A stretch of DNA of 64,000 nucleotides from Lysobacter sp. K5869 (GTDB lineage: Bacteria; Pseudomonadota; Gammaproteobacteria; Xanthomonadales; Xanthomonadaceae). The position numbers and the translations under genes were made by a program. Positions within the stretch are counted from its first letter, which is position 1; each line of letters begins with the position of its first letter. Below the pieces are notes generated by a model. It was not told the DNA's origin, did no database searches, and saw nothing but the letters and a program-made list of their open reading frames with translations. The stretch lies in contig NZ_CP072597.1 of assembly GCF_018847975.1 (NCBI RefSeq), positions 3,201,001 to 3,265,000 on the forward strand, written 5' to 3'. Positions 1 to 64,000 of this stretch are shown piece after piece.

Positions 1-322
1 TCAACGCGCTCGGCGTGGCCTGAGGATCGAGCGTCTGTTCGGCCGCGCCTTGCAGATAGGTCGCCGTGGCCAGATTGGGCGCGGCGTTGAACGCGTCGAG
101 CGCTGCGACTTGCTGCTCGACGCTGAGCTGGGCGTAGCTGGGGTTGGCGGTGAGCGCGCCGAGCGCGGCGACGGCGTCGGGGTTGTTCTCCAACTCGTCG
201 CTCAGTTCCTGTTCGCGGGTGTCCGCGGCGGTCGGCGCGGACTGCGCGCCGAGCGATGCGGATTGGCTGTCGTGGGCGCTGGAACTGCCCGAAGTGCCGG
301 ATGTGCCGTTGACGCTGTCCAT
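1..322 (-). CDS. Hypothetical protein, 3'-truncated by the window edge
   Basis: The reading frame starts at an ATG (minus strand, 322) preceded by a good ribosome binding site (AGGAG, about 8 nt upstream) and stays open to the left edge, giving 107 visible residues. The first 40 residues are rich in Ser, Gly and Ala and look disordered. They are followed by an acidic, helical-looking stretch that includes ELSDELENNPDAVAALGAL and NPSYAQLSVEQQ. No signal peptide or membrane segment is visible. I do not recognise the family. It lies downstream of the MFS exporter gene, 148 bp away and on the same strand, so it may be unrelated to the PTM cluster. The C-terminal part is outside the window. Confidence 0.55.
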   Translation of the reverse strand, partial: MDSVNGTSGTSGSSSAHDSQSASLGAQSAPTAADTREQELSDELENNPDAVAALGALTANPSYAQLSVEQQVAALDAFNAAPNLATATYLQGAAEQTLDPQATPSAL

Positions 323-470
323 GAGGCGGTCTCCTGGTCGTGCGCCGGCGCGGCGTGGGGGAACGCGCGCGGCGCGGGGCTCGCAGCCATTGCAGTGGCC
401 GCGGCCGCGCGGGGACAGCTAGGAACGACCCTAGGAAACGGTTGCGGTCGCGTTGCGGGCGTGCACTGCG

Positions 471-1955
471 TCACGAACCGGACGCGCTTTCGGCCAATTC
501 GGCGGGCGAGGCGTCGCGCGGCCGGATCCAGGCGTAGCACAGCAGGGACAAGGCGATGCCCGCGGCCGCGGCGAAGAATAGTTCGGCGAAGGCGCCGCGC
601 AGCAGCGCGCGCGTCGTCGCCGGCAGCGCGCGCGCGACCGCGCCTTCGGCGCCGAGCGCGCCCATCAGCGCGCCGCCGCCGTGTCGCACGCGCGCGACGA
701 TCATCGCCGAGGCGGCGGCGACCACGACTGCGGTGCCGAGCGTGCGGCTCAGCGCCATCGCTCCGGTCAACGCGCCGAGCTGGCGCGCCGGCGCGGCGTT
801 CTGCGCCACTGCGTTGATCGTCGCCATGCACGGGCCGAGCCCGAACGCGACCAAGGCCAGCAGCGCGCTGGCCATCCACGCGCTCAACTGCGTCGCCAGC
901 GCGCCCATCGCGGCGAAGGCCAGCGCCGCGACCGCGAGGCCCGGCAGCACCGGCCGCTTGTAGTCGCCGCTGCGCGCGACGCTGCGGCCGCCGAGCAGCG
1001 CGCCGATCGCGCCGGTGAGCAGCGCCGGCACCAGCAGCGCGCCGGACAGCGCCGGGCGCAGGCCGTGGCCGAGCTGCCAGTACGCCGGCATCAACACCGC
1101 CACCGCGATGTAGAAACCGTACAACAGCAGGCTCGCGGCCAGCGCCGGGCCGATGGCCGGATCGCGCAGCCACGCCGGCGCCAGCAGCGGATCGGCGCTG
1201 CCGCGCTGACGGGCGAAGAAGGCCGCGCCGGCGATCAGCGCGACGGCGAGGCTCGACAGCACCGGCATCGACGTCCACGGATGGCGCGCGCCGCCCCACG
1301 ACAGCGCCAGCAAGAACGCGCTGGTGGCGGTGGCGAACAGCGCGGTGGCGGCCGGGTCGATGCGGCCCGCGCCGTCGCCGCGGCCGAGCGCGCGCAGGCC
1401 GGGCGCGCCGATCCACAGCACCAGCGCGCCCAGCGGCAGGTTGATCCAGAAGATCGCGCGCCAGTGCAGCCAATCGCTGAGCGCGCCGCCGAGCAGCGGG
1501 CCGATCAAACCGGCCGCCGCCCACACCAGGGCGAAGTAGCCGGCGTAGCGGCTGCGCTGCGCCGGCCCCGCGAGCTGAGCGACCGCCGCCTGCGCGACTA
1601 CGATCAATCCGGCGCCGCCGACGCCCTGGATCGCGCGGCCGGCGATCAGCGTGCGCATGTCCGGGGCCAGCGCGCAGACGGTCGAGCCGAGCGCGAACAG
1701 CGCCATGCATGCGCGCAGCAGCGCGCGGCGGCCGTGCAGGTCGCTGAGCTTGCCGATCACCGGCGTGGCCGCGGCGGTGGCGAGCAGATACGCCGACAAA
1801 GCCCAGCCGAGCAGGTCGAAGCCGGCCAGATCGCGCACGATCGCCGGCAGCGCGGTGGCGACGATGGTCTGCTCCAGCGCGCCGAGGAACAGCGCGAGCA
1901 GCAGGCCGGTCAGCAGGCGCGAATGGCCGGCGGGGGCGGGCGGGGCGGAAGTCAT
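471..1955 (-). CDS. MFS drug/metabolite exporter, DHA2 (EmrB/QacA) type
   Basis: This is a 494-residue integral membrane protein that probably exports a small molecule by proton antiport across the inner membrane. The N-terminus carries the typical DHA2 opening (LEQTIVATALPAIVRDL). The MFS motif A follows (GKLSDLHGRRALL). Many hydrophobic segments run to the C-terminus, and the length suits a 14-segment DHA2 protein. The start is the ATG that gives MTSAPPAPAGHSR, because it has an AGGA site about 7 nt upstream; an upstream in-frame ATG would add 39 residues that look non-coding. It is the last gene of the minus-strand PTM cluster, 130 bp after the FAD oxidoreductase gene, so export of the tetramate product is the likely role. 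The substrate is inferred from context only. Confidence 0.88.
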   Translation of the reverse strand: MTSAPPAPAGHSRLLTGLLLALFLGALEQTIVATALPAIVRDLAGFDLLGWALSAYLLATAAATPVIGKLSDLHGRRALLRACMALFALGSTVCALAPDMRTLIAGRAIQGVGGAGLIVVAQAAVAQLAGPAQRSRYAGYFALVWAAAGLIGPLLGGALSDWLHWRAIFWINLPLGALVLWIGAPGLRALGRGDGAGRIDPAATALFATATSAFLLALSWGGARHPWTSMPVLSSLAVALIAGAAFFARQRGSADPLLAPAWLRDPAIGPALAASLLLYGFYIAVAVLMPAYWQLGHGLRPALSGALLVPALLTGAIGALLGGRSVARSGDYKRPVLPGLAVAALAFAAMGALATQLSAWMASALLALVAFGLGPCMATINAVAQNAAPARQLGALTGAMALSRTLGTAVVVAAASAMIVARVRHGGGALMGALGAEGAVARALPATTRALLRGAFAELFFAAAAGIALSLLCYAWIRPRDASPAELAESASGS

Positions 1956-2085
1956 GGCCGGTCCTGGCGGTGATGCGGGAAGGAGAGACGAAAGGACGAT
2001 CGCAACAGCGGCTCGTTGCATCGCGGCGTGCGTACGGCGCGAGCGGAAGCCTCCGCTGCGCGCCGCACGCACGCCGTGCGCGCCG

Positions 2086-3813
2086 CTAAGTGCTCGCCGC
2101 GCGCGTGGTCACCAACTGCGGAAACCCGCTCGGCGGCGAGTACGCGGGCTTGGACGGCCCCACCGCATGGATCAGATGCGTGGGCAGCGGCGCGTGGTCG
2201 TCGATGCTGGCGGTGAAGTCCTTATCGTCGTCCTTGCAGATGAAGTGCATGACGTGGCGGCCCGCGGCGGCGGCGCGGATCAGGCCGCCGGTGGTGGCCC
2301 ACACGCCGGAGATGTAGAAGTTCGACAGCCCTTCCATCACCGGCCCGTGCTTCTTGATCTCCTCCTCCATGGTCTCGCCGCTTTCCACGAACGGCTGCCA
2401 GCCCAGCACGGTGCCGTCGTAGTTGCCGGTGTAGCGCACCTGGGTCAGCGGGCTGGAGACGTCGCGCACGACGATGGAATCCTTCAGCCCCGGATAGCGC
2501 TTTTCCAGCAAGCGGATCATCGCGTTGCTGACCCGGCGCTTGGCCGCGTGGTACTCGTGGCCGCGCCGCACCGGCAAGGTGTGCAGCTCCTCGCCCTTGC
2601 GCTTGCGGCTGACTTGCTCGGGGCCTTCGTTGAGCGCGCGCCACGGCGCGATGTCGCAGAAGTAAGTCGCATAGACGATGCAATGGTCCTTCGGCGCCAG
2701 CTCCGGGTAATGCTGGCTGCGGAACTGCACGTTGATGCTGGGATGGCGGATGCCGAGCATCTCCTGCGCTTCCTCGTCGTCGAGCAGATACGTGGCGCAG
2801 GGCTCGCCCTCGGGGAAGGGCTTGTTCAAGCCGAGGAAGGTGATGAAGTAGCCCGGGAAGACCATGTGCGGCTCGGCGATGGTCTGGGTGTAGAGCTTGC
2901 GGTAGGTCTCGTTGAGATAGCGCCCCTTGAGGAACTTCATCAGCGTGGTCTGGCCGTCGGCGGCGGAGACCACGATGTCGGAACGGATCTCGCGCCCGTC
3001 GCTCAGGCGGATGCCGACCGCGCGGTCGTCCTCGACCAGGATTTCCTCGACCTTGGCGTTGTAATGCACTTGCCCGCCCAGGCGCTTGTAGCGCTGTTCG
3101 ATCGAGGTCGCCAGGCCCAGCGAGCCGTGCTCGGGCACGCCGGCGGACAGGTTGGCGTGCGAGGCGAGCTGGAAGTAGAACGGCAGCACCGGGAAGTTCT
3201 GGTGCTTTTCGTAGAGGATGAAATTGAACGCCTCGCGCAGCAGCGGGTCCTTGAACTTGGCCGAGTAGTCGGTCATCAGCACGCTGATCGACTTGCGGAT
3301 GGCGTTGAAGTAAGGGAGGAAGGACGCCAGCATCTTCCAACGCTCCCAGCGCCCCATCAGCCCGACCGGTTTGAGGAAGGGGTACACCGCCAGCGCCTTG
3401 CGGAAGCTGCGCAAACCCTTGACGAAGTCGCGGATCAGCTTGGCGTCGGCCGGCGAATGCTCGATCAGGTGCGCTTCGAGCCGGTCCGGGTCGGAATAGA
3501 AATACACCGCGCGGCCGTCGCGGCCGCGCACGATGTTGAACACGTCGAAGTGGCGCATCTGCTTGCCTTGCAGCGCGCCCAGTTCCAGCCAGATCTGATG
3601 CATCTCGTTGCCCGGGCCGTTGCCGAGCAGCCAGCTGATGCAGCAATCGAAGGTGAAATCGCCGCGTTCCCAGGCCGTGCAGCAGCCGCCGGGGATTTCG
3701 TGCATCTCGAAGATCTGGGTCTTGTAGCCGTTCATCTGCGCGTAGCAGCCGGTGGACAGGCCGCCCAATCCCGCGCCGATGATGATCATGCTTTCTCGCT
3801 TGCTGCTCGCCAT
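2086..3813 (-). CDS. FAD-dependent phytoene-desaturase-like oxidoreductase, PTM cyclisation enzyme
   Basis: This 575-residue flavoprotein belongs to the family that closes the carbocycles of polycyclic tetramate macrolactams by reductive or oxidative cyclisation of the polyene chains. The FAD-binding Rossmann motif is at residues 10-16 (IIIGAGLGG), and a family-typical PGGCC follows near residue 43. Further conserved blocks are LGLATSIEQRY and, at the C-terminus, GVWATTGGLIRAAAAGRH, which is the FAD/substrate-closing segment of phytoene desaturases. The start ATG has AGGAG 7-8 nt upstream. It begins 13 bp after the stop of the other FAD enzyme gene and is clearly a paralogue of it. In PTM pathways two such enzymes commonly make the first and second five-membered rings. 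Which ring this one makes cannot be read from the sequence. Confidence 0.9.
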   Translation of the reverse strand: MASSKRESMIIIGAGLGGLSTGCYAQMNGYKTQIFEMHEIPGGCCTAWERGDFTFDCCISWLLGNGPGNEMHQIWLELGALQGKQMRHFDVFNIVRGRDGRAVYFYSDPDRLEAHLIEHSPADAKLIRDFVKGLRSFRKALAVYPFLKPVGLMGRWERWKMLASFLPYFNAIRKSISVLMTDYSAKFKDPLLREAFNFILYEKHQNFPVLPFYFQLASHANLSAGVPEHGSLGLATSIEQRYKRLGGQVHYNAKVEEILVEDDRAVGIRLSDGREIRSDIVVSAADGQTTLMKFLKGRYLNETYRKLYTQTIAEPHMVFPGYFITFLGLNKPFPEGEPCATYLLDDEEAQEMLGIRHPSINVQFRSQHYPELAPKDHCIVYATYFCDIAPWRALNEGPEQVSRKRKGEELHTLPVRRGHEYHAAKRRVSNAMIRLLEKRYPGLKDSIVVRDVSSPLTQVRYTGNYDGTVLGWQPFVESGETMEEEIKKHGPVMEGLSNFYISGVWATTGGLIRAAAAGRHVMHFICKDDDKDFTASIDDHAPLPTHLIHAVGPSKPAYSPPSGFPQLVTTRAAST

Positions 3814-3826
3814 GGCCGGGCTCCTG

Positions 3827-5554
3827 TCAGGCGGGGGAGGCGCTCGACGCCAGCACAGCGTCGGCGGCGTGCGCGGCGCGCGCGGGACGGTCCAGCGGCG
3901 CCTGCTTGTCCAATTGCGGGAAGTGCCCGAGCTTGCCGGTGTGCCAGCGTTCGGCGCCGCGGCTTTCGAAGGCCTGGAAATCGCGGCCGAGCTCCTGGCA
4001 GATGTACTGCATGACGAAGCGGCCGGTGGACGCGGCGCGGATCAGGCCGCCCAGGCCGACCCATTGCCCGGCCATGTAGAAGCCCTTGAGCCCGGGCAAC
4101 TGCATGCGGCCCTGGTTGACCAGCGTGTTCGCCAGTTCCTCGGCGTCGCTGAAGGCCTTCCACGCCAGGATCGAACCGTTGCTGTTGCCGGTGTAGCGCT
4201 TGGTCGTCGCCGGCGAGGCCACGTCGACCAGCTCGATCCGCTCGCCGATGCCGGGATAGCGCTTTTCCAGGAAGCCGCGCACGAAATCGGCGACCTGGCG
4301 TTTCTCGGCCCAGTAACGCTTGCGGTCCTCGGTGCGCAAGGTGCGCCAGTAGTGGAAATCGCTGAAGTAGGTGCAGTGGATCACCGCGCGGCCGGGGGGG
4401 GCGAAGCCGTCGGAATAGCGCGAGCGCAGCTGCACGACGATGCTGTTCTGCATCGCGCCCGGCAGTTGCTTGCCTTCTTCCTCGCTGAGGAAATAGGTGG
4501 TGCTGTGCGAATCCTCGGGATCGAAATCGCCGGTCAGGCCGACGAAGGCCGAGACCACGGCCGGGAACAGTTCGCCGGGCTTGTTCAACATCTCGCCGTA
4601 GAGCTTGTCGATCGCCGGGCTGGTGTACTTGCCGTCCAGCATCCCGTACAGCGTGGTGTGGCCGTCGGCGGCGGAGATCACGATGTCGGCGTAGTGGCGC
4701 GCGCCGCCTTTGAGTTCGACGCCGACCGCGCGGTCGTTCTCGACCAGGATCTTGTCCACGCGCGAGCGGTAGTTGAGGATGCCGCCGAGCGCGAGGTAAC
4801 GCTCCTCGATCGAACGCGACAGCCCGAGCGAGCCGCCCTCGGGAAAGCCGGCGTTGTTGTTGTGGGCGCAGGCCATGTTGTAGAGGTACGGCAGCACCGG
4901 AAAGGTTTCCGGGTCTTGATAGAAGATGTTGCGGAACGCGCGCCGCAGCAGCGGGTCCTGGAAGCGGTCGGCGAAGCGGTGCATCGGGGTCGCGCCGTTG
5001 CGCCAGAACAGCCGGAACGCCGGCAGGATCTTCAGCAGCGTGCGCAGCTTTTCGCCGACGCTCTTGAGCGGGTCGGGAGTCAGGAACGGATACAGCTCGA
5101 TCTTGACGAAGCGGCGCAGGTCGGCGCAGAAGGCCTTGATCGGCTCGGCGTCGGCCGGAGAAATTTCCAGCAGATGCGCTTCGAGCCGGTCCGGGTCGTT
5201 GTAGAACGTCACCGAGCGCCCGTGTTCGTCGACGACTTTATTGAACATGTCGAAGTCGCGCACGGTCTTGCCGTCGAGCGCGCCGAGTTCGCGCCAGACC
5301 CGGTTGGCGTCGTTGCCGGCGCCGGTGCCGATCAGCCATTCGATGCAGTAGTCGAAGATGTAGCCCTGGCGCGACCAGGCGGTGCAGCAACCGCCCGGCA
5401 GCACGTGGGATTCGAAGATGCGCGTCTGCAATCCGTTCATCTGGCCGTAGACGCCGGCGGACATGCCGCCGACGCCGCCGCCGATGACGATCGCCCGCGG
5501 TTTGCCGTCCGCAGACGGCCCGCGCGCGCTCCAATCGGGGCCGGTCTCACGCAT
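3827..5554 (-). CDS. FAD-dependent phytoene-desaturase-like oxidoreductase, PTM cyclisation enzyme
   Basis: This is the second paralogue of the pair, 575 residues from the chosen start. The FAD motif is AIVIGGGVGGMSAG near the N-terminus, followed by LPGGCCTAW; the C-terminal block is GQWVGLGGLIRAASTGR. The start is the ATG that gives MRETGPDWS. It lies inside the last codons of the PKS-NRPS gene, so the two genes overlap by 8 bp, which suggests translational coupling. An upstream in-frame start would add 21 arginine-rich residues encoded entirely within the PKS-NRPS gene. As in HSAF-type pathways it should act on the polyene tetramate released by the PKS-NRPS. Only two FAD enzymes of this kind are found here. 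Confidence 0.9.
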   Translation of the reverse strand: MRETGPDWSARGPSADGKPRAIVIGGGVGGMSAGVYGQMNGLQTRIFESHVLPGGCCTAWSRQGYIFDYCIEWLIGTGAGNDANRVWRELGALDGKTVRDFDMFNKVVDEHGRSVTFYNDPDRLEAHLLEISPADAEPIKAFCADLRRFVKIELYPFLTPDPLKSVGEKLRTLLKILPAFRLFWRNGATPMHRFADRFQDPLLRRAFRNIFYQDPETFPVLPYLYNMACAHNNNAGFPEGGSLGLSRSIEERYLALGGILNYRSRVDKILVENDRAVGVELKGGARHYADIVISAADGHTTLYGMLDGKYTSPAIDKLYGEMLNKPGELFPAVVSAFVGLTGDFDPEDSHSTTYFLSEEEGKQLPGAMQNSIVVQLRSRYSDGFAPPGRAVIHCTYFSDFHYWRTLRTEDRKRYWAEKRQVADFVRGFLEKRYPGIGERIELVDVASPATTKRYTGNSNGSILAWKAFSDAEELANTLVNQGRMQLPGLKGFYMAGQWVGLGGLIRAASTGRFVMQYICQELGRDFQAFESRGAERWHTGKLGHFPQLDKQAPLDRPARAAHAADAVLASSASPA

Positions 5555-8500
5555 GGCCCGCTTCTCCGACCAGAATCCCGCGCGCCAGCGCCGCGTTCTT
5601 CTCGATGTAGTCGGCATCGAGCATGTCGGCGTGCTTGCCGTAACCGCGGAACACCTGACTGCGGGTCAGCGAACTGCCGTGCCAGGTGCCGCGCTGGCCG
5701 GTGCCGTAGAACACCAGTTTGTCCTCGTCGGAAATCACGCTGACCGGCGCGGCGATGGTGCCCAGGTTCGGGGTCTGGCTGCAGAAGCGGATGTAGTCCT
5801 TGGCCTGCTCCAGAGTGTCGTGGGCGAGCAGCTCCGAGCCGGTGTGCTTGCGCAGATGCTCGGTGAGTTCGCGCTCGAACGCCTCGAAGTGCTCGTTGCC
5901 CAGTTCGAAGGATTCCGGGATGCGGTAGGAATCCATGATGACCACGTTGGGCACTTCGCGGCCGCGGCGTTCGAGTTCCTTGGCCACTTCGAAGGCGAGG
6001 TTGCCGCCGAGCGAGTAGCCGAACAAGGTGCAGTGGCCTTCGGCGTGGATGCTCTCGATCAGGTCGGCGTAGCGCGCGACCTTGTCGTCGCCGAGCAGGT
6101 AGTTGAAGGAAACGAACTCGTACTCGGGCAGATGCACCGCGAGTTGGCGATAGACCAATCCGTGGCCCCCGGCCGGCGGGAAGCAGAAGATGGTCTGCTC
6201 GTGCCCGCGCCCGGCGTTGAAGCGCAGATACGGCTGGGCGCCGGCGACGCGGCCCAGGCTGATCGCTTCCACCGTCTTGGCCATGCCGTGCAGGGTGGTG
6301 AGCTTGAACAGCTGGCTCACCTCGATGGCGATGTTGAACTCGCTCTGCAGGTTGTAGATCAGTTCGATCAGCTTGATCGAGCTGCCGCCGACCTCGAAGA
6401 AGTCGTCGTGCAGGCCGACCTGCTGCAGGCCCAGCAACTGCTTCCAATGCTCGGCCATGCGGGTTTCGAACAAGGTCTGCGGCGGCTCGTACGCGGCCGC
6501 GGCGGCGTTGGCGTCGGGCGCCGGCAGTGCGGCCAGATCGACCTTGCCGTTGCCCGACAGCGGCAGCGCGTCGAGCTGCACGTACTGCGCGGGGATCATG
6601 AAGGTCGGCAGGTACTGCGCCAGATGCTCGCGCAGCGCGCGCCAGTTCAAGGTCTCGCCGGCGTCGGCGGCGACGCAGTAGGCGCACAGCGCGGACTCGC
6701 CGCGCGCGTCCTCGCGCACGGTCAGCACCGCCTGGGCGATGGGCGGCCATGCGGCGAGCTGCGATTCGATCTCGCCGATCTCGACGCGATGGCCGCGCAC
6801 CTTGACCTGACCGTCGGCGCGGCCGATCAGCTGCACCTGCCCGTCGGCGCTCCAGCGCGCGAGGTCGCCGGTGCGATAGACCCGCACCTGGGCGCCGTCG
6901 CGGCCCAGCGGCAGTTCGCCGAAGCGCTGCGCGGTCTGTTCCTCATCGTTGACGTAACCCGCGCAGACGCCGCCGCCGCCGATCCACAGCTCGCCGGCCA
7001 CGCCCGCCGGCACCGGCTGACGGCGCTCGTCGAGGAGGTACAGCGCGGTGTTCGGGAACGGCCGGCCGATCGGCACCATGCGGCTGCCTTCCAGATCGGC
7101 GGCGTCGCCCTCGAACCAGGTGCTGTCGATGGTCGCTTCGCTGAGGCCGTAGGAATTGATCGTGCGCGTGTCCGGCCCCGCCAGCGCGCGCAGGCGCCGG
7201 TACTCCTCGACCTTCCACACGTCCGAGCCGACCACGAGCAAACGCATGAAGTCCAGCCGCAGGTTTTCGCGCTCGCAGTAATCCATGAGGCCGCGCACCA
7301 CCGCCGGCACGAACTCGGCGGCGTCGACCTGTTCCTCGACCATCGCCTTATAGAGACGCTGAGTGTTGAACAGCAGTTCGCGCGTTACCGGCACCAAGGT
7401 CTTGCCCGAGCACAGCGCGCGGGCGAAATCGCCGGCGAACACGTCGAAGGAGAAGCTCGCCATCTGCAAGTGCGCGCGGGTCCGGTCGAGCGCGTACTCG
7501 CGCCGCCAGCCGGCATAGGCCGAGGCCCAGTTGGCGTGGGTGACCCGCACCGCTTTGGGCTTGCCGGTCGAGCCGGAGGTGTAGATCACGTACGCCGTAT
7601 CCGACGGCGCCACCGCGACATCGACCGGCGAGGCGTCGGTGTCGGCGTCGGCGATCAGTTGCAGTTCGTCCGGCGTCAGCACGTCGCCGTCCCAACCGGC
7701 CAGGCGTTCGCGGCGCTCCTCGTCGATCACCGCCAGCTTGGCGCCGGCGTGAGCGGCCATGTAGGCCAGACGTTCGGCCGGGTAGTCCGGATCCAGCGGC
7801 AGGTACGCGCCGCCGGCCTTGAGCACAGCGAGCAGGGTCACGACGAGTTCGGGCGACTTGTCCAGGCACAGCGCCACCACCGAGCCGCCGCCGACGCCGA
7901 GTTCGCGCAGCTTGCGCGCGAGCCGGTTGGAGCGGCGCTCCAGCTCGCCGTAGCTGAGCCGGCGGGTGTCGCCGCGTTCGCTCGGCACCGCCACCGCCAG
8001 CGCTTCGGGCGCGGCCTGGGCGGCGCGCGCGATCAGCGCGTGCACCGGCGCGTCGGCGACGACGGTGTCGTCGGCGCCGCTCCAGCGGCCGAGCACGTCG
8101 GCGCGCTCCTCGCGGCCGAGCAATTGCAGTTCGGCGATGGATGCCTGCGCCGGAAGCCGGGTCAGGCCGTCGAGCAGGTTGACGTAGTGCGCGGCGAGCC
8201 GCTGCACGGTCTGCGGCAGGAACAGGTCGGTGTTGTACTTGAACACGCAGTGGAACCGGCCATCGGCTTCGTCCTCATAGGCCGACAAGGTCAGGTCGAA
8301 CTGGCCTTCTTCTTCCGGCAGCTCGATGTATTCCAGGCGGTAGCCGTACTTCTCGGTCGCGACCTTGTGCGCGAGCAGGATGAACATGGCCTGGAACACC
8401 GCCGAGCGGCTCGGATCGTGCTGCAGGCCGAGCTTCTCCACCAGCAGCACGAACGGATACTCCTGGTTGTCCAGGCCGTTGAGCACGGTGCGCTGCACCT

Positions 8501-11500
8501 GCGCGATCAGCTCGGCCACGCTGGGCTGCGCGCTCAGGTCCACGTGCAGCGGCAGCGGGTTGACGAAGTAGCCGTAGACCTGGGCGAACTCTTCCTGGGT
8601 GCGGCCCATCACCGGGCTGCCGACGATCACGTCGTCCTGGCCGGTGTAGCGCTGCAGCAGCACGTAGTAGGCCGCCATCAACACCATGAACACGGTGGCG
8701 CCGTGCTCGCGCGCCAGGGTGTGGATGCGCGCGCTGAGCTCGCGGTCGAGCACGAAGAACTCCGAGGCGCCGTTGTTGGTCTGCACGATGGGGCGCGGCT
8801 TGTCGGTCGGCAGCGCCAGGATCGGCACCTGCGCCGGCAGGTGCGACTTCCAGTACTCCAGCATCTTCGAGGCCTCGCGCGAGGCCAGGAACTTGCTCTG
8901 CCAGTTGAGGAAGTCCAGGTACTTGGCGCGCACCGGCGCCAGTTCGGTCTTCTCCTTGCGCCGCAGCCCTTCGTAGATCGACAGCAGTTCCTCGATGAAG
9001 GTGAAGGTCGAGATCGCGTCGGAGATGATGTGGTGGACCGCCTTCATGATCACCCAGCGGTCCTTGCCGCGCTTGAACAAGCGGAAGCGCACCAGCGGGT
9101 CGTGCTCCAGGTCGTAGGGCTTGCGGTACTCGCGGACGATTTGCTGGTGGATCTCGTCCCAGCTCTTGTCCTGCACGTCGAACAGGCCCAGGTCGGCCTC
9201 GCTGTGCGGGCGGATCACCTGCACGGCCTGACCGCGGTCGAGCACGAAGTTGGCGCGCAGGCTCGGGTGGCGCGCGATCAGCTCGCGCACCGCCTGGAAC
9301 ATCAGCTCGGGTTGCAGCTCGGTGCGCACCTCGACCGCGCCGCCGATGTTGTAGGCGAAGCCGTCGGGGTTGAGCTGCTTGAGGAACCACAGCGCGTTCT
9401 GGTTCTGGGTCAGCGGGTAGCGGGTTTCGTCGGTGTGCGCCTCGAACTGGGCGGCGCCGTCGTCGTCGCCGTCGCCGGCGACCAACTCGACCAGACCGGC
9501 GTGCAACTGCTCGGTCAAGGTGCCGATGGTCGAACTGCTCAGCAGCGTCACCACCGGCAGCGCGACTTTGAGCTCGGTGTGGATGCGCGCGCGCAGTTCC
9601 ATCGCCAGCAGCGAATCCAGGCCGAGCGCGTTGAGGCTGGCCTCGGCGTCGATCTGCTCGGGCTTGACCCGCATGACCTGGGCGATCAGACCGTGGAAGC
9701 GCTCGCTCAGCAGGCTCCAGCGCGTCAGCGCATCGGCGTCGCGGAAGGCTTCGACGAAGCTGCCGTGCTCGGCCGCGCCGCTGCCGGCGCCGAGCTTGGC
9801 CAGTTCCTCGATCAGCGGCGGCGGCGAGGAATACCACGCCATGAAGATCGGCCAATCGACCACGGTGGCGACCAGCAGTTGGGCGCGGTCCTGGCCGATC
9901 ACGCGTTCGAGCACGTCCATGCCGGCGTCGGGCGAGAGCGAACTCATGCCGCGGCTGTTGCGGTAATGCTCGATCAGGCCGAGTTCTTCGATCATGCCGG
10001 TCGCCCACGGACCCCAATCGACCGCGAGCGCGGGCAGGCCTTGCGCGCGGCGATGATGCGCCAGCGCGTCGAGGAAGGCGTTGCCGGCGGCGTAGTTGGC
10101 TTGGCCGGCGGTGGTGACGATGGAGGCGATCGAAGCGAACAGCACGAAGTGGTCGAGCGGCTGGTCGGCCAGATGCTTGTGCAGCAGCCAGCCGCCGATC
10201 ACCTTGGGTTCGTACACCGGATCGAAGCTGTCGCGCTGCATGTCGGCGAGCAAGGTGTCGCGCACCTGTCCGGCCAGATGGAAGGCGCCGCGGATCGGCG
10301 GCAGCTCGCGCTGGCGGTAATCGGCGAGCCAGCCGCGCAGCGCGCCTTCGTCGGTGATGTCGAGCTGGGCCAGGATCGGCTCGGCGCCGAGCTGTTCGAG
10401 TTCCTTGAGGAAACGCACCGCGCGGCCGGCGGCGCTGGCCGGATCGGTGTCGCGCCACTGCGCGCGCGGCGGCAGCTTGGTGCGGCCGACCAGGATCAGC
10501 TTGCGCGCGCCGCGCTTGACCAGGGTGCGGCAGAGCAGGCGGCCGAGCGCGCCGAACGCGCCGGTGACCAAGTAAGCGCCGTCGCTGCGCAGGCGCAGCG
10601 GCAGCGGCTTGGTCAGGCCTTCGGCCGGCAGCAGGCGCCCGGTGTAGCGCTTGCCGTCGCGCAGCGCCACTTCGTCTTCGTCCGCGCGCAGCAGTTCGGC
10701 GCGCAGCAGCGCGGCTTCGGCGACGCGTTCGACCGGGTCGTGGCCTGCGCGCAGCGGCAGATCGACCAGCTTGCCGCGCTGGGCGATCAGTTCCTGATAG
10801 CCGAGCACGCGGCCGATGCCCCAGGCCGGCGCGCCGAGCGGCTCGACCGCATCGCCGCGGTTCACCGCCTGGGTGCCGCGGGTGACGATGTGCAGCTTGC
10901 CGTGCGGATGCGCCGTGCTCAGCGCCTGCGCCAGCGCGATCAGCGAGTACGCGCCGCGGCTGTTGCCGTTCTGCAGCGCCGGCGTATCGGCTTCGTCGAC
11001 GCTGGGCTGATCGAGGTTCCACAAGTGCACGATGCGGCCGAAGCGGCCGGCGCCGGCCTTGTCGAGGTCGGCGAACAAACGCTGCAAATCCTTGGCCACG
11101 CCGGGCGCGACGCTGGATTCGTGCAGATCCTTCTCCAGTTTGTAGCGCTTGCCCGGACGCACCAGGTGCGCGCGCTCGCCGCGGCTTTCGGCCAGCGCGG
11201 CGAGTTCGTCGCCGAGACCGTGTTCGTCGGCGAAGATCAGCCAGCCGTCGGGTTCCTCGGCGCCCGCCTCGGTCTGTTCGGGCGCTTGCGCGTCGCTCTC
11301 GGCGATCTCGTGCCACTGGGTTTCGGCCAGCCAGCCGTCGATGGTCGGCAGGCCGACCTTGGCGCTGGCGTTCTCGACGTTGGCGGCGCGGAAGCCGGCG
11401 ACCTTGCCGAGCGCGCGACCGTCTTCGCCGTAGACCAGGATGTCGCCGATCAATTCGTCGCCGCCATCAAAGGTGATCTGCGCATGCACCCACAGCGTGC

Positions 11501-14500
11501 GCTCGCCGATGGCTTCGCTGCGCACTTCCTGGATCGACAGCGGCAGGCGGATGCCGGTGTCGGCGACGCCGCCTTCGCTGAGCTGGCGCTGCAAAATCTG
11601 CGGGGTCAGCAGCGCCTGGAAGCAGGCGTCGAGCATGGCCGGATGGAAGTGGTGATCGGCGGCGCCGCCGAGCAGTTGTTCGGTCGGCACGATCTTGGCG
11701 AGCGCTTCGCCTTGGCCGATCCAGACTTCCTCGATGCCCTGGAACGCCGGGCCGTAGTGGTAGCCCATCTCGCCCAGCTGCTGATAGCAGGCCGAACGCG
11801 CCAGATACAGCGGGCTGCGCTCGCGCACCGCGCGCGCGTCCAGCGCCGGCGCGGCGCGGCGGCCCTGGCTGGCGCGCACGCTGCCGGCGGCGTGGACGGT
11901 GCGTTCGCCGCCGTCGGCGCCGAGCGTGGAGATGTTGAAGCCGGCGCCGTCGGAGGAGAACGACAGCTGCGCCGTGGTCGCCTCGGCGTCGGACAGGAAC
12001 ATGGCCTTGCGCAGTTCGATATCGGCGATCGCGGCGCTGGCGCCGCCGGTCATCGCGCGCACCGCCTGCACCGCCATTTCGATGTAGCCGGCGGCGGGGA
12101 ACAGCACGTTGCCCTGGATGCGGTGGTCCTGCAGATAGGGCTGCTGTTCGGCGTCCAGGCGCGCTTCCCAGGTCGGTTCGGCATTGGCCATGCGCCGGCC
12201 CAGCAGCGGGTGATCGAGCTGGCCGAGGCGGATCTGTTCGACCGGGCGCGGCTCGACCCAATAGCGATCGCGCTTGAACGGATAGCGCGGCAGCGCGATC
12301 TGCGATCCGCGCGGATGCAGCGACCACCAGTCGATGGCGACGCCGAGATTGTGCAGGGTCGCCAGCGAGGCGGCGAAGCGCGCGGCCTCGTCTTCCTGGC
12401 GCCGGATCGAGGGCACGCTGCGCGCGCTGGCGCCGCGCGCGGCGAAGCATTCGTTGATCGAATGGCCGAGCACCGGGTGCGGGCCGATTTCCAGGAACAG
12501 CTCGTAGCCGTTCTCGGCCATCAGGTCGATGGCGGCGCGGAAGCCGACGCTGTTGCGCACGTTGGCCCACCAGTAGTCGGCGTCGAGCTCCCGGCCCGTC
12601 GCGATGCCGGGCTTGGCGGTGAGATACAGCGGCAGCTTCGCCGGATGCGGCGCCAGCCCTTCGAGCGAGGCCAGCAACTCGTCGCGGATCGGATCCATCT
12701 TGGCGCTGTGGTAGGGCACGCGCACGGTCAGGAACTTGGCGAACAACTGCTCGGCCTGCAACTGCGCGGCCACTTCGGCCAGCGCGTCCTGATCGCCGGC
12801 CAGGGTCATCGCGGCGGGGCTGTTGACCGCGGCGATGGAGACGCGGTCGCCGTACGGCGCGATCCGTCGCAGCGCCTCGGCTTCGGTGAGGCTGACGGCG
12901 AGCATGCTGCCGGTGTCGACCAGCGTTTGCTGCAGGCGGCTGCGGTGCACGACCACGCGCACGGCTTGTTCCAAGGTATAGACGCCGGCCTCGTAGAACG
13001 CGGCGACCTCGCCGGTGCTGTGGCCGACGATGGCGTCGGGCACGACGCCGCGCGCGCGCCACATCGCCGCCAGCGCGATCTGCACGGCGAAGTTCGCCGG
13101 CTGCGCCAGCCAGGTATCGCTCATCAGCGAATCGGCTTCGGCCGCGTTGAGCAGCTCGATCAGCGACCAGTCTGCATGCTTGCGCAGCTCGGCGTCGCAG
13201 CGTTCGATCGTCTCGCGGTAGATCGGTTCCTTCTCGAACAACTGCCGGCCCATCGCCCACCACTGCGGGCCCATGCCGGTGAACACCCAGGCCAGCTTCG
13301 GCGCAGTCGCGCCGCGGCGGTCGTCGGCGAGCACCAGCGGATGCGCTTCGCCGGCCGCGGCCGCGGCGAGGCGTTCGCGCAGCGCCTCACGGCTGTCGTA
13401 GACCAAGGTCAGGCGCGATTCCAGATGCTGGCGGCGGTGGGCGAGGGTGTAGGCGAGGTCGTCGAGCGACACCGCCTCGTCGCCTTCGCGTTCGAGTTCC
13501 TTGGCGATGCCGGCGGCCAGTTCGGCCAGCGCGGCCGGGTCGCGCGCGGTCAGCGGCAGCAGGTTGTAGCCGCCGATGTCGGCGGGCGCCTTGTCTTCGG
13601 CGGCGGCCGCGTCTTCGGCGCGCGGCGGCGCTTCTTCCAGCACCACGTGCGCGTTGGTGCCGCCGAAGCCGAACGAGTTCACCGCCGCGCGCGCCGGGCC
13701 TGCGTGCGCGGGCCACGGCGTGAGTTGGGTCGGGATCTTGTACGGCATCGAAGCCAGATCGATGTCCGGGTTCACCGTCTGCAGATTGATGTGCGGCGGA
13801 ATCTGCTTGTGCTTGAGCGCGAGCGTGGTCTTGATCAGACCGGCGACGCCCGCCGCCGCTTCGGTGTGGCCGATGTTGGTCTTGACCGAGCCGACGTAGC
13901 ACTCGCTGCCCGGCTCGCGGCCCTGCGCGAGCGCGCGGCCGAGCGCCTTGGCTTCGATCGGGTCGCCGACCGGGGTCGAGGTGCCGTGCGCTTCCATGTA
14001 CTGCAGGCTGCCCGGCGCGATCCCGGCTTCGCCGCACACGCGCTGGATCAGCGCGACCTGCGCGTCGGGGTTCGGCACGGTGATGCCGTTGCTGTGGCCG
14101 TCCTGGTTGACGCCGGTGGCGAGGATCACCGCGTGGATCGGATCGCCGTCGCGCAGCGCGTCCTCCAGACGCTTGAGCGCGACGATGCCGACGCCCTCGG
14201 CGCGCACGTAGCCGTTGGCCGCGGCGTCGAAGGTGCGCGACTTGCCTTCCGGCGACAGGAACCCGCCCTTGGTTTCGGCGATGGTGTACTGCGGCGTCAT
14301 GTGCAGCAGGGTGCCGCCGGCCAGGGCGAGGCTGGTTTCGCCGCGGCGCAGGCTGTGGCAGGCCAGATGCACGGCGACCAGCGAGGAACTGCACGCGGTG
14401 TCGATCGACAGGCTGGGGCCGCGGAAGTCGAAGCAGTACGAGATGCGGTTCGACGCCATCGTCATCATCGTGCCGGTGGCGGTGTGCGCGGCCAGGGTGT

Positions 14501-15032
14501 CGAAGCTCAGGTCGGCGAACTGGACGATCTTGTAGTCCAGAGTGAACGCGCCGACGAACACGCCGATCTCTTGGCCGGCCAGTTCGCCCGGCTTCTGGCC
14601 GCCGTCTTCCAGCGCTTCCCAGGCCACTTCCAGCAGCTTGCGCTGCTGCGGATCCATGTAGTCGGCCTCGCGCGGGCTGATGCCGAAGAAGGCGGGATCG
14701 AATTCGTCGAAGCCGTCGATGTAGCCGCCGCGGCCGCCGACCAGACGGCCGGGCTTGCTCTTGTCGCGGCTGCCGAGCGTGCGCACGTCGTAGCGGTTGA
14801 GCGGGGTGTCGGTGAGGCAGTCCTTGCCGTCGACGAGGTTCTGCCAGAACGCGCGGTAGTCGCTGGCGCCGCCGGGCAGGCGGCAGCCGATGCCGATGAT
14901 GGCGATGCGGTCCTCCATCGCCACCGGGCCGGCGGCCGATTGCCCGCGTGCGGCGGCGTCGTGGGCCTCGTGCGCGGCGTCGTCGCGCGCGGGGACTTCG
15001 CTGGAGGAGGGCTTCTTGCTGGAGTCCGTCAT
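5547..15032 (-). CDS. Hybrid iterative type I PKS-NRPS, polyene tetramate (HSAF-type PTM) synthase
   Basis: The 3161-residue enzyme has one PKS module and one NRPS module. The domains are: KS 41-467 (Cys214 in DTACSSS, His349, His389); AT 580-870 (Ser672 in GHSTGE); DH 938-1215 (His970 of HxxxG, Asp1135); KR 1480-1680 (GxxGxxG at 1491-1497, Ser1634, Tyr1647); ACP 1775-1850 (Ser1807 in GLDSL); C 1870-2300 (HHIISDA at 2000-2006); A 2330-2840 (YTSGSTGKPK at 2484-2493, Lys2830); PCP 2850-2925 (GGSS, Ser2885); TE 2940-3155 (Ser3007 in GYSLGG, Asp3034, His3134). There is no ER or methyltransferase. This is the organisation of the HSAF/ikarugamycin synthases, in which one PKS module is used iteratively for two polyene chains and the NRPS acylates both amines of L-ornithine before Dieckmann release. 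The assignment of ornithine rests on family and on the nearby arginase, not on a decoded pocket. Confidence 0.96.
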   Translation of the reverse strand: MTDSSKKPSSSEVPARDDAAHEAHDAAARGQSAAGPVAMEDRIAIIGIGCRLPGGASDYRAFWQNLVDGKDCLTDTPLNRYDVRTLGSRDKSKPGRLVGGRGGYIDGFDEFDPAFFGISPREADYMDPQQRKLLEVAWEALEDGGQKPGELAGQEIGVFVGAFTLDYKIVQFADLSFDTLAAHTATGTMMTMASNRISYCFDFRGPSLSIDTACSSSLVAVHLACHSLRRGETSLALAGGTLLHMTPQYTIAETKGGFLSPEGKSRTFDAAANGYVRAEGVGIVALKRLEDALRDGDPIHAVILATGVNQDGHSNGITVPNPDAQVALIQRVCGEAGIAPGSLQYMEAHGTSTPVGDPIEAKALGRALAQGREPGSECYVGSVKTNIGHTEAAAGVAGLIKTTLALKHKQIPPHINLQTVNPDIDLASMPYKIPTQLTPWPAHAGPARAAVNSFGFGGTNAHVVLEEAPPRAEDAAAAEDKAPADIGGYNLLPLTARDPAALAELAAGIAKELEREGDEAVSLDDLAYTLAHRRQHLESRLTLVYDSREALRERLAAAAAGEAHPLVLADDRRGATAPKLAWVFTGMGPQWWAMGRQLFEKEPIYRETIERCDAELRKHADWSLIELLNAAEADSLMSDTWLAQPANFAVQIALAAMWRARGVVPDAIVGHSTGEVAAFYEAGVYTLEQAVRVVVHRSRLQQTLVDTGSMLAVSLTEAEALRRIAPYGDRVSIAAVNSPAAMTLAGDQDALAEVAAQLQAEQLFAKFLTVRVPYHSAKMDPIRDELLASLEGLAPHPAKLPLYLTAKPGIATGRELDADYWWANVRNSVGFRAAIDLMAENGYELFLEIGPHPVLGHSINECFAARGASARSVPSIRRQEDEAARFAASLATLHNLGVAIDWWSLHPRGSQIALPRYPFKRDRYWVEPRPVEQIRLGQLDHPLLGRRMANAEPTWEARLDAEQQPYLQDHRIQGNVLFPAAGYIEMAVQAVRAMTGGASAAIADIELRKAMFLSDAEATTAQLSFSSDGAGFNISTLGADGGERTVHAAGSVRASQGRRAAPALDARAVRERSPLYLARSACYQQLGEMGYHYGPAFQGIEEVWIGQGEALAKIVPTEQLLGGAADHHFHPAMLDACFQALLTPQILQRQLSEGGVADTGIRLPLSIQEVRSEAIGERTLWVHAQITFDGGDELIGDILVYGEDGRALGKVAGFRAANVENASAKVGLPTIDGWLAETQWHEIAESDAQAPEQTEAGAEEPDGWLIFADEHGLGDELAALAESRGERAHLVRPGKRYKLEKDLHESSVAPGVAKDLQRLFADLDKAGAGRFGRIVHLWNLDQPSVDEADTPALQNGNSRGAYSLIALAQALSTAHPHGKLHIVTRGTQAVNRGDAVEPLGAPAWGIGRVLGYQELIAQRGKLVDLPLRAGHDPVERVAEAALLRAELLRADEDEVALRDGKRYTGRLLPAEGLTKPLPLRLRSDGAYLVTGAFGALGRLLCRTLVKRGARKLILVGRTKLPPRAQWRDTDPASAAGRAVRFLKELEQLGAEPILAQLDITDEGALRGWLADYRQRELPPIRGAFHLAGQVRDTLLADMQRDSFDPVYEPKVIGGWLLHKHLADQPLDHFVLFASIASIVTTAGQANYAAGNAFLDALAHHRRAQGLPALAVDWGPWATGMIEELGLIEHYRNSRGMSSLSPDAGMDVLERVIGQDRAQLLVATVVDWPIFMAWYSSPPPLIEELAKLGAGSGAAEHGSFVEAFRDADALTRWSLLSERFHGLIAQVMRVKPEQIDAEASLNALGLDSLLAMELRARIHTELKVALPVVTLLSSSTIGTLTEQLHAGLVELVAGDGDDDGAAQFEAHTDETRYPLTQNQNALWFLKQLNPDGFAYNIGGAVEVRTELQPELMFQAVRELIARHPSLRANFVLDRGQAVQVIRPHSEADLGLFDVQDKSWDEIHQQIVREYRKPYDLEHDPLVRFRLFKRGKDRWVIMKAVHHIISDAISTFTFIEELLSIYEGLRRKEKTELAPVRAKYLDFLNWQSKFLASREASKMLEYWKSHLPAQVPILALPTDKPRPIVQTNNGASEFFVLDRELSARIHTLAREHGATVFMVLMAAYYVLLQRYTGQDDVIVGSPVMGRTQEEFAQVYGYFVNPLPLHVDLSAQPSVAELIAQVQRTVLNGLDNQEYPFVLLVEKLGLQHDPSRSAVFQAMFILLAHKVATEKYGYRLEYIELPEEEGQFDLTLSAYEDEADGRFHCVFKYNTDLFLPQTVQRLAAHYVNLLDGLTRLPAQASIAELQLLGREERADVLGRWSGADDTVVADAPVHALIARAAQAAPEALAVAVPSERGDTRRLSYGELERRSNRLARKLRELGVGGGSVVALCLDKSPELVVTLLAVLKAGGAYLPLDPDYPAERLAYMAAHAGAKLAVIDEERRERLAGWDGDVLTPDELQLIADADTDASPVDVAVAPSDTAYVIYTSGSTGKPKAVRVTHANWASAYAGWRREYALDRTRAHLQMASFSFDVFAGDFARALCSGKTLVPVTRELLFNTQRLYKAMVEEQVDAAEFVPAVVRGLMDYCERENLRLDFMRLLVVGSDVWKVEEYRRLRALAGPDTRTINSYGLSEATIDSTWFEGDAADLEGSRMVPIGRPFPNTALYLLDERRQPVPAGVAGELWIGGGGVCAGYVNDEEQTAQRFGELPLGRDGAQVRVYRTGDLARWSADGQVQLIGRADGQVKVRGHRVEIGEIESQLAAWPPIAQAVLTVREDARGESALCAYCVAADAGETLNWRALREHLAQYLPTFMIPAQYVQLDALPLSGNGKVDLAALPAPDANAAAAAYEPPQTLFETRMAEHWKQLLGLQQVGLHDDFFEVGGSSIKLIELIYNLQSEFNIAIEVSQLFKLTTLHGMAKTVEAISLGRVAGAQPYLRFNAGRGHEQTIFCFPPAGGHGLVYRQLAVHLPEYEFVSFNYLLGDDKVARYADLIESIHAEGHCTLFGYSLGGNLAFEVAKELERRGREVPNVVIMDSYRIPESFELGNEHFEAFERELTEHLRKHTGSELLAHDTLEQAKDYIRFCSQTPNLGTIAAPVSVISDEDKLVFYGTGQRGTWHGSSLTRSQVFRGYGKHADMLDADYIEKNAALARGILVGEAGHA

Positions 15033-15147
15033 GGTCGATTCCTTGGAGATGCGTCCACGCGCGAGCGCGGCGGGCCGTGTGATCGGGTCGTCGGGTCGTC
15101 TTGCGGGTCTTTTCGGGTCTTGCTCGGGCGGATCTGAAACAAAGCGT

Positions 15148-16176
15148 CTAAGGCGGGGCGGACGGCGGGGCCGGCGGCGGATAGCGCCGCGGCCGCAGCG
15201 GATGCAACAAGGTGGAAAGCAGGGCGCGGTTGTCGGGAAAGCTGCCCGGCGCGAACAGGCCGATCGCGCGCGGCCGCTTGCCGGGCCGCCAGGTGTAGCT
15301 GCCGAACAAGCGGTCCCAGATCGACAGGTCCGAACCGAAGTGGCCGGCTTCGTCCTTGTCGGCGCTGTGGTGCATGCGGTGCAGTTCGGGACTGGCGAGC
15401 AAGTGGTTGAGCCAGCCGATGCGCACGTCGATGTTGGCGTGGACGAAATAGCCTTGCGCGATCACGAAGAGGCCGACCGCGAACAGCGCGTGAGCGGAGA
15501 AGCCGGCCCAGGCCAGCGCGAGTTGCACCACGAACTGGGCCAAGGTCACGTCGAGCACGTGGTTGACCCCGTTGTTGCCGACGTTGACCTTGTCGGGCAC
15601 GTGATGCACGCCGTGCAGCCGCCACAGCAGCGGGATGTCGTGGCCGGCGCGGTGCACGGCGTAGCTGGCGAGCGAACTCACCAACAAGGCGGCGGGGATC
15701 TGCGCCCACAGCGGCCAGCTCGGATGCAGCGGCGCCAGCGCGGTCAACGCCGCCATCAACGGGATTTGCGCGAGCGCGGCGCCGACCACGGTGAGGACGA
15801 AGTAGACGCCGTACAGGCCCCACTCGCGCCGATCCGGCCACCAACGGCGTTCGTACGGGATCAAGCGCTCCAGCAGCGCGAGATAGCCGACGGTGAGCAG
15901 CACGAAGGCGAAGTTGGCGTTGCCCAAGTCCCAGCCGCGCGCGATCGCGGCGTATGCGTAGGCGACCACCGCCAGCATCAGCAGCGGGTGGGCCCAATGC
16001 CGGAGAAAATCCGATCGCCTCGCCGGCGGCGGCGTGACCGGGTCGGCGTTCCCGCCGCGGACGCTCTCGCCGGGTTTCGGTCCGGGCCGATCCTGCTTAC
16101 CGCCGTCACGCTTTTGCTGCGACGCAACACGCGCGTGTAAAGTGCGCTCAGATAATCCTGTCATTTTCTTTTCCAT
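15148..16176 (-). CDS. Sterol desaturase/fatty acid hydroxylase-family di-iron enzyme of the PTM cluster
   Basis: This 342-residue membrane protein belongs to the fatty acid hydroxylase superfamily. In HSAF biosynthesis the equivalent SD protein hydroxylates C-3 of the tetramate macrolactam. The histidine-rich di-iron motifs are HRAGH at 175-179, HGVHH at 188-192 and HRMHH at 266-270. Hydrophobic segments lie at about 62-80, 88-103, 122-150, 160-175 and 212-242. The first 55 residues are polar and probably cytosolic. The start is uncertain: the first ATG has no visible Shine-Dalgarno, while the second, four codons in (16164), has GGAA 7 nt upstream. The gene leads the minus-strand operon, 115 bp before the PKS-NRPS. 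Its first codons are markedly AT-richer than the rest. Confidence 0.9.
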   Translation of the reverse strand: MEKKMTGLSERTLHARVASQQKRDGGKQDRPGPKPGESVRGGNADPVTPPPARRSDFLRHWAHPLLMLAVVAYAYAAIARGWDLGNANFAFVLLTVGYLALLERLIPYERRWWPDRREWGLYGVYFVLTVVGAALAQIPLMAALTALAPLHPSWPLWAQIPAALLVSSLASYAVHRAGHDIPLLWRLHGVHHVPDKVNVGNNGVNHVLDVTLAQFVVQLALAWAGFSAHALFAVGLFVIAQGYFVHANIDVRIGWLNHLLASPELHRMHHSADKDEAGHFGSDLSIWDRLFGSYTWRPGKRPRAIGLFAPGSFPDNRALLSTLLHPLRPRRYPPPAPPSAPP

Positions 16177-16695
16177 TATCTATAAGAAAATGAGAATGCA
16201 GGCGCGGTTCGATAATGAGACCGCCGCCGCGCCGCGACCGGGAAGCATTGGGCGTTTAGGCCAACTCGTTGATATGTATGGCGCAAGCGATCCCGTCGAA
16301 CCGTCCATGCGATCCTCCCGGCAGGTTTGGTTATGGTCGGCCCGGATGGGCGCCGGATACGCGCTGGCGCGTTCGGCGTGCGGCCGAAACGAATGCTGCA
16401 GATAATGCCGGCGCATATTCGCGGCAAGGCGGAGGCGCCGTCAAAGGCGCAGGCCCGATTATCTTGCGACGCGGTTCGTCCTTTGGAATATCCGTTTCCC
16501 TCCGGAAAAAATAATGTGCTGGTATTGCCCCGCCGTCGCGCGGCGCCCGGGTCGCGCCGGATGCGACCGCGGCGGCGGTCAATGACCGGGCCGCGTCCGC
16601 GCGATGACGATTCGATTGCGGCGGACGCCGCGCGAGGCGTCCGCCGCCGCGCGGCCGCCTTACCCGATTCGCCCTTCCATGGAGGAGTCACGCAG
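16177..16695. promoter_or_regulatory. Divergent control region between the hydroxylase/PKS operon and fpr
   Basis: This is 519 bp without a convincing gene. It is AT-rich for this genome near both ends, at about 16150-16220 and 16460-16520, as expected for promoters firing outwards. Close to the hydroxylase start the minus strand reads TTATAGATAAT, a -10-like sequence almost touching the start codon. Upstream of fpr a weak candidate promoter is TTGCGA (16464) with GAATAT (16486). Only short arginine-rich frames without ribosome binding sites are open here. A regulator site could not be fixed from sequence alone. Confidence 0.5.
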
Positions 16696-17469
16696 ATGCA
16701 ATTGGCGACCGAACGCGTCATCGAAGTCAGGCATTGGAACGACAGCCTTTTCAGCTTCCGCACCACCCGCGATCCGGGCTTCCGCTTCGACAGCGGTCAC
16801 TTCGTCATGGTCGGGCTGGAGATCGACGGCCGCCCGCTGATGCGCGCCTACTCGATCGCCAGCGCGCACTACGAAGAGCATCTGGAGTTCTTCAGCATCA
16901 AGGTGCCCGACGGCCCGCTGACCTCGCGCCTGCGCCACATCGAGTTGGGCGACGAGATCCTGGTCAGCCGCCGGCCCACCGGCACGCTGGTGCTCAACGA
17001 CCTCAATCCCGGCAAGCGCCTGTACTTGCTCGGCACCGGCACGGGGCTGGCGCCGTTCCTCAGCATCGTGCGCGATCCCGACACCTACGAGCGCTTCGAG
17101 ACCGTGGTGCTCGCTCATGGCGTGCGTCGCATCGAGGATCTGGCCTACGCCGACTTCATCGAGAGCGAACTGCCCAAGCACGAGTTCCTCGGCCCGCCGG
17201 TGCGGCAGCAACTGCGTTACTACCCGACGGTCACGCGCGAGCCGTTCCGCAACCGGGGCCGGCTCACCGACGGCATCGTCTCCAACGCGATGACCGATGC
17301 GCTCGGCCTGCCGCCGCTGAATCCGGCCGAAGACCGGGTGATGCTGTGCGGCAGCCCGCAGATGCTCGCCGACATCGCCGCGCTGCTGGACGAACGCGGC
17401 TTCGTCGCCTCGCCGCGCACCCGCGAGCGCGGCGACTACGTGATCGAGCGCGCCTTCGTCGAGAAGTGA
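16696..17469 (+). CDS. fpr: Ferredoxin--NADP reductase (Fpr/FNR)
   Basis: This 257-residue flavoprotein transfers electrons between NADPH and ferredoxin or flavodoxin. The FAD-binding RAYS motif is at residues 50-53 and the NADP-binding GTGTGLAP at 112-119. It ends with GDYVIERAFVEK, the closing sequence typical of bacterial subclass I Fpr; the length is also typical. The start ATG follows a strong GGAGGAG site, and longer frames upstream have no such signal. It is divergent from the PTM operon and followed by arginase after 99 bp. Homologous reductases sit in the HSAF locus of Lysobacter, so it may recycle electrons for the di-iron hydroxylase. It could equally be the general housekeeping Fpr. 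Confidence 0.92.
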   Translation: MQLATERVIEVRHWNDSLFSFRTTRDPGFRFDSGHFVMVGLEIDGRPLMRAYSIASAHYEEHLEFFSIKVPDGPLTSRLRHIELGDEILVSRRPTGTLVLNDLNPGKRLYLLGTGTGLAPFLSIVRDPDTYERFETVVLAHGVRRIEDLAYADFIESELPKHEFLGPPVRQQLRYYPTVTREPFRNRGRLTDGIVSNAMTDALGLPPLNPAEDRVMLCGSPQMLADIAALLDERGFVASPRTRERGDYVIERAFVEK

Positions 17470-17568
17470 GCGCCGCGCCGGCGGGCGCGCGAGGACGCGC
17501 GCGCGCCGGCGCCGAACCCTCATTCATCCATTGCAAGCGGCCGCCGCGGCGGCCGCCCGGGAACTCTC

Positions 17569-18489
17569 ATGAGCACTGCACCTGCGGTTTCGTTGATTGG
17601 CGCGCCGACCGATGTCGGCGCCGGTGAGCGCGGCGCGCGCCTGGGCCCGGAGGCGCTGCGCATCGCCGGCTTGCGCGAAGCGCTGCACGGCCTCGGCGTG
17701 GACGTGGCCGATCGCGGCAACCTCGACGGCCCGCCGAATCCGTGGACCGGGCCGGTCGACGGCTATCGCCATCTCGACGAAGTCGTCGCCTGGAACCGCC
17801 AGGTAATGGACGCGGTGTCGGCCGAACTGGACATGGGCCGCATGCCGATCCTGCTCGGCGGCGATCATTGCCTGGGCTTGGGCTCGATCACCGCGGTCGC
17901 CCAGCACTGCCGCGCGCAAGGCAAGAAGCTGCGCGTGCTGTGGCTGGACGCGCACGCCGACTTCAACACCAACGACATCACGCCTACCGGCAACTTGCAC
18001 GGCATGCCGGTGGCGTGCCTGATCGGCCTGGGGCCGCGCGAACTGACTCATCTGAGCGGCGAGGCGCCGGCGATGCAGGTCGATGAGATGCGGCAGATCG
18101 GCACGCGCTCGGTCGACGCGGGCGAGAAGCAACTGATCCGCGAACACGGCTTGCCGGTGTACGACATGCGCCGGATCGGCGACATCGGCATCAAGCGGGT
18201 GATGGAGGACGCGCTGGCCGACATCGACGAGGACACCCATCTGCACGTGAGCTTCGATGTCGACTTCCTCGATCCCAGCATCGCGCCGGGCGTCGGCACC
18301 GTCGTCGCGGGCGGGCCGAACTACCGCGAAGCGCAACTGGCGATGGAGATGATCGCCGAGAGCGGGCGGATGGGCTCGCTGGACATCGTCGAACTCAATC
18401 CGATCCTGGATCGCGACAACGCCACGGCGTTGGTGGCGATCGATCTGGTCGAGAGCCTGTTCGGGAAGTCGACGTTGGTGCGCGAGTAG
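17569..18489 (+). CDS. rocF: Arginase
   Basis: This 306-residue enzyme of the ureohydrolase family hydrolyses L-arginine to L-ornithine and urea. The binuclear manganese ligands are in place: GGDH at 97-100, DAHAD at 127-131, and SFDVDFLDP near residue 230. The N-terminal GAPTDVGAGERGARLGPEA is typical of arginases rather than agmatinases. It lies directly downstream of fpr and next to a PKS-NRPS expected to consume L-ornithine, so supply of that precursor is the probable local role. A general role in arginine catabolism cannot be excluded. Confidence 0.93.
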   Translation: MSTAPAVSLIGAPTDVGAGERGARLGPEALRIAGLREALHGLGVDVADRGNLDGPPNPWTGPVDGYRHLDEVVAWNRQVMDAVSAELDMGRMPILLGGDHCLGLGSITAVAQHCRAQGKKLRVLWLDAHADFNTNDITPTGNLHGMPVACLIGLGPRELTHLSGEAPAMQVDEMRQIGTRSVDAGEKQLIREHGLPVYDMRRIGDIGIKRVMEDALADIDEDTHLHVSFDVDFLDPSIAPGVGTVVAGGPNYREAQLAMEMIAESGRMGSLDIVELNPILDRDNATALVAIDLVESLFGKSTLVRE

Positions 18490-18608
18490 GGCGGCGGGCG
18501 GGTTCGCGTTCGCGACGTTCCGCGTCGCGGCTGCGCTGGCGCGGCCCGCGTTTTCCGCGTCGTCCCCGTTGCGAGTTCGCGCGCCGTTCCGCGCGCCTCT
18601 CCCAAGCC

Positions 18609-18693
18609 GTCACCCTCGCGAAGGCGGGGACCCAGAGGCTTCAGAGCCATGTCGCGGTAAAGCCCTGGATTCCCGCCTTCGCGGGAATGACGA
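18609..18693. repeat. Intergenic element with inverted ends, CGAAGGCGGGA family
   Basis: Inside the 561-bp gap between arginase and the TonB receptor, the left end reads CCCTCGCGAAGGCGGGGACC and the right end reads GGATTCCCGCCTTCGCGGGA, so the ends are inverted copies about 40 bp apart. The right end is itself a perfect hairpin (TCCCGC cttc GCGGGA type). This is a different family from the TGTAGGAGCGGCG elements elsewhere in the window. I see no gene in the rest of the gap (18490-19050). Confidence 0.6.
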
Positions 18694-19050
18694 CCGGTAA
18701 GCCTCGTCGCGCTTCCCTCATAAGTCGCCAGCAAGCGACCGCGCGCGATCTCGAGAGCATCCCCTCGAACACGAACTTTTCCGAACGTTCGTGCGCCAAT
18801 CTCCGGCGCAATTGTTTGCCGACACAAAGGTGCTGCGACGCGGCATGACGCGTGCATCCAGCGTGCTAATTTCCAGCCCCATCGGGCATCCCGCGCAACC
18901 CGGCCGACTTCCCCCGCCGATCGCGTATACGTCGTGGATGCCCCGCGCACGGGGAGTGCGCGGAATCGCGCGGGTGCGCGCGCCAACGTCATCGTGAGAC
19001 ATCGAAGTCCAGCGTTTTCGCCGAAACGTCGCTAAAGAGGGGAATGCCTG

Positions 19051-21579
19051 ATGATCGCTCGCCCGCTGGGCCGCAAGGCCCTGTCGTTCGCCGTCGCCCT
19101 GAGCCTGGCCGCGTCCGCCGCCGCGCAGGCGCAACCGTCCGCGCCTGCGCCGGCGCAGGAGGAAGAGGCCAAGACCCTGGCCGGTCTCACCGTCACCGCG
19201 CAAAAACGCGAGGAGGCGATGCAGGACGTGCCGATCTCGATCACCGCCTTGCCCGAGCAACTGCTGCGCGACACCGGCGTGCGCGACATCAAGGACGTGC
19301 AACTGCTGGTGCCCGGCCTGACCGTCACCAGCACCCAGAGCGAAGTGCAGACGGTGGCGCGCATCCGCGGCATCGGCACGGTCGGCGACAACGCCGGCCT
19401 GGAATCCTCGGTCGGCGTGGTCATCGACGGCGTCTACCGTCCGCGCAACGGCGTGGGCTTCGGCGATCTGGGCGAGATCGAGCGGATCGAAGTGCTCAAG
19501 GGGCCGCAAGGCACGGTGTTCGGCAAGAACACCTCGGCCGGCGTCATCAACGTCATCACCCGCCGCCCCGACTACGACACCACGGCCGAGGGCGAGCTGA
19601 CCTTCGGCAACTACGGCGCGCTCGGCGCGGCCGGTTCGTTCAACACGCCGATCGGCGAGCACGCCGCGTTCCGCGTCTACGGCGCCAAGCGCAAGCGCGA
19701 CGGCTTCGTCGACGTGGAAACCGGCCGCGGCCCGCGCGCCGAACGCGAGGACGGCGACCAGAACTTCCACACCTTGCGCGGCCAGTTGCTGTTCGAGCCG
19801 ACCGAGAACCTCGACATCAACCTGATCGCCGACTTCACCAGCCGCGAGGAGAACTGCTGCGTCGGCCTGACCACGGTGCGCGGGCCGACCGCGGCGATCA
19901 TCAACGCGCTCGCCGGCGGCACCGGCGTGGCGCCGGTCGCCGATCCGTTCGCGCGGCGCGCCTGGAGCAACCGGCCGACCACGCAGGACATCAAGGACAA
20001 GGGCGTTTCCGCCGAGATCAACTGGATCACCCCGTGGTTCGGCGGCGCCACCCTGACCTCGATCACCGCCGCGCGCGACTGGCAGGCGATCAACGGCCTG
20101 GACTTCGATTTCTCCACCGCCGACATGATCTACCGCAATCCGAACGAGGACGAGTCGTTCACCGGCTTCAAGCAGTTCAGCCAGGAATTCCGCCTGACCG
20201 GCGCGACCAACAAAGTCGATTGGATGGTCGGCTTGTTCTATTCCGACGAAGACCTCAAGCGCCACGATTCCTACAGCCTGGGCGCGGCCTACGAGCCGTA
20301 TCTGTCGACCGCGGTGCTGAGCCAGATCGCCGCGCGCTTCCCGGCCGGCGTGGTCAACACCGCGAATGCCGCGACCTTTCTCTCGCAAGCCACCGGCCGC
20401 CCGTTCGGCAGCAGCTTCGGCGGGCTCGGCGCGCTCGACCGCTATCAGCAGAACAGCAAGAGCGTCGCGCTGTTCACCAACAACACCTGGCACGCCACCG
20501 ACAAACTCGATCTCACCTTGGGCCTGCGCTACACCAAGGAGAACAAGGAACTCGATTCGGTCTACAGCAATCCCAATGGCGGGTTAGGTTGCGGCGCGGG
20601 CTTGGCCAATCCGCAGCGGGTCGGGCAGGCGTTGGCCGCGCGCGGCGTGCCGCTGGCGGCGGTGAACGCGTTGGTGCCGCAGGTGATCGGTTTCATGTGC
20701 TTGCCCTGGGCCAACCGTTTGCACGACGGGCGGATCACCAACCAAGAGCGCGACGAGAAAGAATGGTCGGGCACGATCAAGGCCGCGTACCGCTGGAACG
20801 AGCACGTGATGGGCTACGCCTCGGCCGCGCGCGGCTACAAGGCTGGCGGCTTCAACCTCGACCGCGTGCAGTCCTCGAACGGTTTGTCCGCGGGCACGGC
20901 CGGCATCACGCCGGTCAACGACACTTCGTTCCCCGGCGAGTTCGTCGACAGCTTCGAGCTCGGCGCCAAGACCACCTGGGCCGGCGGCAACCTGCTGCTC
21001 AACGCGACCTTGTTCCATCAGACCTACAGCGATTTCCAGCTCAACAGCTTCCTCGGCACCAGCTTCGTGGTGCGCTCGATTCCCGAAGTGAAGTCCCAGG
21101 GCATCGACACCGAAGTGCTGTGGCAGACCGGCATCAAGGGGCTGATGCTGCAGGGCGGCTTGATGTACACCGACACCAAGTACGGCAAGGACCCGCTGCC
21201 CGACGCGGATCTGGCCAAGCTGCCCGGCGCGCGCGCCAGCTTCGCGCCGCTGTGGTCGGCCTCAGCCGCGGTGACCTACCAGTGGGACTTCGGCCCCGAG
21301 CTGATCGGCCGCTTCAACATCGGCGCCAAGTATTCCTCCGACTACAACACCGGCTCCGACCTCGACCCGGAAAAGGCGCAGGACGCCTACACCGTGGTCA
21401 ACGCGCGCCTGGGCATCGGCGCCAAGAGCCGGCGCTGGATGGTCGAGGCCTGGGCGATGAACCTGTTCGACGAGGAATACAAGCAAGTCGGCTTCGACGC
21501 GCCGCTGCAGACCGGCTCGTGGAACGCCTTCCTCGGCGCGCCGCGCACCTACGGCGTGACCTTGCGGGTGATGTACTGA
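19051..21579 (+). CDS. TonB-dependent outer membrane receptor
   Basis: This 842-residue outer membrane receptor uses TonB energy to move a ligand into the periplasm. It has a signal peptide (residues 1-27, ending AAAQAQ) and a TonB-box-like segment (LTVTAQKR). The plug domain includes the family signatures VPISITALPEQLL and KGPQGTVFGKNTSAGVINVITRRP. The barrel closes with an aromatic residue near the C-terminus (GVTLRVMY). The start ATG follows AGAGGGG. It is transcribed in line with fpr and arginase, 561 bp downstream, and comparable receptor genes accompany HSAF loci. The ligand is unknown, and no siderophore synthesis gene is near it. A role in uptake or sensing of the tetramate is possible but is only inference. 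Confidence 0.92.
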   Translation: MIARPLGRKALSFAVALSLAASAAAQAQPSAPAPAQEEEAKTLAGLTVTAQKREEAMQDVPISITALPEQLLRDTGVRDIKDVQLLVPGLTVTSTQSEVQTVARIRGIGTVGDNAGLESSVGVVIDGVYRPRNGVGFGDLGEIERIEVLKGPQGTVFGKNTSAGVINVITRRPDYDTTAEGELTFGNYGALGAAGSFNTPIGEHAAFRVYGAKRKRDGFVDVETGRGPRAEREDGDQNFHTLRGQLLFEPTENLDINLIADFTSREENCCVGLTTVRGPTAAIINALAGGTGVAPVADPFARRAWSNRPTTQDIKDKGVSAEINWITPWFGGATLTSITAARDWQAINGLDFDFSTADMIYRNPNEDESFTGFKQFSQEFRLTGATNKVDWMVGLFYSDEDLKRHDSYSLGAAYEPYLSTAVLSQIAARFPAGVVNTANAATFLSQATGRPFGSSFGGLGALDRYQQNSKSVALFTNNTWHATDKLDLTLGLRYTKENKELDSVYSNPNGGLGCGAGLANPQRVGQALAARGVPLAAVNALVPQVIGFMCLPWANRLHDGRITNQERDEKEWSGTIKAAYRWNEHVMGYASAARGYKAGGFNLDRVQSSNGLSAGTAGITPVNDTSFPGEFVDSFELGAKTTWAGGNLLLNATLFHQTYSDFQLNSFLGTSFVVRSIPEVKSQGIDTEVLWQTGIKGLMLQGGLMYTDTKYGKDPLPDADLAKLPGARASFAPLWSASAAVTYQWDFGPELIGRFNIGAKYSSDYNTGSDLDPEKAQDAYTVVNARLGIGAKSRRWMVEAWAMNLFDEEYKQVGFDAPLQTGSWNAFLGAPRTYGVTLRVMY

Positions 21580-21646
21580 GGATCGCCGCGGGCGAGGGCG
21601 GTCGCGCGCGCTGCGCGCGGCCGCGCCGAAACCTGCGCGCGGGCCG

Positions 21647-21974
21647 TGTAGGAGCGACGCGGCCAGCGCGAATGCCGAGGCGATCGGTGCGGGCGGCGCA
21701 CGGTCCGCACCGACCTCATCGTCGCGCCGAGAGCGGCCGCTGCGCGGTCGCGGCTCGCGCCGCTCCTACAGGACAGATCGCCACCCTCCGCAGCCCCCTG
21801 TAGGAGCGGCGCAAGCCGCGACGCGGCCACCGCGGACGCCGAGACAACCGGCGCAGTCGACGCACGATCCGCACCGACCTCGTCGTCGCGCCGCGAGCAG
21901 CCACGCCGATCGCGGCTCACGCCGCTCCTACCGCACAGATCGCCGCCTGTAGGAGCGGCGTAAGCCGCGACGCG
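21647..21974. repeat. REP-like element array, period about 150 bp
   Basis: Forward elements (core TGTAGGAGC) start at 21647 (degenerate), 21799 and 21948, and inverted elements lie at 21746-21770 and 21908-21932. Each full element folds as a short hairpin (GCGGC-tetraloop-GCCGC). The regular 149-152 bp spacing suggests tandem duplication of a forward/inverted pair. The gap between the receptor and the next gene (21580-22261) holds nothing else that I recognise. Confidence 0.8.
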
Positions 21975-22261
21975 GTACCCCAACCGCCGATACCCCCGCC
22001 GTCGCCGAACAACTCGTCGCCGGCACCCGCACCGCGCCTCCAACCCAGCGCAACCAATCGCACTGACATAAATCACTGGCGCCCCACGCAACCCAATCGC
22101 GCCGCGCCCTCAACGAAAACCCCGCAAAAATCCCGCGATTCCGCAATGACCAGCGGCACATGCCGAACCCCGCGCGCGCGCCTAGCGTGAGCCGCGAATC
22201 CGGCCAGGGAACGGCGCCGCCCGCGAACGCGCCGTTCGCTTCCGTCCCGGAGTGTCCCCGC

Positions 22262-23260
22262 ATGAGCGTTTCCCCGCGTACGCGCGCCTGCCTGTTGAGC
22301 CTGATGTGGCTGTCGGCGCCCGCCGCGTTCGCCGCCACGCCGGACCCGACGCCGACGATCTTCTCCCCCGGCGTTATCTCCGGTCCCGCCCACGACGCCG
22401 CGCCGGCGTTTTCGCCCGACGGCGCCACCGTGTACTTCGGACGGCAAGCGCCCGAAGTCGCCGTCATCATGGAATCCCGTCGCAGCGCGCGCGGTTGGAG
22501 CGAACCGGCGATCGCGTCGTTCTCCGGCGAGTGGACCGACATGGAACCGGCGATGGCGCCCGACGGCTCCTATCTGATCTACGTCTCCAACCGCCCGGCG
22601 CATCCCGGCGAAAAACCGCGCGACGGCCACTACAACGGCAAGACCTGGCCCGGCAAAGGCAGCGCGCTGTGGCGCGTGCGCCGCACCGCGCACGGTTGGA
22701 GCGAACCCGAGCGCCTGCCCGAGCGGATCAACCGCGGCGATTCGGTCTACGCGCCCAGCGTCGCCGCCGACGGCACGCTGTACTTCATGCATCCCAACGC
22801 CAAGACCGGCTATTTCCAGTTGTTCAGCGCGCGCCTGCGCGACGGCGATTACGAAGAGCCGCAGCCGCTGCCGTTCAGCGGCGGCGAACAAAGCGACGTC
22901 GATCCGGCCGTGGCGCCCGACCAATCCTTCCTGATCTTCGGCTCGCGCCGCGCGCCCGCCACCGCCTCGATGGACCTGTTCGTCGCCTTCCGCGACGGCG
23001 AAGGCTGGAGCGCGCCGCAATGGCTCGGCGAGCGCATCAACAGCCCCGGCTCCGACGCCGAACCGCGCCTGAGCCCCGATCTGAGCACGCTCTACTTCAG
23101 CAGCGAACGCAGCGAACCGGTGACGTATCCGCGCACCCGCGAACAGACCCGCGCCGATCTGACCCGCATCCAAACCTGGGACAACGCGCTCTACAACATC
23201 TGGCAAGTTCCGCTGCAGCCGCTGCTGAGTGCGCATCGCCCGGCGACCGCGACGCATTGA
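22262..23260 (+). CDS. Secreted PD40 (TolB-like) beta-propeller protein
   Basis: This 332-residue protein has a signal peptide (MSVSPRTRACLLSLMWLSAP, cleavage after AAFAA). The mature part contains at least five TolB/WD40-like PD40 blades, each with an SPDG-type core: FSPDGATVYF, MAPDGSYLIYVS, VAADGTLYFM, VAPDQSFLIFGSR and LSPDLSTLYFSS. Such proteins are periplasmic or extracellular scaffolds, and no catalytic motif is evident. The start ATG is preceded by GGAG and begins the signal peptide; an upstream frame extension is proline-rich and unlikely. It is isolated between two blocks of REP-like repeats, so its neighbours give no clue to its function. Confidence 0.82.
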   Translation: MSVSPRTRACLLSLMWLSAPAAFAATPDPTPTIFSPGVISGPAHDAAPAFSPDGATVYFGRQAPEVAVIMESRRSARGWSEPAIASFSGEWTDMEPAMAPDGSYLIYVSNRPAHPGEKPRDGHYNGKTWPGKGSALWRVRRTAHGWSEPERLPERINRGDSVYAPSVAADGTLYFMHPNAKTGYFQLFSARLRDGDYEEPQPLPFSGGEQSDVDPAVAPDQSFLIFGSRRAPATASMDLFVAFRDGEGWSAPQWLGERINSPGSDAEPRLSPDLSTLYFSSERSEPVTYPRTREQTRADLTRIQTWDNALYNIWQVPLQPLLSAHRPATATH

Positions 23261-23271
23261 TTCGAGGCGCG

Positions 23272-23765
23272 TGTAGGAGCGGCGTAAGCCGCGACGCGGC
23301 CGCATCGACGGCCGAGGCAATCCATGCAGCCGACGCAACCCCACAAGCCGCTTTCGCCGCGACCTGCCACCCCGCAGTCGCGACTCGCGTCGCTCCTACA
23401 GGCAGATCGCCACCACCCGAAGCCCCTGTAGGAGCGACGCAAGTCGCGACGCGGCGGCATCGACGGCCGAGGCCATCCATGCAGCCGGCGCAACCGCACA
23501 AGCCGCTTTCGCCGCGGTTTGCTACCCCGCGGTCGCGGCTCACGCCGCTCCTACAGCCAGTTCGCAGTCCACCGAAGCCCGTGTAGGAGCGGCGTAAGCC
23601 GCGACGCGGCCGTACCGAATGCCGAGGTCACGCCCGCAACTGACGCAACCGCACAAGCCGCTTTCGCCGCGACCTGCCACCCCGCAGTCGCGACTCGCGT
23701 CGCTCCTACAGGCAGATCGCAACCACCCGAAGCCCCCTGTAGGAGCGACGCAAGTCGCGACACGG
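23272..23765. repeat. REP-like element array, three repeats of about 155 bp plus a partial one
   Basis: Forward elements start at 23272, 23428, 23582 and 23738 (periods 156, 154 and 156 bp), with inverted elements between them (near 23377-23400, 23529-23556 and 23687-23710). The spacers are also repeated: about 119 bp at 23332-23450 is nearly identical to 23642-23761, with a shorter related stretch at 23483-23561. Stem changes are compensated, for example GCGGC/GCCGC in one element and GCGAC/GTCGC in the next. It fills the gap before pncC, and no gene is visible in it. Confidence 0.88.
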
Positions 23766-23879
23766 CACCCCCGACCGCCGAAGCGCCTCCCGCAACCGAC
23801 GCAACCCCCTCCGTACCCAGCAAGCCCGACCGACCCACCCGGCAAAGCCCTCGCCGCCACGCCCGCTATAGTGGCGCCC

Positions 23880-24404
23880 ATGAGCGCCCATACCCCCGCC
23901 ATCGACCCCGCCGACACCACCGACGCCGCGCTGCAGACGCTGGCCGCCCGCATCGGCGAAACCGCCCGCCGCAACCACCACATGCTGGTCACCGCCGAAA
24001 GCTGCACCGGCGGCTGGATCGCCAAGACCCTGACCGACATCGCCGGCTCTTCGGCCTGGTTCGGCTGCGGTCTGGTCGCCTACAGCTACGAAGCCAAGCA
24101 AGCGCTGTTGAGCGTGCGCCCGCAGACCTTGGAACAGCACGGCGCGGTCAGCCGCGAGACCGTGATCGAAATGGTCTCCGGCGCGCTCGCCAACACCGGC
24201 GCGACCTTGGCCGTCGCGGTCACCGGCATCGCCGGCCCCGGCGGCGGCACCGAGGACAAGCCGGTCGGCACGGTGTGGGTCGCGTGGAAGCGCCGCGGCG
24301 GCTACCCGCGCGCCGAAGCCTTCCGTTTCGACGGCGACCGCGAAGCGGTGCGGCGGCAGACCGTCGCGGCGGCGCTGCAAGGGCTGGAAACGCTGGCGTC
24401 CTGA
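23880..24404 (+). CDS. pncC: Nicotinamide-nucleotide amidohydrolase PncC (CinA C-terminal family)
   Basis: This 174-residue single-domain protein deamidates nicotinamide mononucleotide in the pyridine nucleotide salvage cycle. The signatures are AESCTGG at 39-45 and TGIAGPGGGTEDKPVGTVW in the C-terminal half. The fused N-terminal domain of full-length CinA is absent, as in E. coli YgaD/PncC. The ATG chosen lies directly after the repeat array; the frame is open further upstream, but that part is repeat DNA. Placement shortly before lexA-recA is conserved in xanthomonads and echoes the cinA-recA pairing seen in many bacteria. Confidence 0.9.
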   Translation: MSAHTPAIDPADTTDAALQTLAARIGETARRNHHMLVTAESCTGGWIAKTLTDIAGSSAWFGCGLVAYSYEAKQALLSVRPQTLEQHGAVSRETVIEMVSGALANTGATLAVAVTGIAGPGGGTEDKPVGTVWVAWKRRGGYPRAEAFRFDGDREAVRRQTVAAALQGLETLAS

Positions 24405-24495
24405 TCCGTAGCGGGGCAGGGCGGCGATCCGTCCCGCCCCGATTCAACGCGCCCGCTTTCGCTGCCCGCCGACCGCAAGCGGCCGCGCGATCCCC

Positions 24496-24629
24496 TGTAG
24501 GAGCGGCGTGAGCCGCGACCGCGCAGCGACAAGACCGCGACGAACGCGCAACGCAGCGACGACAACGCCGGCGGCCGCCATCGCCTCGGCCGCCGATGCG
24601 GCCGCGTCGCGGCTTACGCCGCTCCTACC
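24496..24629. repeat. REP-like inverted pair
   Basis: A forward element at 24496-24522 and an inverted element at 24604-24629 have the core TGTAGGAGCGGCG and its complement. They occupy the 240-bp space between the convergent genes pncC and the MarR-GNAT gene. The pair could fold as a large stem and may serve both genes as a transcript end. Confidence 0.8.
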
Positions 24630-24644
24630 AGACGCGGCCGCGCC

Positions 24645-25586
24645 TCACTCCAGCGAAAGCTCCCAAATCTGCCCGACCAAATCGTGGCCGAAGCTGTGGT
24701 GCCGGTTCTCTTCCACCAGCACGAACCCGAAGCTCTCGTAGATCCGCCGCGCCGCCAGCAAAATATCGTTGGTCCACAAGCGCATCCGCGGATACCCCGC
24801 CTCGCGCGCGAACGCGATGCAGGTCTCGACCAAACGCCGCCCCACGCCGAGCCCGCGCGCACGCGGATCCACCAGCAAGCAGCGCAACTGCGCGACCCGC
24901 GCGTCGTCGGCGTTGGCGACCACGAACACGCAGCCGACCCGCTCGCCGTCGATCTCAGCGATCCAGCACCGCTCGCGCGCCGGATCGCGGCCGCCGGCGA
25001 ACTGCGCGAACAGCTTCGCCACCAGCGCCTCGAACTCCTGATTCCAGCCGTATTCCTCGGTATACAGCCGCGCGTGGCGCTCGATCGCCCAGCCGATATC
25101 GCCGGTGCCGTGCTCGCGCACGCGCAGCCGCTGCGGCGCGGGCAGCACGTGCGGGGTCAGCGCGCGCTCGGCGTCGGCGATCGCGCGCAGCAGGCGGTCG
25201 CGGTCCAGCGGCGACAGCGCCGCCAGCAGGGTCGCGGTGGCCTCGTGCGAACTGCGGTCGAGCGCGGCGAAGGCGGCGCGGCCCGGCGCGGTCAGGCTCA
25301 GCGCGAAGCTGCGCGCGTCGTGTTCGGAGCGTTGTTTCTCGACCAAGCCGGTCTCGACGAAGCTCTGCACGATCCGGCTCAGATAACCCGGGTCCAACCC
25401 CAGCGTATCGCCGATCTCGCGCGCCGCCACCGGCTCGCGCTGGGCCAGCTCGAACAGCACCCGCGCCTGGGTGAGGGTGTAGGGGCTGTCGAGCAAGTCC
25501 TCGCGCAGTACGTCGATCCGGCGGGTGTAGAAGCGGTTGAAGGCGCGGACGGCATCGACTTGGGCCGGGGCGATCTCGGGCGTCAT
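24645..25586 (-). CDS. MarR-GNAT fusion: winged-helix regulator with acetyltransferase domain
   Basis: This 313-residue protein has two domains. Residues 1-145 form a MarR winged helix (TLTQARVLFELAQREP, then LGLDPGYLSRIVQSF as recognition helix). Residues 160-313 form a GNAT acetyltransferase with the acetyl-CoA loop LVDPRARGLGVGRRLVETC and the late motif ARRIYESFGFV. Such fusions occur widely in proteobacteria, and the acetylated substrate is generally unknown. The gene is divergent from lexA, 119 bp between starts, with a perfect 6-1-6 palindrome in between that may be its operator. Confidence 0.9.
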   Translation of the reverse strand: MTPEIAPAQVDAVRAFNRFYTRRIDVLREDLLDSPYTLTQARVLFELAQREPVAAREIGDTLGLDPGYLSRIVQSFVETGLVEKQRSEHDARSFALSLTAPGRAAFAALDRSSHEATATLLAALSPLDRDRLLRAIADAERALTPHVLPAPQRLRVREHGTGDIGWAIERHARLYTEEYGWNQEFEALVAKLFAQFAGGRDPARERCWIAEIDGERVGCVFVVANADDARVAQLRCLLVDPRARGLGVGRRLVETCIAFAREAGYPRMRLWTNDILLAARRIYESFGFVLVEENRHHSFGHDLVGQIWELSLE

Positions 25587-25634
25587 GAGCGGCGGCTCGC
25601 GAAAAAGGGCGAGCGGGCAGGGTGCGGCAGATAT

Positions 25635-25647
25635 TTGACTTAGTCAA
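25635..25647. promoter_or_regulatory. Palindrome, candidate MarR-type operator
   Basis: TTGACTTAGTCAA is a perfect 6-1-6 inverted repeat 48 bp upstream of the MarR-GNAT start codon. It sits in an AT-rich patch that contrasts with its surroundings. MarR proteins often repress their own promoter through such sites. The half-site TTGACT also resembles a -35 box. Confidence 0.5.
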
Positions 25648-25684
25648 TTAATTCGCGGACGAACGGCCTTGCCCGTCCCGGTTG

Positions 25685-25703
25685 TTAGTAGTAATACTAC
25701 TAA
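25685..25703. promoter_or_regulatory. LexA (SOS) box of the xanthomonad type
   Basis: TTAGTAGTAATACTACTAA is a perfect 9-1-9 palindrome of the type reported as the LexA binding site in Xanthomonas. It ends two bases before the lexA start codon, so bound LexA would cover the ribosome binding region as well as the promoter. Autorepression of lexA is the clear expectation. Confidence 0.9.
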
Positions 25704-25705
25704 CC

Positions 25706-26368
25706 ATGACTCTGACCGACACCCAGCAAGCCATCCTCGCGCTGATCGCGGAACGGATCGACGCCGAGGGTTTCCCGCCGTCGCAGACGGAGATCGCCCG
25801 CGCCTTCGGCTTCAAGGGCGTACGCGCCGCGCAGTACCACCTCGAGGCGCTCGAGGCGGCCGGCGCGATCGAGCGCCTGCCGGGGCGCGCGCGCGGCATC
25901 CGCGTGCTGCAGCCGCCGCCGCAGGCGCAGCGCGAGCTGGGGCTGGTCGCCGCGCCCGCGCAGGCCTTCGACGAGGACGCGCTGCGCCTGCCGGTGCTCG
26001 GCCGGGTCGCCGCCGGCGCGCCGATCGGCTCGGCCGCCGGGATCGAGCCGGACAACTACGTTCTGCTCGACCGCAACATGTTCTTCCCGTCGCCCGACTA
26101 CCTGCTCAAGGTCAAGGGCGACTCGATGCGCGACGAGGGCATCTTCGACGGCGACCTGATCGGCGTACACCGCACCCGCGACGCGCGCTCGGGCCAGATC
26201 GTGGTCGCGCGCATCGACGACGAGATCACCGTCAAGCTGCTGAAGATCGGCAAGGACCGCATCCGCCTGCTGCCGCGCAATCCCGATTACGCGCCGATCG
26301 AAGTGCTGCCCGATCAGGACTTCGCCATCGAAGGCCTGTATTGCGGGCTGGTCCGGCCCAACCGTTGA
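25706..26368 (+). CDS. lexA: LexA, SOS-response transcriptional repressor and autoprotease
   Basis: This 220-residue repressor cleaves itself when stimulated by RecA filaments. The winged-helix DNA-binding domain covers residues 1-70 (PPSQTEIARAFGFKGVRA). The cleavage site is Ala103-Gly104 in VAAGAPIG. The catalytic Ser140 (KGDSMRDEG) and Lys177 (EITVKLL) are present. The start is the ATG that gives MTLTDTQQA: an upstream in-frame start would place eight residues inside the SOS box. No Shine-Dalgarno is visible because the operator occupies that place. It is followed by recA after 272 bp; no second LexA box was seen before recA, so recA may depend partly on read-through. Confidence 0.96.
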   Translation: MTLTDTQQAILALIAERIDAEGFPPSQTEIARAFGFKGVRAAQYHLEALEAAGAIERLPGRARGIRVLQPPPQAQRELGLVAAPAQAFDEDALRLPVLGRVAAGAPIGSAAGIEPDNYVLLDRNMFFPSPDYLLKVKGDSMRDEGIFDGDLIGVHRTRDARSGQIVVARIDDEITVKLLKIGKDRIRLLPRNPDYAPIEVLPDQDFAIEGLYCGLVRPNR

Positions 26369-26640
26369 GCGCCCTCGCCATGGCCAGCGCCCGCTTGTTC
26401 GACCGCTACGGCTCCGCGCGCGACTGCGCCGCGGTGGCGGCCGCCGACGCCGCGCTGCGCGGCCTGGACGAGACGATTTCCGCTGCGCTGGCGCGGGGAA
26501 ATCCGACCCCCGCGCCGGCAACCGCCCGGCAGCGCACGGCCGCTTCGACGGATAATTTGGTTCCCGGCGCCACGATCTCAGCCTCTGCGATACGCGCCCT
26601 CTAACGTATCCCCACCACGACAGACTTAAGGAACACAGCG

Positions 26641-27669
<1,029 letters not shown>

Positions 27670-27703
27670 TCCTCGCCGGGTCGCTTAGCGAATCGTCCTT
27701 GCA

Positions 27704-28738
27704 ATGAGTTCCGATCGGGATGACGGACGGCGTCATGGTGGTGATGCCGGCGGCACGGCCGGGCAGGGTGGCGAGCCCTCGCCCGGCCGTGGAGCGGAGC
27801 GTCTGAACGAACTGCGCGCTCGGATGCGCGCGATCGAAAGCGGGAGCCGGTCCGCCGAGGCGGATCGGCCTTCCCGCGAGTCTTTGTTTTCCGATGCGGC
27901 GGATCGTCCGGGTACTGCATGGGGCGCGGGATCGGGCGAGAGTCCGCCGGATCCAACCGACAGCGAATCCGGGCAGGCGAGCCTGTTCGCGCCTCCCCAA
28001 GCGCACGGCCGCCACGGCGGCGAGCGTCGCGACCACTGCGGCGGCCATGGCGCTCGCAGCGCGCACGGTCGCGAACACAATCGCGACGATCGCGATCGCC
28101 ACCGCGATGGCGGGCGCAATCCTTCGTCGGCCTCGACCGACGACGGCTCCCCACGCGAGGCCGATCCCGGCCTGTTCCCCGCGCAATCTCCGCCCGAATC
28201 CTCATTCGAACACCCGTTCGCCGACGGCGACGGCCACCTGTTCGACCAAAGTACTAGCGGCCCCTCGCGCCGCGAACGCCGCCGCGCGCCGCGCGAGCAA
28301 AGCCCGACCCAGCGCGCGCTCGGCCTGCTGGTCCGGCGCGAGCATTCGCGCAAGGAATTGACCCGCAAACTGACCTCGCGCGGCCTCGAGCGCGAGGCCG
28401 TGACCGAAGCCGTCGACCGCCTCGCCGAAGCCGGCTGGCAGGACGACGCCCGCTTCGCCGAGACCCTGGTCCGCAGCCGCGCCAACAACGGCTACGGCCC
28501 GATGCACATCCGCGCCGAATTGGGCACCCACGGGCTCGACGGCGAGGCCATCGCCGCGGCCATGGACGCCTTCGAAGGCGACTGGCTGGAGAACGCCCGC
28601 GACCTGCTCCGGCGCCGCTTCGGCGAGGACTACGGCGACGACCCGGCGCGGCGCCGAAAAGCCGCCGATCTGCTGATGCGGCGGGGCTTCGAGATGGAAA
28701 CCATTCGCATCGCCAGCCGTTCGTACGCATCGGACTGA
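27704..28738 (+). CDS. recX: RecX, RecA regulator, with long disordered N-terminal extension
   Basis: The C-terminal part (about 202-344) is a complete RecX domain: [20 protein letters not shown], then [20 protein letters not shown] and [14 protein letters not shown]. RecX caps and limits RecA filaments. The N-terminal 200 residues are low-complexity, rich in Gly, Asp, Arg, His and Ser, with two related motifs (ESLFSDA and QASLFAP). RecX proteins are usually about 150-160 residues. No ATG lies close to the domain, and the frame is open throughout, so the extension may be translated. Third-position G/C is lower in the extension than in the domain. A downstream non-ATG start cannot be ruled out. 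The start used has no strong ribosome binding site. Confidence 0.85.
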
Positions 28739-28903
28739 ACGTTCAGGCACTTTTCCTGCCGAGCCTTGCGCACAAGAGCCTCCGGCCTGCTAGGCTACGC
28801 CGCTTTCGGGTCCCGGGTTGCCTGTTCCAGTCGATGCCCCCATCGTGGTGGCATGGGTTCGGTCGAGCGCTCCGCTCCCGACCAGGCGAATCTTCCCCCA
28901 GGC

Positions 28904-31537
<2,634 letters not shown>

Positions 31538-31681
31538 ATGGCGAACAGTGACTGCTATCGCTTGCGACCGGGTTTGACCGGTCGCTAAGATGGTTCACGT
31601 TTGTGTACAAATTGCAGCATTCTTCCGCGTGGAGAGAATGCCAACGCCGGTGCCTAGGGTGCCGGCTCGAGGAGGTTTTCA

Positions 31682-31885
31682 ATGCTGATCCTGACGCGTC
31701 GCGTCGGCGAAACCCTGATGATCGGCGACTCGGTGACGGTCACCGTGCTCGGCGTCAAGGGTAACCAGGTGCGTATCGGTATTACCGCGCCTAAAGATGT
31801 CGCGGTCCATCGCGAGGAGATTTACCAGCGCATTCAGCGCGGCGAGGACGCGTCGGACGATTCGGGCAAACACACGGGCGGCTAA
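31682..31885 (+). CDS. csrA: CsrA/RsmA, global post-transcriptional regulator
   Basis: This 67-residue RNA-binding protein recognises GGA motifs in leaders of target mRNAs. The whole family core is present: [16 protein letters not shown], then [10 protein letters not shown] and [16 protein letters not shown]. The extended tail ([14 protein letters not shown]) resembles that of RsmA in xanthomonads. A strong GAGGAGG site precedes the ATG, and this site itself contains GGA, which allows autoregulation. The 144-bp upstream gap after alaS holds a small GCCGG hairpin just before it. Confidence 0.96.
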
Positions 31886-31895
31886 GTAAAAAAGT

Positions 31896-31925
31896 TCGCC
31901 TGAAGCGTTGCTGTAATTCAGGCGA
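31896..31925. terminator. Stem-loop after csrA, possible transcript end
   Basis: TCGCCTGAA (31896-31904) and TTCAGGCGA (31917-31925) form a perfect 9-bp stem with a 12-nt loop, 11 bp after the csrA stop. No T-run follows on the plus strand. On the opposite strand the sequence next to the stem ends in TTTTTTAC, which looks more like a terminator. Confidence 0.5.
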
Positions 31926-31936
31926 GCCGTTATGAT
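31908..31936 (+). promoter_or_regulatory. Promoter of tRNA-Ser
   Basis: The -35 sequence TTGCTG (31908-31913) and the -10 sequence TATGAT (31931-31936) are separated by 17 bp. The tRNA starts 26 bp after the -10 box. The -35 region overlaps the stem-loop downstream of csrA. Confidence 0.65.
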
Positions 31937-31962
31937 TGCGGCCCGCATCGCTTCATAGATGC

Positions 31963-32055
31963 GGAGAGTTGCCCGAGTGGCCGAAGGGGCTCCCCTGCTA
32001 AGGGAGTATAGGGTCAAAAACTCTATCGAGGGTTCGAATCCCTCACTCTCCGCCA
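31963..32055 (+). tRNA. serX: tRNA-Ser(GCT)
   Basis: This 93-nt gene has the long variable arm of a class II tRNA. The acceptor stem pairs GGAGAGT with ACTCTCC, and the 3' CCA is encoded. The anticodon loop CTGCTAA gives anticodon GCT (Ser, AGC/AGU codons). The T-loop GGTTCGAATCC is standard. Confidence 0.96.
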
Positions 32056-32064
32056 GTTGTACCG

Positions 32065-32089
32065 AAAGCCGCCTACGGCGGCTTTTATT
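32065..32089 (+). terminator. Rho-independent terminator of tRNA-Ser
   Basis: AAAGCCGCC, loop TAC, GGCGGCTTT followed by TATTT: a perfect 9-bp stem directly after the tRNA. Confidence 0.85.
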
Positions 32090-32144
32090 TGCCAGCTCGT
32101 CCAAGGCGCCATCGGACAGGTCGGTAAGAGAAGTTTGAAAAATG

Positions 32145-32173
32145 TTGACGGAAGGCAGTTTGTCCGTCATAAT
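32145..32173 (+). promoter_or_regulatory. Strong promoter of the first tRNA-Arg
   Basis: TTGACG (32145-32150), a 17-bp spacer, then CATAAT (32168-32173). The tRNA begins 12 bp after the -10 box. This is one of the best sigma-70-type promoters in the window. Confidence 0.8.
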
Positions 32174-32184
32174 TTTCCAACTAA

Positions 32185-32261
32185 GCGCCCGTAGCTCAGC
32201 TGGATAGAGCACCAGGCTACGAACTTGGGGGTCGGAGGTTCGAATCCTTCCGGGCGCGCCA
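32185..32261 (+). tRNA. argV: tRNA-Arg(ACG), copy 1
   Basis: This 77-nt gene has acceptor stem GCGCCCG/CGGGCGC, anticodon loop CTACGAA (anticodon ACG, read as ICG), a standard T-loop and an encoded CCA. It is identical to copy 2 at 32813. Confidence 0.97.
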
Positions 32262-32268
32262 TATTAAG

Positions 32269-32305
32269 AAGCCGGCAATCGAGAGATTGCCGGCTTTTTT
32301 CTTTT
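32269..32305 (+). terminator. Rho-independent terminator of tRNA-Arg copy 1
   Basis: AAGCCGGCAATC, loop GAGA, GATTGCCGGCTT followed by TTTTCTTTT: a perfect 12-bp stem with a T-run. It differs from the terminator of copy 2 only in the loop and tail. Confidence 0.92.
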
Positions 32306-32324
32306 GTCCGGATTCCAGCGATAC

Positions 32325-32572
32325 GCGTCGGAGCGTCGGAGCGTCGGAGCGTCGGAGCGTCGGAGCGTCGGAGCGTCGGAGCGTCGGAGCGTCGGAGCGT
32401 CGGAGCGTCGGAGCGTCGGAGCGTCGGAGCGTCGGAGCGTCGGAGCGTCGGAGCGTCGGAGCGTCGGAGCGTCGGAGCGTCGGAGCGTCGGAGCGTCGGA
32501 GCGTCGGAGCGTCGGAGCGTCGGAGCGTCGGAGCGTCGGAGCGTCGGAGCGTCGGAGCGTCGGAGCGTCGGA
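32325..32572. repeat. Perfect tandem array of 31 copies of GCGTCGGA
   Basis: 248 bp are made only of the 8-bp unit GCGTCGGA, without a single mismatch. It begins 20 bp after the terminator of the first tRNA-Arg and is followed by 240 bp without a gene before the second tRNA-Arg. All six frames are open through it because the unit has no stop, so the apparent proteins (SERRSVGA repeats and the like) are artefacts. Unit length and purity suggest recent slipped-strand expansion. Confidence 0.97.
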
Positions 32573-32812
32573 GCGGCCTGCGATGTCGCGTCGTCGTAAC
32601 GGATGTCGTCCCGTGCTTCGTCGGCATGCGACGAGGCATGCGTTCGTTGCGTAGAACGGCATCGACATCGATGTGATGCGCTGTCGCGCAGCGATCTCGA
32701 TGCGTCGATGCATCCGCGTTCGGAAGAATTCTTACTCGATGTGTCGCATTGCCGTCGCGATGTTGCGATAGAGCTTCCCGCCGCACGAAATACACGTCAT
32801 AATTGCACTCAG

Positions 32813-32889
32813 GCGCCCGTAGCTCAGCTGGATAGAGCACCAGGCTACGAACTTGGGGGTCGGAGGTTCGAATCCTTCCGGGCGCGCCA
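32813..32889 (+). tRNA. argV: tRNA-Arg(ACG), copy 2
   Basis: The sequence is identical over 77 nt to copy 1, with the same anticodon ACG and encoded CCA. The upstream region keeps a CGTCATAATT -10 region (CATAAT at 32798-32803) but has lost the TTGACG -35 box (here TTCCCG), so this copy may be weaker. Confidence 0.97.
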
Positions 32890-32897
32890 TCATTAAG

Positions 32898-32932
32898 AAG
32901 CCGGCAATCGCGAGATTGCCGGCTTTTTCTTT
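32898..32932 (+). terminator. Rho-independent terminator of tRNA-Arg copy 2
   Basis: AAGCCGGCAATC, loop GCGA, GATTGCCGGCTT and a T-run; the same stem as after copy 1. The following 480 bp up to kdpE carry no gene that I can support, only the REP-like pair at 33172-33348. Confidence 0.92.
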
Positions 32933-33171
32933 GTCCAACCTTCGTACATCGCGCGGCCGACGCCGGTAACGAAATTGCGCTTGCTGTCGGCGCGTCGTCG
33001 CGTTCGCAACAGGGCGCGTTTGCGTCCGCGCGGGTGTTGTAAGTCGTCGCGCGTTTCTATGCCGGCCCGGACCTTGGCGCGCGAAGCGATGCCGGTTCCT
33101 CTGCATCGGCGCAGCCGTTTTCCGACCGCCATGGGAGCGCGCCGCCCCCGCAAGGCCTACCTGTAGGAGCG

Positions 33172-33348
33172 GCGCAAGCCGCGACCGCGAAACCGAAGCT
33201 ACAGCGCCAATGCGAGGGCGAAATGCCACTCGACGCGCGGCGTCCGCGCTGACTTGTTCCGCGTACGAAAGCGCGTAGTTTCGCTCCCTGACGGAGGCTT
33301 CGCAGCAGCGTGGTCGTGCGCGGTCGCGGCTTGCGCCGCTCCTACAGG
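33172..33348. repeat. REP-like inverted pair
   Basis: A forward element TGTAGGAGCGGCGCAAGCCG starts at 33172 and its inverted partner lies at 33320-33348. It lies downstream of the kdpE stop codon. Confidence 0.8.
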
Positions 33349-33414
33349 TAGGCCATGCAGGAGCGATACGAACTGGGGAGCGGGGCTCGGCGCGAATCGC
33401 GCCTCCAACGCGCC

Positions 33415-34134
33415 TCAGTGCTTGTCGATGAACCGCAACCCCACCCCCGGCTCGGTCGCGATGTAGCGCGGTGCGGCCGCGTCGTCGCCGAGCTTGTGGC
33501 GCAGTTTGCCGACCAGGATGCGCAGGTAGTGGGTGTCTTCCTGATGCGTCGGGCCCCACAGTTCGCGCAGCAGCTGCGGCTGGGTCACCACCCGGCCGGC
33601 GTGTTGGAACAACAGGGCGAGCAGCGCGTATTCCTTGCGCGCCAGGACGACGGGTTCGCCGTCGAGGTGGACTTCGCGGCGGGCGAGGTCGATGCGCAGG
33701 CGGCCGTCGTCGAACACCGGCAGGGTTTCGCCCTGCGGGCCGTGGGCGCGCAGCAAGGCGCGCACGCGCGCCATCAGTTCCTGCACGCCGAAGGGTTTGG
33801 TCACGTAGTCGTTGGCGCCGCCGTCGAGCGCGGCGACTTTTTCCGCCTCGCTGGAGCGCACGGTCAGCAGGATCACCGGCACGCTCGACCATTGCCGCAG
33901 CTCGCGCAGCACGTCGTGGCCGTCGCGGTCGGGCAGGCCGAGGTCGAGCACGACCAGATCGGCGCCGCGCGTGGCCAGCGATTCCAGGCCGGCGTTGCCG
34001 GTGTCGGCCAGATCCACGACGTAGCCTTGCGCGCGCAGGGCGATGTCGAGGAACTTGCGGATCTGCGGTTCGTCGTCGATCACCAGCACGCGCGCGGGCG
34101 CGGCGGAGGCGGAGGGGGCGTGATCCTGCGTCAT
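33415..34134 (-). CDS. kdpE: KdpE, response regulator for the potassium transporter
   Basis: This 239-residue OmpR/PhoB-type regulator activates kdp transcription under potassium limitation. The receiver domain has acidic residues near 20-22 (DDEP), the phospho-acceptor Asp64 (VVLDLGLPDRDG) and Lys113 (YVTKPF). The C-terminal winged helix contains VVLARKEYALLALL and THYLRILVGKLRHKLG. The start ATG overlaps the kdpD stop (ATGA, 4 bp), showing coupled translation. The frame is open far upstream inside kdpD, but that portion is the shadow of kdpD. Confidence 0.95.
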   Translation of the reverse strand: MTQDHAPSASAAPARVLVIDDEPQIRKFLDIALRAQGYVVDLADTGNAGLESLATRGADLVVLDLGLPDRDGHDVLRELRQWSSVPVILLTVRSSEAEKVAALDGGANDYVTKPFGVQELMARVRALLRAHGPQGETLPVFDDGRLRIDLARREVHLDGEPVVLARKEYALLALLFQHAGRVVTQPQLLRELWGPTHQEDTHYLRILVGKLRHKLGDDAAAPRYIATEPGVGLRFIDKH

Positions 34135-36851
34135 GGCGCGGAGGCGGCGTCGGCCTTGGGTTCGGGTTCGATGGGCGGCAGGGTAATGCGGATCGTGGTG
34201 CCGCGGCGACCCTGGGCGTCGGGCTGGCCGGGCAGGGCGACCACGCTGCCGCCGTGGGCGCCGATCATGCCCTGGCAGATCGCCAGCCCCAGGCCGGTGC
34301 CTTGGCGGCCGCGGTCGCCGCGCTCGACGCTGTAGAACATGTCGAAGATGCGCGCGCGTTCGTCCTCGGGAATGCCGGGGCCGCGGTCGCTGACGTCGAT
34401 GCGCAGCACTTGCTCGGGGCCGCCGGGCTCGCCGTCGACGCGGCGCGCCTCGATCGTCACCGGCGCGTCGCTCGGGGAGAACTTCACCGCGTTTTCCAGC
34501 ACGTTGAACAAGGCCTGTTCGATCAGCGCCGGGTGCACCCAGATCGGGCCGAGGCCCGGCTGCAAGCGCACGTCGAAGCGCGCCGCCGGCTCGTAGCGCT
34601 GCAAGCGCGTCACCGCCGAGCCGATCAGCTCGTCCACGCCGATCCAGTCGCGGTTGAGGGCGAGGCCGCCGTGGCCGAGCCGGGTCATGTCGAGCAGGTT
34701 CTGGATGTAGCGGTCGAGCCGCTCGCCTTCGATGCGGATGGTTTCCAGCAAGGCGTGGCGGTCCTCGCGCGGCATCGCGTCGGCGTAGTTGTCCAGGCTG
34801 CTGGCCGCGCCGATGATCGAGGCCAGCGGCGAGCGCAGATCGTGCGAGACCGAGGACAGCAGCGCCGAACGCAAGCGCTCGGTTTCGCCGCTGACGCGCG
34901 AATCTTCCAGGTCGGCGACCAGCCGCGTGCGCAGCACCGCTTGCGCGATGTCGTCGGTCATCGCCTCGGCGAGGCGGCGTTGCTCGGGCCCGAGCCGGGT
35001 CAGCGACGCAGGCAGGCGCAGGCCGACCAGACCGGTCGCGGGCTTGTCGCCGGCGTCGCCGGTCAACGGCAGCAGCCACCATTCCGAACCGGCTAGCGTG
35101 TCGGTGTAGCGCCCGGCCTGTTGCCGATGCTTGAGCGCCCAGTCGGCGGCGGCGCGGTCCTTGTCGCTGAGCTCGGGCAGATGCGCGCCGGCCAGCGGCG
35201 CCTTGCCGACGTAGACGAACACTTCCGCGCCGAGCGAGCGCTTGAGCGCGCGCTTGCCGGCGCGCATCACCTGACCGGCGTCGGCGGCGGTGGCCAGTTC
35301 GCGCCCGAGCGTCTGCAATTCGGTGGCGTGCGCGTTGGCCGCGCGCAGCGCCATCACCTGCATGCGCAGCTTCGAGGCGAGGCGGCCGGCGACGAGCGCG
35401 GCGATCAGGAACAGCGTCACCGTGGTCACGCCCCGGCGCGCGCCGATCAGCAAGGTGAAGCGGGGTTCGATGAAGAAGAAATTGTAGGCGAGGAAGCACA
35501 GCGCCGAGGCCAGCACCGCCGCGGTCATGCGCGTGCGCGCGGCGACGACGACCACCGCGACGATGAACACCAGCGACAAATCGTCCAGGCCGATCCAGCG
35601 TTCGGCAAACCATGCCAGCACCGTGGCCACCGCCACAGCGACCACGGCCAGCGCGGCGTCGCTGCGGCTCAGCAGGCCGCGCAGGCGGCCGCCGTTCTCG
35701 CGCAGCGAGCGGCGCGCGCGGGCGCGGGCCTCGGGCGTGCTGACGATGGTCAGTTCGTAGTGCGCGCCGCGCTGGATCAACTGCTGGGTGAGGGTGCGGT
35801 TAACCATGCGCGCCAGCGGCCGCTCGCGGGTGCGGCCGAGCACGATCGTCGAGACGCCGGCGCGTTCGCCATGATCGAGCAAGGCATCGACGATGCTGTT
35901 GCCGTGCAGCACCACCGCCTCGCCGCCGAGCCGGCGGGCGAGGGCGAAGGCGCGGTCGAGTTCGCTCTGGCGCTGCGGGTCCGGCGAGCCGCCGGTCTGC
36001 ACGGTGACCACCAGCCACGGCGCATCGCGGCGTTCGGCCAGACGCCGGGCCACGCGCACCAGATATTCGGACTGGCCGAGGCCGTCGATCGCCACCATCA
36101 CCGCGCGCCGCAGCGGCACGCCGGGCAGGCCGCGCGCGGTCTGCGCCTCGCGCAGGTCGCTGTCGACGCGATCGGCCGCGGTCTGCATCGCCAACTCGCG
36201 CAGCGCGGTGAGGTTGGACGGCGAGAAGAAGGCCTGCAGCGCGTGCGCGGCCTGTTCGGGCACGTAGACCTTGCCTTGCTGCAAGCGCTCGATCAGCTCG
36301 CGCGGCGGCAGATCGACCAGGACGATGTCGCGCAGGCGGTCGAACAGCGCGTCGGGCACGGTTTCGCTGACGCGCACGCCGGTGATGCGGTGGACGACGT
36401 CGTTGAGGCTTTCCAGGTGCTGGATGTTGACCGTGGTGTAGACGTCGATGCCGGCGTCGAGCAGTTCCAGCACGTCCTGCCAGCGCCGCTCGTGGCGGCT
36501 GCCGGGCGCGTTGCGGTGGGCGAGTTCGTCGACCAGGGCGACCTTGGGCTTGCGCGCGATCAGCGCGTCGAGGTCCATTTCCTCGAGCGTGCGGCCTTGG
36601 TAGTCGCTGCGCTTGCGCGGCAGCACCTCCAGGCCTTCGACCAGGGCCGAGGTTTCGGCGCGGCCGTGGGTTTCGACGATGCCGACGACCGCGTCGATCC
36701 CGCGGCGCTGCAGTTCGCGCGCGCGGCCGAGCATGGTGTAGGTCTTGCCGACGCCGGGGGCGGCGCCGAGAAAAATGGTGAGGCGGCCGGCGCCCTGGCG
36801 TTGCAGTTCGCCCATGAGGGCATCGGCTTGGGCGCTGCGGGGGTCGCTCAT
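34131..36851 (-). CDS. kdpD: KdpD, osmosensitive potassium-responsive sensor histidine kinase
   Basis: This 906-residue membrane kinase has the KdpD N-terminal domain with Walker A (GAAPGVGKT, residues 29-37), a universal-stress-like domain (about 250-370, including VMVAIDGLGQSEYLVRVARR), and about four membrane segments near 400-500. A GAF-like region follows. The HisKA domain carries His670 in SSVSHDLRSPLAS, and the HATPase domain contains NAVKFSP, DRGPGIPEDE and GTGLGLAICQ. The start gives MSDPRSAQADALMGEL; the longer frame upstream runs into repeat DNA. It is unusual in being separated from kdpC by 1079 bp of repeats. Confidence 0.95.
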   Translation of the reverse strand: MSDPRSAQADALMGELQRQGAGRLTIFLGAAPGVGKTYTMLGRARELQRRGIDAVVGIVETHGRAETSALVEGLEVLPRKRSDYQGRTLEEMDLDALIARKPKVALVDELAHRNAPGSRHERRWQDVLELLDAGIDVYTTVNIQHLESLNDVVHRITGVRVSETVPDALFDRLRDIVLVDLPPRELIERLQQGKVYVPEQAAHALQAFFSPSNLTALRELAMQTAADRVDSDLREAQTARGLPGVPLRRAVMVAIDGLGQSEYLVRVARRLAERRDAPWLVVTVQTGGSPDPQRQSELDRAFALARRLGGEAVVLHGNSIVDALLDHGERAGVSTIVLGRTRERPLARMVNRTLTQQLIQRGAHYELTIVSTPEARARARRSLRENGGRLRGLLSRSDAALAVVAVAVATVLAWFAERWIGLDDLSLVFIVAVVVVAARTRMTAAVLASALCFLAYNFFFIEPRFTLLIGARRGVTTVTLFLIAALVAGRLASKLRMQVMALRAANAHATELQTLGRELATAADAGQVMRAGKRALKRSLGAEVFVYVGKAPLAGAHLPELSDKDRAAADWALKHRQQAGRYTDTLAGSEWWLLPLTGDAGDKPATGLVGLRLPASLTRLGPEQRRLAEAMTDDIAQAVLRTRLVADLEDSRVSGETERLRSALLSSVSHDLRSPLASIIGAASSLDNYADAMPREDRHALLETIRIEGERLDRYIQNLLDMTRLGHGGLALNRDWIGVDELIGSAVTRLQRYEPAARFDVRLQPGLGPIWVHPALIEQALFNVLENAVKFSPSDAPVTIEARRVDGEPGGPEQVLRIDVSDRGPGIPEDERARIFDMFYSVERGDRGRQGTGLGLAICQGMIGAHGGSVVALPGQPDAQGRRGTTIRITLPPIEPEPKADAASAP

Positions 36852-36911
36852 GCGGGGATTGTGCGCTTGGGGGGGGAGGGGTGTGTAGTGGCGTGTGGGT
36901 TTTCGGTTGGG

Positions 36912-37058
36912 GGTAGGAGCGGCGTGAGCCGCGATTGCGGAGGGGCGATGGGTTTTCGTCGTGGTTGTATTGGCGCGGTCGCGGCTTGCGCCGCTCCTAC
37001 AGTCGGAAACGAAACCGGCTGGAGTCCCTGTTAGGAGCGGTGCGAGCTGCGGCCGCGA
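36912..37058. repeat. REP-like cluster upstream of kdpD
   Basis: A forward element starts at 36912, an inverted element lies at 36975-37002, and a diverged forward element lies at 37029-37058 (GTTAGGAGCGGTGCGAGCTG). They lie between the kdpD start and the large inverted duplication. Confidence 0.75.
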
Positions 37059-37085
37059 AAACGCAACTACGCCGAATCCCACTTA

Positions 37086-37885
37086 CCGTCATTCCGGCGA
37101 AAGCCGGAGTCCATTTTGCCGTTGCCGTTGCCGTTGCTGTTGCTGTTGCCTTTCGCTTGGACGCATCCCCACCCGAGGCCCACGCTCCAAAGCCCCGGAG
37201 GGCGCGCGCATGGATGCGCGCGTGCGCCGTAGGGGCATGGATGCCCCTTACGGCGCAGCCCCGCGCCGGGTGCTGGACCTAGTGGCTCTTGACTCTAAAA
37301 CCAGCGTTTTTCTTTGGTTACTTTCTTTTGTCGCGCTGACAAAAGAAAGTAACTCGGCCGCTTGCGGACGAAAGCTCTTAGCGTTTGATCTTCGCTTGTC
37401 GTCGCGCGTTCTTGCGGTGAGGAAGGGGAAGCAACATCAAAATGGATTCCGGCTTTCGCCGGAATGACGGAGTGTGAGCTGCGTTTCTCGCAGGTGGCGA
37501 TGGCGGACACCCTACCCACCGTCATTCCGGCGAAAGCCGGAACCCATTTTGACTTTGCCGTCGGCTTTGCTCTTTCCGAAGCAACGAGTGACGACAAGCG
37601 ACAATCCAAAGCGTTCCATCCGCAAGCGGCCGGGTCACTTTCTTTGTCTTGCCAAAGAAAGTAACCAAAGAAAGGCGCTTTCCTTGTTTTCGAATCAAGA
37701 GCCACTAGGGCTCACAGCGACGCGGGGCCGCGCCATAAGGGTCATCCTGACCCATGGCGCGCGTGCGCATCCATGCGCACGCCCTTCGGGGCTGCGGAGC
37801 GTGTGCTTCGGGCGGGGATGCGTCAAAGCGAACAGCAACGGCAAAGGCAACCGCTAATGGATTCCGGCTTTCGCCGGAATGACGG
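37086..37885. repeat. Large imperfect inverted duplication between kdpC and kdpD
   Basis: The left arm (37086-37470) and right arm (37519-37885) are related in opposite orientation across a 48-bp centre. Each arm begins with CGTCATTCCGGCGAAAGCCG and ends with its reverse complement. Matching inner blocks, read on opposite strands, include GACGCATCCCC, GCATGGATGCGC, TAGTGGCTCTTGA, TTTCTTTGGTTACTTTCTTT, CGGCCGCTTGCGGA and CGCTTGTCGTC. In the left arm GTTACTTTCTTTTGTC is itself repeated inverted about 10 bp later. Open frames here (for example on the minus strand at 37295-37705) lack ribosome binding sites and follow the repeat, so I treat them as non-coding. Confidence 0.85.
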
Positions 37886-37930
37886 TGGGAGGAGTGCCGA
37901 GGATGGCGGGCGAATTACCGCATTGCCGCA

Positions 37931-38542
37931 TCAGCGCTTCTGCGCCGCGGCCGCATCCAGCGCCAGATTGAGCTTGAGCACGTTCACCCTCGGCTCGCCG
38001 AGCGCGCCGAATTGCGGGGCTTCGGTGTTTTGCGCGATCAGCGCTTCGACTTGTGCCGCGTCGAACCCGCGCGCCTGGGCCACGCGCGCGGCTTGCACCT
38101 GGGCGGAACGCGGGGAGATGTGCGGGTCCAGGCCGCCGCCGGATTGGGTCGCCAGCTCCGCCGGGACGGCGCTCTCGGCGATGCCTTCGCGCTTGGCGAT
38201 CGCTGCGGTTTCCTCGGCGAGGCGTTTGCGCAGGTCGGGGTTGCTGCGCGCCTGATTGCTACCGGATGCGGACATCGGGTCGTACTTGGCGGCCGAAGGG
38301 CGCGGTTGGAAGTAACGCTTGTCGGCGAAGGGTTGCGCGACCAGTTCCGAACCGACGGCGCGGCCGCCTTGTTCGACGATAGAGCCGGTGGCTTGCGCGG
38401 GAAACGCGACGCGGCCGAGGGCGGTGCCGGCGAGCGAATAGGCCAGGCCGAAGCCGAGCAGCGAGATGGCGGCGTACAGCAGCGGGGCGCGCAGGGAAAG
38501 GCGGTCGTCGATGCTGGGGGCGCAGGTGGGTTGGGTGTTCAT
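37931..38542 (-). CDS. kdpC: KdpC, potassium-transporting ATPase subunit C
   Basis: This 203-residue subunit stabilises the KdpFABC complex and aids ATP binding. It has one N-terminal membrane helix (LLYAAISLLGFGLAYSLAG). The conserved FADKRYFQPRPSAAKYDPMSASGSN and GLDPHISPRSA follow, then the C-terminal helix with VNVLKLNLALD. It follows kdpB after 78 bp, which contain a perfect hairpin. Confidence 0.95.
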   Translation of the reverse strand: MNTQPTCAPSIDDRLSLRAPLLYAAISLLGFGLAYSLAGTALGRVAFPAQATGSIVEQGGRAVGSELVAQPFADKRYFQPRPSAAKYDPMSASGSNQARSNPDLRKRLAEETAAIAKREGIAESAVPAELATQSGGGLDPHISPRSAQVQAARVAQARGFDAAQVEALIAQNTEAPQFGALGEPRVNVLKLNLALDAAAAQKR

Positions 38543-38584
38543 TGCGGTGTTCCTTGGTATGCGAGGGTGGAGCCCTCGCCTCGA

Positions 38585-38610
38585 CCCCTCTCCCGCGGAC
38601 GGGAGAGGGG
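38585..38610. repeat. Perfect hairpin in the kdpB-kdpC gap
   Basis: CCCCTCTCCCG, loop CGGA, CGGGAGAGGGG: an 11-bp perfect stem between the kdpB stop and the kdpC start. No T-run follows on the transcribed strand, so it is unlikely to terminate fully. It could adjust the amount of KdpC or stabilise the upstream message. Confidence 0.75.
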
Positions 38611-38620
38611 CTCAGGTGAG

Positions 38621-40681
38621 TCAGAAAATCGCCGACAGCGCCAGGTCGATCAGCTTGATCGCGGCGAACGGCAGCAGCACGCCGCCGAGGCCGTAGACCA
38701 GCATGTTCCGGCGCAGCAGCGCGACCGCGGTGGCGGGCTTGAAGCGCACGCCGGCCAGGGCCAGCGGGATCAGCGCGGGGATGATGATCGCGTTGAAGAT
38801 CAGCGCGGCCAGCACCGCGTTGGTCGGGCTCGACAGGTGCATGATGTTGAGCGCGGCCATCTGCGGAATCGCTGCGGCGAACAGCGCCGGCAGGATCGCG
38901 AAGTACTTAGACACGTCGTTGGCCAGCGAGAACGTGGTCAGCGCGCCGCGGGTGATGAGCTGCTGCTTGCCGACTTCGACCACCGCCAGCAGCTTGGCCG
39001 GATCCGAATCCAGATCGACCATGTTGCCGGCTTCCTTGGCCGCCTGCGTGCCGGAGTTCATCGCCAGACCGACGTCGGCCTGCGCCAGCGCCGGGGCGTC
39101 GTTGGTGCCGTCGCCGACCATCGCGACCAGACGGCCGCCGGCTTGCTCGGCGCGGATGCGGGCGAGCTTGTCCTCGGGCCGGGCTTCGGCGATGTAATCG
39201 TCCACGCCCGCTTCGGCGGCGATGGCGGCGGCGGTGAGCGGGTTGTCGCCGGTGATCATCACCGTGCGCACGCCCATCGCCCGCAACCGCGCGAAGCGTT
39301 CCTTGACGCCGTGCTTGACCACGTCCGACAGCTCGACCACGCCGAGCACGTAACGCCCTTCGGCCACCACCAGCGGGGTGGCGCCGCCGCGCGCGACTTG
39401 TTCGATGCGCGCGGCCAGTTCCGCGGCGACGTCGCCGCCGAGCGAGCGCACGTAGTTGCCGATGGCGTCGCCGGCGCCCTTGCGGATCGAACGCGCGCCG
39501 CCCGGATACTCCTCGGGCAGATCGACGCCGGACATGCGCGTCTGCGCGGTGAACTGCAGATAATCGGCGCGCTCGGGCTCCGGCACCGCGCTGTGCTGCT
39601 CGCGCGCCAGACGCACGATGGACTTGCCTTCCGGGGTGGGATCGGCGAGCGAGGCGAGCAGGGCGGCGTCGCGCAGTTGCGAGCGGTCGACGCCGGCGAG
39701 CGGATGGAACGCGGTGGCCTGACGGTCGCCGTGGGTGATGGTGCCGGTCTTGTCGAGCAGCAGCACGTCGACGTCGCCGGCCACTTCCACCGCCTTGCCC
39801 GACTTCGCCAACACGTTGGCCGAGAGCGCGCGGTTCATGCCGGCGATGCCGATCGCCGGGAGCAGGCCGCCGATGGTGGTCGGGATCAGGCAGACCAACA
39901 GCGCGATCAGCAGCAGCGGGTCGAGCTTGGCGCCGACGAACTGGGCGAAGAACGGCAGCGTGGCGACCACGATCAGGAAGGTCAGCGTCATCGCCGCCAG
40001 CAGCATGGTCAGGGCGATTTCGTTCGGCGTCTTCTGCCGGTTGGCGCCTTCCACCAGCGCGATCATGCGGTCGAGGAAGCTCTGGCCGGGTTCGGCGCTG
40101 ACTTCCACCACGATCTCGTCCGACAGCACCTTGGTGCCGCCGATCACGCCGGAGCGGTCGGTGCCGGCCTCGCGCAGCACCGGCGCGGATTCGCCGGTGA
40201 CCGCCGATTCGTTGATCGTGGCCAGACCCTTGACGATTTCGCCGTCGGCCGGAATCAACTCGCCGGCCGAGACGATGACGCGGTCGCCGGGCTTGAGCGT
40301 CGAAGCGGCGACGCGGGTTTCGTTGCGGCCGACGGTGTCGAGCTTTCGCGCCACCAGATCGCGGCGGGCGGCGCGCAGGGACGCCGCCTGACCGCGGCCG
40401 CGCGCTTCGGCGACGGCTTCGGCGAAGTTGGCGAACAGCACGGTCACGAACAAGATCACCGTGACCGCGGCGCCGAACGCGGTGTTGCCCGGGACGAACA
40501 GCGTGATCAGCGCCGACAGCACGGTGCCGAGCAAGACCACGGCCATGATCGGGCTGCGCACGGCGTGGTGCGGAGCGAGTTTGACGAAGGATTCGCGGAT
40601 CGCCGCGCGGAAACCGGCGGCGTCGAGGCCGGCGACGGCGCCGCTGCGGCGCTGGGCGCCCAAGTGTGTGTTGTTGTTCAT
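38621..40681 (-). CDS. kdpB: KdpB, P-type ATPase catalytic subunit of potassium uptake
   Basis: This 686-residue P-type ATPase hydrolyses ATP to drive potassium import. The actuator motif TGES is at 162-165. The phosphorylation site is Asp310 in [12 protein letters not shown]. The hinge motif [16 protein letters not shown] and the C-terminal membrane helices are complete. The start is [12 protein letters not shown], 11 bp after kdpA. Confidence 0.97.
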
Positions 40682-40692
40682 AAGGCTTTACC

Positions 40693-42411
40693 TCACAGAG
40701 CCTTGGCCGCGAGCGTCAGATGGTCGGCGATCGGGCCGAGCACCAACGCGGGCATGAATTGCAGGACGGTCAGGATCACGATCACCGCGATCAAGGTCAG
40801 GGCGAACGTCGGCGTTTCCGCATGCAGGGTGCCGCCGCTTTCCGGCGCCACGCGTTTGCGCGAAAGCAGGCCGGCGACGGCGAGCGGCACGATCAGCGCG
40901 GGGTAGCGGCCCAGCGCCAGCACCGCGGCGCAGCTGAGGTTCCACCAGTACGTGGCGTCGCCCAAGCCCTCGAAACCCGAACCGTTGTTGGCGAATGCCG
41001 AGGTGTACTCGTAGAACACCTGGCCGATGCCGTGGAAGCCGGGATTGGAGTTGCCGGTGATCGAGGGAATCGCCAGGGTGATCGCGCTGAAGCCCAACAC
41101 CACCAGCGGTTGCAGCAGGATCAGCAACGCCAGCAGGCGCACTTCGGGCGCTTCGATCTTGCGGCCGAACAGTTCCGGCGTGCGGCCGGTCATCAAGCCG
41201 GCAAGGAACACCGACAGCAGCAGATACACCAGGAACTGCTGCAGGCCGCAGCCGATGCCGCCCCAGATCGCGTTGATCAGCATGTTGACCATCGCCATGC
41301 CGCCGGTCAGCGGCGCCAGCGAGTCGTGCATGGCGTTGACCGAGCCGTTGCTGCTTTGCGTGGTCAGCGCCGACCACAGCGCCGAATCGCTGGCGCCGAA
41401 GCGGGTTTCCTTGCCTTCCATCAGCGCGATGTCGGTGGTGGTGGCCGAATGCGCTTCCGACCACACCGACAAGCCGGTGGAGACCGTGGACATCAGCAAC
41501 ATGCTGCCGAACACCAGCGCGGTGAGCTTACGCCGGCCGGTGAACGGGCCGATCATGAAGGTCACCGCGACCGGAATCAGGATCAGCGCGAGGGTTTCGA
41601 TCAGGTTGGAGAACGGCGTCGGATTTTCCAGCGCGACCGTGCTGTTGGGGCCGTACCAGCCGCCGCCGTTGGTGCCGAGTTGCTTCGCGGCGACCATGGC
41701 CGCGACAGGCCCTACAGGAATCTTCTGTGCTTTCAGCTCGACGCTTTGATCGAGCGGCGAAACAGTCGCGCCGCCCTGCAACGTCGACGGCACGCCCTGC
41801 CACGTCAGCAACAGCGCCCACAGCAAGCACAGCGGAATCATGAAGCGCAGCGTGGCGCGGGTCACGTCGGCCCAGTAATTGCCGAGGTCGCGGGTCTCGC
41901 CTTCGCGCGCCGGCGCGGCGGAATTCGCCATCGCCTGACGGCCGCCGAACAAGCCGCGCAGGGTCGCCGCGACGATCGCCAAGCCCATCATCGGCGTCAC
42001 CACCTGCAGGCCGACGATGCCGACCATCTGCGACAGATAGCTCAGCTGCGCCTGACCGGAGTAGTGCTGCTGGTTGGTGTTGGTGAGGAAGGACACCATG
42101 GTGTGCAGCGCGGTGTCCCAGCGCATGTTGGGCGCGGCGTCGGGATTGAACGGCAGCCAGGCCTGGGTCATGAACAAGGCCCACACCAGCACGGCCAGCA
42201 CGGCGTTGCTGAGCAAGAACGCCAGCGCGTAGCCGCGCCAGCTCATGCCGCGCGACGGGTCGGTGCCGAGCGCGCGGTAGATCGCGCGCTCCAGCGGCAG
42301 GAACAGCGGGTCCAGGCGCGAGCGGTCGCCGCGCATGACCCGCGCCAGATACAAGCCCAGCGGCCAACCCAGGCCGATGGCGAGCGCGAATACGAGGAAG
42401 ATTTCGATCAT
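40693..42411 (-). CDS. kdpA: KdpA, potassium-binding channel-like subunit
   Basis: This 572-residue membrane protein carries the potassium selectivity path; it belongs to the superfamily of potassium transporters with four pore loops. Recognisable blocks are NTNQQHYSGQAQLSYLSQM, KQLGTNGGGWYGPNS, NAIWGGIGCGLQQFLVYLLL and YTSAFANNGSGFEGLG. Two starts are possible: the ATG used here (MIEIFLVFALAIGLGWPLG) or a GTG three codons upstream (42420). Neither has a strong ribosome binding site, and the ATG gives the usual KdpA N-terminus. It follows kdpF after 131 bp. Confidence 0.95.
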   Translation of the reverse strand: MIEIFLVFALAIGLGWPLGLYLARVMRGDRSRLDPLFLPLERAIYRALGTDPSRGMSWRGYALAFLLSNAVLAVLVWALFMTQAWLPFNPDAAPNMRWDTALHTMVSFLTNTNQQHYSGQAQLSYLSQMVGIVGLQVVTPMMGLAIVAATLRGLFGGRQAMANSAAPAREGETRDLGNYWADVTRATLRFMIPLCLLWALLLTWQGVPSTLQGGATVSPLDQSVELKAQKIPVGPVAAMVAAKQLGTNGGGWYGPNSTVALENPTPFSNLIETLALILIPVAVTFMIGPFTGRRKLTALVFGSMLLMSTVSTGLSVWSEAHSATTTDIALMEGKETRFGASDSALWSALTTQSSNGSVNAMHDSLAPLTGGMAMVNMLINAIWGGIGCGLQQFLVYLLLSVFLAGLMTGRTPELFGRKIEAPEVRLLALLILLQPLVVLGFSAITLAIPSITGNSNPGFHGIGQVFYEYTSAFANNGSGFEGLGDATYWWNLSCAAVLALGRYPALIVPLAVAGLLSRKRVAPESGGTLHAETPTFALTLIAVIVILTVLQFMPALVLGPIADHLTLAAKAL

Positions 42412-42542
42412 GACGAACACCGGACGGTGATGAGGGCGGCGCCGCGCATCCGGCGCGGCGACGGCCCAGCGCGCGACCGCTCAAGCGGCGGTCGCGCTAA
42501 GGAGTGGAACCGCGGCGCGTTCCTCGCGCCGCGGGCGCGCCG

Positions 42543-42635
42543 TCAAAAATCCTCGGGGCGCAGCACGACGTAGAGCAGGTACGCGGCGGCCACCAGGACC
42601 GAAATCGCGCACAGCATCGAGAGCCAGCCGGGCAT
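42543..42635 (-). CDS. kdpF: KdpF, small stabilising subunit (30 residues)
   Basis: A short frame reads MPGWLSMLCAISVLVAAAYL followed by LYVVLRPEDF. It is a single hydrophobic helix ending in a short polar tail, like KdpF proteins. AGGAG lies 9 nt upstream of the ATG. It sits where kdpF belongs, upstream of kdpA on the same strand, and 14 bp after the porin gene. KdpF stabilises the KdpABC complex in the membrane. Its small size makes it easy to miss. Confidence 0.85.
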   Translation of the reverse strand: MPGWLSMLCAISVLVAAAYLLYVVLRPEDF

Positions 42636-42649
42636 GGTCGTGTCTCCTG

Positions 42650-43411
42650 TCAGAAGGACGCCTGGATCGCGGCTTCCACGCGCGAGCCGGCCAGGGAATC
42701 GCCGAAGATCCGCTCGGCGTTGCGGTCGGTGCCGTGCGCGGTCAGGCGCAGCTCGAACGGCGCCTTGAACGCCCAGATCGCGCTGAGCTGGCCGTGGGTG
42801 TAGCTGCGGTCGTAGACGTCGTCGAGGAAGTAGTGGCCGACCGCGGCCTCGAAGCGCAACGCATCGTTGACCGGGAAGCGCGCGCCGAGCTGCGAATAGA
42901 CGCCGCGGTCCTTGCTGCCGAGCGCTTCGTTGGAATACGCCAGCGACAGCCAGTAGTTGTCGCGATAGGTCACCGTGCCGTTGAGCTCGGTCCAGTTCAG
43001 ATCGACCGTGGTGGACGGATAGCGGTAGTGCAGGACGTTGACGTCGAGCGCCCAGTCCGGCGCGATCTTGCCGGCCCAGCCGACGGTGAAGTCGAGTTCG
43101 CTGCTGGCGTGGGTTTCAGGCGCGAATTCGACGCCCGAGCCCCACACCGAGGCATAGAAGCCGCTGCGGTGCGCGGCCTTGAAGCCGACTTGCGCGGCCG
43201 GGTCGCCCTGGCTCTGCGAGCTGCCGCGCCAGACGTAGTCGCTGGTCAGCGCGGCCGAGCCGCTGAGAGTGAAAGCGGGCGGCTCTGACGAGCGCGTTTC
43301 TTCGGCCTGCGCGTTCGCGCCCAGCGCGAGCAGGCCGAGGCCGGCGCAAGCGGCCAGCAGCAAGGGCGCGGCGGCTTCGCGGCGGCGGAACAGGTGATGC
43401 GACGACGACAT
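42650..43411 (-). CDS. TorF-family putative outer membrane porin
   Basis: This 253-residue protein has a signal peptide ending ANAQA (about residue 36). The mature part is made of alternating beta-strands, with the family opening GSAALTSDYVWRGSSQSQGD typical of the TorF/Gcw_chp group. It ends with AAIQASF, a terminal Phe as in outer membrane barrels. The stop lies 14 bp before kdpF, so this gene probably heads the kdpFABC transcript, which links the porin to potassium uptake. Its substrate is not known. Confidence 0.85.
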   Translation of the reverse strand: MSSSHHLFRRREAAAPLLLAACAGLGLLALGANAQAEETRSSEPPAFTLSGSAALTSDYVWRGSSQSQGDPAAQVGFKAAHRSGFYASVWGSGVEFAPETHASSELDFTVGWAGKIAPDWALDVNVLHYRYPSTTVDLNWTELNGTVTYRDNYWLSLAYSNEALGSKDRGVYSQLGARFPVNDALRFEAAVGHYFLDDVYDRSYTHGQLSAIWAFKAPFELRLTAHGTDRNAERIFGDSLAGSRVEAAIQASF

Positions 43412-43561
43412 GGAAGTATCCGGGAAGGAGCGTACGAGGCCGGTTCGGCCACGTGTTCATTCTCGGAAGGGCGGGCGTAAAGCCGCTATTTCGTGATCGG
43501 CGTCGTTGCGTAAATTCGGCGTAAAAGATCGCGCCGGCGGCGTAAATGCGGGCAGTGTTCC

Positions 43562-43730
43562 TGTAGGAGCGGCGTGAGCGGCGACCAACCGAAGCGACGA
43601 AATACCACGCCTGTCGCCGAAGACCGGCAACTGTACGCGCGTCGGAGGCTACGACCGATTGTTTTCGGCTTCGGCGACAGCGCATTGGTGCGTCGCTTCG
43701 GTTGGTCGCGGCTCACGCCGCTCCTACAGG
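43562..43730. repeat. REP-like pair with 38-bp near-perfect inverted ends
   Basis: 43562-43599 and 43691-43728 are reverse complements with one mismatch over 38 bp; both contain the TGTAGGAGCGGCGTGAGC core. It lies upstream of the porin/kdp operon and directly downstream of the hydrolase gene, and fills most of the gap 43412-43733. I see no gene in the gap. Confidence 0.88.
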
Positions 43731-43733
43731 GAG

Positions 43734-44583
43734 CTAGCGCAACAACGCGGCGACCACAGCATCAGGCCGCTTCATCCACGCGAAATGATCGGCCGCAACG
43801 CCCAACTCCCGCGCACCCAGCTCCACCGCTTCGACCTGCGCCAGCGGCAACTTGCCGAGCAAAAAATCCTGCGAGGCGCGCGGCACCAGCCAATCCTCGA
43901 CCATGCGCACCGCGCGCGCGTCCACGCGCACCTGCGCCATGCCGGCCTCGATGTCCGCCTCGACGCCGCGCGCCGCGTACACGCCGCTCAACGCGGTGCG
44001 GCCCCAGTCGCGGATCAGGCTGCGCGCTTCGGTGCCGCCGAAACCGATGCGGCGGCCGGGCAGGGTGCCGTTGACCCGCGCCAGCCACGGCAGGAAGCGA
44101 TAGATCAGCGGCATCGCCAGACGCGTCGGCATCGGCCACGTCGGCCAATACGGCGCGCCGCTGGCGACCAGCCACAGCGAAGTCGGAATGTTCGGATCGC
44201 CGCTCAACGCGGCCAGCCCGAGGCGCATGCAGGCCATCTGCCCGCCGAGGCTGTGGCCGCCGACGATGCGCGGCACGCCCGGCAGCAGCGCGGCGACTTC
44301 GGCGTCGCTGACCGGCAGATCGTCGAGCAGCAGTTCGCGATAGCCCCAATCGTTGTCGCGGCTGGCGCGCAGGTTGCTGCTGCCGTTGCCGCGCCATTCG
44401 TGCACGAACACGGCGATGCCGCGCGCGGCCAGCGCGTCGGCGAAGGCTTGGTAATGGCGCGCGGCCACGCCCAGCGCCGGCAGCCACAACAGGCTGGCGC
44501 TGGGAGCGGGCGGAATCGTGCAGGCCAACGACCAGCGATAGCCGTCGCCGGAGGCCAGCGAGCGTTGTTCGATGCGCGTCGGC

Positions 44584-44591
<8 letters not shown>
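43734..44591 (-). CDS. Alpha/beta-hydrolase fold protein
   Basis: This 285-residue hydrolase has the nucleophile elbow GGHSLGG (Ser114). An oxyanion-region segment WRGNGSS is present, and a late histidine lies in ADHFAWM. There is no signal peptide, so it is cytosolic. It resembles serine-aminopeptidase/lysophospholipase-like hydrolases, but the substrate cannot be told. Its start overlaps the thiD stop by 8 bp, so the two are translated together, which may mean a link to thiamine metabolism or simple packing. Its stop codon lies next to a REP-like element. Confidence 0.82.
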
Positions 44592-45396
<805 letters not shown>

Positions 45397-45451
45397 GGCG
45401 CAAGCGTAGCGAAAAGCGCCCGGCGCGGCAGTGCGGGCTTGGGCGCGATGC

Positions 45452-46138
45452 TCAGGCCGCGGCGGCGGACGCGGTCGCGCGCCGGCGGACGATCAGGTCG
45501 CGGATCGTCCACCCGGCCAGCGCCAACGCCGCCAGCGCCATCAGCGGGTCCAGGAACACGCAGATCAGGCGTCCGAACCACGCCCATTCGGTCTGCGCGC
45601 TGCCGGTGGCCTTCGGGTGCAGGCCGATGTGCAGGCGCGTCGGCACGCCCGCCAGTTCCGGCACCGGCCGCGTTACCTGCGCTTGCAGCCGGTACCAGCC
45701 CGGTCGCGCGGAGAAACTGGTTACGGTGCGGAAGAAATCGTCGCTGCCCCAGCCGCTCAAGCCGTCGGCGACGGGTTCGCCCTGGGCGACGACGCGGCCG
45801 CTGTCGATCTCGCTCAGCGACCAGCGCAGCGGCACCGCCACGCCTTCGGACACCGGCTGGCCGTCGCGCAGCACCGGCGCTTCGAGCAGTTCGCGCAAAC
45901 GTTGCCCGTCGCCCGCTGGTTTGCGGAAAACCAATTGCATCTGATAGTGGTCGCGCGCGCGCAGGCGGATGCGCTGGTCGATCGCGCCGCCGTCGGCGAC
46001 CGCGAGCGGCGCGTCCAGCGGCGAGGCCTGCAAATCGTCGGCCCAGTACTCGAACCCGATCCGCGCCAGCAGCAACACGGCGAATGCCGCCAGCGCGAAT
46101 CGCAGTGCCGTCGGTGACGTCCTTGTCGTCGCCTGCAT
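45452..46138 (-). CDS. Membrane-anchored protein of unknown function
   Basis: This 228-residue protein has one N-terminal hydrophobic segment (about 12-28) and a second near the C-terminus (about 190-213), followed by a basic tail (VRRRATAS). The intervening 150 residues look like a periplasmic beta-rich domain, with QMQLVFRKPAGDGQRLRELL and RPGWYRLQAQVTRPVPEL. I do not recognise the family with confidence. It begins 3 bp after the phoH stop and lies 55 bp upstream of thiD, all on one strand. Confidence 0.65.
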   Translation of the reverse strand: MQATTRTSPTALRFALAAFAVLLLARIGFEYWADDLQASPLDAPLAVADGGAIDQRIRLRARDHYQMQLVFRKPAGDGQRLRELLEAPVLRDGQPVSEGVAVPLRWSLSEIDSGRVVAQGEPVADGLSGWGSDDFFRTVTSFSARPGWYRLQAQVTRPVPELAGVPTRLHIGLHPKATGSAQTEWAWFGRLICVFLDPLMALAALALAGWTIRDLIVRRRATASAAAA

Positions 46139-46141
46139 CGT

Positions 46142-47539
46142 TTACAGCACTTCCGAAGCGTAATCGGCCAGACGCGAACGCTCGCCGCGGCGCAAGGTGA
46201 CGTGCGCGCTGTGCGCCCAGCCCTTGAAGCGGTCGACCGCGTAGGTCAGGCCCGAGGTGGTTTCGGTCAGGTACGGCGTATCGATCTGCTCGACGTTGCC
46301 CAGGCAGACGATCTTGGTGCCGGGGCCGGCGCGGGTGATCAGGGTCTTCATCTGCTTCGGGGTGAGGTTCTGCGCCTCGTCCAGAATCAGCCAGCGGCTG
46401 AGGAAGGTGCGGCCGCGCATGAAGTTCATCGAGCGGATCTTGATCCGCGAAGCGAGCAGGTCGTTGGTCGCCGCGCGGCCCCAGGCGCCGCCGTCCTGGT
46501 TGTGGGTCAGCACTTCCAGGTTGTCGGTCAGCGCGCCCATCCACGGGGTCATCTTTTCTTCCTCGGTGCCGGGCAGGAAGCCGATGTCCTCGCCGACGCT
46601 GACCGTGGCGCGGGTCATGATGATCTCGCGGTAGCGCTGCTGATCCATCGTCTGCGCCAGACCCGCGGCCAGCGCCAGCAAGGTCTTGCCGGTGCCGGCG
46701 GTGCCGAGCAGGGTGACGAAATCGATCTCCGGATCCATCAGCGCGTTGAGCGCGAAGTTCTGCTCGCGGTTGCGCGCGCTGATGCCCCACACCGCGTGCT
46801 GGTGATGGCGGAAGTCGTCGACGATCTGCAAGGTCACGCGCTCTTCGCCGACCTTGGTGACCTTGAGCTCGGACTCGTCGTCGCCCGGCAGGTACAGGAA
46901 CTGGTTCGGATACCAGTCGTCGTTCTCGGTGCGGCCGATCTCGTAGAAGGTGCGGCCCTTTTCGGTCCACGACTTCAGATCCTTGCCGTGGCGCTGCCAG
47001 AAATCCTCGGGCAGCGCGGTGGCGCCGGTGTAGAGCAGGCTGAAGTCGTCGAGCGCGCGATCGTTTTCGTAGTCTTCCGATACGATCCCGGCGATCGACG
47101 CCTTGATCCGCAGGTTGATGTCCTTGGACACCAGCACCACCGGCGCGCCCGGGTCGCTTTCCTTGAGCGCGAGCACCGCGCCGAGGATCTGGTTGTCCGG
47201 GATGACGGTGCCGAAGCGCTTGCCGGCGTCGAAGGAATCGGTCTGGAAGCGCAGCTTGCCGATGCTCTGCGCGCCGCGCAGTTGCAGCCCTTGCGGACGC
47301 ACCAGCGAGATCCCGCTGGAAATCTTGTCGGTGCCCTCGGCCTCGATCAGCTCGTTGAGGAAACGGCTGACCTGACGCGCGTTGCGGCTGGCTTCGGAGG
47401 TGCCTTTCTTGCCGTTGTCGAGCTCTTCGATGACCTGCATCGGCAGGTAGACGTCGTGCTCCTCGAATTTGAACAGCGCGGTGGGATCGTGCATCAGCAC
47501 GTTGGTATCCAGCACGTAGATGCGCTTGCTTCGTGTCAT
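46142..47539 (-). CDS. PhoH-family ATPase with N-terminal PIN domain
   Basis: This 465-residue protein has a PIN nuclease-like domain at 1-150 (YVLDTNVLMHDPTA, with Asp11) and a PhoH ATPase domain at about 255-460. Walker A GTAGTGKT is at 279-286 and the Walker B region reads WLILDEAQNLTP. PIN-PhoH (PhoH2-type) proteins have been described as RNA-unwinding ribonucleases. The start ATG has GGAG upstream and gives MTRSKRIYVLD; the longer frame would add 64 proline-rich residues. It is transcribed after bcp, 145 bp away. Confidence 0.9.
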   Translation of the reverse strand: MTRSKRIYVLDTNVLMHDPTALFKFEEHDVYLPMQVIEELDNGKKGTSEASRNARQVSRFLNELIEAEGTDKISSGISLVRPQGLQLRGAQSIGKLRFQTDSFDAGKRFGTVIPDNQILGAVLALKESDPGAPVVLVSKDINLRIKASIAGIVSEDYENDRALDDFSLLYTGATALPEDFWQRHGKDLKSWTEKGRTFYEIGRTENDDWYPNQFLYLPGDDESELKVTKVGEERVTLQIVDDFRHHQHAVWGISARNREQNFALNALMDPEIDFVTLLGTAGTGKTLLALAAGLAQTMDQQRYREIIMTRATVSVGEDIGFLPGTEEEKMTPWMGALTDNLEVLTHNQDGGAWGRAATNDLLASRIKIRSMNFMRGRTFLSRWLILDEAQNLTPKQMKTLITRAGPGTKIVCLGNVEQIDTPYLTETTSGLTYAVDRFKGWAHSAHVTLRRGERSRLADYASEVL

Positions 47540-47684
47540 CGACAACTCCGCGGGAGAGTGGCGTGGCGGCACGCCGGGGGAAAAGGAATCGGGTGGCTGC
47601 GCACCGGCGCGCAGGCGTGCGCGCACGGCGGCGCCGCCGTGGCCCGCGGGGCGGGACGGCGGCGCGTCGGGAAAAGGGGCGGCC

Positions 47685-48170
47685 TCACTGGGCGGCGTGT
47701 TCCTTGAGAGCGTCGAGTACGGCTTGCGCATGCCCGGCGACTTTCACCGGACGCCATGACTGCACGATGACGCCCTTGGGATCGATCAGGAAGGTGCTGC
47801 GCTCGATGCCCAGGTACTTGCGGCCGTACAGCGACTTTTCCTTGATCACGCCGAAGGCGTTGCACAAGGTTTCGTCCTTGTCGCTGATCAGGTCGAACTG
47901 GAAACCCTGCTTGGCGCAGAAGTTCTGGTGCGACTTGACCGAATCGCGCGACACGCCCAGCACCGTGGCGCCGAGCTTCTTGAACTTGGCCAGGTGGGCG
48001 TTGAAGTCGAGCCCTTCGGTGGTGCAGCCGGGCGTGCTGTCCTTCGGGTAGAAGTACAGCACCAGCCAGCCGCCGGCGTAGTCCTTGAGCTTGACCGTTT
48101 CGCCGCTGGACAGGGCCAGGTCGTAGTGGGGGGCTTTGCCGCCGTAAGCGCGATCGCCGGTGTCGAGCAT
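47685..48170 (-). CDS. bcp: Thioredoxin-dependent peroxiredoxin Bcp
   Basis: This 161-residue peroxiredoxin reduces hydroperoxides. The peroxidatic Cys49 lies in STPGCTTEG and a second Cys85 in NFCAKQG, at the right distance for a resolving cysteine of the atypical 2-Cys type. It starts 16 bp after the gcvR stop on the same strand, the same pairing as in E. coli and many gammaproteobacteria. Confidence 0.95.
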   Translation of the reverse strand: MLDTGDRAYGGKAPHYDLALSSGETVKLKDYAGGWLVLYFYPKDSTPGCTTEGLDFNAHLAKFKKLGATVLGVSRDSVKSHQNFCAKQGFQFDLISDKDETLCNAFGVIKEKSLYGRKYLGIERSTFLIDPKGVIVQSWRPVKVAGHAQAVLDALKEHAAQ

Positions 48171-48186
48171 GATGGGGAGCGTACCG

Positions 48187-48747
48187 TCAGAACTTCATCG
48201 GATCCATGATGGCGTCCAGGTTCAAGTGGTCGCAGAACTCGAGGAAATCGTCGCGCAGCGCGGCGATGTGCATGCTGGAAGGCACGCCGATCGTGATCTG
48301 GGCCGAGAACATGTCCGCCCCGGTCTGCATCGCGCGGTAGCGCGAGCAGTGCAGGCTTTCGATGGTGATGCCTTGGCGGTCGAAGAAGTCGGCCAGCTGG
48401 AACAGGATGCCGGGCTTGTCCGCGGCGACCACTTCGACGATGTAGGGCAGCAGGCTGGACTGCACCTGCTTGGCGCCGGTGCGGTACCACACTAGCTTGA
48501 GGCCTTCCTCGCGCTCGAGCCGGGCCATCATGGCTTCCAGCTTGGCCACCGAATCCCAGGACCCCTGGGCCAGCGCGGTCACCGACACGTCGCGGCCGAC
48601 CGTGGACAGGCGCGCGTCGACGAGATTGCAGCCCGAATCGGCGATCCGGCGCGTCACCGACAACAGCGGCGACTCCGGATGCGTCGTATAGGCGTTGATC
48701 AGGAGGTGGTTTTCGTTCGGCGACGGCCGGGAAGCGGAATCGGTCAA
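48187..48747 (-). CDS. gcvR: GcvR-like ACT-domain regulator of the glycine cleavage system
   Basis: This 186-residue protein has two ACT domains: one around NAYTTHPESPLLSVTRRI, the second around VEVVAADKPGILFQLADFF. GcvR opposes GcvA in control of gcv genes in enterobacteria; the role here is by homology. No ATG lies near the domain, and the TTG chosen gives LTDSASRPSPNENHLLINAY (first residue Met in the cell). The longer frame upstream is arginine/glycine-rich and probably not translated. Operon with bcp. Confidence 0.85.
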   Translation of the reverse strand: MTDSASRPSPNENHLLINAYTTHPESPLLSVTRRIADSGCNLVDARLSTVGRDVSVTALAQGSWDSVAKLEAMMARLEREEGLKLVWYRTGAKQVQSSLLPYIVEVVAADKPGILFQLADFFDRQGITIESLHCSRYRAMQTGADMFSAQITIGVPSSMHIAALRDDFLEFCDHLNLDAIMDPMKF

Positions 48748-49058
48748 GGCGGCGCCTGCAAGGGGAGCGATGTCGGCTCGGAGAATGAACGGCGGCCCGG
48801 ACGCGGGCAGCGACTGCGGGTCAGCATACTTGCCCGCGCTTTCGCGCCGCAAGTAACATCGCCCGGTGTATGGCCGTCCGGCGGCACGGTTTCGCGCCCG
48901 CAGGCCCGGCTTTGCGCAATACGTTTCGCAGTTCGGCTTCGGGACCGCCCCGACCGCGCCCGCGCCGGCCCCGCCGCGCCGGGTCCGCTCGCGGTCCCCG
49001 GGCCGTCCCGTCCGCCCCCAGCGTCCGTCCGCGGCCGCCACCTCTGATAGGTTCCACC
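48748..49058. other. Divergent gap between gcvR and dapA
   Basis: 311 bp contain the promoters of both genes. Long frames cross it in several registers because the sequence is about as GC-rich as the coding DNA, but none has a ribosome binding site or family resemblance. No terminator or clear operator was found. Confidence 0.5.
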
Positions 49059-49964
49059 TTGCGACTTACCGGCAGCATCACCGCGCTGGCGACGCCGTTC
49101 ACCGCGTCCGCCGAACTCGACCTGGACGCCTGGCGCTCGCTGTTGGCGAAACAGTTGGAGGGCGGCACCCTGGCGGTCGTGGTCGCGGGGTCCACCGGCG
49201 AGGCGGCGGCGCTGTACGACGCGGAATACGACGCGCTGCTGCGCGCGGCGGTGGAATTCGTCGCCGGGCGCATCCCGGTGCTGGCCGGCACCGGCCTGTC
49301 CAACACCGCCAAGACCATCGAACTGAACCGGCGCGTGGCCGCGCTCGGCGCCGACGCGGCGCTGGTGGTCGCGCCGCCGTACGTGCGCCCGACCCAGGCC
49401 GGCCTGCTCGCGCATTACCGCGCCATCGCCGACGACGGCGCGCTGCCGATCGTGCTCTACAACGTGCCCGGCCGCACCGGCTGCGACCTGCTGCCGGCCA
49501 CCGTGGCCGAACTGGCCGCGCACGAGCGCATCGTCGGCATCAAGGAAGCGGTGTCCGATCCGCAGCGCATGAGCGAGCTGCTGGCGCTGAAGTCCGACGC
49601 CTTCGCCGTGCTCAGCGGCGACGATCCGACCGCCTGCCGGGCCATGCTCGCCGGCGCCGACGGCATCGTCTCGGTCGGTTCCAACGCGATGCCGGCGGCG
49701 TTCCGCCGTCTCGCCGACCTGTCCCGCGCCGGCAAGCGCGCCGAGGCCGAGGCCTGGGACGCGCGCCTGCGCCCGGCCTACGACTTCCTCGGCGTCGAGC
49801 CGAACCCGATCCCGGTCAAGGCGCTGCTGGCCGCGCAAGGCCTGGGCCACGGCCTGCGCCTGCCGTTGCAGTCGCTGTCGGCCGCGCACGCCGACGCGGC
49901 GCGCCAAACCGCGGCCCTCGCCGCCGAACTCGAACACCTGAGCCGCGCCGATCTCGCGGCCTGA
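49059..49964 (+). CDS. dapA: 4-hydroxy-tetrahydrodipicolinate synthase
   Basis: This 301-residue TIM-barrel aldolase condenses pyruvate with aspartate semialdehyde in lysine and diaminopimelate synthesis. Schiff-base Lys162 (GIKEAVSD), Tyr134 and Arg139 (YNVPGRTG), and the pyruvate-binding STGEAA motif (45-50) all match E. coli numbering within one residue. The start is a TTG (MRLTGSITALATPF) with AGG 8 nt upstream; that numbering fits the family exactly, while an upstream ATG would add 63 arginine/proline-rich residues. The lipoprotein gene follows after 19 bp. Confidence 0.93.
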   Translation: MRLTGSITALATPFTASAELDLDAWRSLLAKQLEGGTLAVVVAGSTGEAAALYDAEYDALLRAAVEFVAGRIPVLAGTGLSNTAKTIELNRRVAALGADAALVVAPPYVRPTQAGLLAHYRAIADDGALPIVLYNVPGRTGCDLLPATVAELAAHERIVGIKEAVSDPQRMSELLALKSDAFAVLSGDDPTACRAMLAGADGIVSVGSNAMPAAFRRLADLSRAGKRAEAEAWDARLRPAYDFLGVEPNPIPVKALLAAQGLGHGLRLPLQSLSAAHADAARQTAALAAELEHLSRADLAA

Positions 49965-49983
49965 ACCCTTGCAGGAGATGCCC

Positions 49984-50508
49984 ATGCGTTCCAACGTTTC
50001 CCTGTCCCGTGCGGTCGTCGCCGGTCTGCTCCTGGCGGTCGTCGCCACTTCGGGCTGCAGCTGGTTCCGCAAGGGCAACAAGCTCTATGCCGAAGCGCCG
50101 GAAAACCGTCCGCTGGAAGTGCCGCCGGACCTCGACCAGCCGCGCACCGACGGCGCCATGGCGATCCCGGGCGGCTCGGCCACGGCCTCGGCCAACCGTC
50201 CGACCCAGGCCCAGCCGGGCGCGCCGGCGTCCTCGGCGCTGGGCTTCACCGTCAGCGGCAACCGCGACGACGCCTTCAACAAGGTCGGCGAAGCGCTCGG
50301 CAAGACCGAGGGCCTGACCATCGCCAGCCGCGCCCAGCTGCTCGGCGCGTACGACGTGAACTACCAGAACGCCAACTTCCTGATCCGCGTCAGCGCGGTC
50401 GAGGCGGGCGCCTACGTGTCCGCGGTCGATCCGCGCGGCCTGCCGGCGTCGGGCGCGGGCCCGACCAAGCTGATCGCCGATCTGAAGGCGGCGCTGGGCG
50501 GACGTTGA
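49984..50508 (+). CDS. bamC: BamC-like outer membrane lipoprotein
   Basis: This 174-residue lipoprotein has a signal sequence ending in the lipobox-like ATSGC (Cys25). A proline-rich linker with LEVPPDLDQPRTDG resembles the unstructured BamC N-terminus. One globular domain follows (FTVSGNRDDAFNKVGEALGK). The protein is shorter than E. coli BamC (344 residues), which has two such domains. Position directly after dapA matches the conserved dapA-bamC pair. An upstream TTG five codons earlier is possible, but the ATG has AGGAG at the right distance. Confidence 0.75.
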   Translation: MRSNVSLSRAVVAGLLLAVVATSGCSWFRKGNKLYAEAPENRPLEVPPDLDQPRTDGAMAIPGGSATASANRPTQAQPGAPASSALGFTVSGNRDDAFNKVGEALGKTEGLTIASRAQLLGAYDVNYQNANFLIRVSAVEAGAYVSAVDPRGLPASGAGPTKLIADLKAALGGR

Positions 50509-50532
50509 TCGTCCGGCTTCGGCCGAATGCGG

Positions 50533-50558
50533 AAACGGGCGCCCGAGGCGCCCGTTTT
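50533..50558 (+). terminator. Rho-independent terminator after the bamC-like gene
   Basis: AAACGGGCGCC, loop CGA, GGCGCCCGTTT then TTCGTTT: a perfect 11-bp stem, 24 bp after the stop. It can work in both directions and lies between convergent genes. Confidence 0.9.
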
Positions 50559-50674
50559 CGTTTGCGGGGTGGGTAGCGGGCCGAGTCGGAAATCGCCGGT
50601 TTTAAGGCCTTTTCGCGCAGCGCGCGGCGCGGTACGGCTGCAACGCGAGGCGCTGGGTCGCGCGCCGCTACGAC

Positions 50675-51304
50675 TCAGCGCACCGCCAACCGGCTCATGC
50701 CTTCGTTCAACATCAGCCGCATCGCGCCCGCGCGCTGCGCCAACGGCTGTTCGCCCAGCGCATCGAGCAGCCAGGCGAAGGACTGGCAGCGCGCTTGCTT
50801 GGACGTCTCGTCGATGCCGTCGGCGTTGAGCCCGGCGCCGAAGCCGTCGTGCAGGATCATCGCCTTGGCCGCGGCCGACTTCAGCGATTGCTTGGCGCCG
50901 GCGGCGTCGTAAGGCTGGCGCGGGCTCTGCAGGCCGCTGGCGGCGATCTCGATCAGCGCGTTGCCGAAGCGCTGGTGGCTGTCGGGACTGAGCCGCTGCG
51001 CCGCCGCCATCAGCGCCTGCGCGCTGCGGTCGGCCTGCGGGTCGAACAGGGCGCACAAGGTGGCCGCATCGCTACGGTCGCGCGAGGCGCTGCGCAAGGC
51101 CTGGAACAGGCCGTCGATGCGATCGTCGGGCGCGCGCATCAAGGTGTCGTTGGCGCTGGCCATGATCGCGGCCGGGTCGAGCCGCGACAGGTCGAGTTGC
51201 GAGAGATCCAGCTGGGACAGATCGAAACCGCGGTGCTGGGCGCCGGTCGCGGCGGGAGTCAGACACAACGCGAGCAGCAGGCCGAACGGCAGGAGCTTGG
51301 ACAT
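50675..51304 (-). CDS. Secreted protein of unknown function with LDLSQ repeats
   Basis: This 209-residue protein has a signal peptide (MSKLLPFGLLLALCLTPAATGA). The mature N-terminus carries three five-residue repeats (FDLSQ, LDLSQ, LDLSQ) and then LDLSRLDPAAI. The rest is predicted helical, with two cysteines (TLCALFD and ARCQSFAWLLDALGE) that could pair. No known family was recognised. It has no operon partner: fdxA lies upstream on the same strand, 127 bp away. Confidence 0.7.
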   Translation of the reverse strand: MSKLLPFGLLLALCLTPAATGAQHRGFDLSQLDLSQLDLSRLDPAAIMASANDTLMRAPDDRIDGLFQALRSASRDRSDAATLCALFDPQADRSAQALMAAAQRLSPDSHQRFGNALIEIAASGLQSPRQPYDAAGAKQSLKSAAAKAMILHDGFGAGLNADGIDETSKQARCQSFAWLLDALGEQPLAQRAGAMRLMLNEGMSRLAVR

Positions 51305-51431
51305 GGCGGCGCGGCGATAGAGGACCGCGGCCAGTCTAGGCGCGCGCGGATGAACGCATCCGCGCCGAAAACCCGGGCGATTCAGCAGGTTGCGGAACTT
51401 TTTCGCGGCGCCGCGACGGGCGCCGGCGGAC

Positions 51432-51752
51432 TCAGCGCTCGAGCAGGTCGATCTTGCCGGTCTTGCCTTCCCACTCCTTGGCGTCGGCGAGGCTGTCCTT
51501 GCGCGTGGTGATCACCGGCCAGGCCTTGGCGAGTTCGGCGTTGAGCGCGACGAAGGCTTCCTGCCCGGCGGGCACGTCGTCCTCGGGGTAGATCGCGTTG
51601 ATCGGGCACTCCGGCTCGCACAGGGTGCAGTCGATGCACTCGTCCGGATCGATCACCAGGAAGTTCGGGCCTTCGTGGAAACAGTCCACCGGGCACACCT
51701 CCACACAGTCGGTGTACTTGCACTTGATGCAGTTCTCGGTGACGACGAAGGG
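51432..51752 (-). CDS. fdxA: Seven-iron ferredoxin FdxA
   Basis: This 106-residue ferredoxin has the pattern for one [3Fe-4S] and one [4Fe-4S] cluster: Cys 9, 12, 17, 21, 25, 40, 43, 46 and 50 ([21 protein letters not shown]). The helical tail ([15 protein letters not shown]) is characteristic of the Azotobacter FdI-type family. The start is MPFVVTENC; the frame upstream is open but unlike ferredoxin. It may be a partner for the Fpr at 16.7 kb, but that is speculation. Confidence 0.95.
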
Positions 51753-52012
51753 CATGGCTGGGTCCTGTGAGTGTTTCCGGAGCGCGAGGATCGGGGCAGG
51801 CCGGGCGGGCGATAGTGTAGCCACTCGCGCCGCGCCGGCCCAAGGCCGCGCGCGGCGTCTTGCGCAAGCTGGGAGCTGGGTAACGTCGCGGACGGAACTG
51901 TTCGATGGCGCGGTTTTGCGCCGCCGGTCCGCCCGCGGCCGCGACCTGGCGCCGGTGGGGGGGCGGCGGGCGCGTTCGCAAGCCCGCCGGATGCGGCCTG
52001 CGTCGCTAAACG

Positions 52013-52039
52013 AAAAAGCCCGCGCGAGGCGGGCTTTTT
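52013..52039 (-). terminator. Rho-independent terminator of tRNA-Glu
   Basis: AAAAAGCCCGC, 5-nt loop, GCGGGCTTTTT: an 11-bp stem with T-runs in both directions. It lies 20 bp beyond the tRNA 3' end on the minus strand. The 260 bp between it and fdxA hold no gene. Confidence 0.9.
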
Positions 52040-52059
52040 CTGCGACGAGGTCGCTTGGA

Positions 52060-52135
52060 TGGCGCTCCCTACGGGATTCGAACCCGTGTTTTAGCCTTGA
52101 GAGGGCCACGTCCTAGGCCTCTAGACGAAGGGAGC
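52060..52135 (-). tRNA. gltX-tRNA: tRNA-Glu(CTC)
   Basis: This 76-nt gene on the minus strand has acceptor stem GCTCCCT/AGGGAGC and an encoded CCA. The D-arm TCGTCTAGAGG is typical of tRNA-Glu. The anticodon loop CTCTCAA gives CTC. The anticodon stem includes a G-U pair (TGGCC/GGCTA). Confidence 0.93.
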
Positions 52136-52296
52136 GTTGGTGCTTCCGGCCGGGGGCTCCGGCGACCGGAGGCTTCCTGGCGGACCGCCCAGTCTCTCAA
52201 TCCTGTGCGGCCTGCTAGTATATGCGCCGCTGTGGCCTCCGGCAACGGCCCGACCCACGAATTTTCTTTCCAGATAAGGCGGCGCGTCCGCGTTCG

Positions 52297-53661
52297 ATGC
52301 AAGCCGACAACTCTTCATCCTCTATTCCGACATCGCTGCGGGTGATCCCGCGCGATCAGCACAACGTCTCGCGCAAGGACATCAGCCCCAACGCGTTGCG
52401 CGTGCTGTACCGCCTGCGCGACAGCGGCTTCGGCGCCTATCTGGTCGGCGGCGCGGTGCGCGACATCCTGGTCGGCGGCCATCCCAAGGACTTCGACGTG
52501 GCCACCGACGCCACGCCCGAGCAGGTCAAGGGGCTGTTCCGCAATTGCCGTTTGATCGGCCGGCGTTTCCGTCTGGCCCACGTGGTCTACGGCCGCGAGA
52601 TCATCGAGGTGGCGACGTTCCGCGCCAACAGCGACGACGGCAGCGGCGACCGCGAGACCGACGACGGCGGCCGGCTGCTGCGCGACAACGTCTACGGCAC
52701 CATCGAAGACGACGCGGTGCGCCGCGACTTCACCGCCAACGCGCTGTATTACGCGGTCGAGGATTTCTCGGTGCGCGATTACGTCGGCGGCTTCGAGGAC
52801 GTGCAGAACCGCTTGATGCGCCTGATCGGCGATCCGGAAACGCGTTATCGCGAAGACCCGGTGCGCATGCTGCGCGCGGTGCGTCTGGCGGCCAAGCTCG
52901 GGTTCGAGATCGAGCGCGGCACCGCCGAGCCGATTCCGCATCTGGCGCCGCTGCTGGCCGAAGCCGCGCCGGCGCGCTTGTTCGAGGAATGCCTCAAGCT
53001 GTTCCTGTCCGGCCATGCCGTGGAAAGCTTCCTCGGCCTGGAGCGCTACGGCCTGTTGCCGGCGCTGCTGCCGGAAAGCGCCGCGGCGCTGAAGTCCAAC
53101 CGCAGCGGCGCGCTGCGGCGCATGGTGCTGGAAGGGCTCAAGGGCACCGACGCGCGCGTGGCCGCGGACGAGCCGGTGTCGCCGGCGTTCCTGTTCGCGC
53201 TGCTGCTGTGGCCGGCGTATTGCCGCGACCTCATGGGCCTGCAGGCGCAGGGCGTGCACACCGCCGAGGCGCAACGCCGCGCCGCCGACCGGGTCACCCT
53301 GCACCAGCTCGCGACCATCGCGCTGCCGCGCCGGTTCTCGCTGCCGATGCAGGAAATCTGGCTGCTGCAATCGCGTTTCCAGCAGCGCCAGCGCAAGCGC
53401 GTGTTCCGCCTGCTCTCGCATCCGCGCTTCCGCGCCGCGTTCGATTTCCTCACCCTGCGCACCGCCGCGTCGGACGAGCACGTCGGCGACGTCGAGTTCT
53501 GGCGCGAGGCGCAGCAGCATCCGAACGAGTTGCTGGCGCAGGCCGAAGCGCAGGCGCGCTCGGGCGAGGACGGCGGCGACGAGGAGGGCGGCGAGGGCCG
53601 CGCTCCGCGCAAGCGCCGCCGCCGCCGTCGCGGCGCGCCGGTCGGCAACGCGGCGGAGTAA
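52297..53661 (+). CDS. pcnB: Poly(A) polymerase I
   Basis: This 454-residue nucleotidyltransferase adds 3' A tails that mark RNAs for decay. The signature LVGGAVRDILVGGHPKDFDVA includes catalytic Asp65 and Asp67; the RRDFTANALYY motif follows, and RYREDPVRMLRAVRLAAKLG marks the PcnB family. The tail is strongly basic (RKRRRRRRGAP), as in E. coli PAP I. The start used is MQADNSSSSIP, but no strong ribosome binding site is visible and an upstream ATG is also in frame. The gap to folK is 172 bp. Confidence 0.93.
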   Translation: MQADNSSSSIPTSLRVIPRDQHNVSRKDISPNALRVLYRLRDSGFGAYLVGGAVRDILVGGHPKDFDVATDATPEQVKGLFRNCRLIGRRFRLAHVVYGREIIEVATFRANSDDGSGDRETDDGGRLLRDNVYGTIEDDAVRRDFTANALYYAVEDFSVRDYVGGFEDVQNRLMRLIGDPETRYREDPVRMLRAVRLAAKLGFEIERGTAEPIPHLAPLLAEAAPARLFEECLKLFLSGHAVESFLGLERYGLLPALLPESAAALKSNRSGALRRMVLEGLKGTDARVAADEPVSPAFLFALLLWPAYCRDLMGLQAQGVHTAEAQRRAADRVTLHQLATIALPRRFSLPMQEIWLLQSRFQQRQRKRVFRLLSHPRFRAAFDFLTLRTAASDEHVGDVEFWREAQQHPNELLAQAEAQARSGEDGGDEEGGEGRAPRKRRRRRRGAPVGNAAE

Positions 53662-53833
53662 ACCGTCGCGGCGCATCGGCGGCGCGGGGCGTCGCCGGTT
53701 CGGCCGGTATAGGTGCGGTCGGCCTTTGTCGGCCGATCTTAGCCCGTAGCGGTTCCATCGATTTTCGCGTCGCCGTTCGCGAACCGTGCACCGACACGGC
53801 CGCGCCGGCCCGCAGTCCGTTCGCGTAGCGCCC

Positions 53834-54349
53834 ATGACTTCGACCGTTTCCGCCTACATCGGCCTGGGCAGCAATCTCGGCGACAGCGCCGCGGTGCTGC
53901 GCGCGGCTCTGCGCGCGCTCGCCGGCTTGCCCGACTCGCGCCTGCTGCGCGCGTCCAGGCTGTATCGCACCGCGGCCTGGGGCCGCATCGATCAACCGGA
54001 TTTCCTCAACGCCGTGGCCGTGCTGGAGACCGCGCTGCCGGCGCGCGAACTGCTCGCGGCGATGCTCGGCATCGAACGCGACGCCGGCCGCGCGCGCAGC
54101 GCCGACGGCAGCGACCGCTGGGGCCCGCGCACCTTGGACCTGGATTTGCTGTTGTACGGCGAGGCGGTGATCGCCGAAGCCGGCCTGCACGTGCCGCACC
54201 CGCATCTGCACGAGCGCGCGTTCGCGTTGGCGCCGTTGGTGGAGATCGCGCCGCAGGTGTCGATTCCCGGCGTCGGCCCGGCGCGCGAGGCGCTCGCGCG
54301 GATCGAGTTGGGCGGGATCGAGGCTTTGCCGGACGGCGAGGGCGGCTGA
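53834..54349 (+). CDS. folK: 2-amino-4-hydroxy-6-hydroxymethyldihydropteridine pyrophosphokinase
   Basis: This 171-residue HPPK transfers pyrophosphate from ATP to the pterin in folate synthesis. Motifs are YIGLGSNLGD, QPDFLNAV, the metal-binding GPRTLDLDLLLYG and VPHPHLHERAFALAPL. The start is the ATG that gives MTSTVSAYIGLG; a GTG 16 codons upstream is less likely. It lies between pcnB and panB, the common xanthomonad order. Confidence 0.94.
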   Translation: MTSTVSAYIGLGSNLGDSAAVLRAALRALAGLPDSRLLRASRLYRTAAWGRIDQPDFLNAVAVLETALPARELLAAMLGIERDAGRARSADGSDRWGPRTLDLDLLLYGEAVIAEAGLHVPHPHLHERAFALAPLVEIAPQVSIPGVGPAREALARIELGGIEALPDGEGG

Positions 54350-54376
54350 GCGCCCGCGTGGCTCCGGTCGCTCGCG

Positions 54377-54572
54377 GTAGGAGCTGCGTGAGCTGCGACC
54401 GCGACAACGCAACCACGGCGCGTTTTTCCTGCGCCCGCGAACGCAGCAGGCCGCGCCCTCGTCGAGCGTTGGAAAATTCAACGTCGAGTTGGCGGGAACG
54501 GACCCGTTAGGCGGGTTTCGCCGTAGCTGCATTGTCGCGGTCGCAGCTCACGCAGCTCCTACAAGGGGCCAC
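54377..54572. repeat. REP-like pair, variant core with compensated stem
   Basis: The forward copy GTAGGAGCTGCGTGAGCTGC at 54377 and its inverted partner (about 54531-54571) share more than 35 bp including flanks (CGACCGCGACAA). Compared with other copies, GCGGC/GCCGC has become GCTGC/GCAGC on both sides. It fills part of the 401-bp gap between folK and panB, where no gene is visible. Confidence 0.85.
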
Positions 54573-54750
54573 CGGTTCGCGCGGCGAACGGGGTTGACCG
54601 CTTCGGGCGATTCCGGCCCTCGCACGCGGCTGCGCGGTTGCCCGCGCGTGGCGGCCCGACAGCGTTGCGCGGGCAGGGGTCGCCTGGGGGCGGCAACCTG
54701 CTAAGTTAGGCGACCTCCCCATCACGTCCGTCGCCACCGGACTTCCGCCC

Positions 54751-55590
54751 ATGTACACCTCGGCTCCGACCGATGCCTCGCCTTCCGAAAAGCGCAAGGC
54801 CTGGACCGTGCCCATGCTCGCCGACGCCAAGCGCGAAGGCCGCAAGCTGGTCATGCTGACCGCCTACGACGCCAGTTTCGCCCGCACCATGGACGCCGTC
54901 GGCACCGATCTGGTCCTGGTCGGCGACTCGCTGGGCATGGTCTCCCAGGGCCACAACAGCACCTTGCCGGTGACCGTGGCCGATATGGCCTACCACACCG
55001 CCAGCGTCGCCCGCGGCCTGTCCAAGGCCTTGCTGATCGCCGACTTGCCGTTCGCCTCCGACGCGACGCCCGAGCGCGCGCTCGACGCCGCCGTGGCGCT
55101 GCTGCGCGCGGGCGCGGCGATGGTCAAGATCGAAGGCGCCGGGCACAAGCTCGAGGTGATCCGTTTTCTGGTCGAACGCGAAATCCCGGTCTGCGCCCAC
55201 CTCGGCCTGACCCCGCAGTCGGTGCTGCGCCTGGGCGGCTACAAGCTGCAAGGGCGCGACGACGCCACCGCGGCCAAGCTGCGCGCAGATGCGCGCGCGG
55301 TGGCCGAGGCCGGCGCCGCGCTGCTGGTGCTGGAGTGCGTGCCGACCGGGCTGGCTCAGGCGATCAGCGGCGACCTCGCCATCCCGACCATCGGCATCGG
55401 CGCCGGCCCGCACTGCGACGGGCAGGTGCTGGTGCTGCACGACCTGCTCGGGGTCAACTCCGGGCACCGCCGGCCCAAGTTCGTCAAGGACTTCCTGGCC
55501 GAAGGCGGCTCGGTTGCCGGCGCTTTCGCCGCGTACGCACAGGCCGTGCGCGACGGCAGCTTCCCCGACGCGGCGCATTCCTACGACTGA
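54751..55590 (+). CDS. panB: 3-methyl-2-oxobutanoate hydroxymethyltransferase
   Basis: This 279-residue TIM barrel makes ketopantoate from alpha-ketoisovalerate and methylene-tetrahydrofolate. Motifs are [49 protein letters not shown] and [17 protein letters not shown]. It is the first pantothenate gene of panBCD. A 7-bp stem (CCCTGAA/TTCAGGG, 55613-55643) lies in the 151 bp before panC without a T-run. Confidence 0.96.
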
Positions 55591-55741
55591 ACGCGCCCGC
55601 GCGGCAGCGGCGCCCTGAACGTCCGGAATCTGGATATTCAGGGCCGCCGGCCCCAGATCCGCCCCGTTCCCGCTTTCCAGCCGGCGCCGCGCGCGCCGGT
55701 CCGTCGCGCATGGACCGCGCCGTCACTCATCGAGTTACCGC

Positions 55742-56593
55742 ATGCTGACCGTCGATCAACTGGGCGCCCTGCGTTCCACCCTGCAGGCCTGGCGCGCGTC
55801 CGGCCACAGCGTCGCCTTCGTCCCGACCATGGGCAACCTGCACGAGGGCCACCACTCGCTGATCCGTCTGGCGCGCGAGCGCGCCGACCGGGTGGTGGCG
55901 AGCGTGTTCGTCAACCCGACCCAGTTCGGCCCCAACGAAGACTTCGGCCGCTACCCGCGCACTCCCGAAGCCGACGCCGAAGGCCTGCGCGCGGCCGGCT
56001 GCGACCTGCTGTGGCGCCCGTCGGTCGACACCATGTACCCGTACGGCGCCGAGCGCACCGTGCGCATCGTCGTGCCGGGCGTGACCGAAACCCTGGAGGG
56101 CGCGCACCGCCCGGGCCATTTCGACGGCGTCGCCACCGTGGTCGCGCGCCTGTTCAATCAGGTGCGTCCGGATGTGGCGGTGTTCGGCCGCAAGGACTAC
56201 CAGCAGCTCGCGGTGATCCGCTACATGGTCCGCGACCTGGCCTTCCCGATCGAACTGGTCGCCGCGCCGACCCGGCGCGAGGCCGACGGTCTGGCGATGA
56301 GCTCGCGCAACCAATACCTGTCCGAAACCGAACGCCCGCGCGCCGCCGAGATCCACCGCACCCTGCAATGGATGCGCGAAGCCGCACAGGCCGGGCAGGG
56401 GCGCGAGACGGTCGAAACCGAGGCCGCCCGACGCCTGGGCGAGGCCGGGTTCGAGGTCGATTACGCGGCCCTGCGCCGCCCGGACCTGACCCTGCCCGAG
56501 ACGGGCGAGGCCGGCGACGGCGAGCGGGTGGCCCTGATCGCCGCCCGCCTGGGCCGCACGCGTCTCATCGACAACCTGGAATTCACCGCCTGA
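55742..56593 (+). CDS. panC: Pantothenate synthetase
   Basis: This 283-residue ligase joins pantoate and beta-alanine with ATP. Motifs are [14 protein letters not shown] (HIGH-like), [33 protein letters not shown] and MSSRNQYLS (KMSKS-like region). It follows panB and precedes panD, both of which feed this reaction. Confidence 0.96.
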
Positions 56594-56741
56594 ACAGGGC
56601 GGCGGTGCGGCTGCGGGCCGGAACCGAGCGGAAAAGCAGTGTTCCGGCCGAACCTCTCCGGCACCATGTTGCAGCGCGCCATGCGCTGCTAGACTTCAAA
56701 CCCTTCGCGCCCGCGCCTCCGCGGGCCCACGAGTGACCGAC

Positions 56742-57122
56742 ATGCAACTGAATCTGCTCAAGGCCAAGATCCACCGTGCCACCGTCACCCACGCCGAGCT
56801 GCATTACGAAGGCTCCTGCGCGATCGACGGCCGCCTGCTCGACATCTCGGGCATCCGCGAGTACGAGATGGTGCACATCTACAACATCAACAGCGGCCAC
56901 CGCTTCTCCACCTACGCCATCCGCGGCGAAGAGGGCAGCGGGGTGATCTCGGTCAACGGCGCGGCCGCGCACAAGGCCCAGCCCGGCGATCTGGTGATCA
57001 TCTGCGCCTACGGCATCTGCGACGAGGCCGAAGCGGCCAAGTACAAGCCGACCCTGGTCTACGTGGACCGCGACAACCAGCTCACCCACACCAACCATTC
57101 GATGCCGGCCCAGGCCGCCTGA
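56742..57122 (+). CDS. panD: Aspartate 1-decarboxylase proenzyme
   Basis: This 126-residue protein self-cleaves between Gly24 and Ser25 (YEGSCAID) to form the pyruvoyl cofactor and makes beta-alanine for PanC. Start [13 protein letters not shown] puts Ser at 25 as in E. coli; a GTG three codons earlier is also in frame. Conserved [14 protein letters not shown] and [10 protein letters not shown] are present. Confidence 0.96.
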
Positions 57123-57135
57123 GACCCGACGCACG

Positions 57136-58647
57136 ATGAGCGACGACTCCCGACTCCACGAGCTGCGCGCCGAGGTCGGGCGCGTCGCTGCCACGCCGCT
57201 GTCCCAGCTGATCGCCGCCGACCCCGCCCGGGCCGGCGACTTCGCCCTCAAGGTTGGCCCGGTCTACGCCAGCTTCGCCCGCCAGGGCTACGACCGCGAC
57301 GCGCTGGCCTGGCTGTTCCGCGCCGCCGAGGCGGCCGGCAGCCGCGAGCGCCTGCAGGCGCTGTTCGACGGCCAGACCGTCAACGTCACCGAAGGCCGTC
57401 CGGCGCTGCACACCGCGCTGCGCGGCGATTTCTCCCACGCGCCGATCGCCCACGACGCGCACCGTCAGGCGCTCAAGGCGCGCGCGCAGATGCGCGCGAC
57501 GATCGAGCAGCTGGCGGCGAGCGAAGTCACCGACATCGTCAGCGTCGGCATCGGCGGTTCCGATCTCGGCCCGCGGCTCGCGGTCGATGCGTTGAGCGGA
57601 CCGAAGCCGGGCCGCTTCCGCGTCCACTTCCTGTCCAACGTCGACGGCCACGCGGCCCAGCGCACGCTGGCGGGGCTCGATCCCCAGCGCACCGCGGCGC
57701 TGCTGATCTCCAAGACCTTCAGCACCCAGGAAACGCTGCTCAACGGCGGCATCCTGCGCGACTGGCTCGGCGACGATTCGCGCCTGTACGCGATCAGCGC
57801 CAACGTCGAACGCCCGGCGCAGGCCTTCAACATTCCGGCCGAGCGCATCCTGCCGATGTGGGACTGGGTCGGCGGCCGCTATTCGCTGTGGTCGGCGGTG
57901 GGCTTGCCGATCGCGCTGGCGATCGGCATGGACGCGTTCGAGCAATTCCTCTCCGGCGCGGCGCAGATGGACGCGCACGTGCTGCAGACCGAACTGCTGC
58001 GCAACCTCGCCGCATGGCACGCGCTGACCTCGATCTGGAACCGCAACGGCCAGGGCTACGCGACTCAGGCGGTGCTGGCCTACGACGAACGCCTGAAGCT
58101 GCTGTCGAACTATCTGCAGCAGTTGGTGATGGAGAGCCTGGGCAAGTCGGTCAAGCTCGACGGCGCGCCGGTGCACGGCGACACCGTGCCGGTGTGGTGG
58201 GGCGGCGCGGGCACCGACACCCAGCACAGCTTCTTCCAGGCGCTGCACCAGGGCACGTCGATCGTTCCGGCCGACTTCATCGGCGTGGTCCGCAGCGACG
58301 CGCCGTACCCGCAGAACCATCGCGCCTTGCACGCCAACCTGCTGGCGCAGACCGAGGCCTTCGCCAACGGCCAGCGCAGCGACGACCCGCACCGCGCCTA
58401 CGCCGGCGGCCGTCCGAGCACGACGATCCTGCTCGACGCGCTGACCCCTGCCTCGCTCGGCGCGCTGCTGTCGATGTACGAGCACAGCGTGTATCTGCAG
58501 TCGGTGTTCTGGGGCATCAACGCGTTCGACCAGTTCGGCGTCGAGCTCGGCAAGCAGGTCGCCAGCAAGCTGCTGCCGGCGCTGGCCGGCGAGGTCGAGG
58601 CGGACGATCCGGTGACGCGCGAGTTGTTGGCGCGGTTGCGCGGATAA
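57136..58647 (+). CDS. pgi: Glucose-6-phosphate isomerase
   Basis: This 503-residue enzyme converts glucose-6-phosphate to fructose-6-phosphate. Signatures are [43 protein letters not shown] and [19 protein letters not shown]. It starts 13 bp after panD and is likely co-transcribed with it. It ends before a strong terminator. The length is slightly shorter than the E. coli enzyme (549), as usual in xanthomonads. Confidence 0.96.
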
Positions 58648-58666
58648 GCCGTCGCGATACGCATCC

Positions 58667-58698
58667 ACGAACGGCGCCTCGGCGCCGTTCGTCGTTTT
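58667..58698 (+). terminator. Rho-independent terminator of pgi
   Basis: ACGAACGGCGCC, loop TC, GGCGCCGTTCGT then CGTTTT: a perfect 12-bp stem 19 bp after the stop. Confidence 0.88.
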
Positions 58699-58726
58699 GG
58701 GCCTAGGTAATGCTGGGTCTGCTCCC

Positions 58727-58824
58727 TGTAGGAGCGGCGCGAGCCGCGACTGCGACAACGCAACTACGCCGCAAGGTCCGTCATGGTTGCGTTGCCGCAG
58801 TCGCGGCTCACGCCGCTCCTACAG
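58727..58824. repeat. REP-like pair overlapping the end of queG
   Basis: A forward element starts at 58727 and an inverted element runs to 58824; with flanking bases the two arms pair over about 38 bp with two or three mismatches. The inverted element supplies the stop codon of queG (TAG of CTGTAGGAGC on the minus strand). Confidence 0.88.
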
Positions 58825-59937
58825 GGCGGCTTCGTGCTTCGCGAGCGCCCATTGGACGTGTTCGCGCACCAATTCGCTCGGATGCTCCCGGCGCGAACGC
58901 AAGGCCGCGATCGTCTCGGGCGTTGTCGGCGCATTGCCCAGCGCCACCGCGATATTGCGCAACCACCGCTCGTGCCCGCTGCGGCGGATCGCCGAGCCTT
59001 CGGTGCGGCGCAGGAATTCGTCCTCTTCCCACGCGAACAGCTGCGCCAGCGTCGCCCGGTCCAGATCGTTGCGCGCGCGGAAATCCGGCTCGTCGCTGCG
59101 CCGGGCGAACTTGTTCCAAGGGCACACCAACTGGCAGTCGTCGCAGCCGAAGATGCGGTTGCCGATGGGCTCGCGCAGTTCCAGCGGAATCGCGCCCTCG
59201 TGTTCGATGGTGAGGTACGCGATGCAGCGCCGCGCATCCAGCCGGTGCGGCGCGACGATGGCCTGAGTCGGGCAGATGTCGATGCAGCGCACGCAGGTGC
59301 CGCAGTGCGCGCTGGCCGGCGCGTCCACCGGCAGCGGCAGGTCGACGTAGATCTCGCCGAGGAAGAACCACGAGCCGCCGTCCTTGTCGATCAGGCAGGT
59401 GTGCTTGCCGATCCAGCCGAGCCCGGCGTTGCGCGCCAGCGCGCGTTCGAGCACCGGCGCGGAATCGACGAACACGCGGTGGCCGAACGACCCCACCAGT
59501 TCGGCCAGCCGCTCGGCCAGCCGTTGCAGACGCTGGCGCATGAGCTTGTGGTAGTCGCGGCCGAGCGCGTAGCGGGCGACGTAGGCGCGCTCGCCGTCGG
59601 CCAGCGTGGCCCAGGCGTCGTCGTCGTCGCGGCGGCCGTAGTCGAGCCCGACCGAAATCACCCGCACCGTGCCCGGCAGCAACTGCGCCGGGCGCGCGCG
59701 CAATTCGCCGTGGCGCGCCATCCAGTCCATCGAGCCGTGCAGGCCGCGTTCCAGCCAATCCAGCAAATACGCCTCGTCCTGGCCGAGCTCGACGCCGCTG
59801 ATGCCGCAGCGCTGGAAGCCGAATTCGCCCGCCAGCTCGCGGATGCGCCGCGCCAGCGCCGAATAGTCGGGCGCGGGCCGGCCGGCGGGATCGCCGGGCG
59901 CGTCGGAGGAACTGGGGCTGGCGTCGATCTGGCTCAC
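58819..59937 (-). CDS. queG: Epoxyqueuosine reductase
   Basis: This 372-residue cobalamin and iron-sulfur enzyme performs the last step of queuosine formation in tRNA. Iron-sulfur ligands are CGTCVRCIDICPT (Cys 212, 215, 218, 222), Cys238 and CDDCQLVCPWN (Cys 265, 268, 272); the likely catalytic Asp158 lies in FVDSAPVLER. The start is GTG (MSQIDASPSS). It is divergent from nnr, only 25 bp apart. Its last codons run into a REP-like element, so the C-terminus may have been redefined by the repeat. Confidence 0.95.
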   Translation of the reverse strand: MSQIDASPSSSDAPGDPAGRPAPDYSALARRIRELAGEFGFQRCGISGVELGQDEAYLLDWLERGLHGSMDWMARHGELRARPAQLLPGTVRVISVGLDYGRRDDDDAWATLADGERAYVARYALGRDYHKLMRQRLQRLAERLAELVGSFGHRVFVDSAPVLERALARNAGLGWIGKHTCLIDKDGGSWFFLGEIYVDLPLPVDAPASAHCGTCVRCIDICPTQAIVAPHRLDARRCIAYLTIEHEGAIPLELREPIGNRIFGCDDCQLVCPWNKFARRSDEPDFRARNDLDRATLAQLFAWEEDEFLRRTEGSAIRRSGHERWLRNIAVALGNAPTTPETIAALRSRREHPSELVREHVQWALAKHEAAL

Positions 59938-59962
59938 GATGCGCTAAGTATAGAATCCAGGC

Positions 59963-61486
59963 ATGTCCCGGTCCTCCGAAATCGCCGGCATCGCGGCCCG
60001 CGCCGCCGAAACGCCGCTGTACGACGCCGCCGCGCTGCGCTGGATCGAGCGCGCGGCGGCCGACGAACTCGGCGATGCCTTCGAGCTGATGCGCCGCGCC
60101 GGCGAGGCCGCGTGGCGCGAATGGCTGGATCGCTGGACCCAGGCCTATTCGCTGCTGGTGGTCTGCGGCCCCGGCAACAACGGCGGCGACGGCTACGTGA
60201 TGGCGACCCACGCGCTACGCAACGGCCGGCGAGCGACGGTCGTGCGCTTGCGCGAACACGCGCCGCGCGGCGAACTCGCGCAACGCGCGGCGGCCGAATA
60301 CGCCGAAGCCGGCGGCGCGGCGATCGAATTCGACGGTACGCTGCCTGAGGCCGACGCCATCGTCGACGCCTTGTTCGGCATCGGCTTGTCGCGCGCGCCG
60401 GACGCCGCGGCGAGCGCGCTGATCGAGGCGATCAACGCGCACGGCGCACCGGTGTTCGCGCTCGACGCGCCCAGCGGCGTGGATGCCGACCGCGGCGCGG
60501 TGGCGGGCGCGGCGGTGGTCGCCGAGCGCACCCTTGAATTCATCGCGCGCAAGCACGGGTTGCGCACCGGTGCGGCGCTGGACTACACCGGCGAGTTCGC
60601 GCTCGCGGACTTGGGCTTGCGCGTGCCGCAGTACGGCGCGTATCCGGTCGCCGAATGGCTGCGCGAACCGGATTTGAACCGCTGGCTGCGCCCGCGCCGG
60701 CGCGACAGCCACAAAGGCCGCAACGGCCGCGTGCTGTGCATCGGCGGCGATCACGGCCACGGCGGCGCGCTGATGCTGTGCGCGCAGGCCGCGCTGCGCA
60801 GCGGCGCGGGGCTGGTCGATGCCGCGACCCGCGCCGATCACGTCGCGCCGTTGCTGGCGCGCTTGCCCGAAGCGATGCCGCGCGCGGTCGAATCCAGCGA
60901 AGACGCGCGCGCCGCGCTGGACGCGGCCGACGTGATCGCCATCGGCCCGGGCCTGGGCACGCAAGAGTGGGGCGCGCACTTGTTCGTAGCGGCGCTCGCC
61001 AGCGGAAAACCGCTGCTGCTCGACGCCGACGCGCTGAATCTGCTCGCCGCGCAACCGCGCGCGTTGCCGGCCGATTGCATCCTCACCCCGCACCCGGGCG
61101 AAGCCGCGCGCCTGCTCGGCAGCGACACCGCGCGCGTGCAGGCCGACCGCTTTGCTGCGGTGCGCGCGTTGAGCGAACGCTATCGCTGCGCGGTGGTGTT
61201 GAAGGGCGCGGGCAGCTTGGTGCATGCGCCGGGGCAGGGCGTGCGCGTGATCGGCGCCGGCAATCCGGGCATGGCCGTCGGCGGCATGGGCGATGTGCTC
61301 AGCGGCGTAATCGCGGCTTTGCGCGCGCAAGGTTTGGACGCGTTCGACGCGGCCGGTTGCGGCGCGTTGCTGCATTCGGTCGCGGGCGATCATGCCGCGC
61401 GCGACGGCGGCGAACGCGGCCTGTTGCCGAGCGACCTGATGCCGTGGCTGCGCCGCTGCGCCAATCCGCGCGCGGATGAGCGATGA
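59963..61486 (+). CDS. nnr: Bifunctional NAD(P)H-hydrate epimerase / ADP-dependent dehydratase
   Basis: This 507-residue protein repairs hydrated NAD(P)H. The N-terminal epimerase (YjeF_N, about 15-225) shows VVCGPGNNGGDGYVMA and ALDAPSGVDADRG. The C-terminal dehydratase (about 235-505) shows RNGRVLCIGGDHGHGGA, ILTPHPGEAARLLG and the ATP-fold segment GNPGMAVGGMGDVLSGVIAA. It overlaps tsaE by 4 bp. Confidence 0.95.
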   Translation: MSRSSEIAGIAARAAETPLYDAAALRWIERAAADELGDAFELMRRAGEAAWREWLDRWTQAYSLLVVCGPGNNGGDGYVMATHALRNGRRATVVRLREHAPRGELAQRAAAEYAEAGGAAIEFDGTLPEADAIVDALFGIGLSRAPDAAASALIEAINAHGAPVFALDAPSGVDADRGAVAGAAVVAERTLEFIARKHGLRTGAALDYTGEFALADLGLRVPQYGAYPVAEWLREPDLNRWLRPRRRDSHKGRNGRVLCIGGDHGHGGALMLCAQAALRSGAGLVDAATRADHVAPLLARLPEAMPRAVESSEDARAALDAADVIAIGPGLGTQEWGAHLFVAALASGKPLLLDADALNLLAAQPRALPADCILTPHPGEAARLLGSDTARVQADRFAAVRALSERYRCAVVLKGAGSLVHAPGQGVRVIGAGNPGMAVGGMGDVLSGVIAALRAQGLDAFDAAGCGALLHSVAGDHAARDGGERGLLPSDLMPWLRRCANPRADER

Positions 61487-62019
61487 TGCGCGCGATGACT
61501 TCCGCACCGGCTTCCGAACTCGCTTTGCATCTGGCCGACGCCGACGCCACCGACGCGCTCGGCGCCGCGCTCGCGTCCGCGCGCGCGCGCCTGCCGGCAG
61601 ACGCGCCCGCGTTGCACGTGCACCTGCACGGCGATCTGGGCGCCGGCAAATCCACCTTGGCGCGCGCGTTGCTGCGCGCGCTCGGCGTGCAAGGCGCGAT
61701 CCGCAGCCCGACCTACACCTTGGTCGAGCGTTACCCGCTGTCCGACGGCGGCGAAGCCTGGCATCTGGACCTGTACCGGATCGGCGACGCCGGCGAACTC
61801 GAATTTCTCGGCCTGGACGGCGGCGAGGCCACGCTGTGGCTGATCGAGTGGCCCGAACGCGGCCGCGGCTGGCTGCCGCCGGCCGATCTGCGCATCGATC
61901 TGGCCGTGGACGGCGATGGGCGCGGCGTCCGGCTGGCCGCGGCCAGCGTCGGGGGGCGGGCCTGGCTGGCGGCGCTGGCGGCGGCGACGGGAACTGAGCC
62001 GCTTGCGGCCGACTCCTGA
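61483..62019 (+). CDS. tsaE: TsaE, ATPase for t6A tRNA modification
   Basis: This 178-residue P-loop protein works with TsaB and TsaD to form N6-threonylcarbamoyladenosine in tRNA. Walker A GDLGAGKST is at 50-58; the family motifs IRSPTYTLVERYP and HLDLYRIGDAGELEFLGLD and the LIEWPERG motif are intact. Start ATG at the overlap with nnr; a second ATG at codon 5 is possible. The nnr-tsaE-amiC order is common in gammaproteobacteria, with mutL expected next beyond the window. Confidence 0.94.
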   Translation: MMRAMTSAPASELALHLADADATDALGAALASARARLPADAPALHVHLHGDLGAGKSTLARALLRALGVQGAIRSPTYTLVERYPLSDGGEAWHLDLYRIGDAGELEFLGLDGGEATLWLIEWPERGRGWLPPADLRIDLAVDGDGRGVRLAAASVGGRAWLAALAAATGTEPLAADS

Positions 62020-62106
62020 ACGATTCCCTAGGAAGTAGCGGCAGGTACCGGATTTGCAAGGAAAAAATACTTGCAATTCCACGATCCCGGTGCTTGACTT
62101 ACGCCC

Positions 62107-63870
62107 ATGCGAGTCAAAGGGGCCACCGTTCAGAAAGTCCTGATGGGCCTGGCGCTGCTGGCGGCGCTGGCCTGGAATCTCGCGCATGCCAGCGAAATCA
62201 AAGGCTTGGAACTGCGCAACGGCGCCACCGGCACCCGCGCCGAAATCGTCCTCGACGGCGCCGGCCAGTACAAAGTCATCAGCCTCAAAGGCCCCGACCG
62301 CCTCGTGGTCGATCTGCCGGCCTCGCGCCTGGGCAAGGGCGTCAAGCTTCCCGCCGGTTCCGGCCTGGTCAAATCCGTGCGCAGCGGCGAGCCGCAGCCC
62401 GGCACCGCGCGCATCGTGTTCGATCTGGCCCAGCCGGTGTCGGTGCTCAAGCCGCGCATCGAGCAGGGGCCGGGCGGTCCGCGCCTGATCCTGGAATGGC
62501 CGGGCGACGGCAGCGAGCCCGCGGCCGCGGTCGCCGCCGCACCGAAGGCGGCCGAGCCCAAGCCGTCCGAACCCAAGACCGTCGAGCCCAAGTCCGTCGA
62601 ATCCAGGCCGGCGGTCGCCGAGCCGGCGACCGGCTTCGCCTCCGTGCCGGCGCCGAACGCGCCGAACGCCGCGGCCGAACCGGCCGATCCGGCGCTCGCC
62701 TCCAACGCCGCCACCAGCAAGCTCATTTCCGAACTCGCCGCGCGCGGCGCGGGCGCGCATGCCGCGCCGACCGGCCAGCCGCCGGGCGCGCAGGCGCCGG
62801 CCGTGGCCGCCGCCGCGCCGCCGCCGGCCGCGCAGCAGGCCGTCAATCAAGCCGCCAATCAGGCCGTGTTCGAGCAGGCCGCGCAGGCGCCGGTGCCGAC
62901 CACCGTCGCCACCGGCGTGCCGACCCGCATCGCCACGGGCGTGCCCACCCGCATCGCGACCGGCGTGCCGACGCCGATGCCGGGTTCGGCCGCCGCCAAC
63001 GCTACTGCGACCGCCGCCGCCCCGAGCGCGCCGGCCGCCGCCGAACCGGCGCCGCCGGCCGGCGCGGTCAAGACGCTCAAGGACGTGATGCGCGGCCGCG
63101 GCATGCGCCCGCTGATCATCGCCATCGACCCGGGCCACGGCGGCCAGGATCCCGGCGCGATCGGCCAGGGCGGCAAGCGCGAGAAAGACGTGACCCTGGC
63201 CATCGGCCGCGAACTGGCGCGCCAGATCAACGCCACGCCGGGCCTGAAGGCCTACATGACCCGCGACACCGACGTGTTCATCCCGCTGCCGCGCCGCGCC
63301 CAGCTGGCGCGTCAGGCCAAGGCCGACATGTTCGTCTCGATCCACGCCGACGCCGCGGAAAACCGCAGCGCGCGCGGCTCCTCGGTGTACGTGCTCTCGC
63401 TCAAGGGCGCGACCTCGCAGCGCGCGCGCTGGCTGGCGGACAAGGAAAACGCCTCCGACCTGATCGGCGGCGTGCGCTTGCAGCAGACCGACAACACCTT
63501 GGCCTCGGTGCTGCTCGACCTGACCCAGAGCGGCCACATGAAGGCGTCCGAAGACGCCGCCGCGCACGTGCTCGAAGGCCTGCGCGACGTCGGCAACAAC
63601 CACAAGCCGCACGTGGAGAAGGCCAACTTCGCGGTTCTGCGCACCTCGGACATGCCGGCGATGCTGGTGGAGACCAACTTCATCTCCAACCCGGACGAAG
63701 AGCGCCGCCTGACCGATCCGGGCCACCAGCGCGCGCTGGCGCGCGCGGTGCTCGGCGGGATCAACAACTACTTCACCCGCCAGCCGCCGCCGGGCTCGCT
63801 GTACGCCGCGCGCGCCGAAGCCCAGCAGGGCTCGCCGCCGCAGGGCGGCGGTTTTGGCGGCAGCCCCTAA
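62107..63870 (+). CDS. amiC: N-acetylmuramoyl-L-alanine amidase (AmiC/AmiB type)
   Basis: This 587-residue zinc amidase splits septal peptidoglycan. It has a signal peptide (1-28, ending AHA) and an AMIN domain at about 30-133 that targets the septum. A long Ala/Pro linker follows (135-325), holding three repeats of ATGVPT. The Amidase_3 domain (about 335-560) contains IDPGHGGQDPGA (zinc His343), SIHADA (His413) and MLVETNFISNPDEE. No LysM domain follows. The linker is long for the family. A short glycine-rich tail ends the protein. Confidence 0.95.
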   Translation: MRVKGATVQKVLMGLALLAALAWNLAHASEIKGLELRNGATGTRAEIVLDGAGQYKVISLKGPDRLVVDLPASRLGKGVKLPAGSGLVKSVRSGEPQPGTARIVFDLAQPVSVLKPRIEQGPGGPRLILEWPGDGSEPAAAVAAAPKAAEPKPSEPKTVEPKSVESRPAVAEPATGFASVPAPNAPNAAAEPADPALASNAATSKLISELAARGAGAHAAPTGQPPGAQAPAVAAAAPPPAAQQAVNQAANQAVFEQAAQAPVPTTVATGVPTRIATGVPTRIATGVPTPMPGSAAANATATAAAPSAPAAAEPAPPAGAVKTLKDVMRGRGMRPLIIAIDPGHGGQDPGAIGQGGKREKDVTLAIGRELARQINATPGLKAYMTRDTDVFIPLPRRAQLARQAKADMFVSIHADAAENRSARGSSVYVLSLKGATSQRARWLADKENASDLIGGVRLQQTDNTLASVLLDLTQSGHMKASEDAAAHVLEGLRDVGNNHKPHVEKANFAVLRTSDMPAMLVETNFISNPDEERRLTDPGHQRALARAVLGGINNYFTRQPPPGSLYAARAEAQQGSPPQGGGFGGSP

Positions 63871-63901
63871 CTAGCGGCGCGCTCAGACAGCAGACTTCGA
63901 C

Positions 63902-63930
63902 GGCCCCGGCGATCCCGGGGCCGCTTTCGT
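63902..63930 (+). terminator. Hairpin after amiC, probable terminator
   Basis: GGCCCCGG and CCGGGGCC form an 8-bp stem with a 5-nt loop, followed by GCTTTCGTT. It lies 31 bp after the stop. The remaining 70 bp to the window end show no gene. Confidence 0.7.
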
Positions 63931-64000
63931 TCGGGCTACTTTGGTCCGGCTGTTTTCCTTCGGGCCGCCGTCCTTGCTGCCGGAACCATCGCAGCCTCGC

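Follow-up and report, generated by a model that had tools for sequence, protein, structure and literature searches.

Which PTM (PoTeM) can be made by an HSAF-type cluster that has lost two of its four ring-forming genes, and does such a cluster still work? The question is raised by a locus of Lysobacter sp. K5869, contained in the 64,000-nucleotide stretch analyzed here (the window). The strain's own genome, complete at 5.97 Mb, is designated G000, and other genomes of the genus carry similar numbers. In published pathways, OX3 closes the first ring, OX1 or OX2 the second, and OX4 the six-membered ring (PMC6950151, PMC8399814), and the two second-ring enzymes differ in stereoselectivity (PMC6950151).

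The synthase, hydroxylase, arginase, reductase, receptor, and exporter that the original prediction had described as in the HSAF locus are all present at 471-21579 (Table 1). A single iterative PKS module joined to an NRPS, with the full KS-to-TE domain set, adjoins at least one phytoene-dehydrogenase-like FAD cyclase, as expected of a PTM cluster. With the HSAF cluster of Lysobacter enzymogenes (Group II: OX1, OX2, OX3, and OX4), the window shares the synthase, OX2, OX3, the SD hydroxylase, FNR, arginase, TonB receptor, and exporter. However, the Group II trio of FAD cyclases (OX1, OX2, and OX3) is reduced to enzymes B and C in the whole genome, and the OX4 dehydrogenase for the six-membered ring is missing from both the genome and the spacer behind C, so that such a ring is not expected. 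The gene set that is left, an OX3-type enzyme with a single OX1/OX2-type partner and without an OX4 homologue, is that of the 5/5, alteramide-like type.

Table 1. Features of the PTM locus, with predicted functions.
Feature	Position	Strand	Remarks
MFS exporter (DHA2/EmrB-like)	471..1955	-	~85-86% identity to G017 and G019 exporters
Spacer between C and exporter, 130 nt	1956..2085	-	OX4 position in six relatives
FAD enzyme C, OX3/PtmB2 orthologue (first five-membered ring)	2086..3813	-	97% identity to G017 and G019
FAD enzyme B, OX2/PtmB1 clade (second five-membered ring)	3827..5554	-	
Iterative PKS-NRPS, KS-AT-DH-KR-ACP-C-A-PCP-TE (polyene tetramate precursor)	5547..15032	-	Domains and motifs
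SD/FtdA-type hydroxylase, fatty-acid-hydroxylase superfamily (3-/C25-hydroxylation)	15148..16176	-	
Ferredoxin/flavodoxin-reductase-like protein (FNR)	16327..17469	+	
Arginase-family protein (putative ornithine supply)	17569..18489	+	
TonB-dependent receptor of the HSAF locus	19051..21579	+	

Some gene starts needed adjustment. The exporter, whose gene comes straight after C, likely begins at the ATG at 1955 rather than 2072; the ORF of B is open from 5617, but the homologous ATG is at 5554; and FNR probably starts further in, because the ORF has 257 aa in seven of nine relatives. The AF2 model of B (pLDDT 87.7) has the carotenoid desaturases 4rep and 4dgk as its top PDB matches.

In six congeners, the locus runs PKS-A-B-C-OX4-MFS. 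By similarity and by the standard gene order OX1-OX2-OX3-OX4, A, B, and C would correspond to OX1, OX2, and OX3; the window thus retains B and C, while A and OX4 are absent. The ATG of B overlaps the PKS stop codon (ATGCGTGA) at the site where A starts in relatives, just as the ATG of A does in G017 (ATGTCGCCTGA). The OX4 deletion extends to the stop codon of C, and no OX4 remnant was found in the 130-nt spacer, of which only the last ~40 nt match G017 and G019. Synteny ties the locus to three-FAD clusters in G017, G019, G009, and G003, and it holds on both flanks in each of the six genomes examined, which were taken from the nine others that have the cluster. The window also branches from within the three-FAD clusters, both in the PKS tree and in the C tree, the latter drawn from 24 chosen named loci out of 80, with one segment (L144) omitted from the C set. 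Nesting and synteny together indicate in-place loss of A and OX4. A fusion or chimera of A and B was rejected, given that window B aligns with B, not A, from about the fifth residue on.

The original prediction had counted only two phytoene-desaturase-like FAD enzymes and no OX4/IkaC/PtmC-type gene in the window, and had named OX1 or OX4 homologues left of position 1 or elsewhere in the genome as the finding that would overturn it. Both counts extend to the whole genome. Enzyme B as query against G000 returned only B and C, and the PF01593 search added one weak match (24.5 bits, at 1.19 Mb); neither search found a third FAD paralogue. For OX4, an authentic orthologous protein was used as probe because PF08240 (14 matches) discriminates OX4 poorly, and it detected no orthologue in G000, the best match being a 39% homologue at 5.72 Mb. 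True orthologues (81-100%) occur in six of the 20 genus genomes, exactly the three-FAD ones, and G000 is not among them. Within 20 kb to the left of the window, no ORF of at least 120 aa matches any of eight cluster-protein queries, a set that excluded OX1 and OX4, both of which are covered by the whole-genome searches. Paralogues supplying OX1 or OX4 from elsewhere in the genome were accordingly sought with the B, PF01593, and OX4 queries, and none was found.

It is highly improbable that a 5/5/6 PTM is still made through an unlinked MDR reductase, the 5.72-Mb homologue or another, that replaces OX4. Although this homologue spans OX4 residues 4-351 at 39% identity, it lies 2.5 Mb from the cluster, and homologues of its kind (37-41%) occur throughout the genus, in 20 of 20 genomes whether or not they carry a PTM cluster, and accompany the true OX4 in six; it is therefore probably a housekeeping enzyme of the alkenal/prostaglandin-reductase type. 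A replacement would also accommodate the m/z 511.28 ion of L. firmicutimachus, for which only two flavin enzymes are reported and whose ion and fragments are consistent with alteramide (PMC11451712). According to a report on L. capsici, the 5/5/6 maltophilin has the same formula as alteramide A and the pair was not told apart there (PMC8235233); since the tricycle shares its mass, the ion is no proof of a bicycle.

Which second-ring enzyme was kept is the informative part, on which the original prediction was silent. Of the ten positions that separate the A and B groups, nine have the B-type residue in window B, the B group comprising 14 sequences of which window B is itself one. Trees of the FAD enzymes, which the original prediction had proposed, place C as described above and, in a quick first-FAD tree, group window B with actinobacterial B1 enzymes, not with the OX1 type (A). 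The Lysobacter B clade has a support of 100 and its join with Streptosporangium 92 (SH-aLRT), while A groups with Actinophytocola/Saccharothrix; a recent Lysobacter duplication yielding A and B is unsupported, as the two group with different actinobacterial genera. This tree omits five segments with in-frame stops (L103, L113, L114, L122, and L142) and labels L117 as 'noox4' though its contig ends inside C. A B1 enzyme of S. albidoflavus is 68.9% identical to B and 67.8% to A of G009, and SkoB1 and OX2 share 69% identity (PMC8399814, Table 3).

Comparable gene sets exist elsewhere. Streptosporangium saharense (L085) and Saccharopolyspora (L150) combine a PKS-NRPS with two FAD enzymes, a B1-type and an OX3-type one, like the window, and have no OX4/PtmC homologue above 50% identity in the stretch examined; the first FAD enzyme of L085 is 74-76% identical to Lysobacter B. 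These dehydrogenase-less clusters belong to another phylum, whereas the state of the window arose when genes were lost from a larger set. The 5/5/6 clusters of Streptomyces (pactamide ptm, SGR810-815, and sko) share an SD hydroxylase and a B1+B2 FAD pair homologous to B and C, but possess the OX4 homologue PtmC/SGR811/SkoC, and several a P450 (PMC8399814, PMC6950151); the window has no such homologue. Among 79 assessable named PTM clusters, 15 lack OX4, meaning no match above 50% identity in the stretch examined, to ~8-9 kb past C. PMC13101523 further describes a Pseudoalteromonas with a PTM cluster that makes NMR-proven alteramide A. Two-flavin-enzyme Lysobacter clusters with a predicted alteramide have also been described in L. 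firmicutimachus, sp. BMK333-48F3, and sp. K5869 itself (PMC11451712, a 2024 preprint), and the window resembles them in both respects. OX4-less PTM clusters are thus common, alteramides are known compounds, and both two-FAD Lysobacter clusters and an alteramide-like ion from one of them are already on record; to call the locus the strongest candidate for unusual chemistry was an overstatement.

Within the genus, three other two-FAD genomes were found (G007, G008, and G016), and these keep the OX1-type A with OX3, without OX4, as opposed to the OX2 and OX3 of the window. No further configuration emerged from a family-wide search (8 of 297 genomes, all in this genus, in rows that omit G004 and G009 although both have the cluster) or a class-wide one (1 of 369, the window's own genome).

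The remaining genes look functional from the dN/dS of seven genes and the conserved columns of both FAD enzymes. All eight ORFs are open, and all active-site motifs sought in the PKS-NRPS are present. Across seven cluster genes, dN/dS ranges from 0.06 to 0.33; against G017/G019, it is 0.18/0.20 for B, 0.08/0.06 for C, and 0.18/0.18 for part of the PKS. Conserved columns are broken at 0 of 175 positions in B and 0 of 242 in C. A decaying cluster, now silent or low-yielding and bound for further gene losses, is an unlikely alternative: such intact motifs, columns, and dN/dS values argue against it, as does the start/stop overlap that the deletion preserved at the PKS-B junction, even though the window lacks two of the four genes for ring formation, evolution is faster in SD and FNR (0.29-0.33), and 10 of 20 genus genomes lack tandem PTM FAD genes.

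The evidence argues with good confidence for an HSAF-locus PTM cluster that lost OX1 and OX4 in place by two clean deletions, still functions, and would yield a 3-hydroxylated 5/5 bicycle of the alteramide type. Under the functions assigned by orthology, the synthase would form the polyene tetramate, C the first five-membered ring, and B the second, with the C14 oxygenation proposed for OX1/OX2/SkoB1; that OX2 alone may suffice for this in Lysobacter is suggested by secondary text on OX1/OX2 and by analogy with Streptomyces PtmB1/SGR813/SkoB1. Reductive closure of the six-membered ring would be absent with no OX4, SD (with FNR) would hydroxylate the carbon that derives from ornithine, and the product would leave through the MFS pump. 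In line with the original prediction of a hydroxylated, alteramide-like 5/5 bicycle or a new variant, these steps lead us to expect an alteramide-type bicycle, C29H38N2O6, with [M+H]+ at ~511.28, and not the antifungal HSAF (~513.30).

Instead of alteramide itself, the product may be a diastereomeric or differently oxidized 5/5 bicycle that is specific to OX2 and distinct from the product of the OX1-keeping lineages, a possibility that we regard as real but doubtful. The different stereoselectivity of OX1 and OX2, the B-type residues and B1 grouping of window B, and the retention of A in the other two-FAD clusters found all point this way, as do the 10-epi (trans H-10/H-11) products of B1-type clusters (PMC6950151, PMC8399814). 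Nevertheless, the alteramide enzyme may be none other than OX2, given that PMC6950151 also lists deOH-alteramides as trans H-10/H-11.

PTMs are antifungal leads, and this locus shows that the precise excision of genes can alter their ring patterns; one of the two deletions here left the start/stop overlap of the operon intact. What is new, judging by orthology, is that two Lysobacter lineages have kept opposite second-ring enzymes, OX2 in the window and OX1 in G007, G008, and G016; diastereomeric products are therefore predicted, a natural test of OX1 against OX2. Tentatively, both lineages, at the same chromosomal locus and without OX4, may secrete diastereomeric 5/5 bicycles as end products, so that second-ring stereochemistry, not ring number, would be the trait fixed differently, and the OX1/OX2 pair of HSAF producers may serve to turn one precursor into two product series that differ in stereochemistry. 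As a natural OX1/OX4 double deletion, the strain should reveal the output of OX2 itself without engineering, and setting that output against the compound of L. firmicutimachus, probably G008, should tell the stereochemistry of OX1 and OX2 apart.

The polycyclic tetramate macrolactam (PTM) cluster of Lysobacter sp. K5869 (genome G000; one contig of 5,968,034 bp, of which the window covers C1:3201001-3265000) contains the genes listed below. The synthase has the PTM domain order, and the motifs sought in it were all found. The original prediction described a reduced cyclase set in which two FAD enzymes, here called B and C, are present and the OX4 dehydrogenase is lacking, and this description is correct.

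Genes of the PTM cluster, with dN/dS against the congeneric genomes G017/G019 for the seven genes compared (the exporter is not among them)
Gene	Coordinates	Strand	Position	dN/dS (G017/G019)
MFS exporter	1955-471	-		
FAD enzyme C	3813-2086	-		0.08/0.06
FAD enzyme B	5554-3827	-		0.18/0.20
Iterative PKS-NRPS	15032-5547	-	precedes B, C	0.18/0.18 (compared part only)
SD-type hydroxylase	16176-15148	-	upstream of PKS-NRPS	0.33/0.31
Reductase (FNR)	16327-17469	+	upstream of PKS-NRPS	0.32/0.29
Arginase-family gene	17569-18489	+	upstream of PKS-NRPS	0.09/0.14
TonB receptor	19051-21579	+	upstream of PKS-NRPS	0.18/0.18

A search of the whole genome for further OX paralogs or an OX4 yielded nothing beyond B and C. 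The B protein as query matched only these two, with no third FAD paralog, and a PF01593 search added one weak match at 1.19 Mb. No OX4 ortholog was found in G000 with the true OX4 protein of G017; the best match was a 39% homolog at 5.72 Mb, of a kind (37–41% identity to OX4) present in 20/20 genomes of the genus. The solved NADP-dependent oxidoreductases PDB 9ji7 and 9jp8 lie near OX4 (783 and 530 bits with the same query), and their structures are of use for the mechanism of reductive cyclization. Large NRPS loci also occur outside the window at ~905–919, 3907–3930 and 4059–4116 kb; the genome has 39 condensation-domain matches, 37 above the curated cut-off, the PTM synthase among them.

Tandem FAD genes were found in 10 of the 20 genus genomes searched, G000 included. 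Six (G003, G004, G009, G011, G017 and G019) have the order PKS-A-B-C-OX4-MFS, with OX4 orthologs of 81–100% identity, three (G007, G008 and G016) have PKS-A-C-MFS, and G000 alone has PKS-B-C-MFS. Both flanks were syntenic in all six genomes compared, out of the nine others with the cluster. With such synteny around varying gene sets, the PTM clusters of the genus appear to descend from a single locus in which the set of cyclases varies in place. G007 and G008, counted as two genomes in the one-per-species set, are 99.6% identical over 24.3 kb of the PTM region and nearly identical in rpoB.

The window groups with G017 and G019 within the three-FAD clusters in both the PKS tree (SH-aLRT 97–100) and the C tree (99 for the trio), and the rpoB tree (five rows, 100/100) also places G000 in their clade. 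From these placements, A and OX4 were lost in G000. The G007/G008/G016 group stands beside all other Lysobacter clusters in the PKS tree, whereas its neighbor in the rpoB tree is the G000 clade.

The start of gene A in G017 lies within the last bases of the synthase gene (ATGTCGCCTGA). Gene B begins in the corresponding way in the window (ATGCGTGA) and has a B-type N-terminus. The OX4 start of G017 is overlapped by the stop of C, while in the window TAG ends C and 130 nt lead to the exporter. No OX4 remnant was found in this spacer, which matches G017 and G019 only in the last ~40 nt before the exporter. The OX4-MFS spacer of G017 (locus L036, ~13500–14080) carries REP-like inverted repeats (TCATTCCGGCGAACGCCGGAA ... 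TTCCGGCTTTCGCCGGAATGA), seen by eye, and is missing in the window; these repeats may have been a substrate for the OX4 deletion.

Published work assigns closure of the first five-membered ring to OX3 and formation of the six-membered ring to OX4, while the second five-membered ring is closed by OX1 and OX2 with differing stereoselectivity (PMC6950151, PMC8399814); SkoB1 is closest to OX2, at 69% identity (PMC8399814). Tree analysis of both FAD enzymes identified C as an OX3 ortholog (C tree). A quick 94-sequence tree with SH-aLRT support only places window B among the B enzymes of Lysobacter, a clade adjoining Streptosporangium B1 enzymes, and groups Lysobacter A with Actinophytocola and Saccharothrix. 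Window B is B-type at 9/10 residues separating A from B, being itself one of the 14 B-group sequences. Streptomyces albidoflavus B1 shows 68.9% identity to B of G009 versus 67.8% to A; with values so nearly equal, the presumed assignment of A as OX1 and B as OX2 rests mainly on gene order. The first FAD enzymes of four actinobacterial loci (L140, L146, L157 and L159) are A-type (OX1-like) by BLAST, only L140 and L159 join Lysobacter A in the FAD tree, and three of the four clusters have no OX4 homolog in the examined stretch.

At columns with at least 97% conservation, B breaks 0/175 (89 sequences) and C 0/242 (86 sequences). The AlphaFold2 model of B has a mean pLDDT of 87.7, and its nearest PDB structures are carotenoid desaturases (4rep, TM 0.67 by query length).

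Among the best 80 of 100 named PTM loci found, 64 have an OX4 homolog beside C, 15 have none above 50% identity within the examined stretch (for L158, just 1.6 kb past C), and one, whose contig ends in C, cannot be scored. The first FAD enzyme of the 15 is B-type in 12 and A-type in 3 (BLAST). A two-FAD PTM cluster without OX4 is therefore an already known architecture. PMC11451712 records two-flavin-enzyme clusters in L. sp. BMK333-48F3, L. sp. K5869 and L. firmicutimachus, the last with an alteramide-like ion whose tandem MS is termed less informative but consistent. Maltophilin fits the same mass as alteramide A, and another study could not separate them (PMC8235233). The product of the locus is most likely a 3-hydroxylated 5/5 bicyclic PTM, and the original prediction of such a hydroxylated compound, rather than the 5/5/6 HSAF, is probably right. 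What appears to be new is that the second-ring enzyme kept in the window is of putative OX2 type, whereas the one kept in the other two-FAD Lysobacter genomes found is of OX1 type; the literature searched, with subscription papers mostly outside reach, held no mention of this contrast. Retention of the OX2-type rather than the OX1-type enzyme predicts a different stereochemistry.
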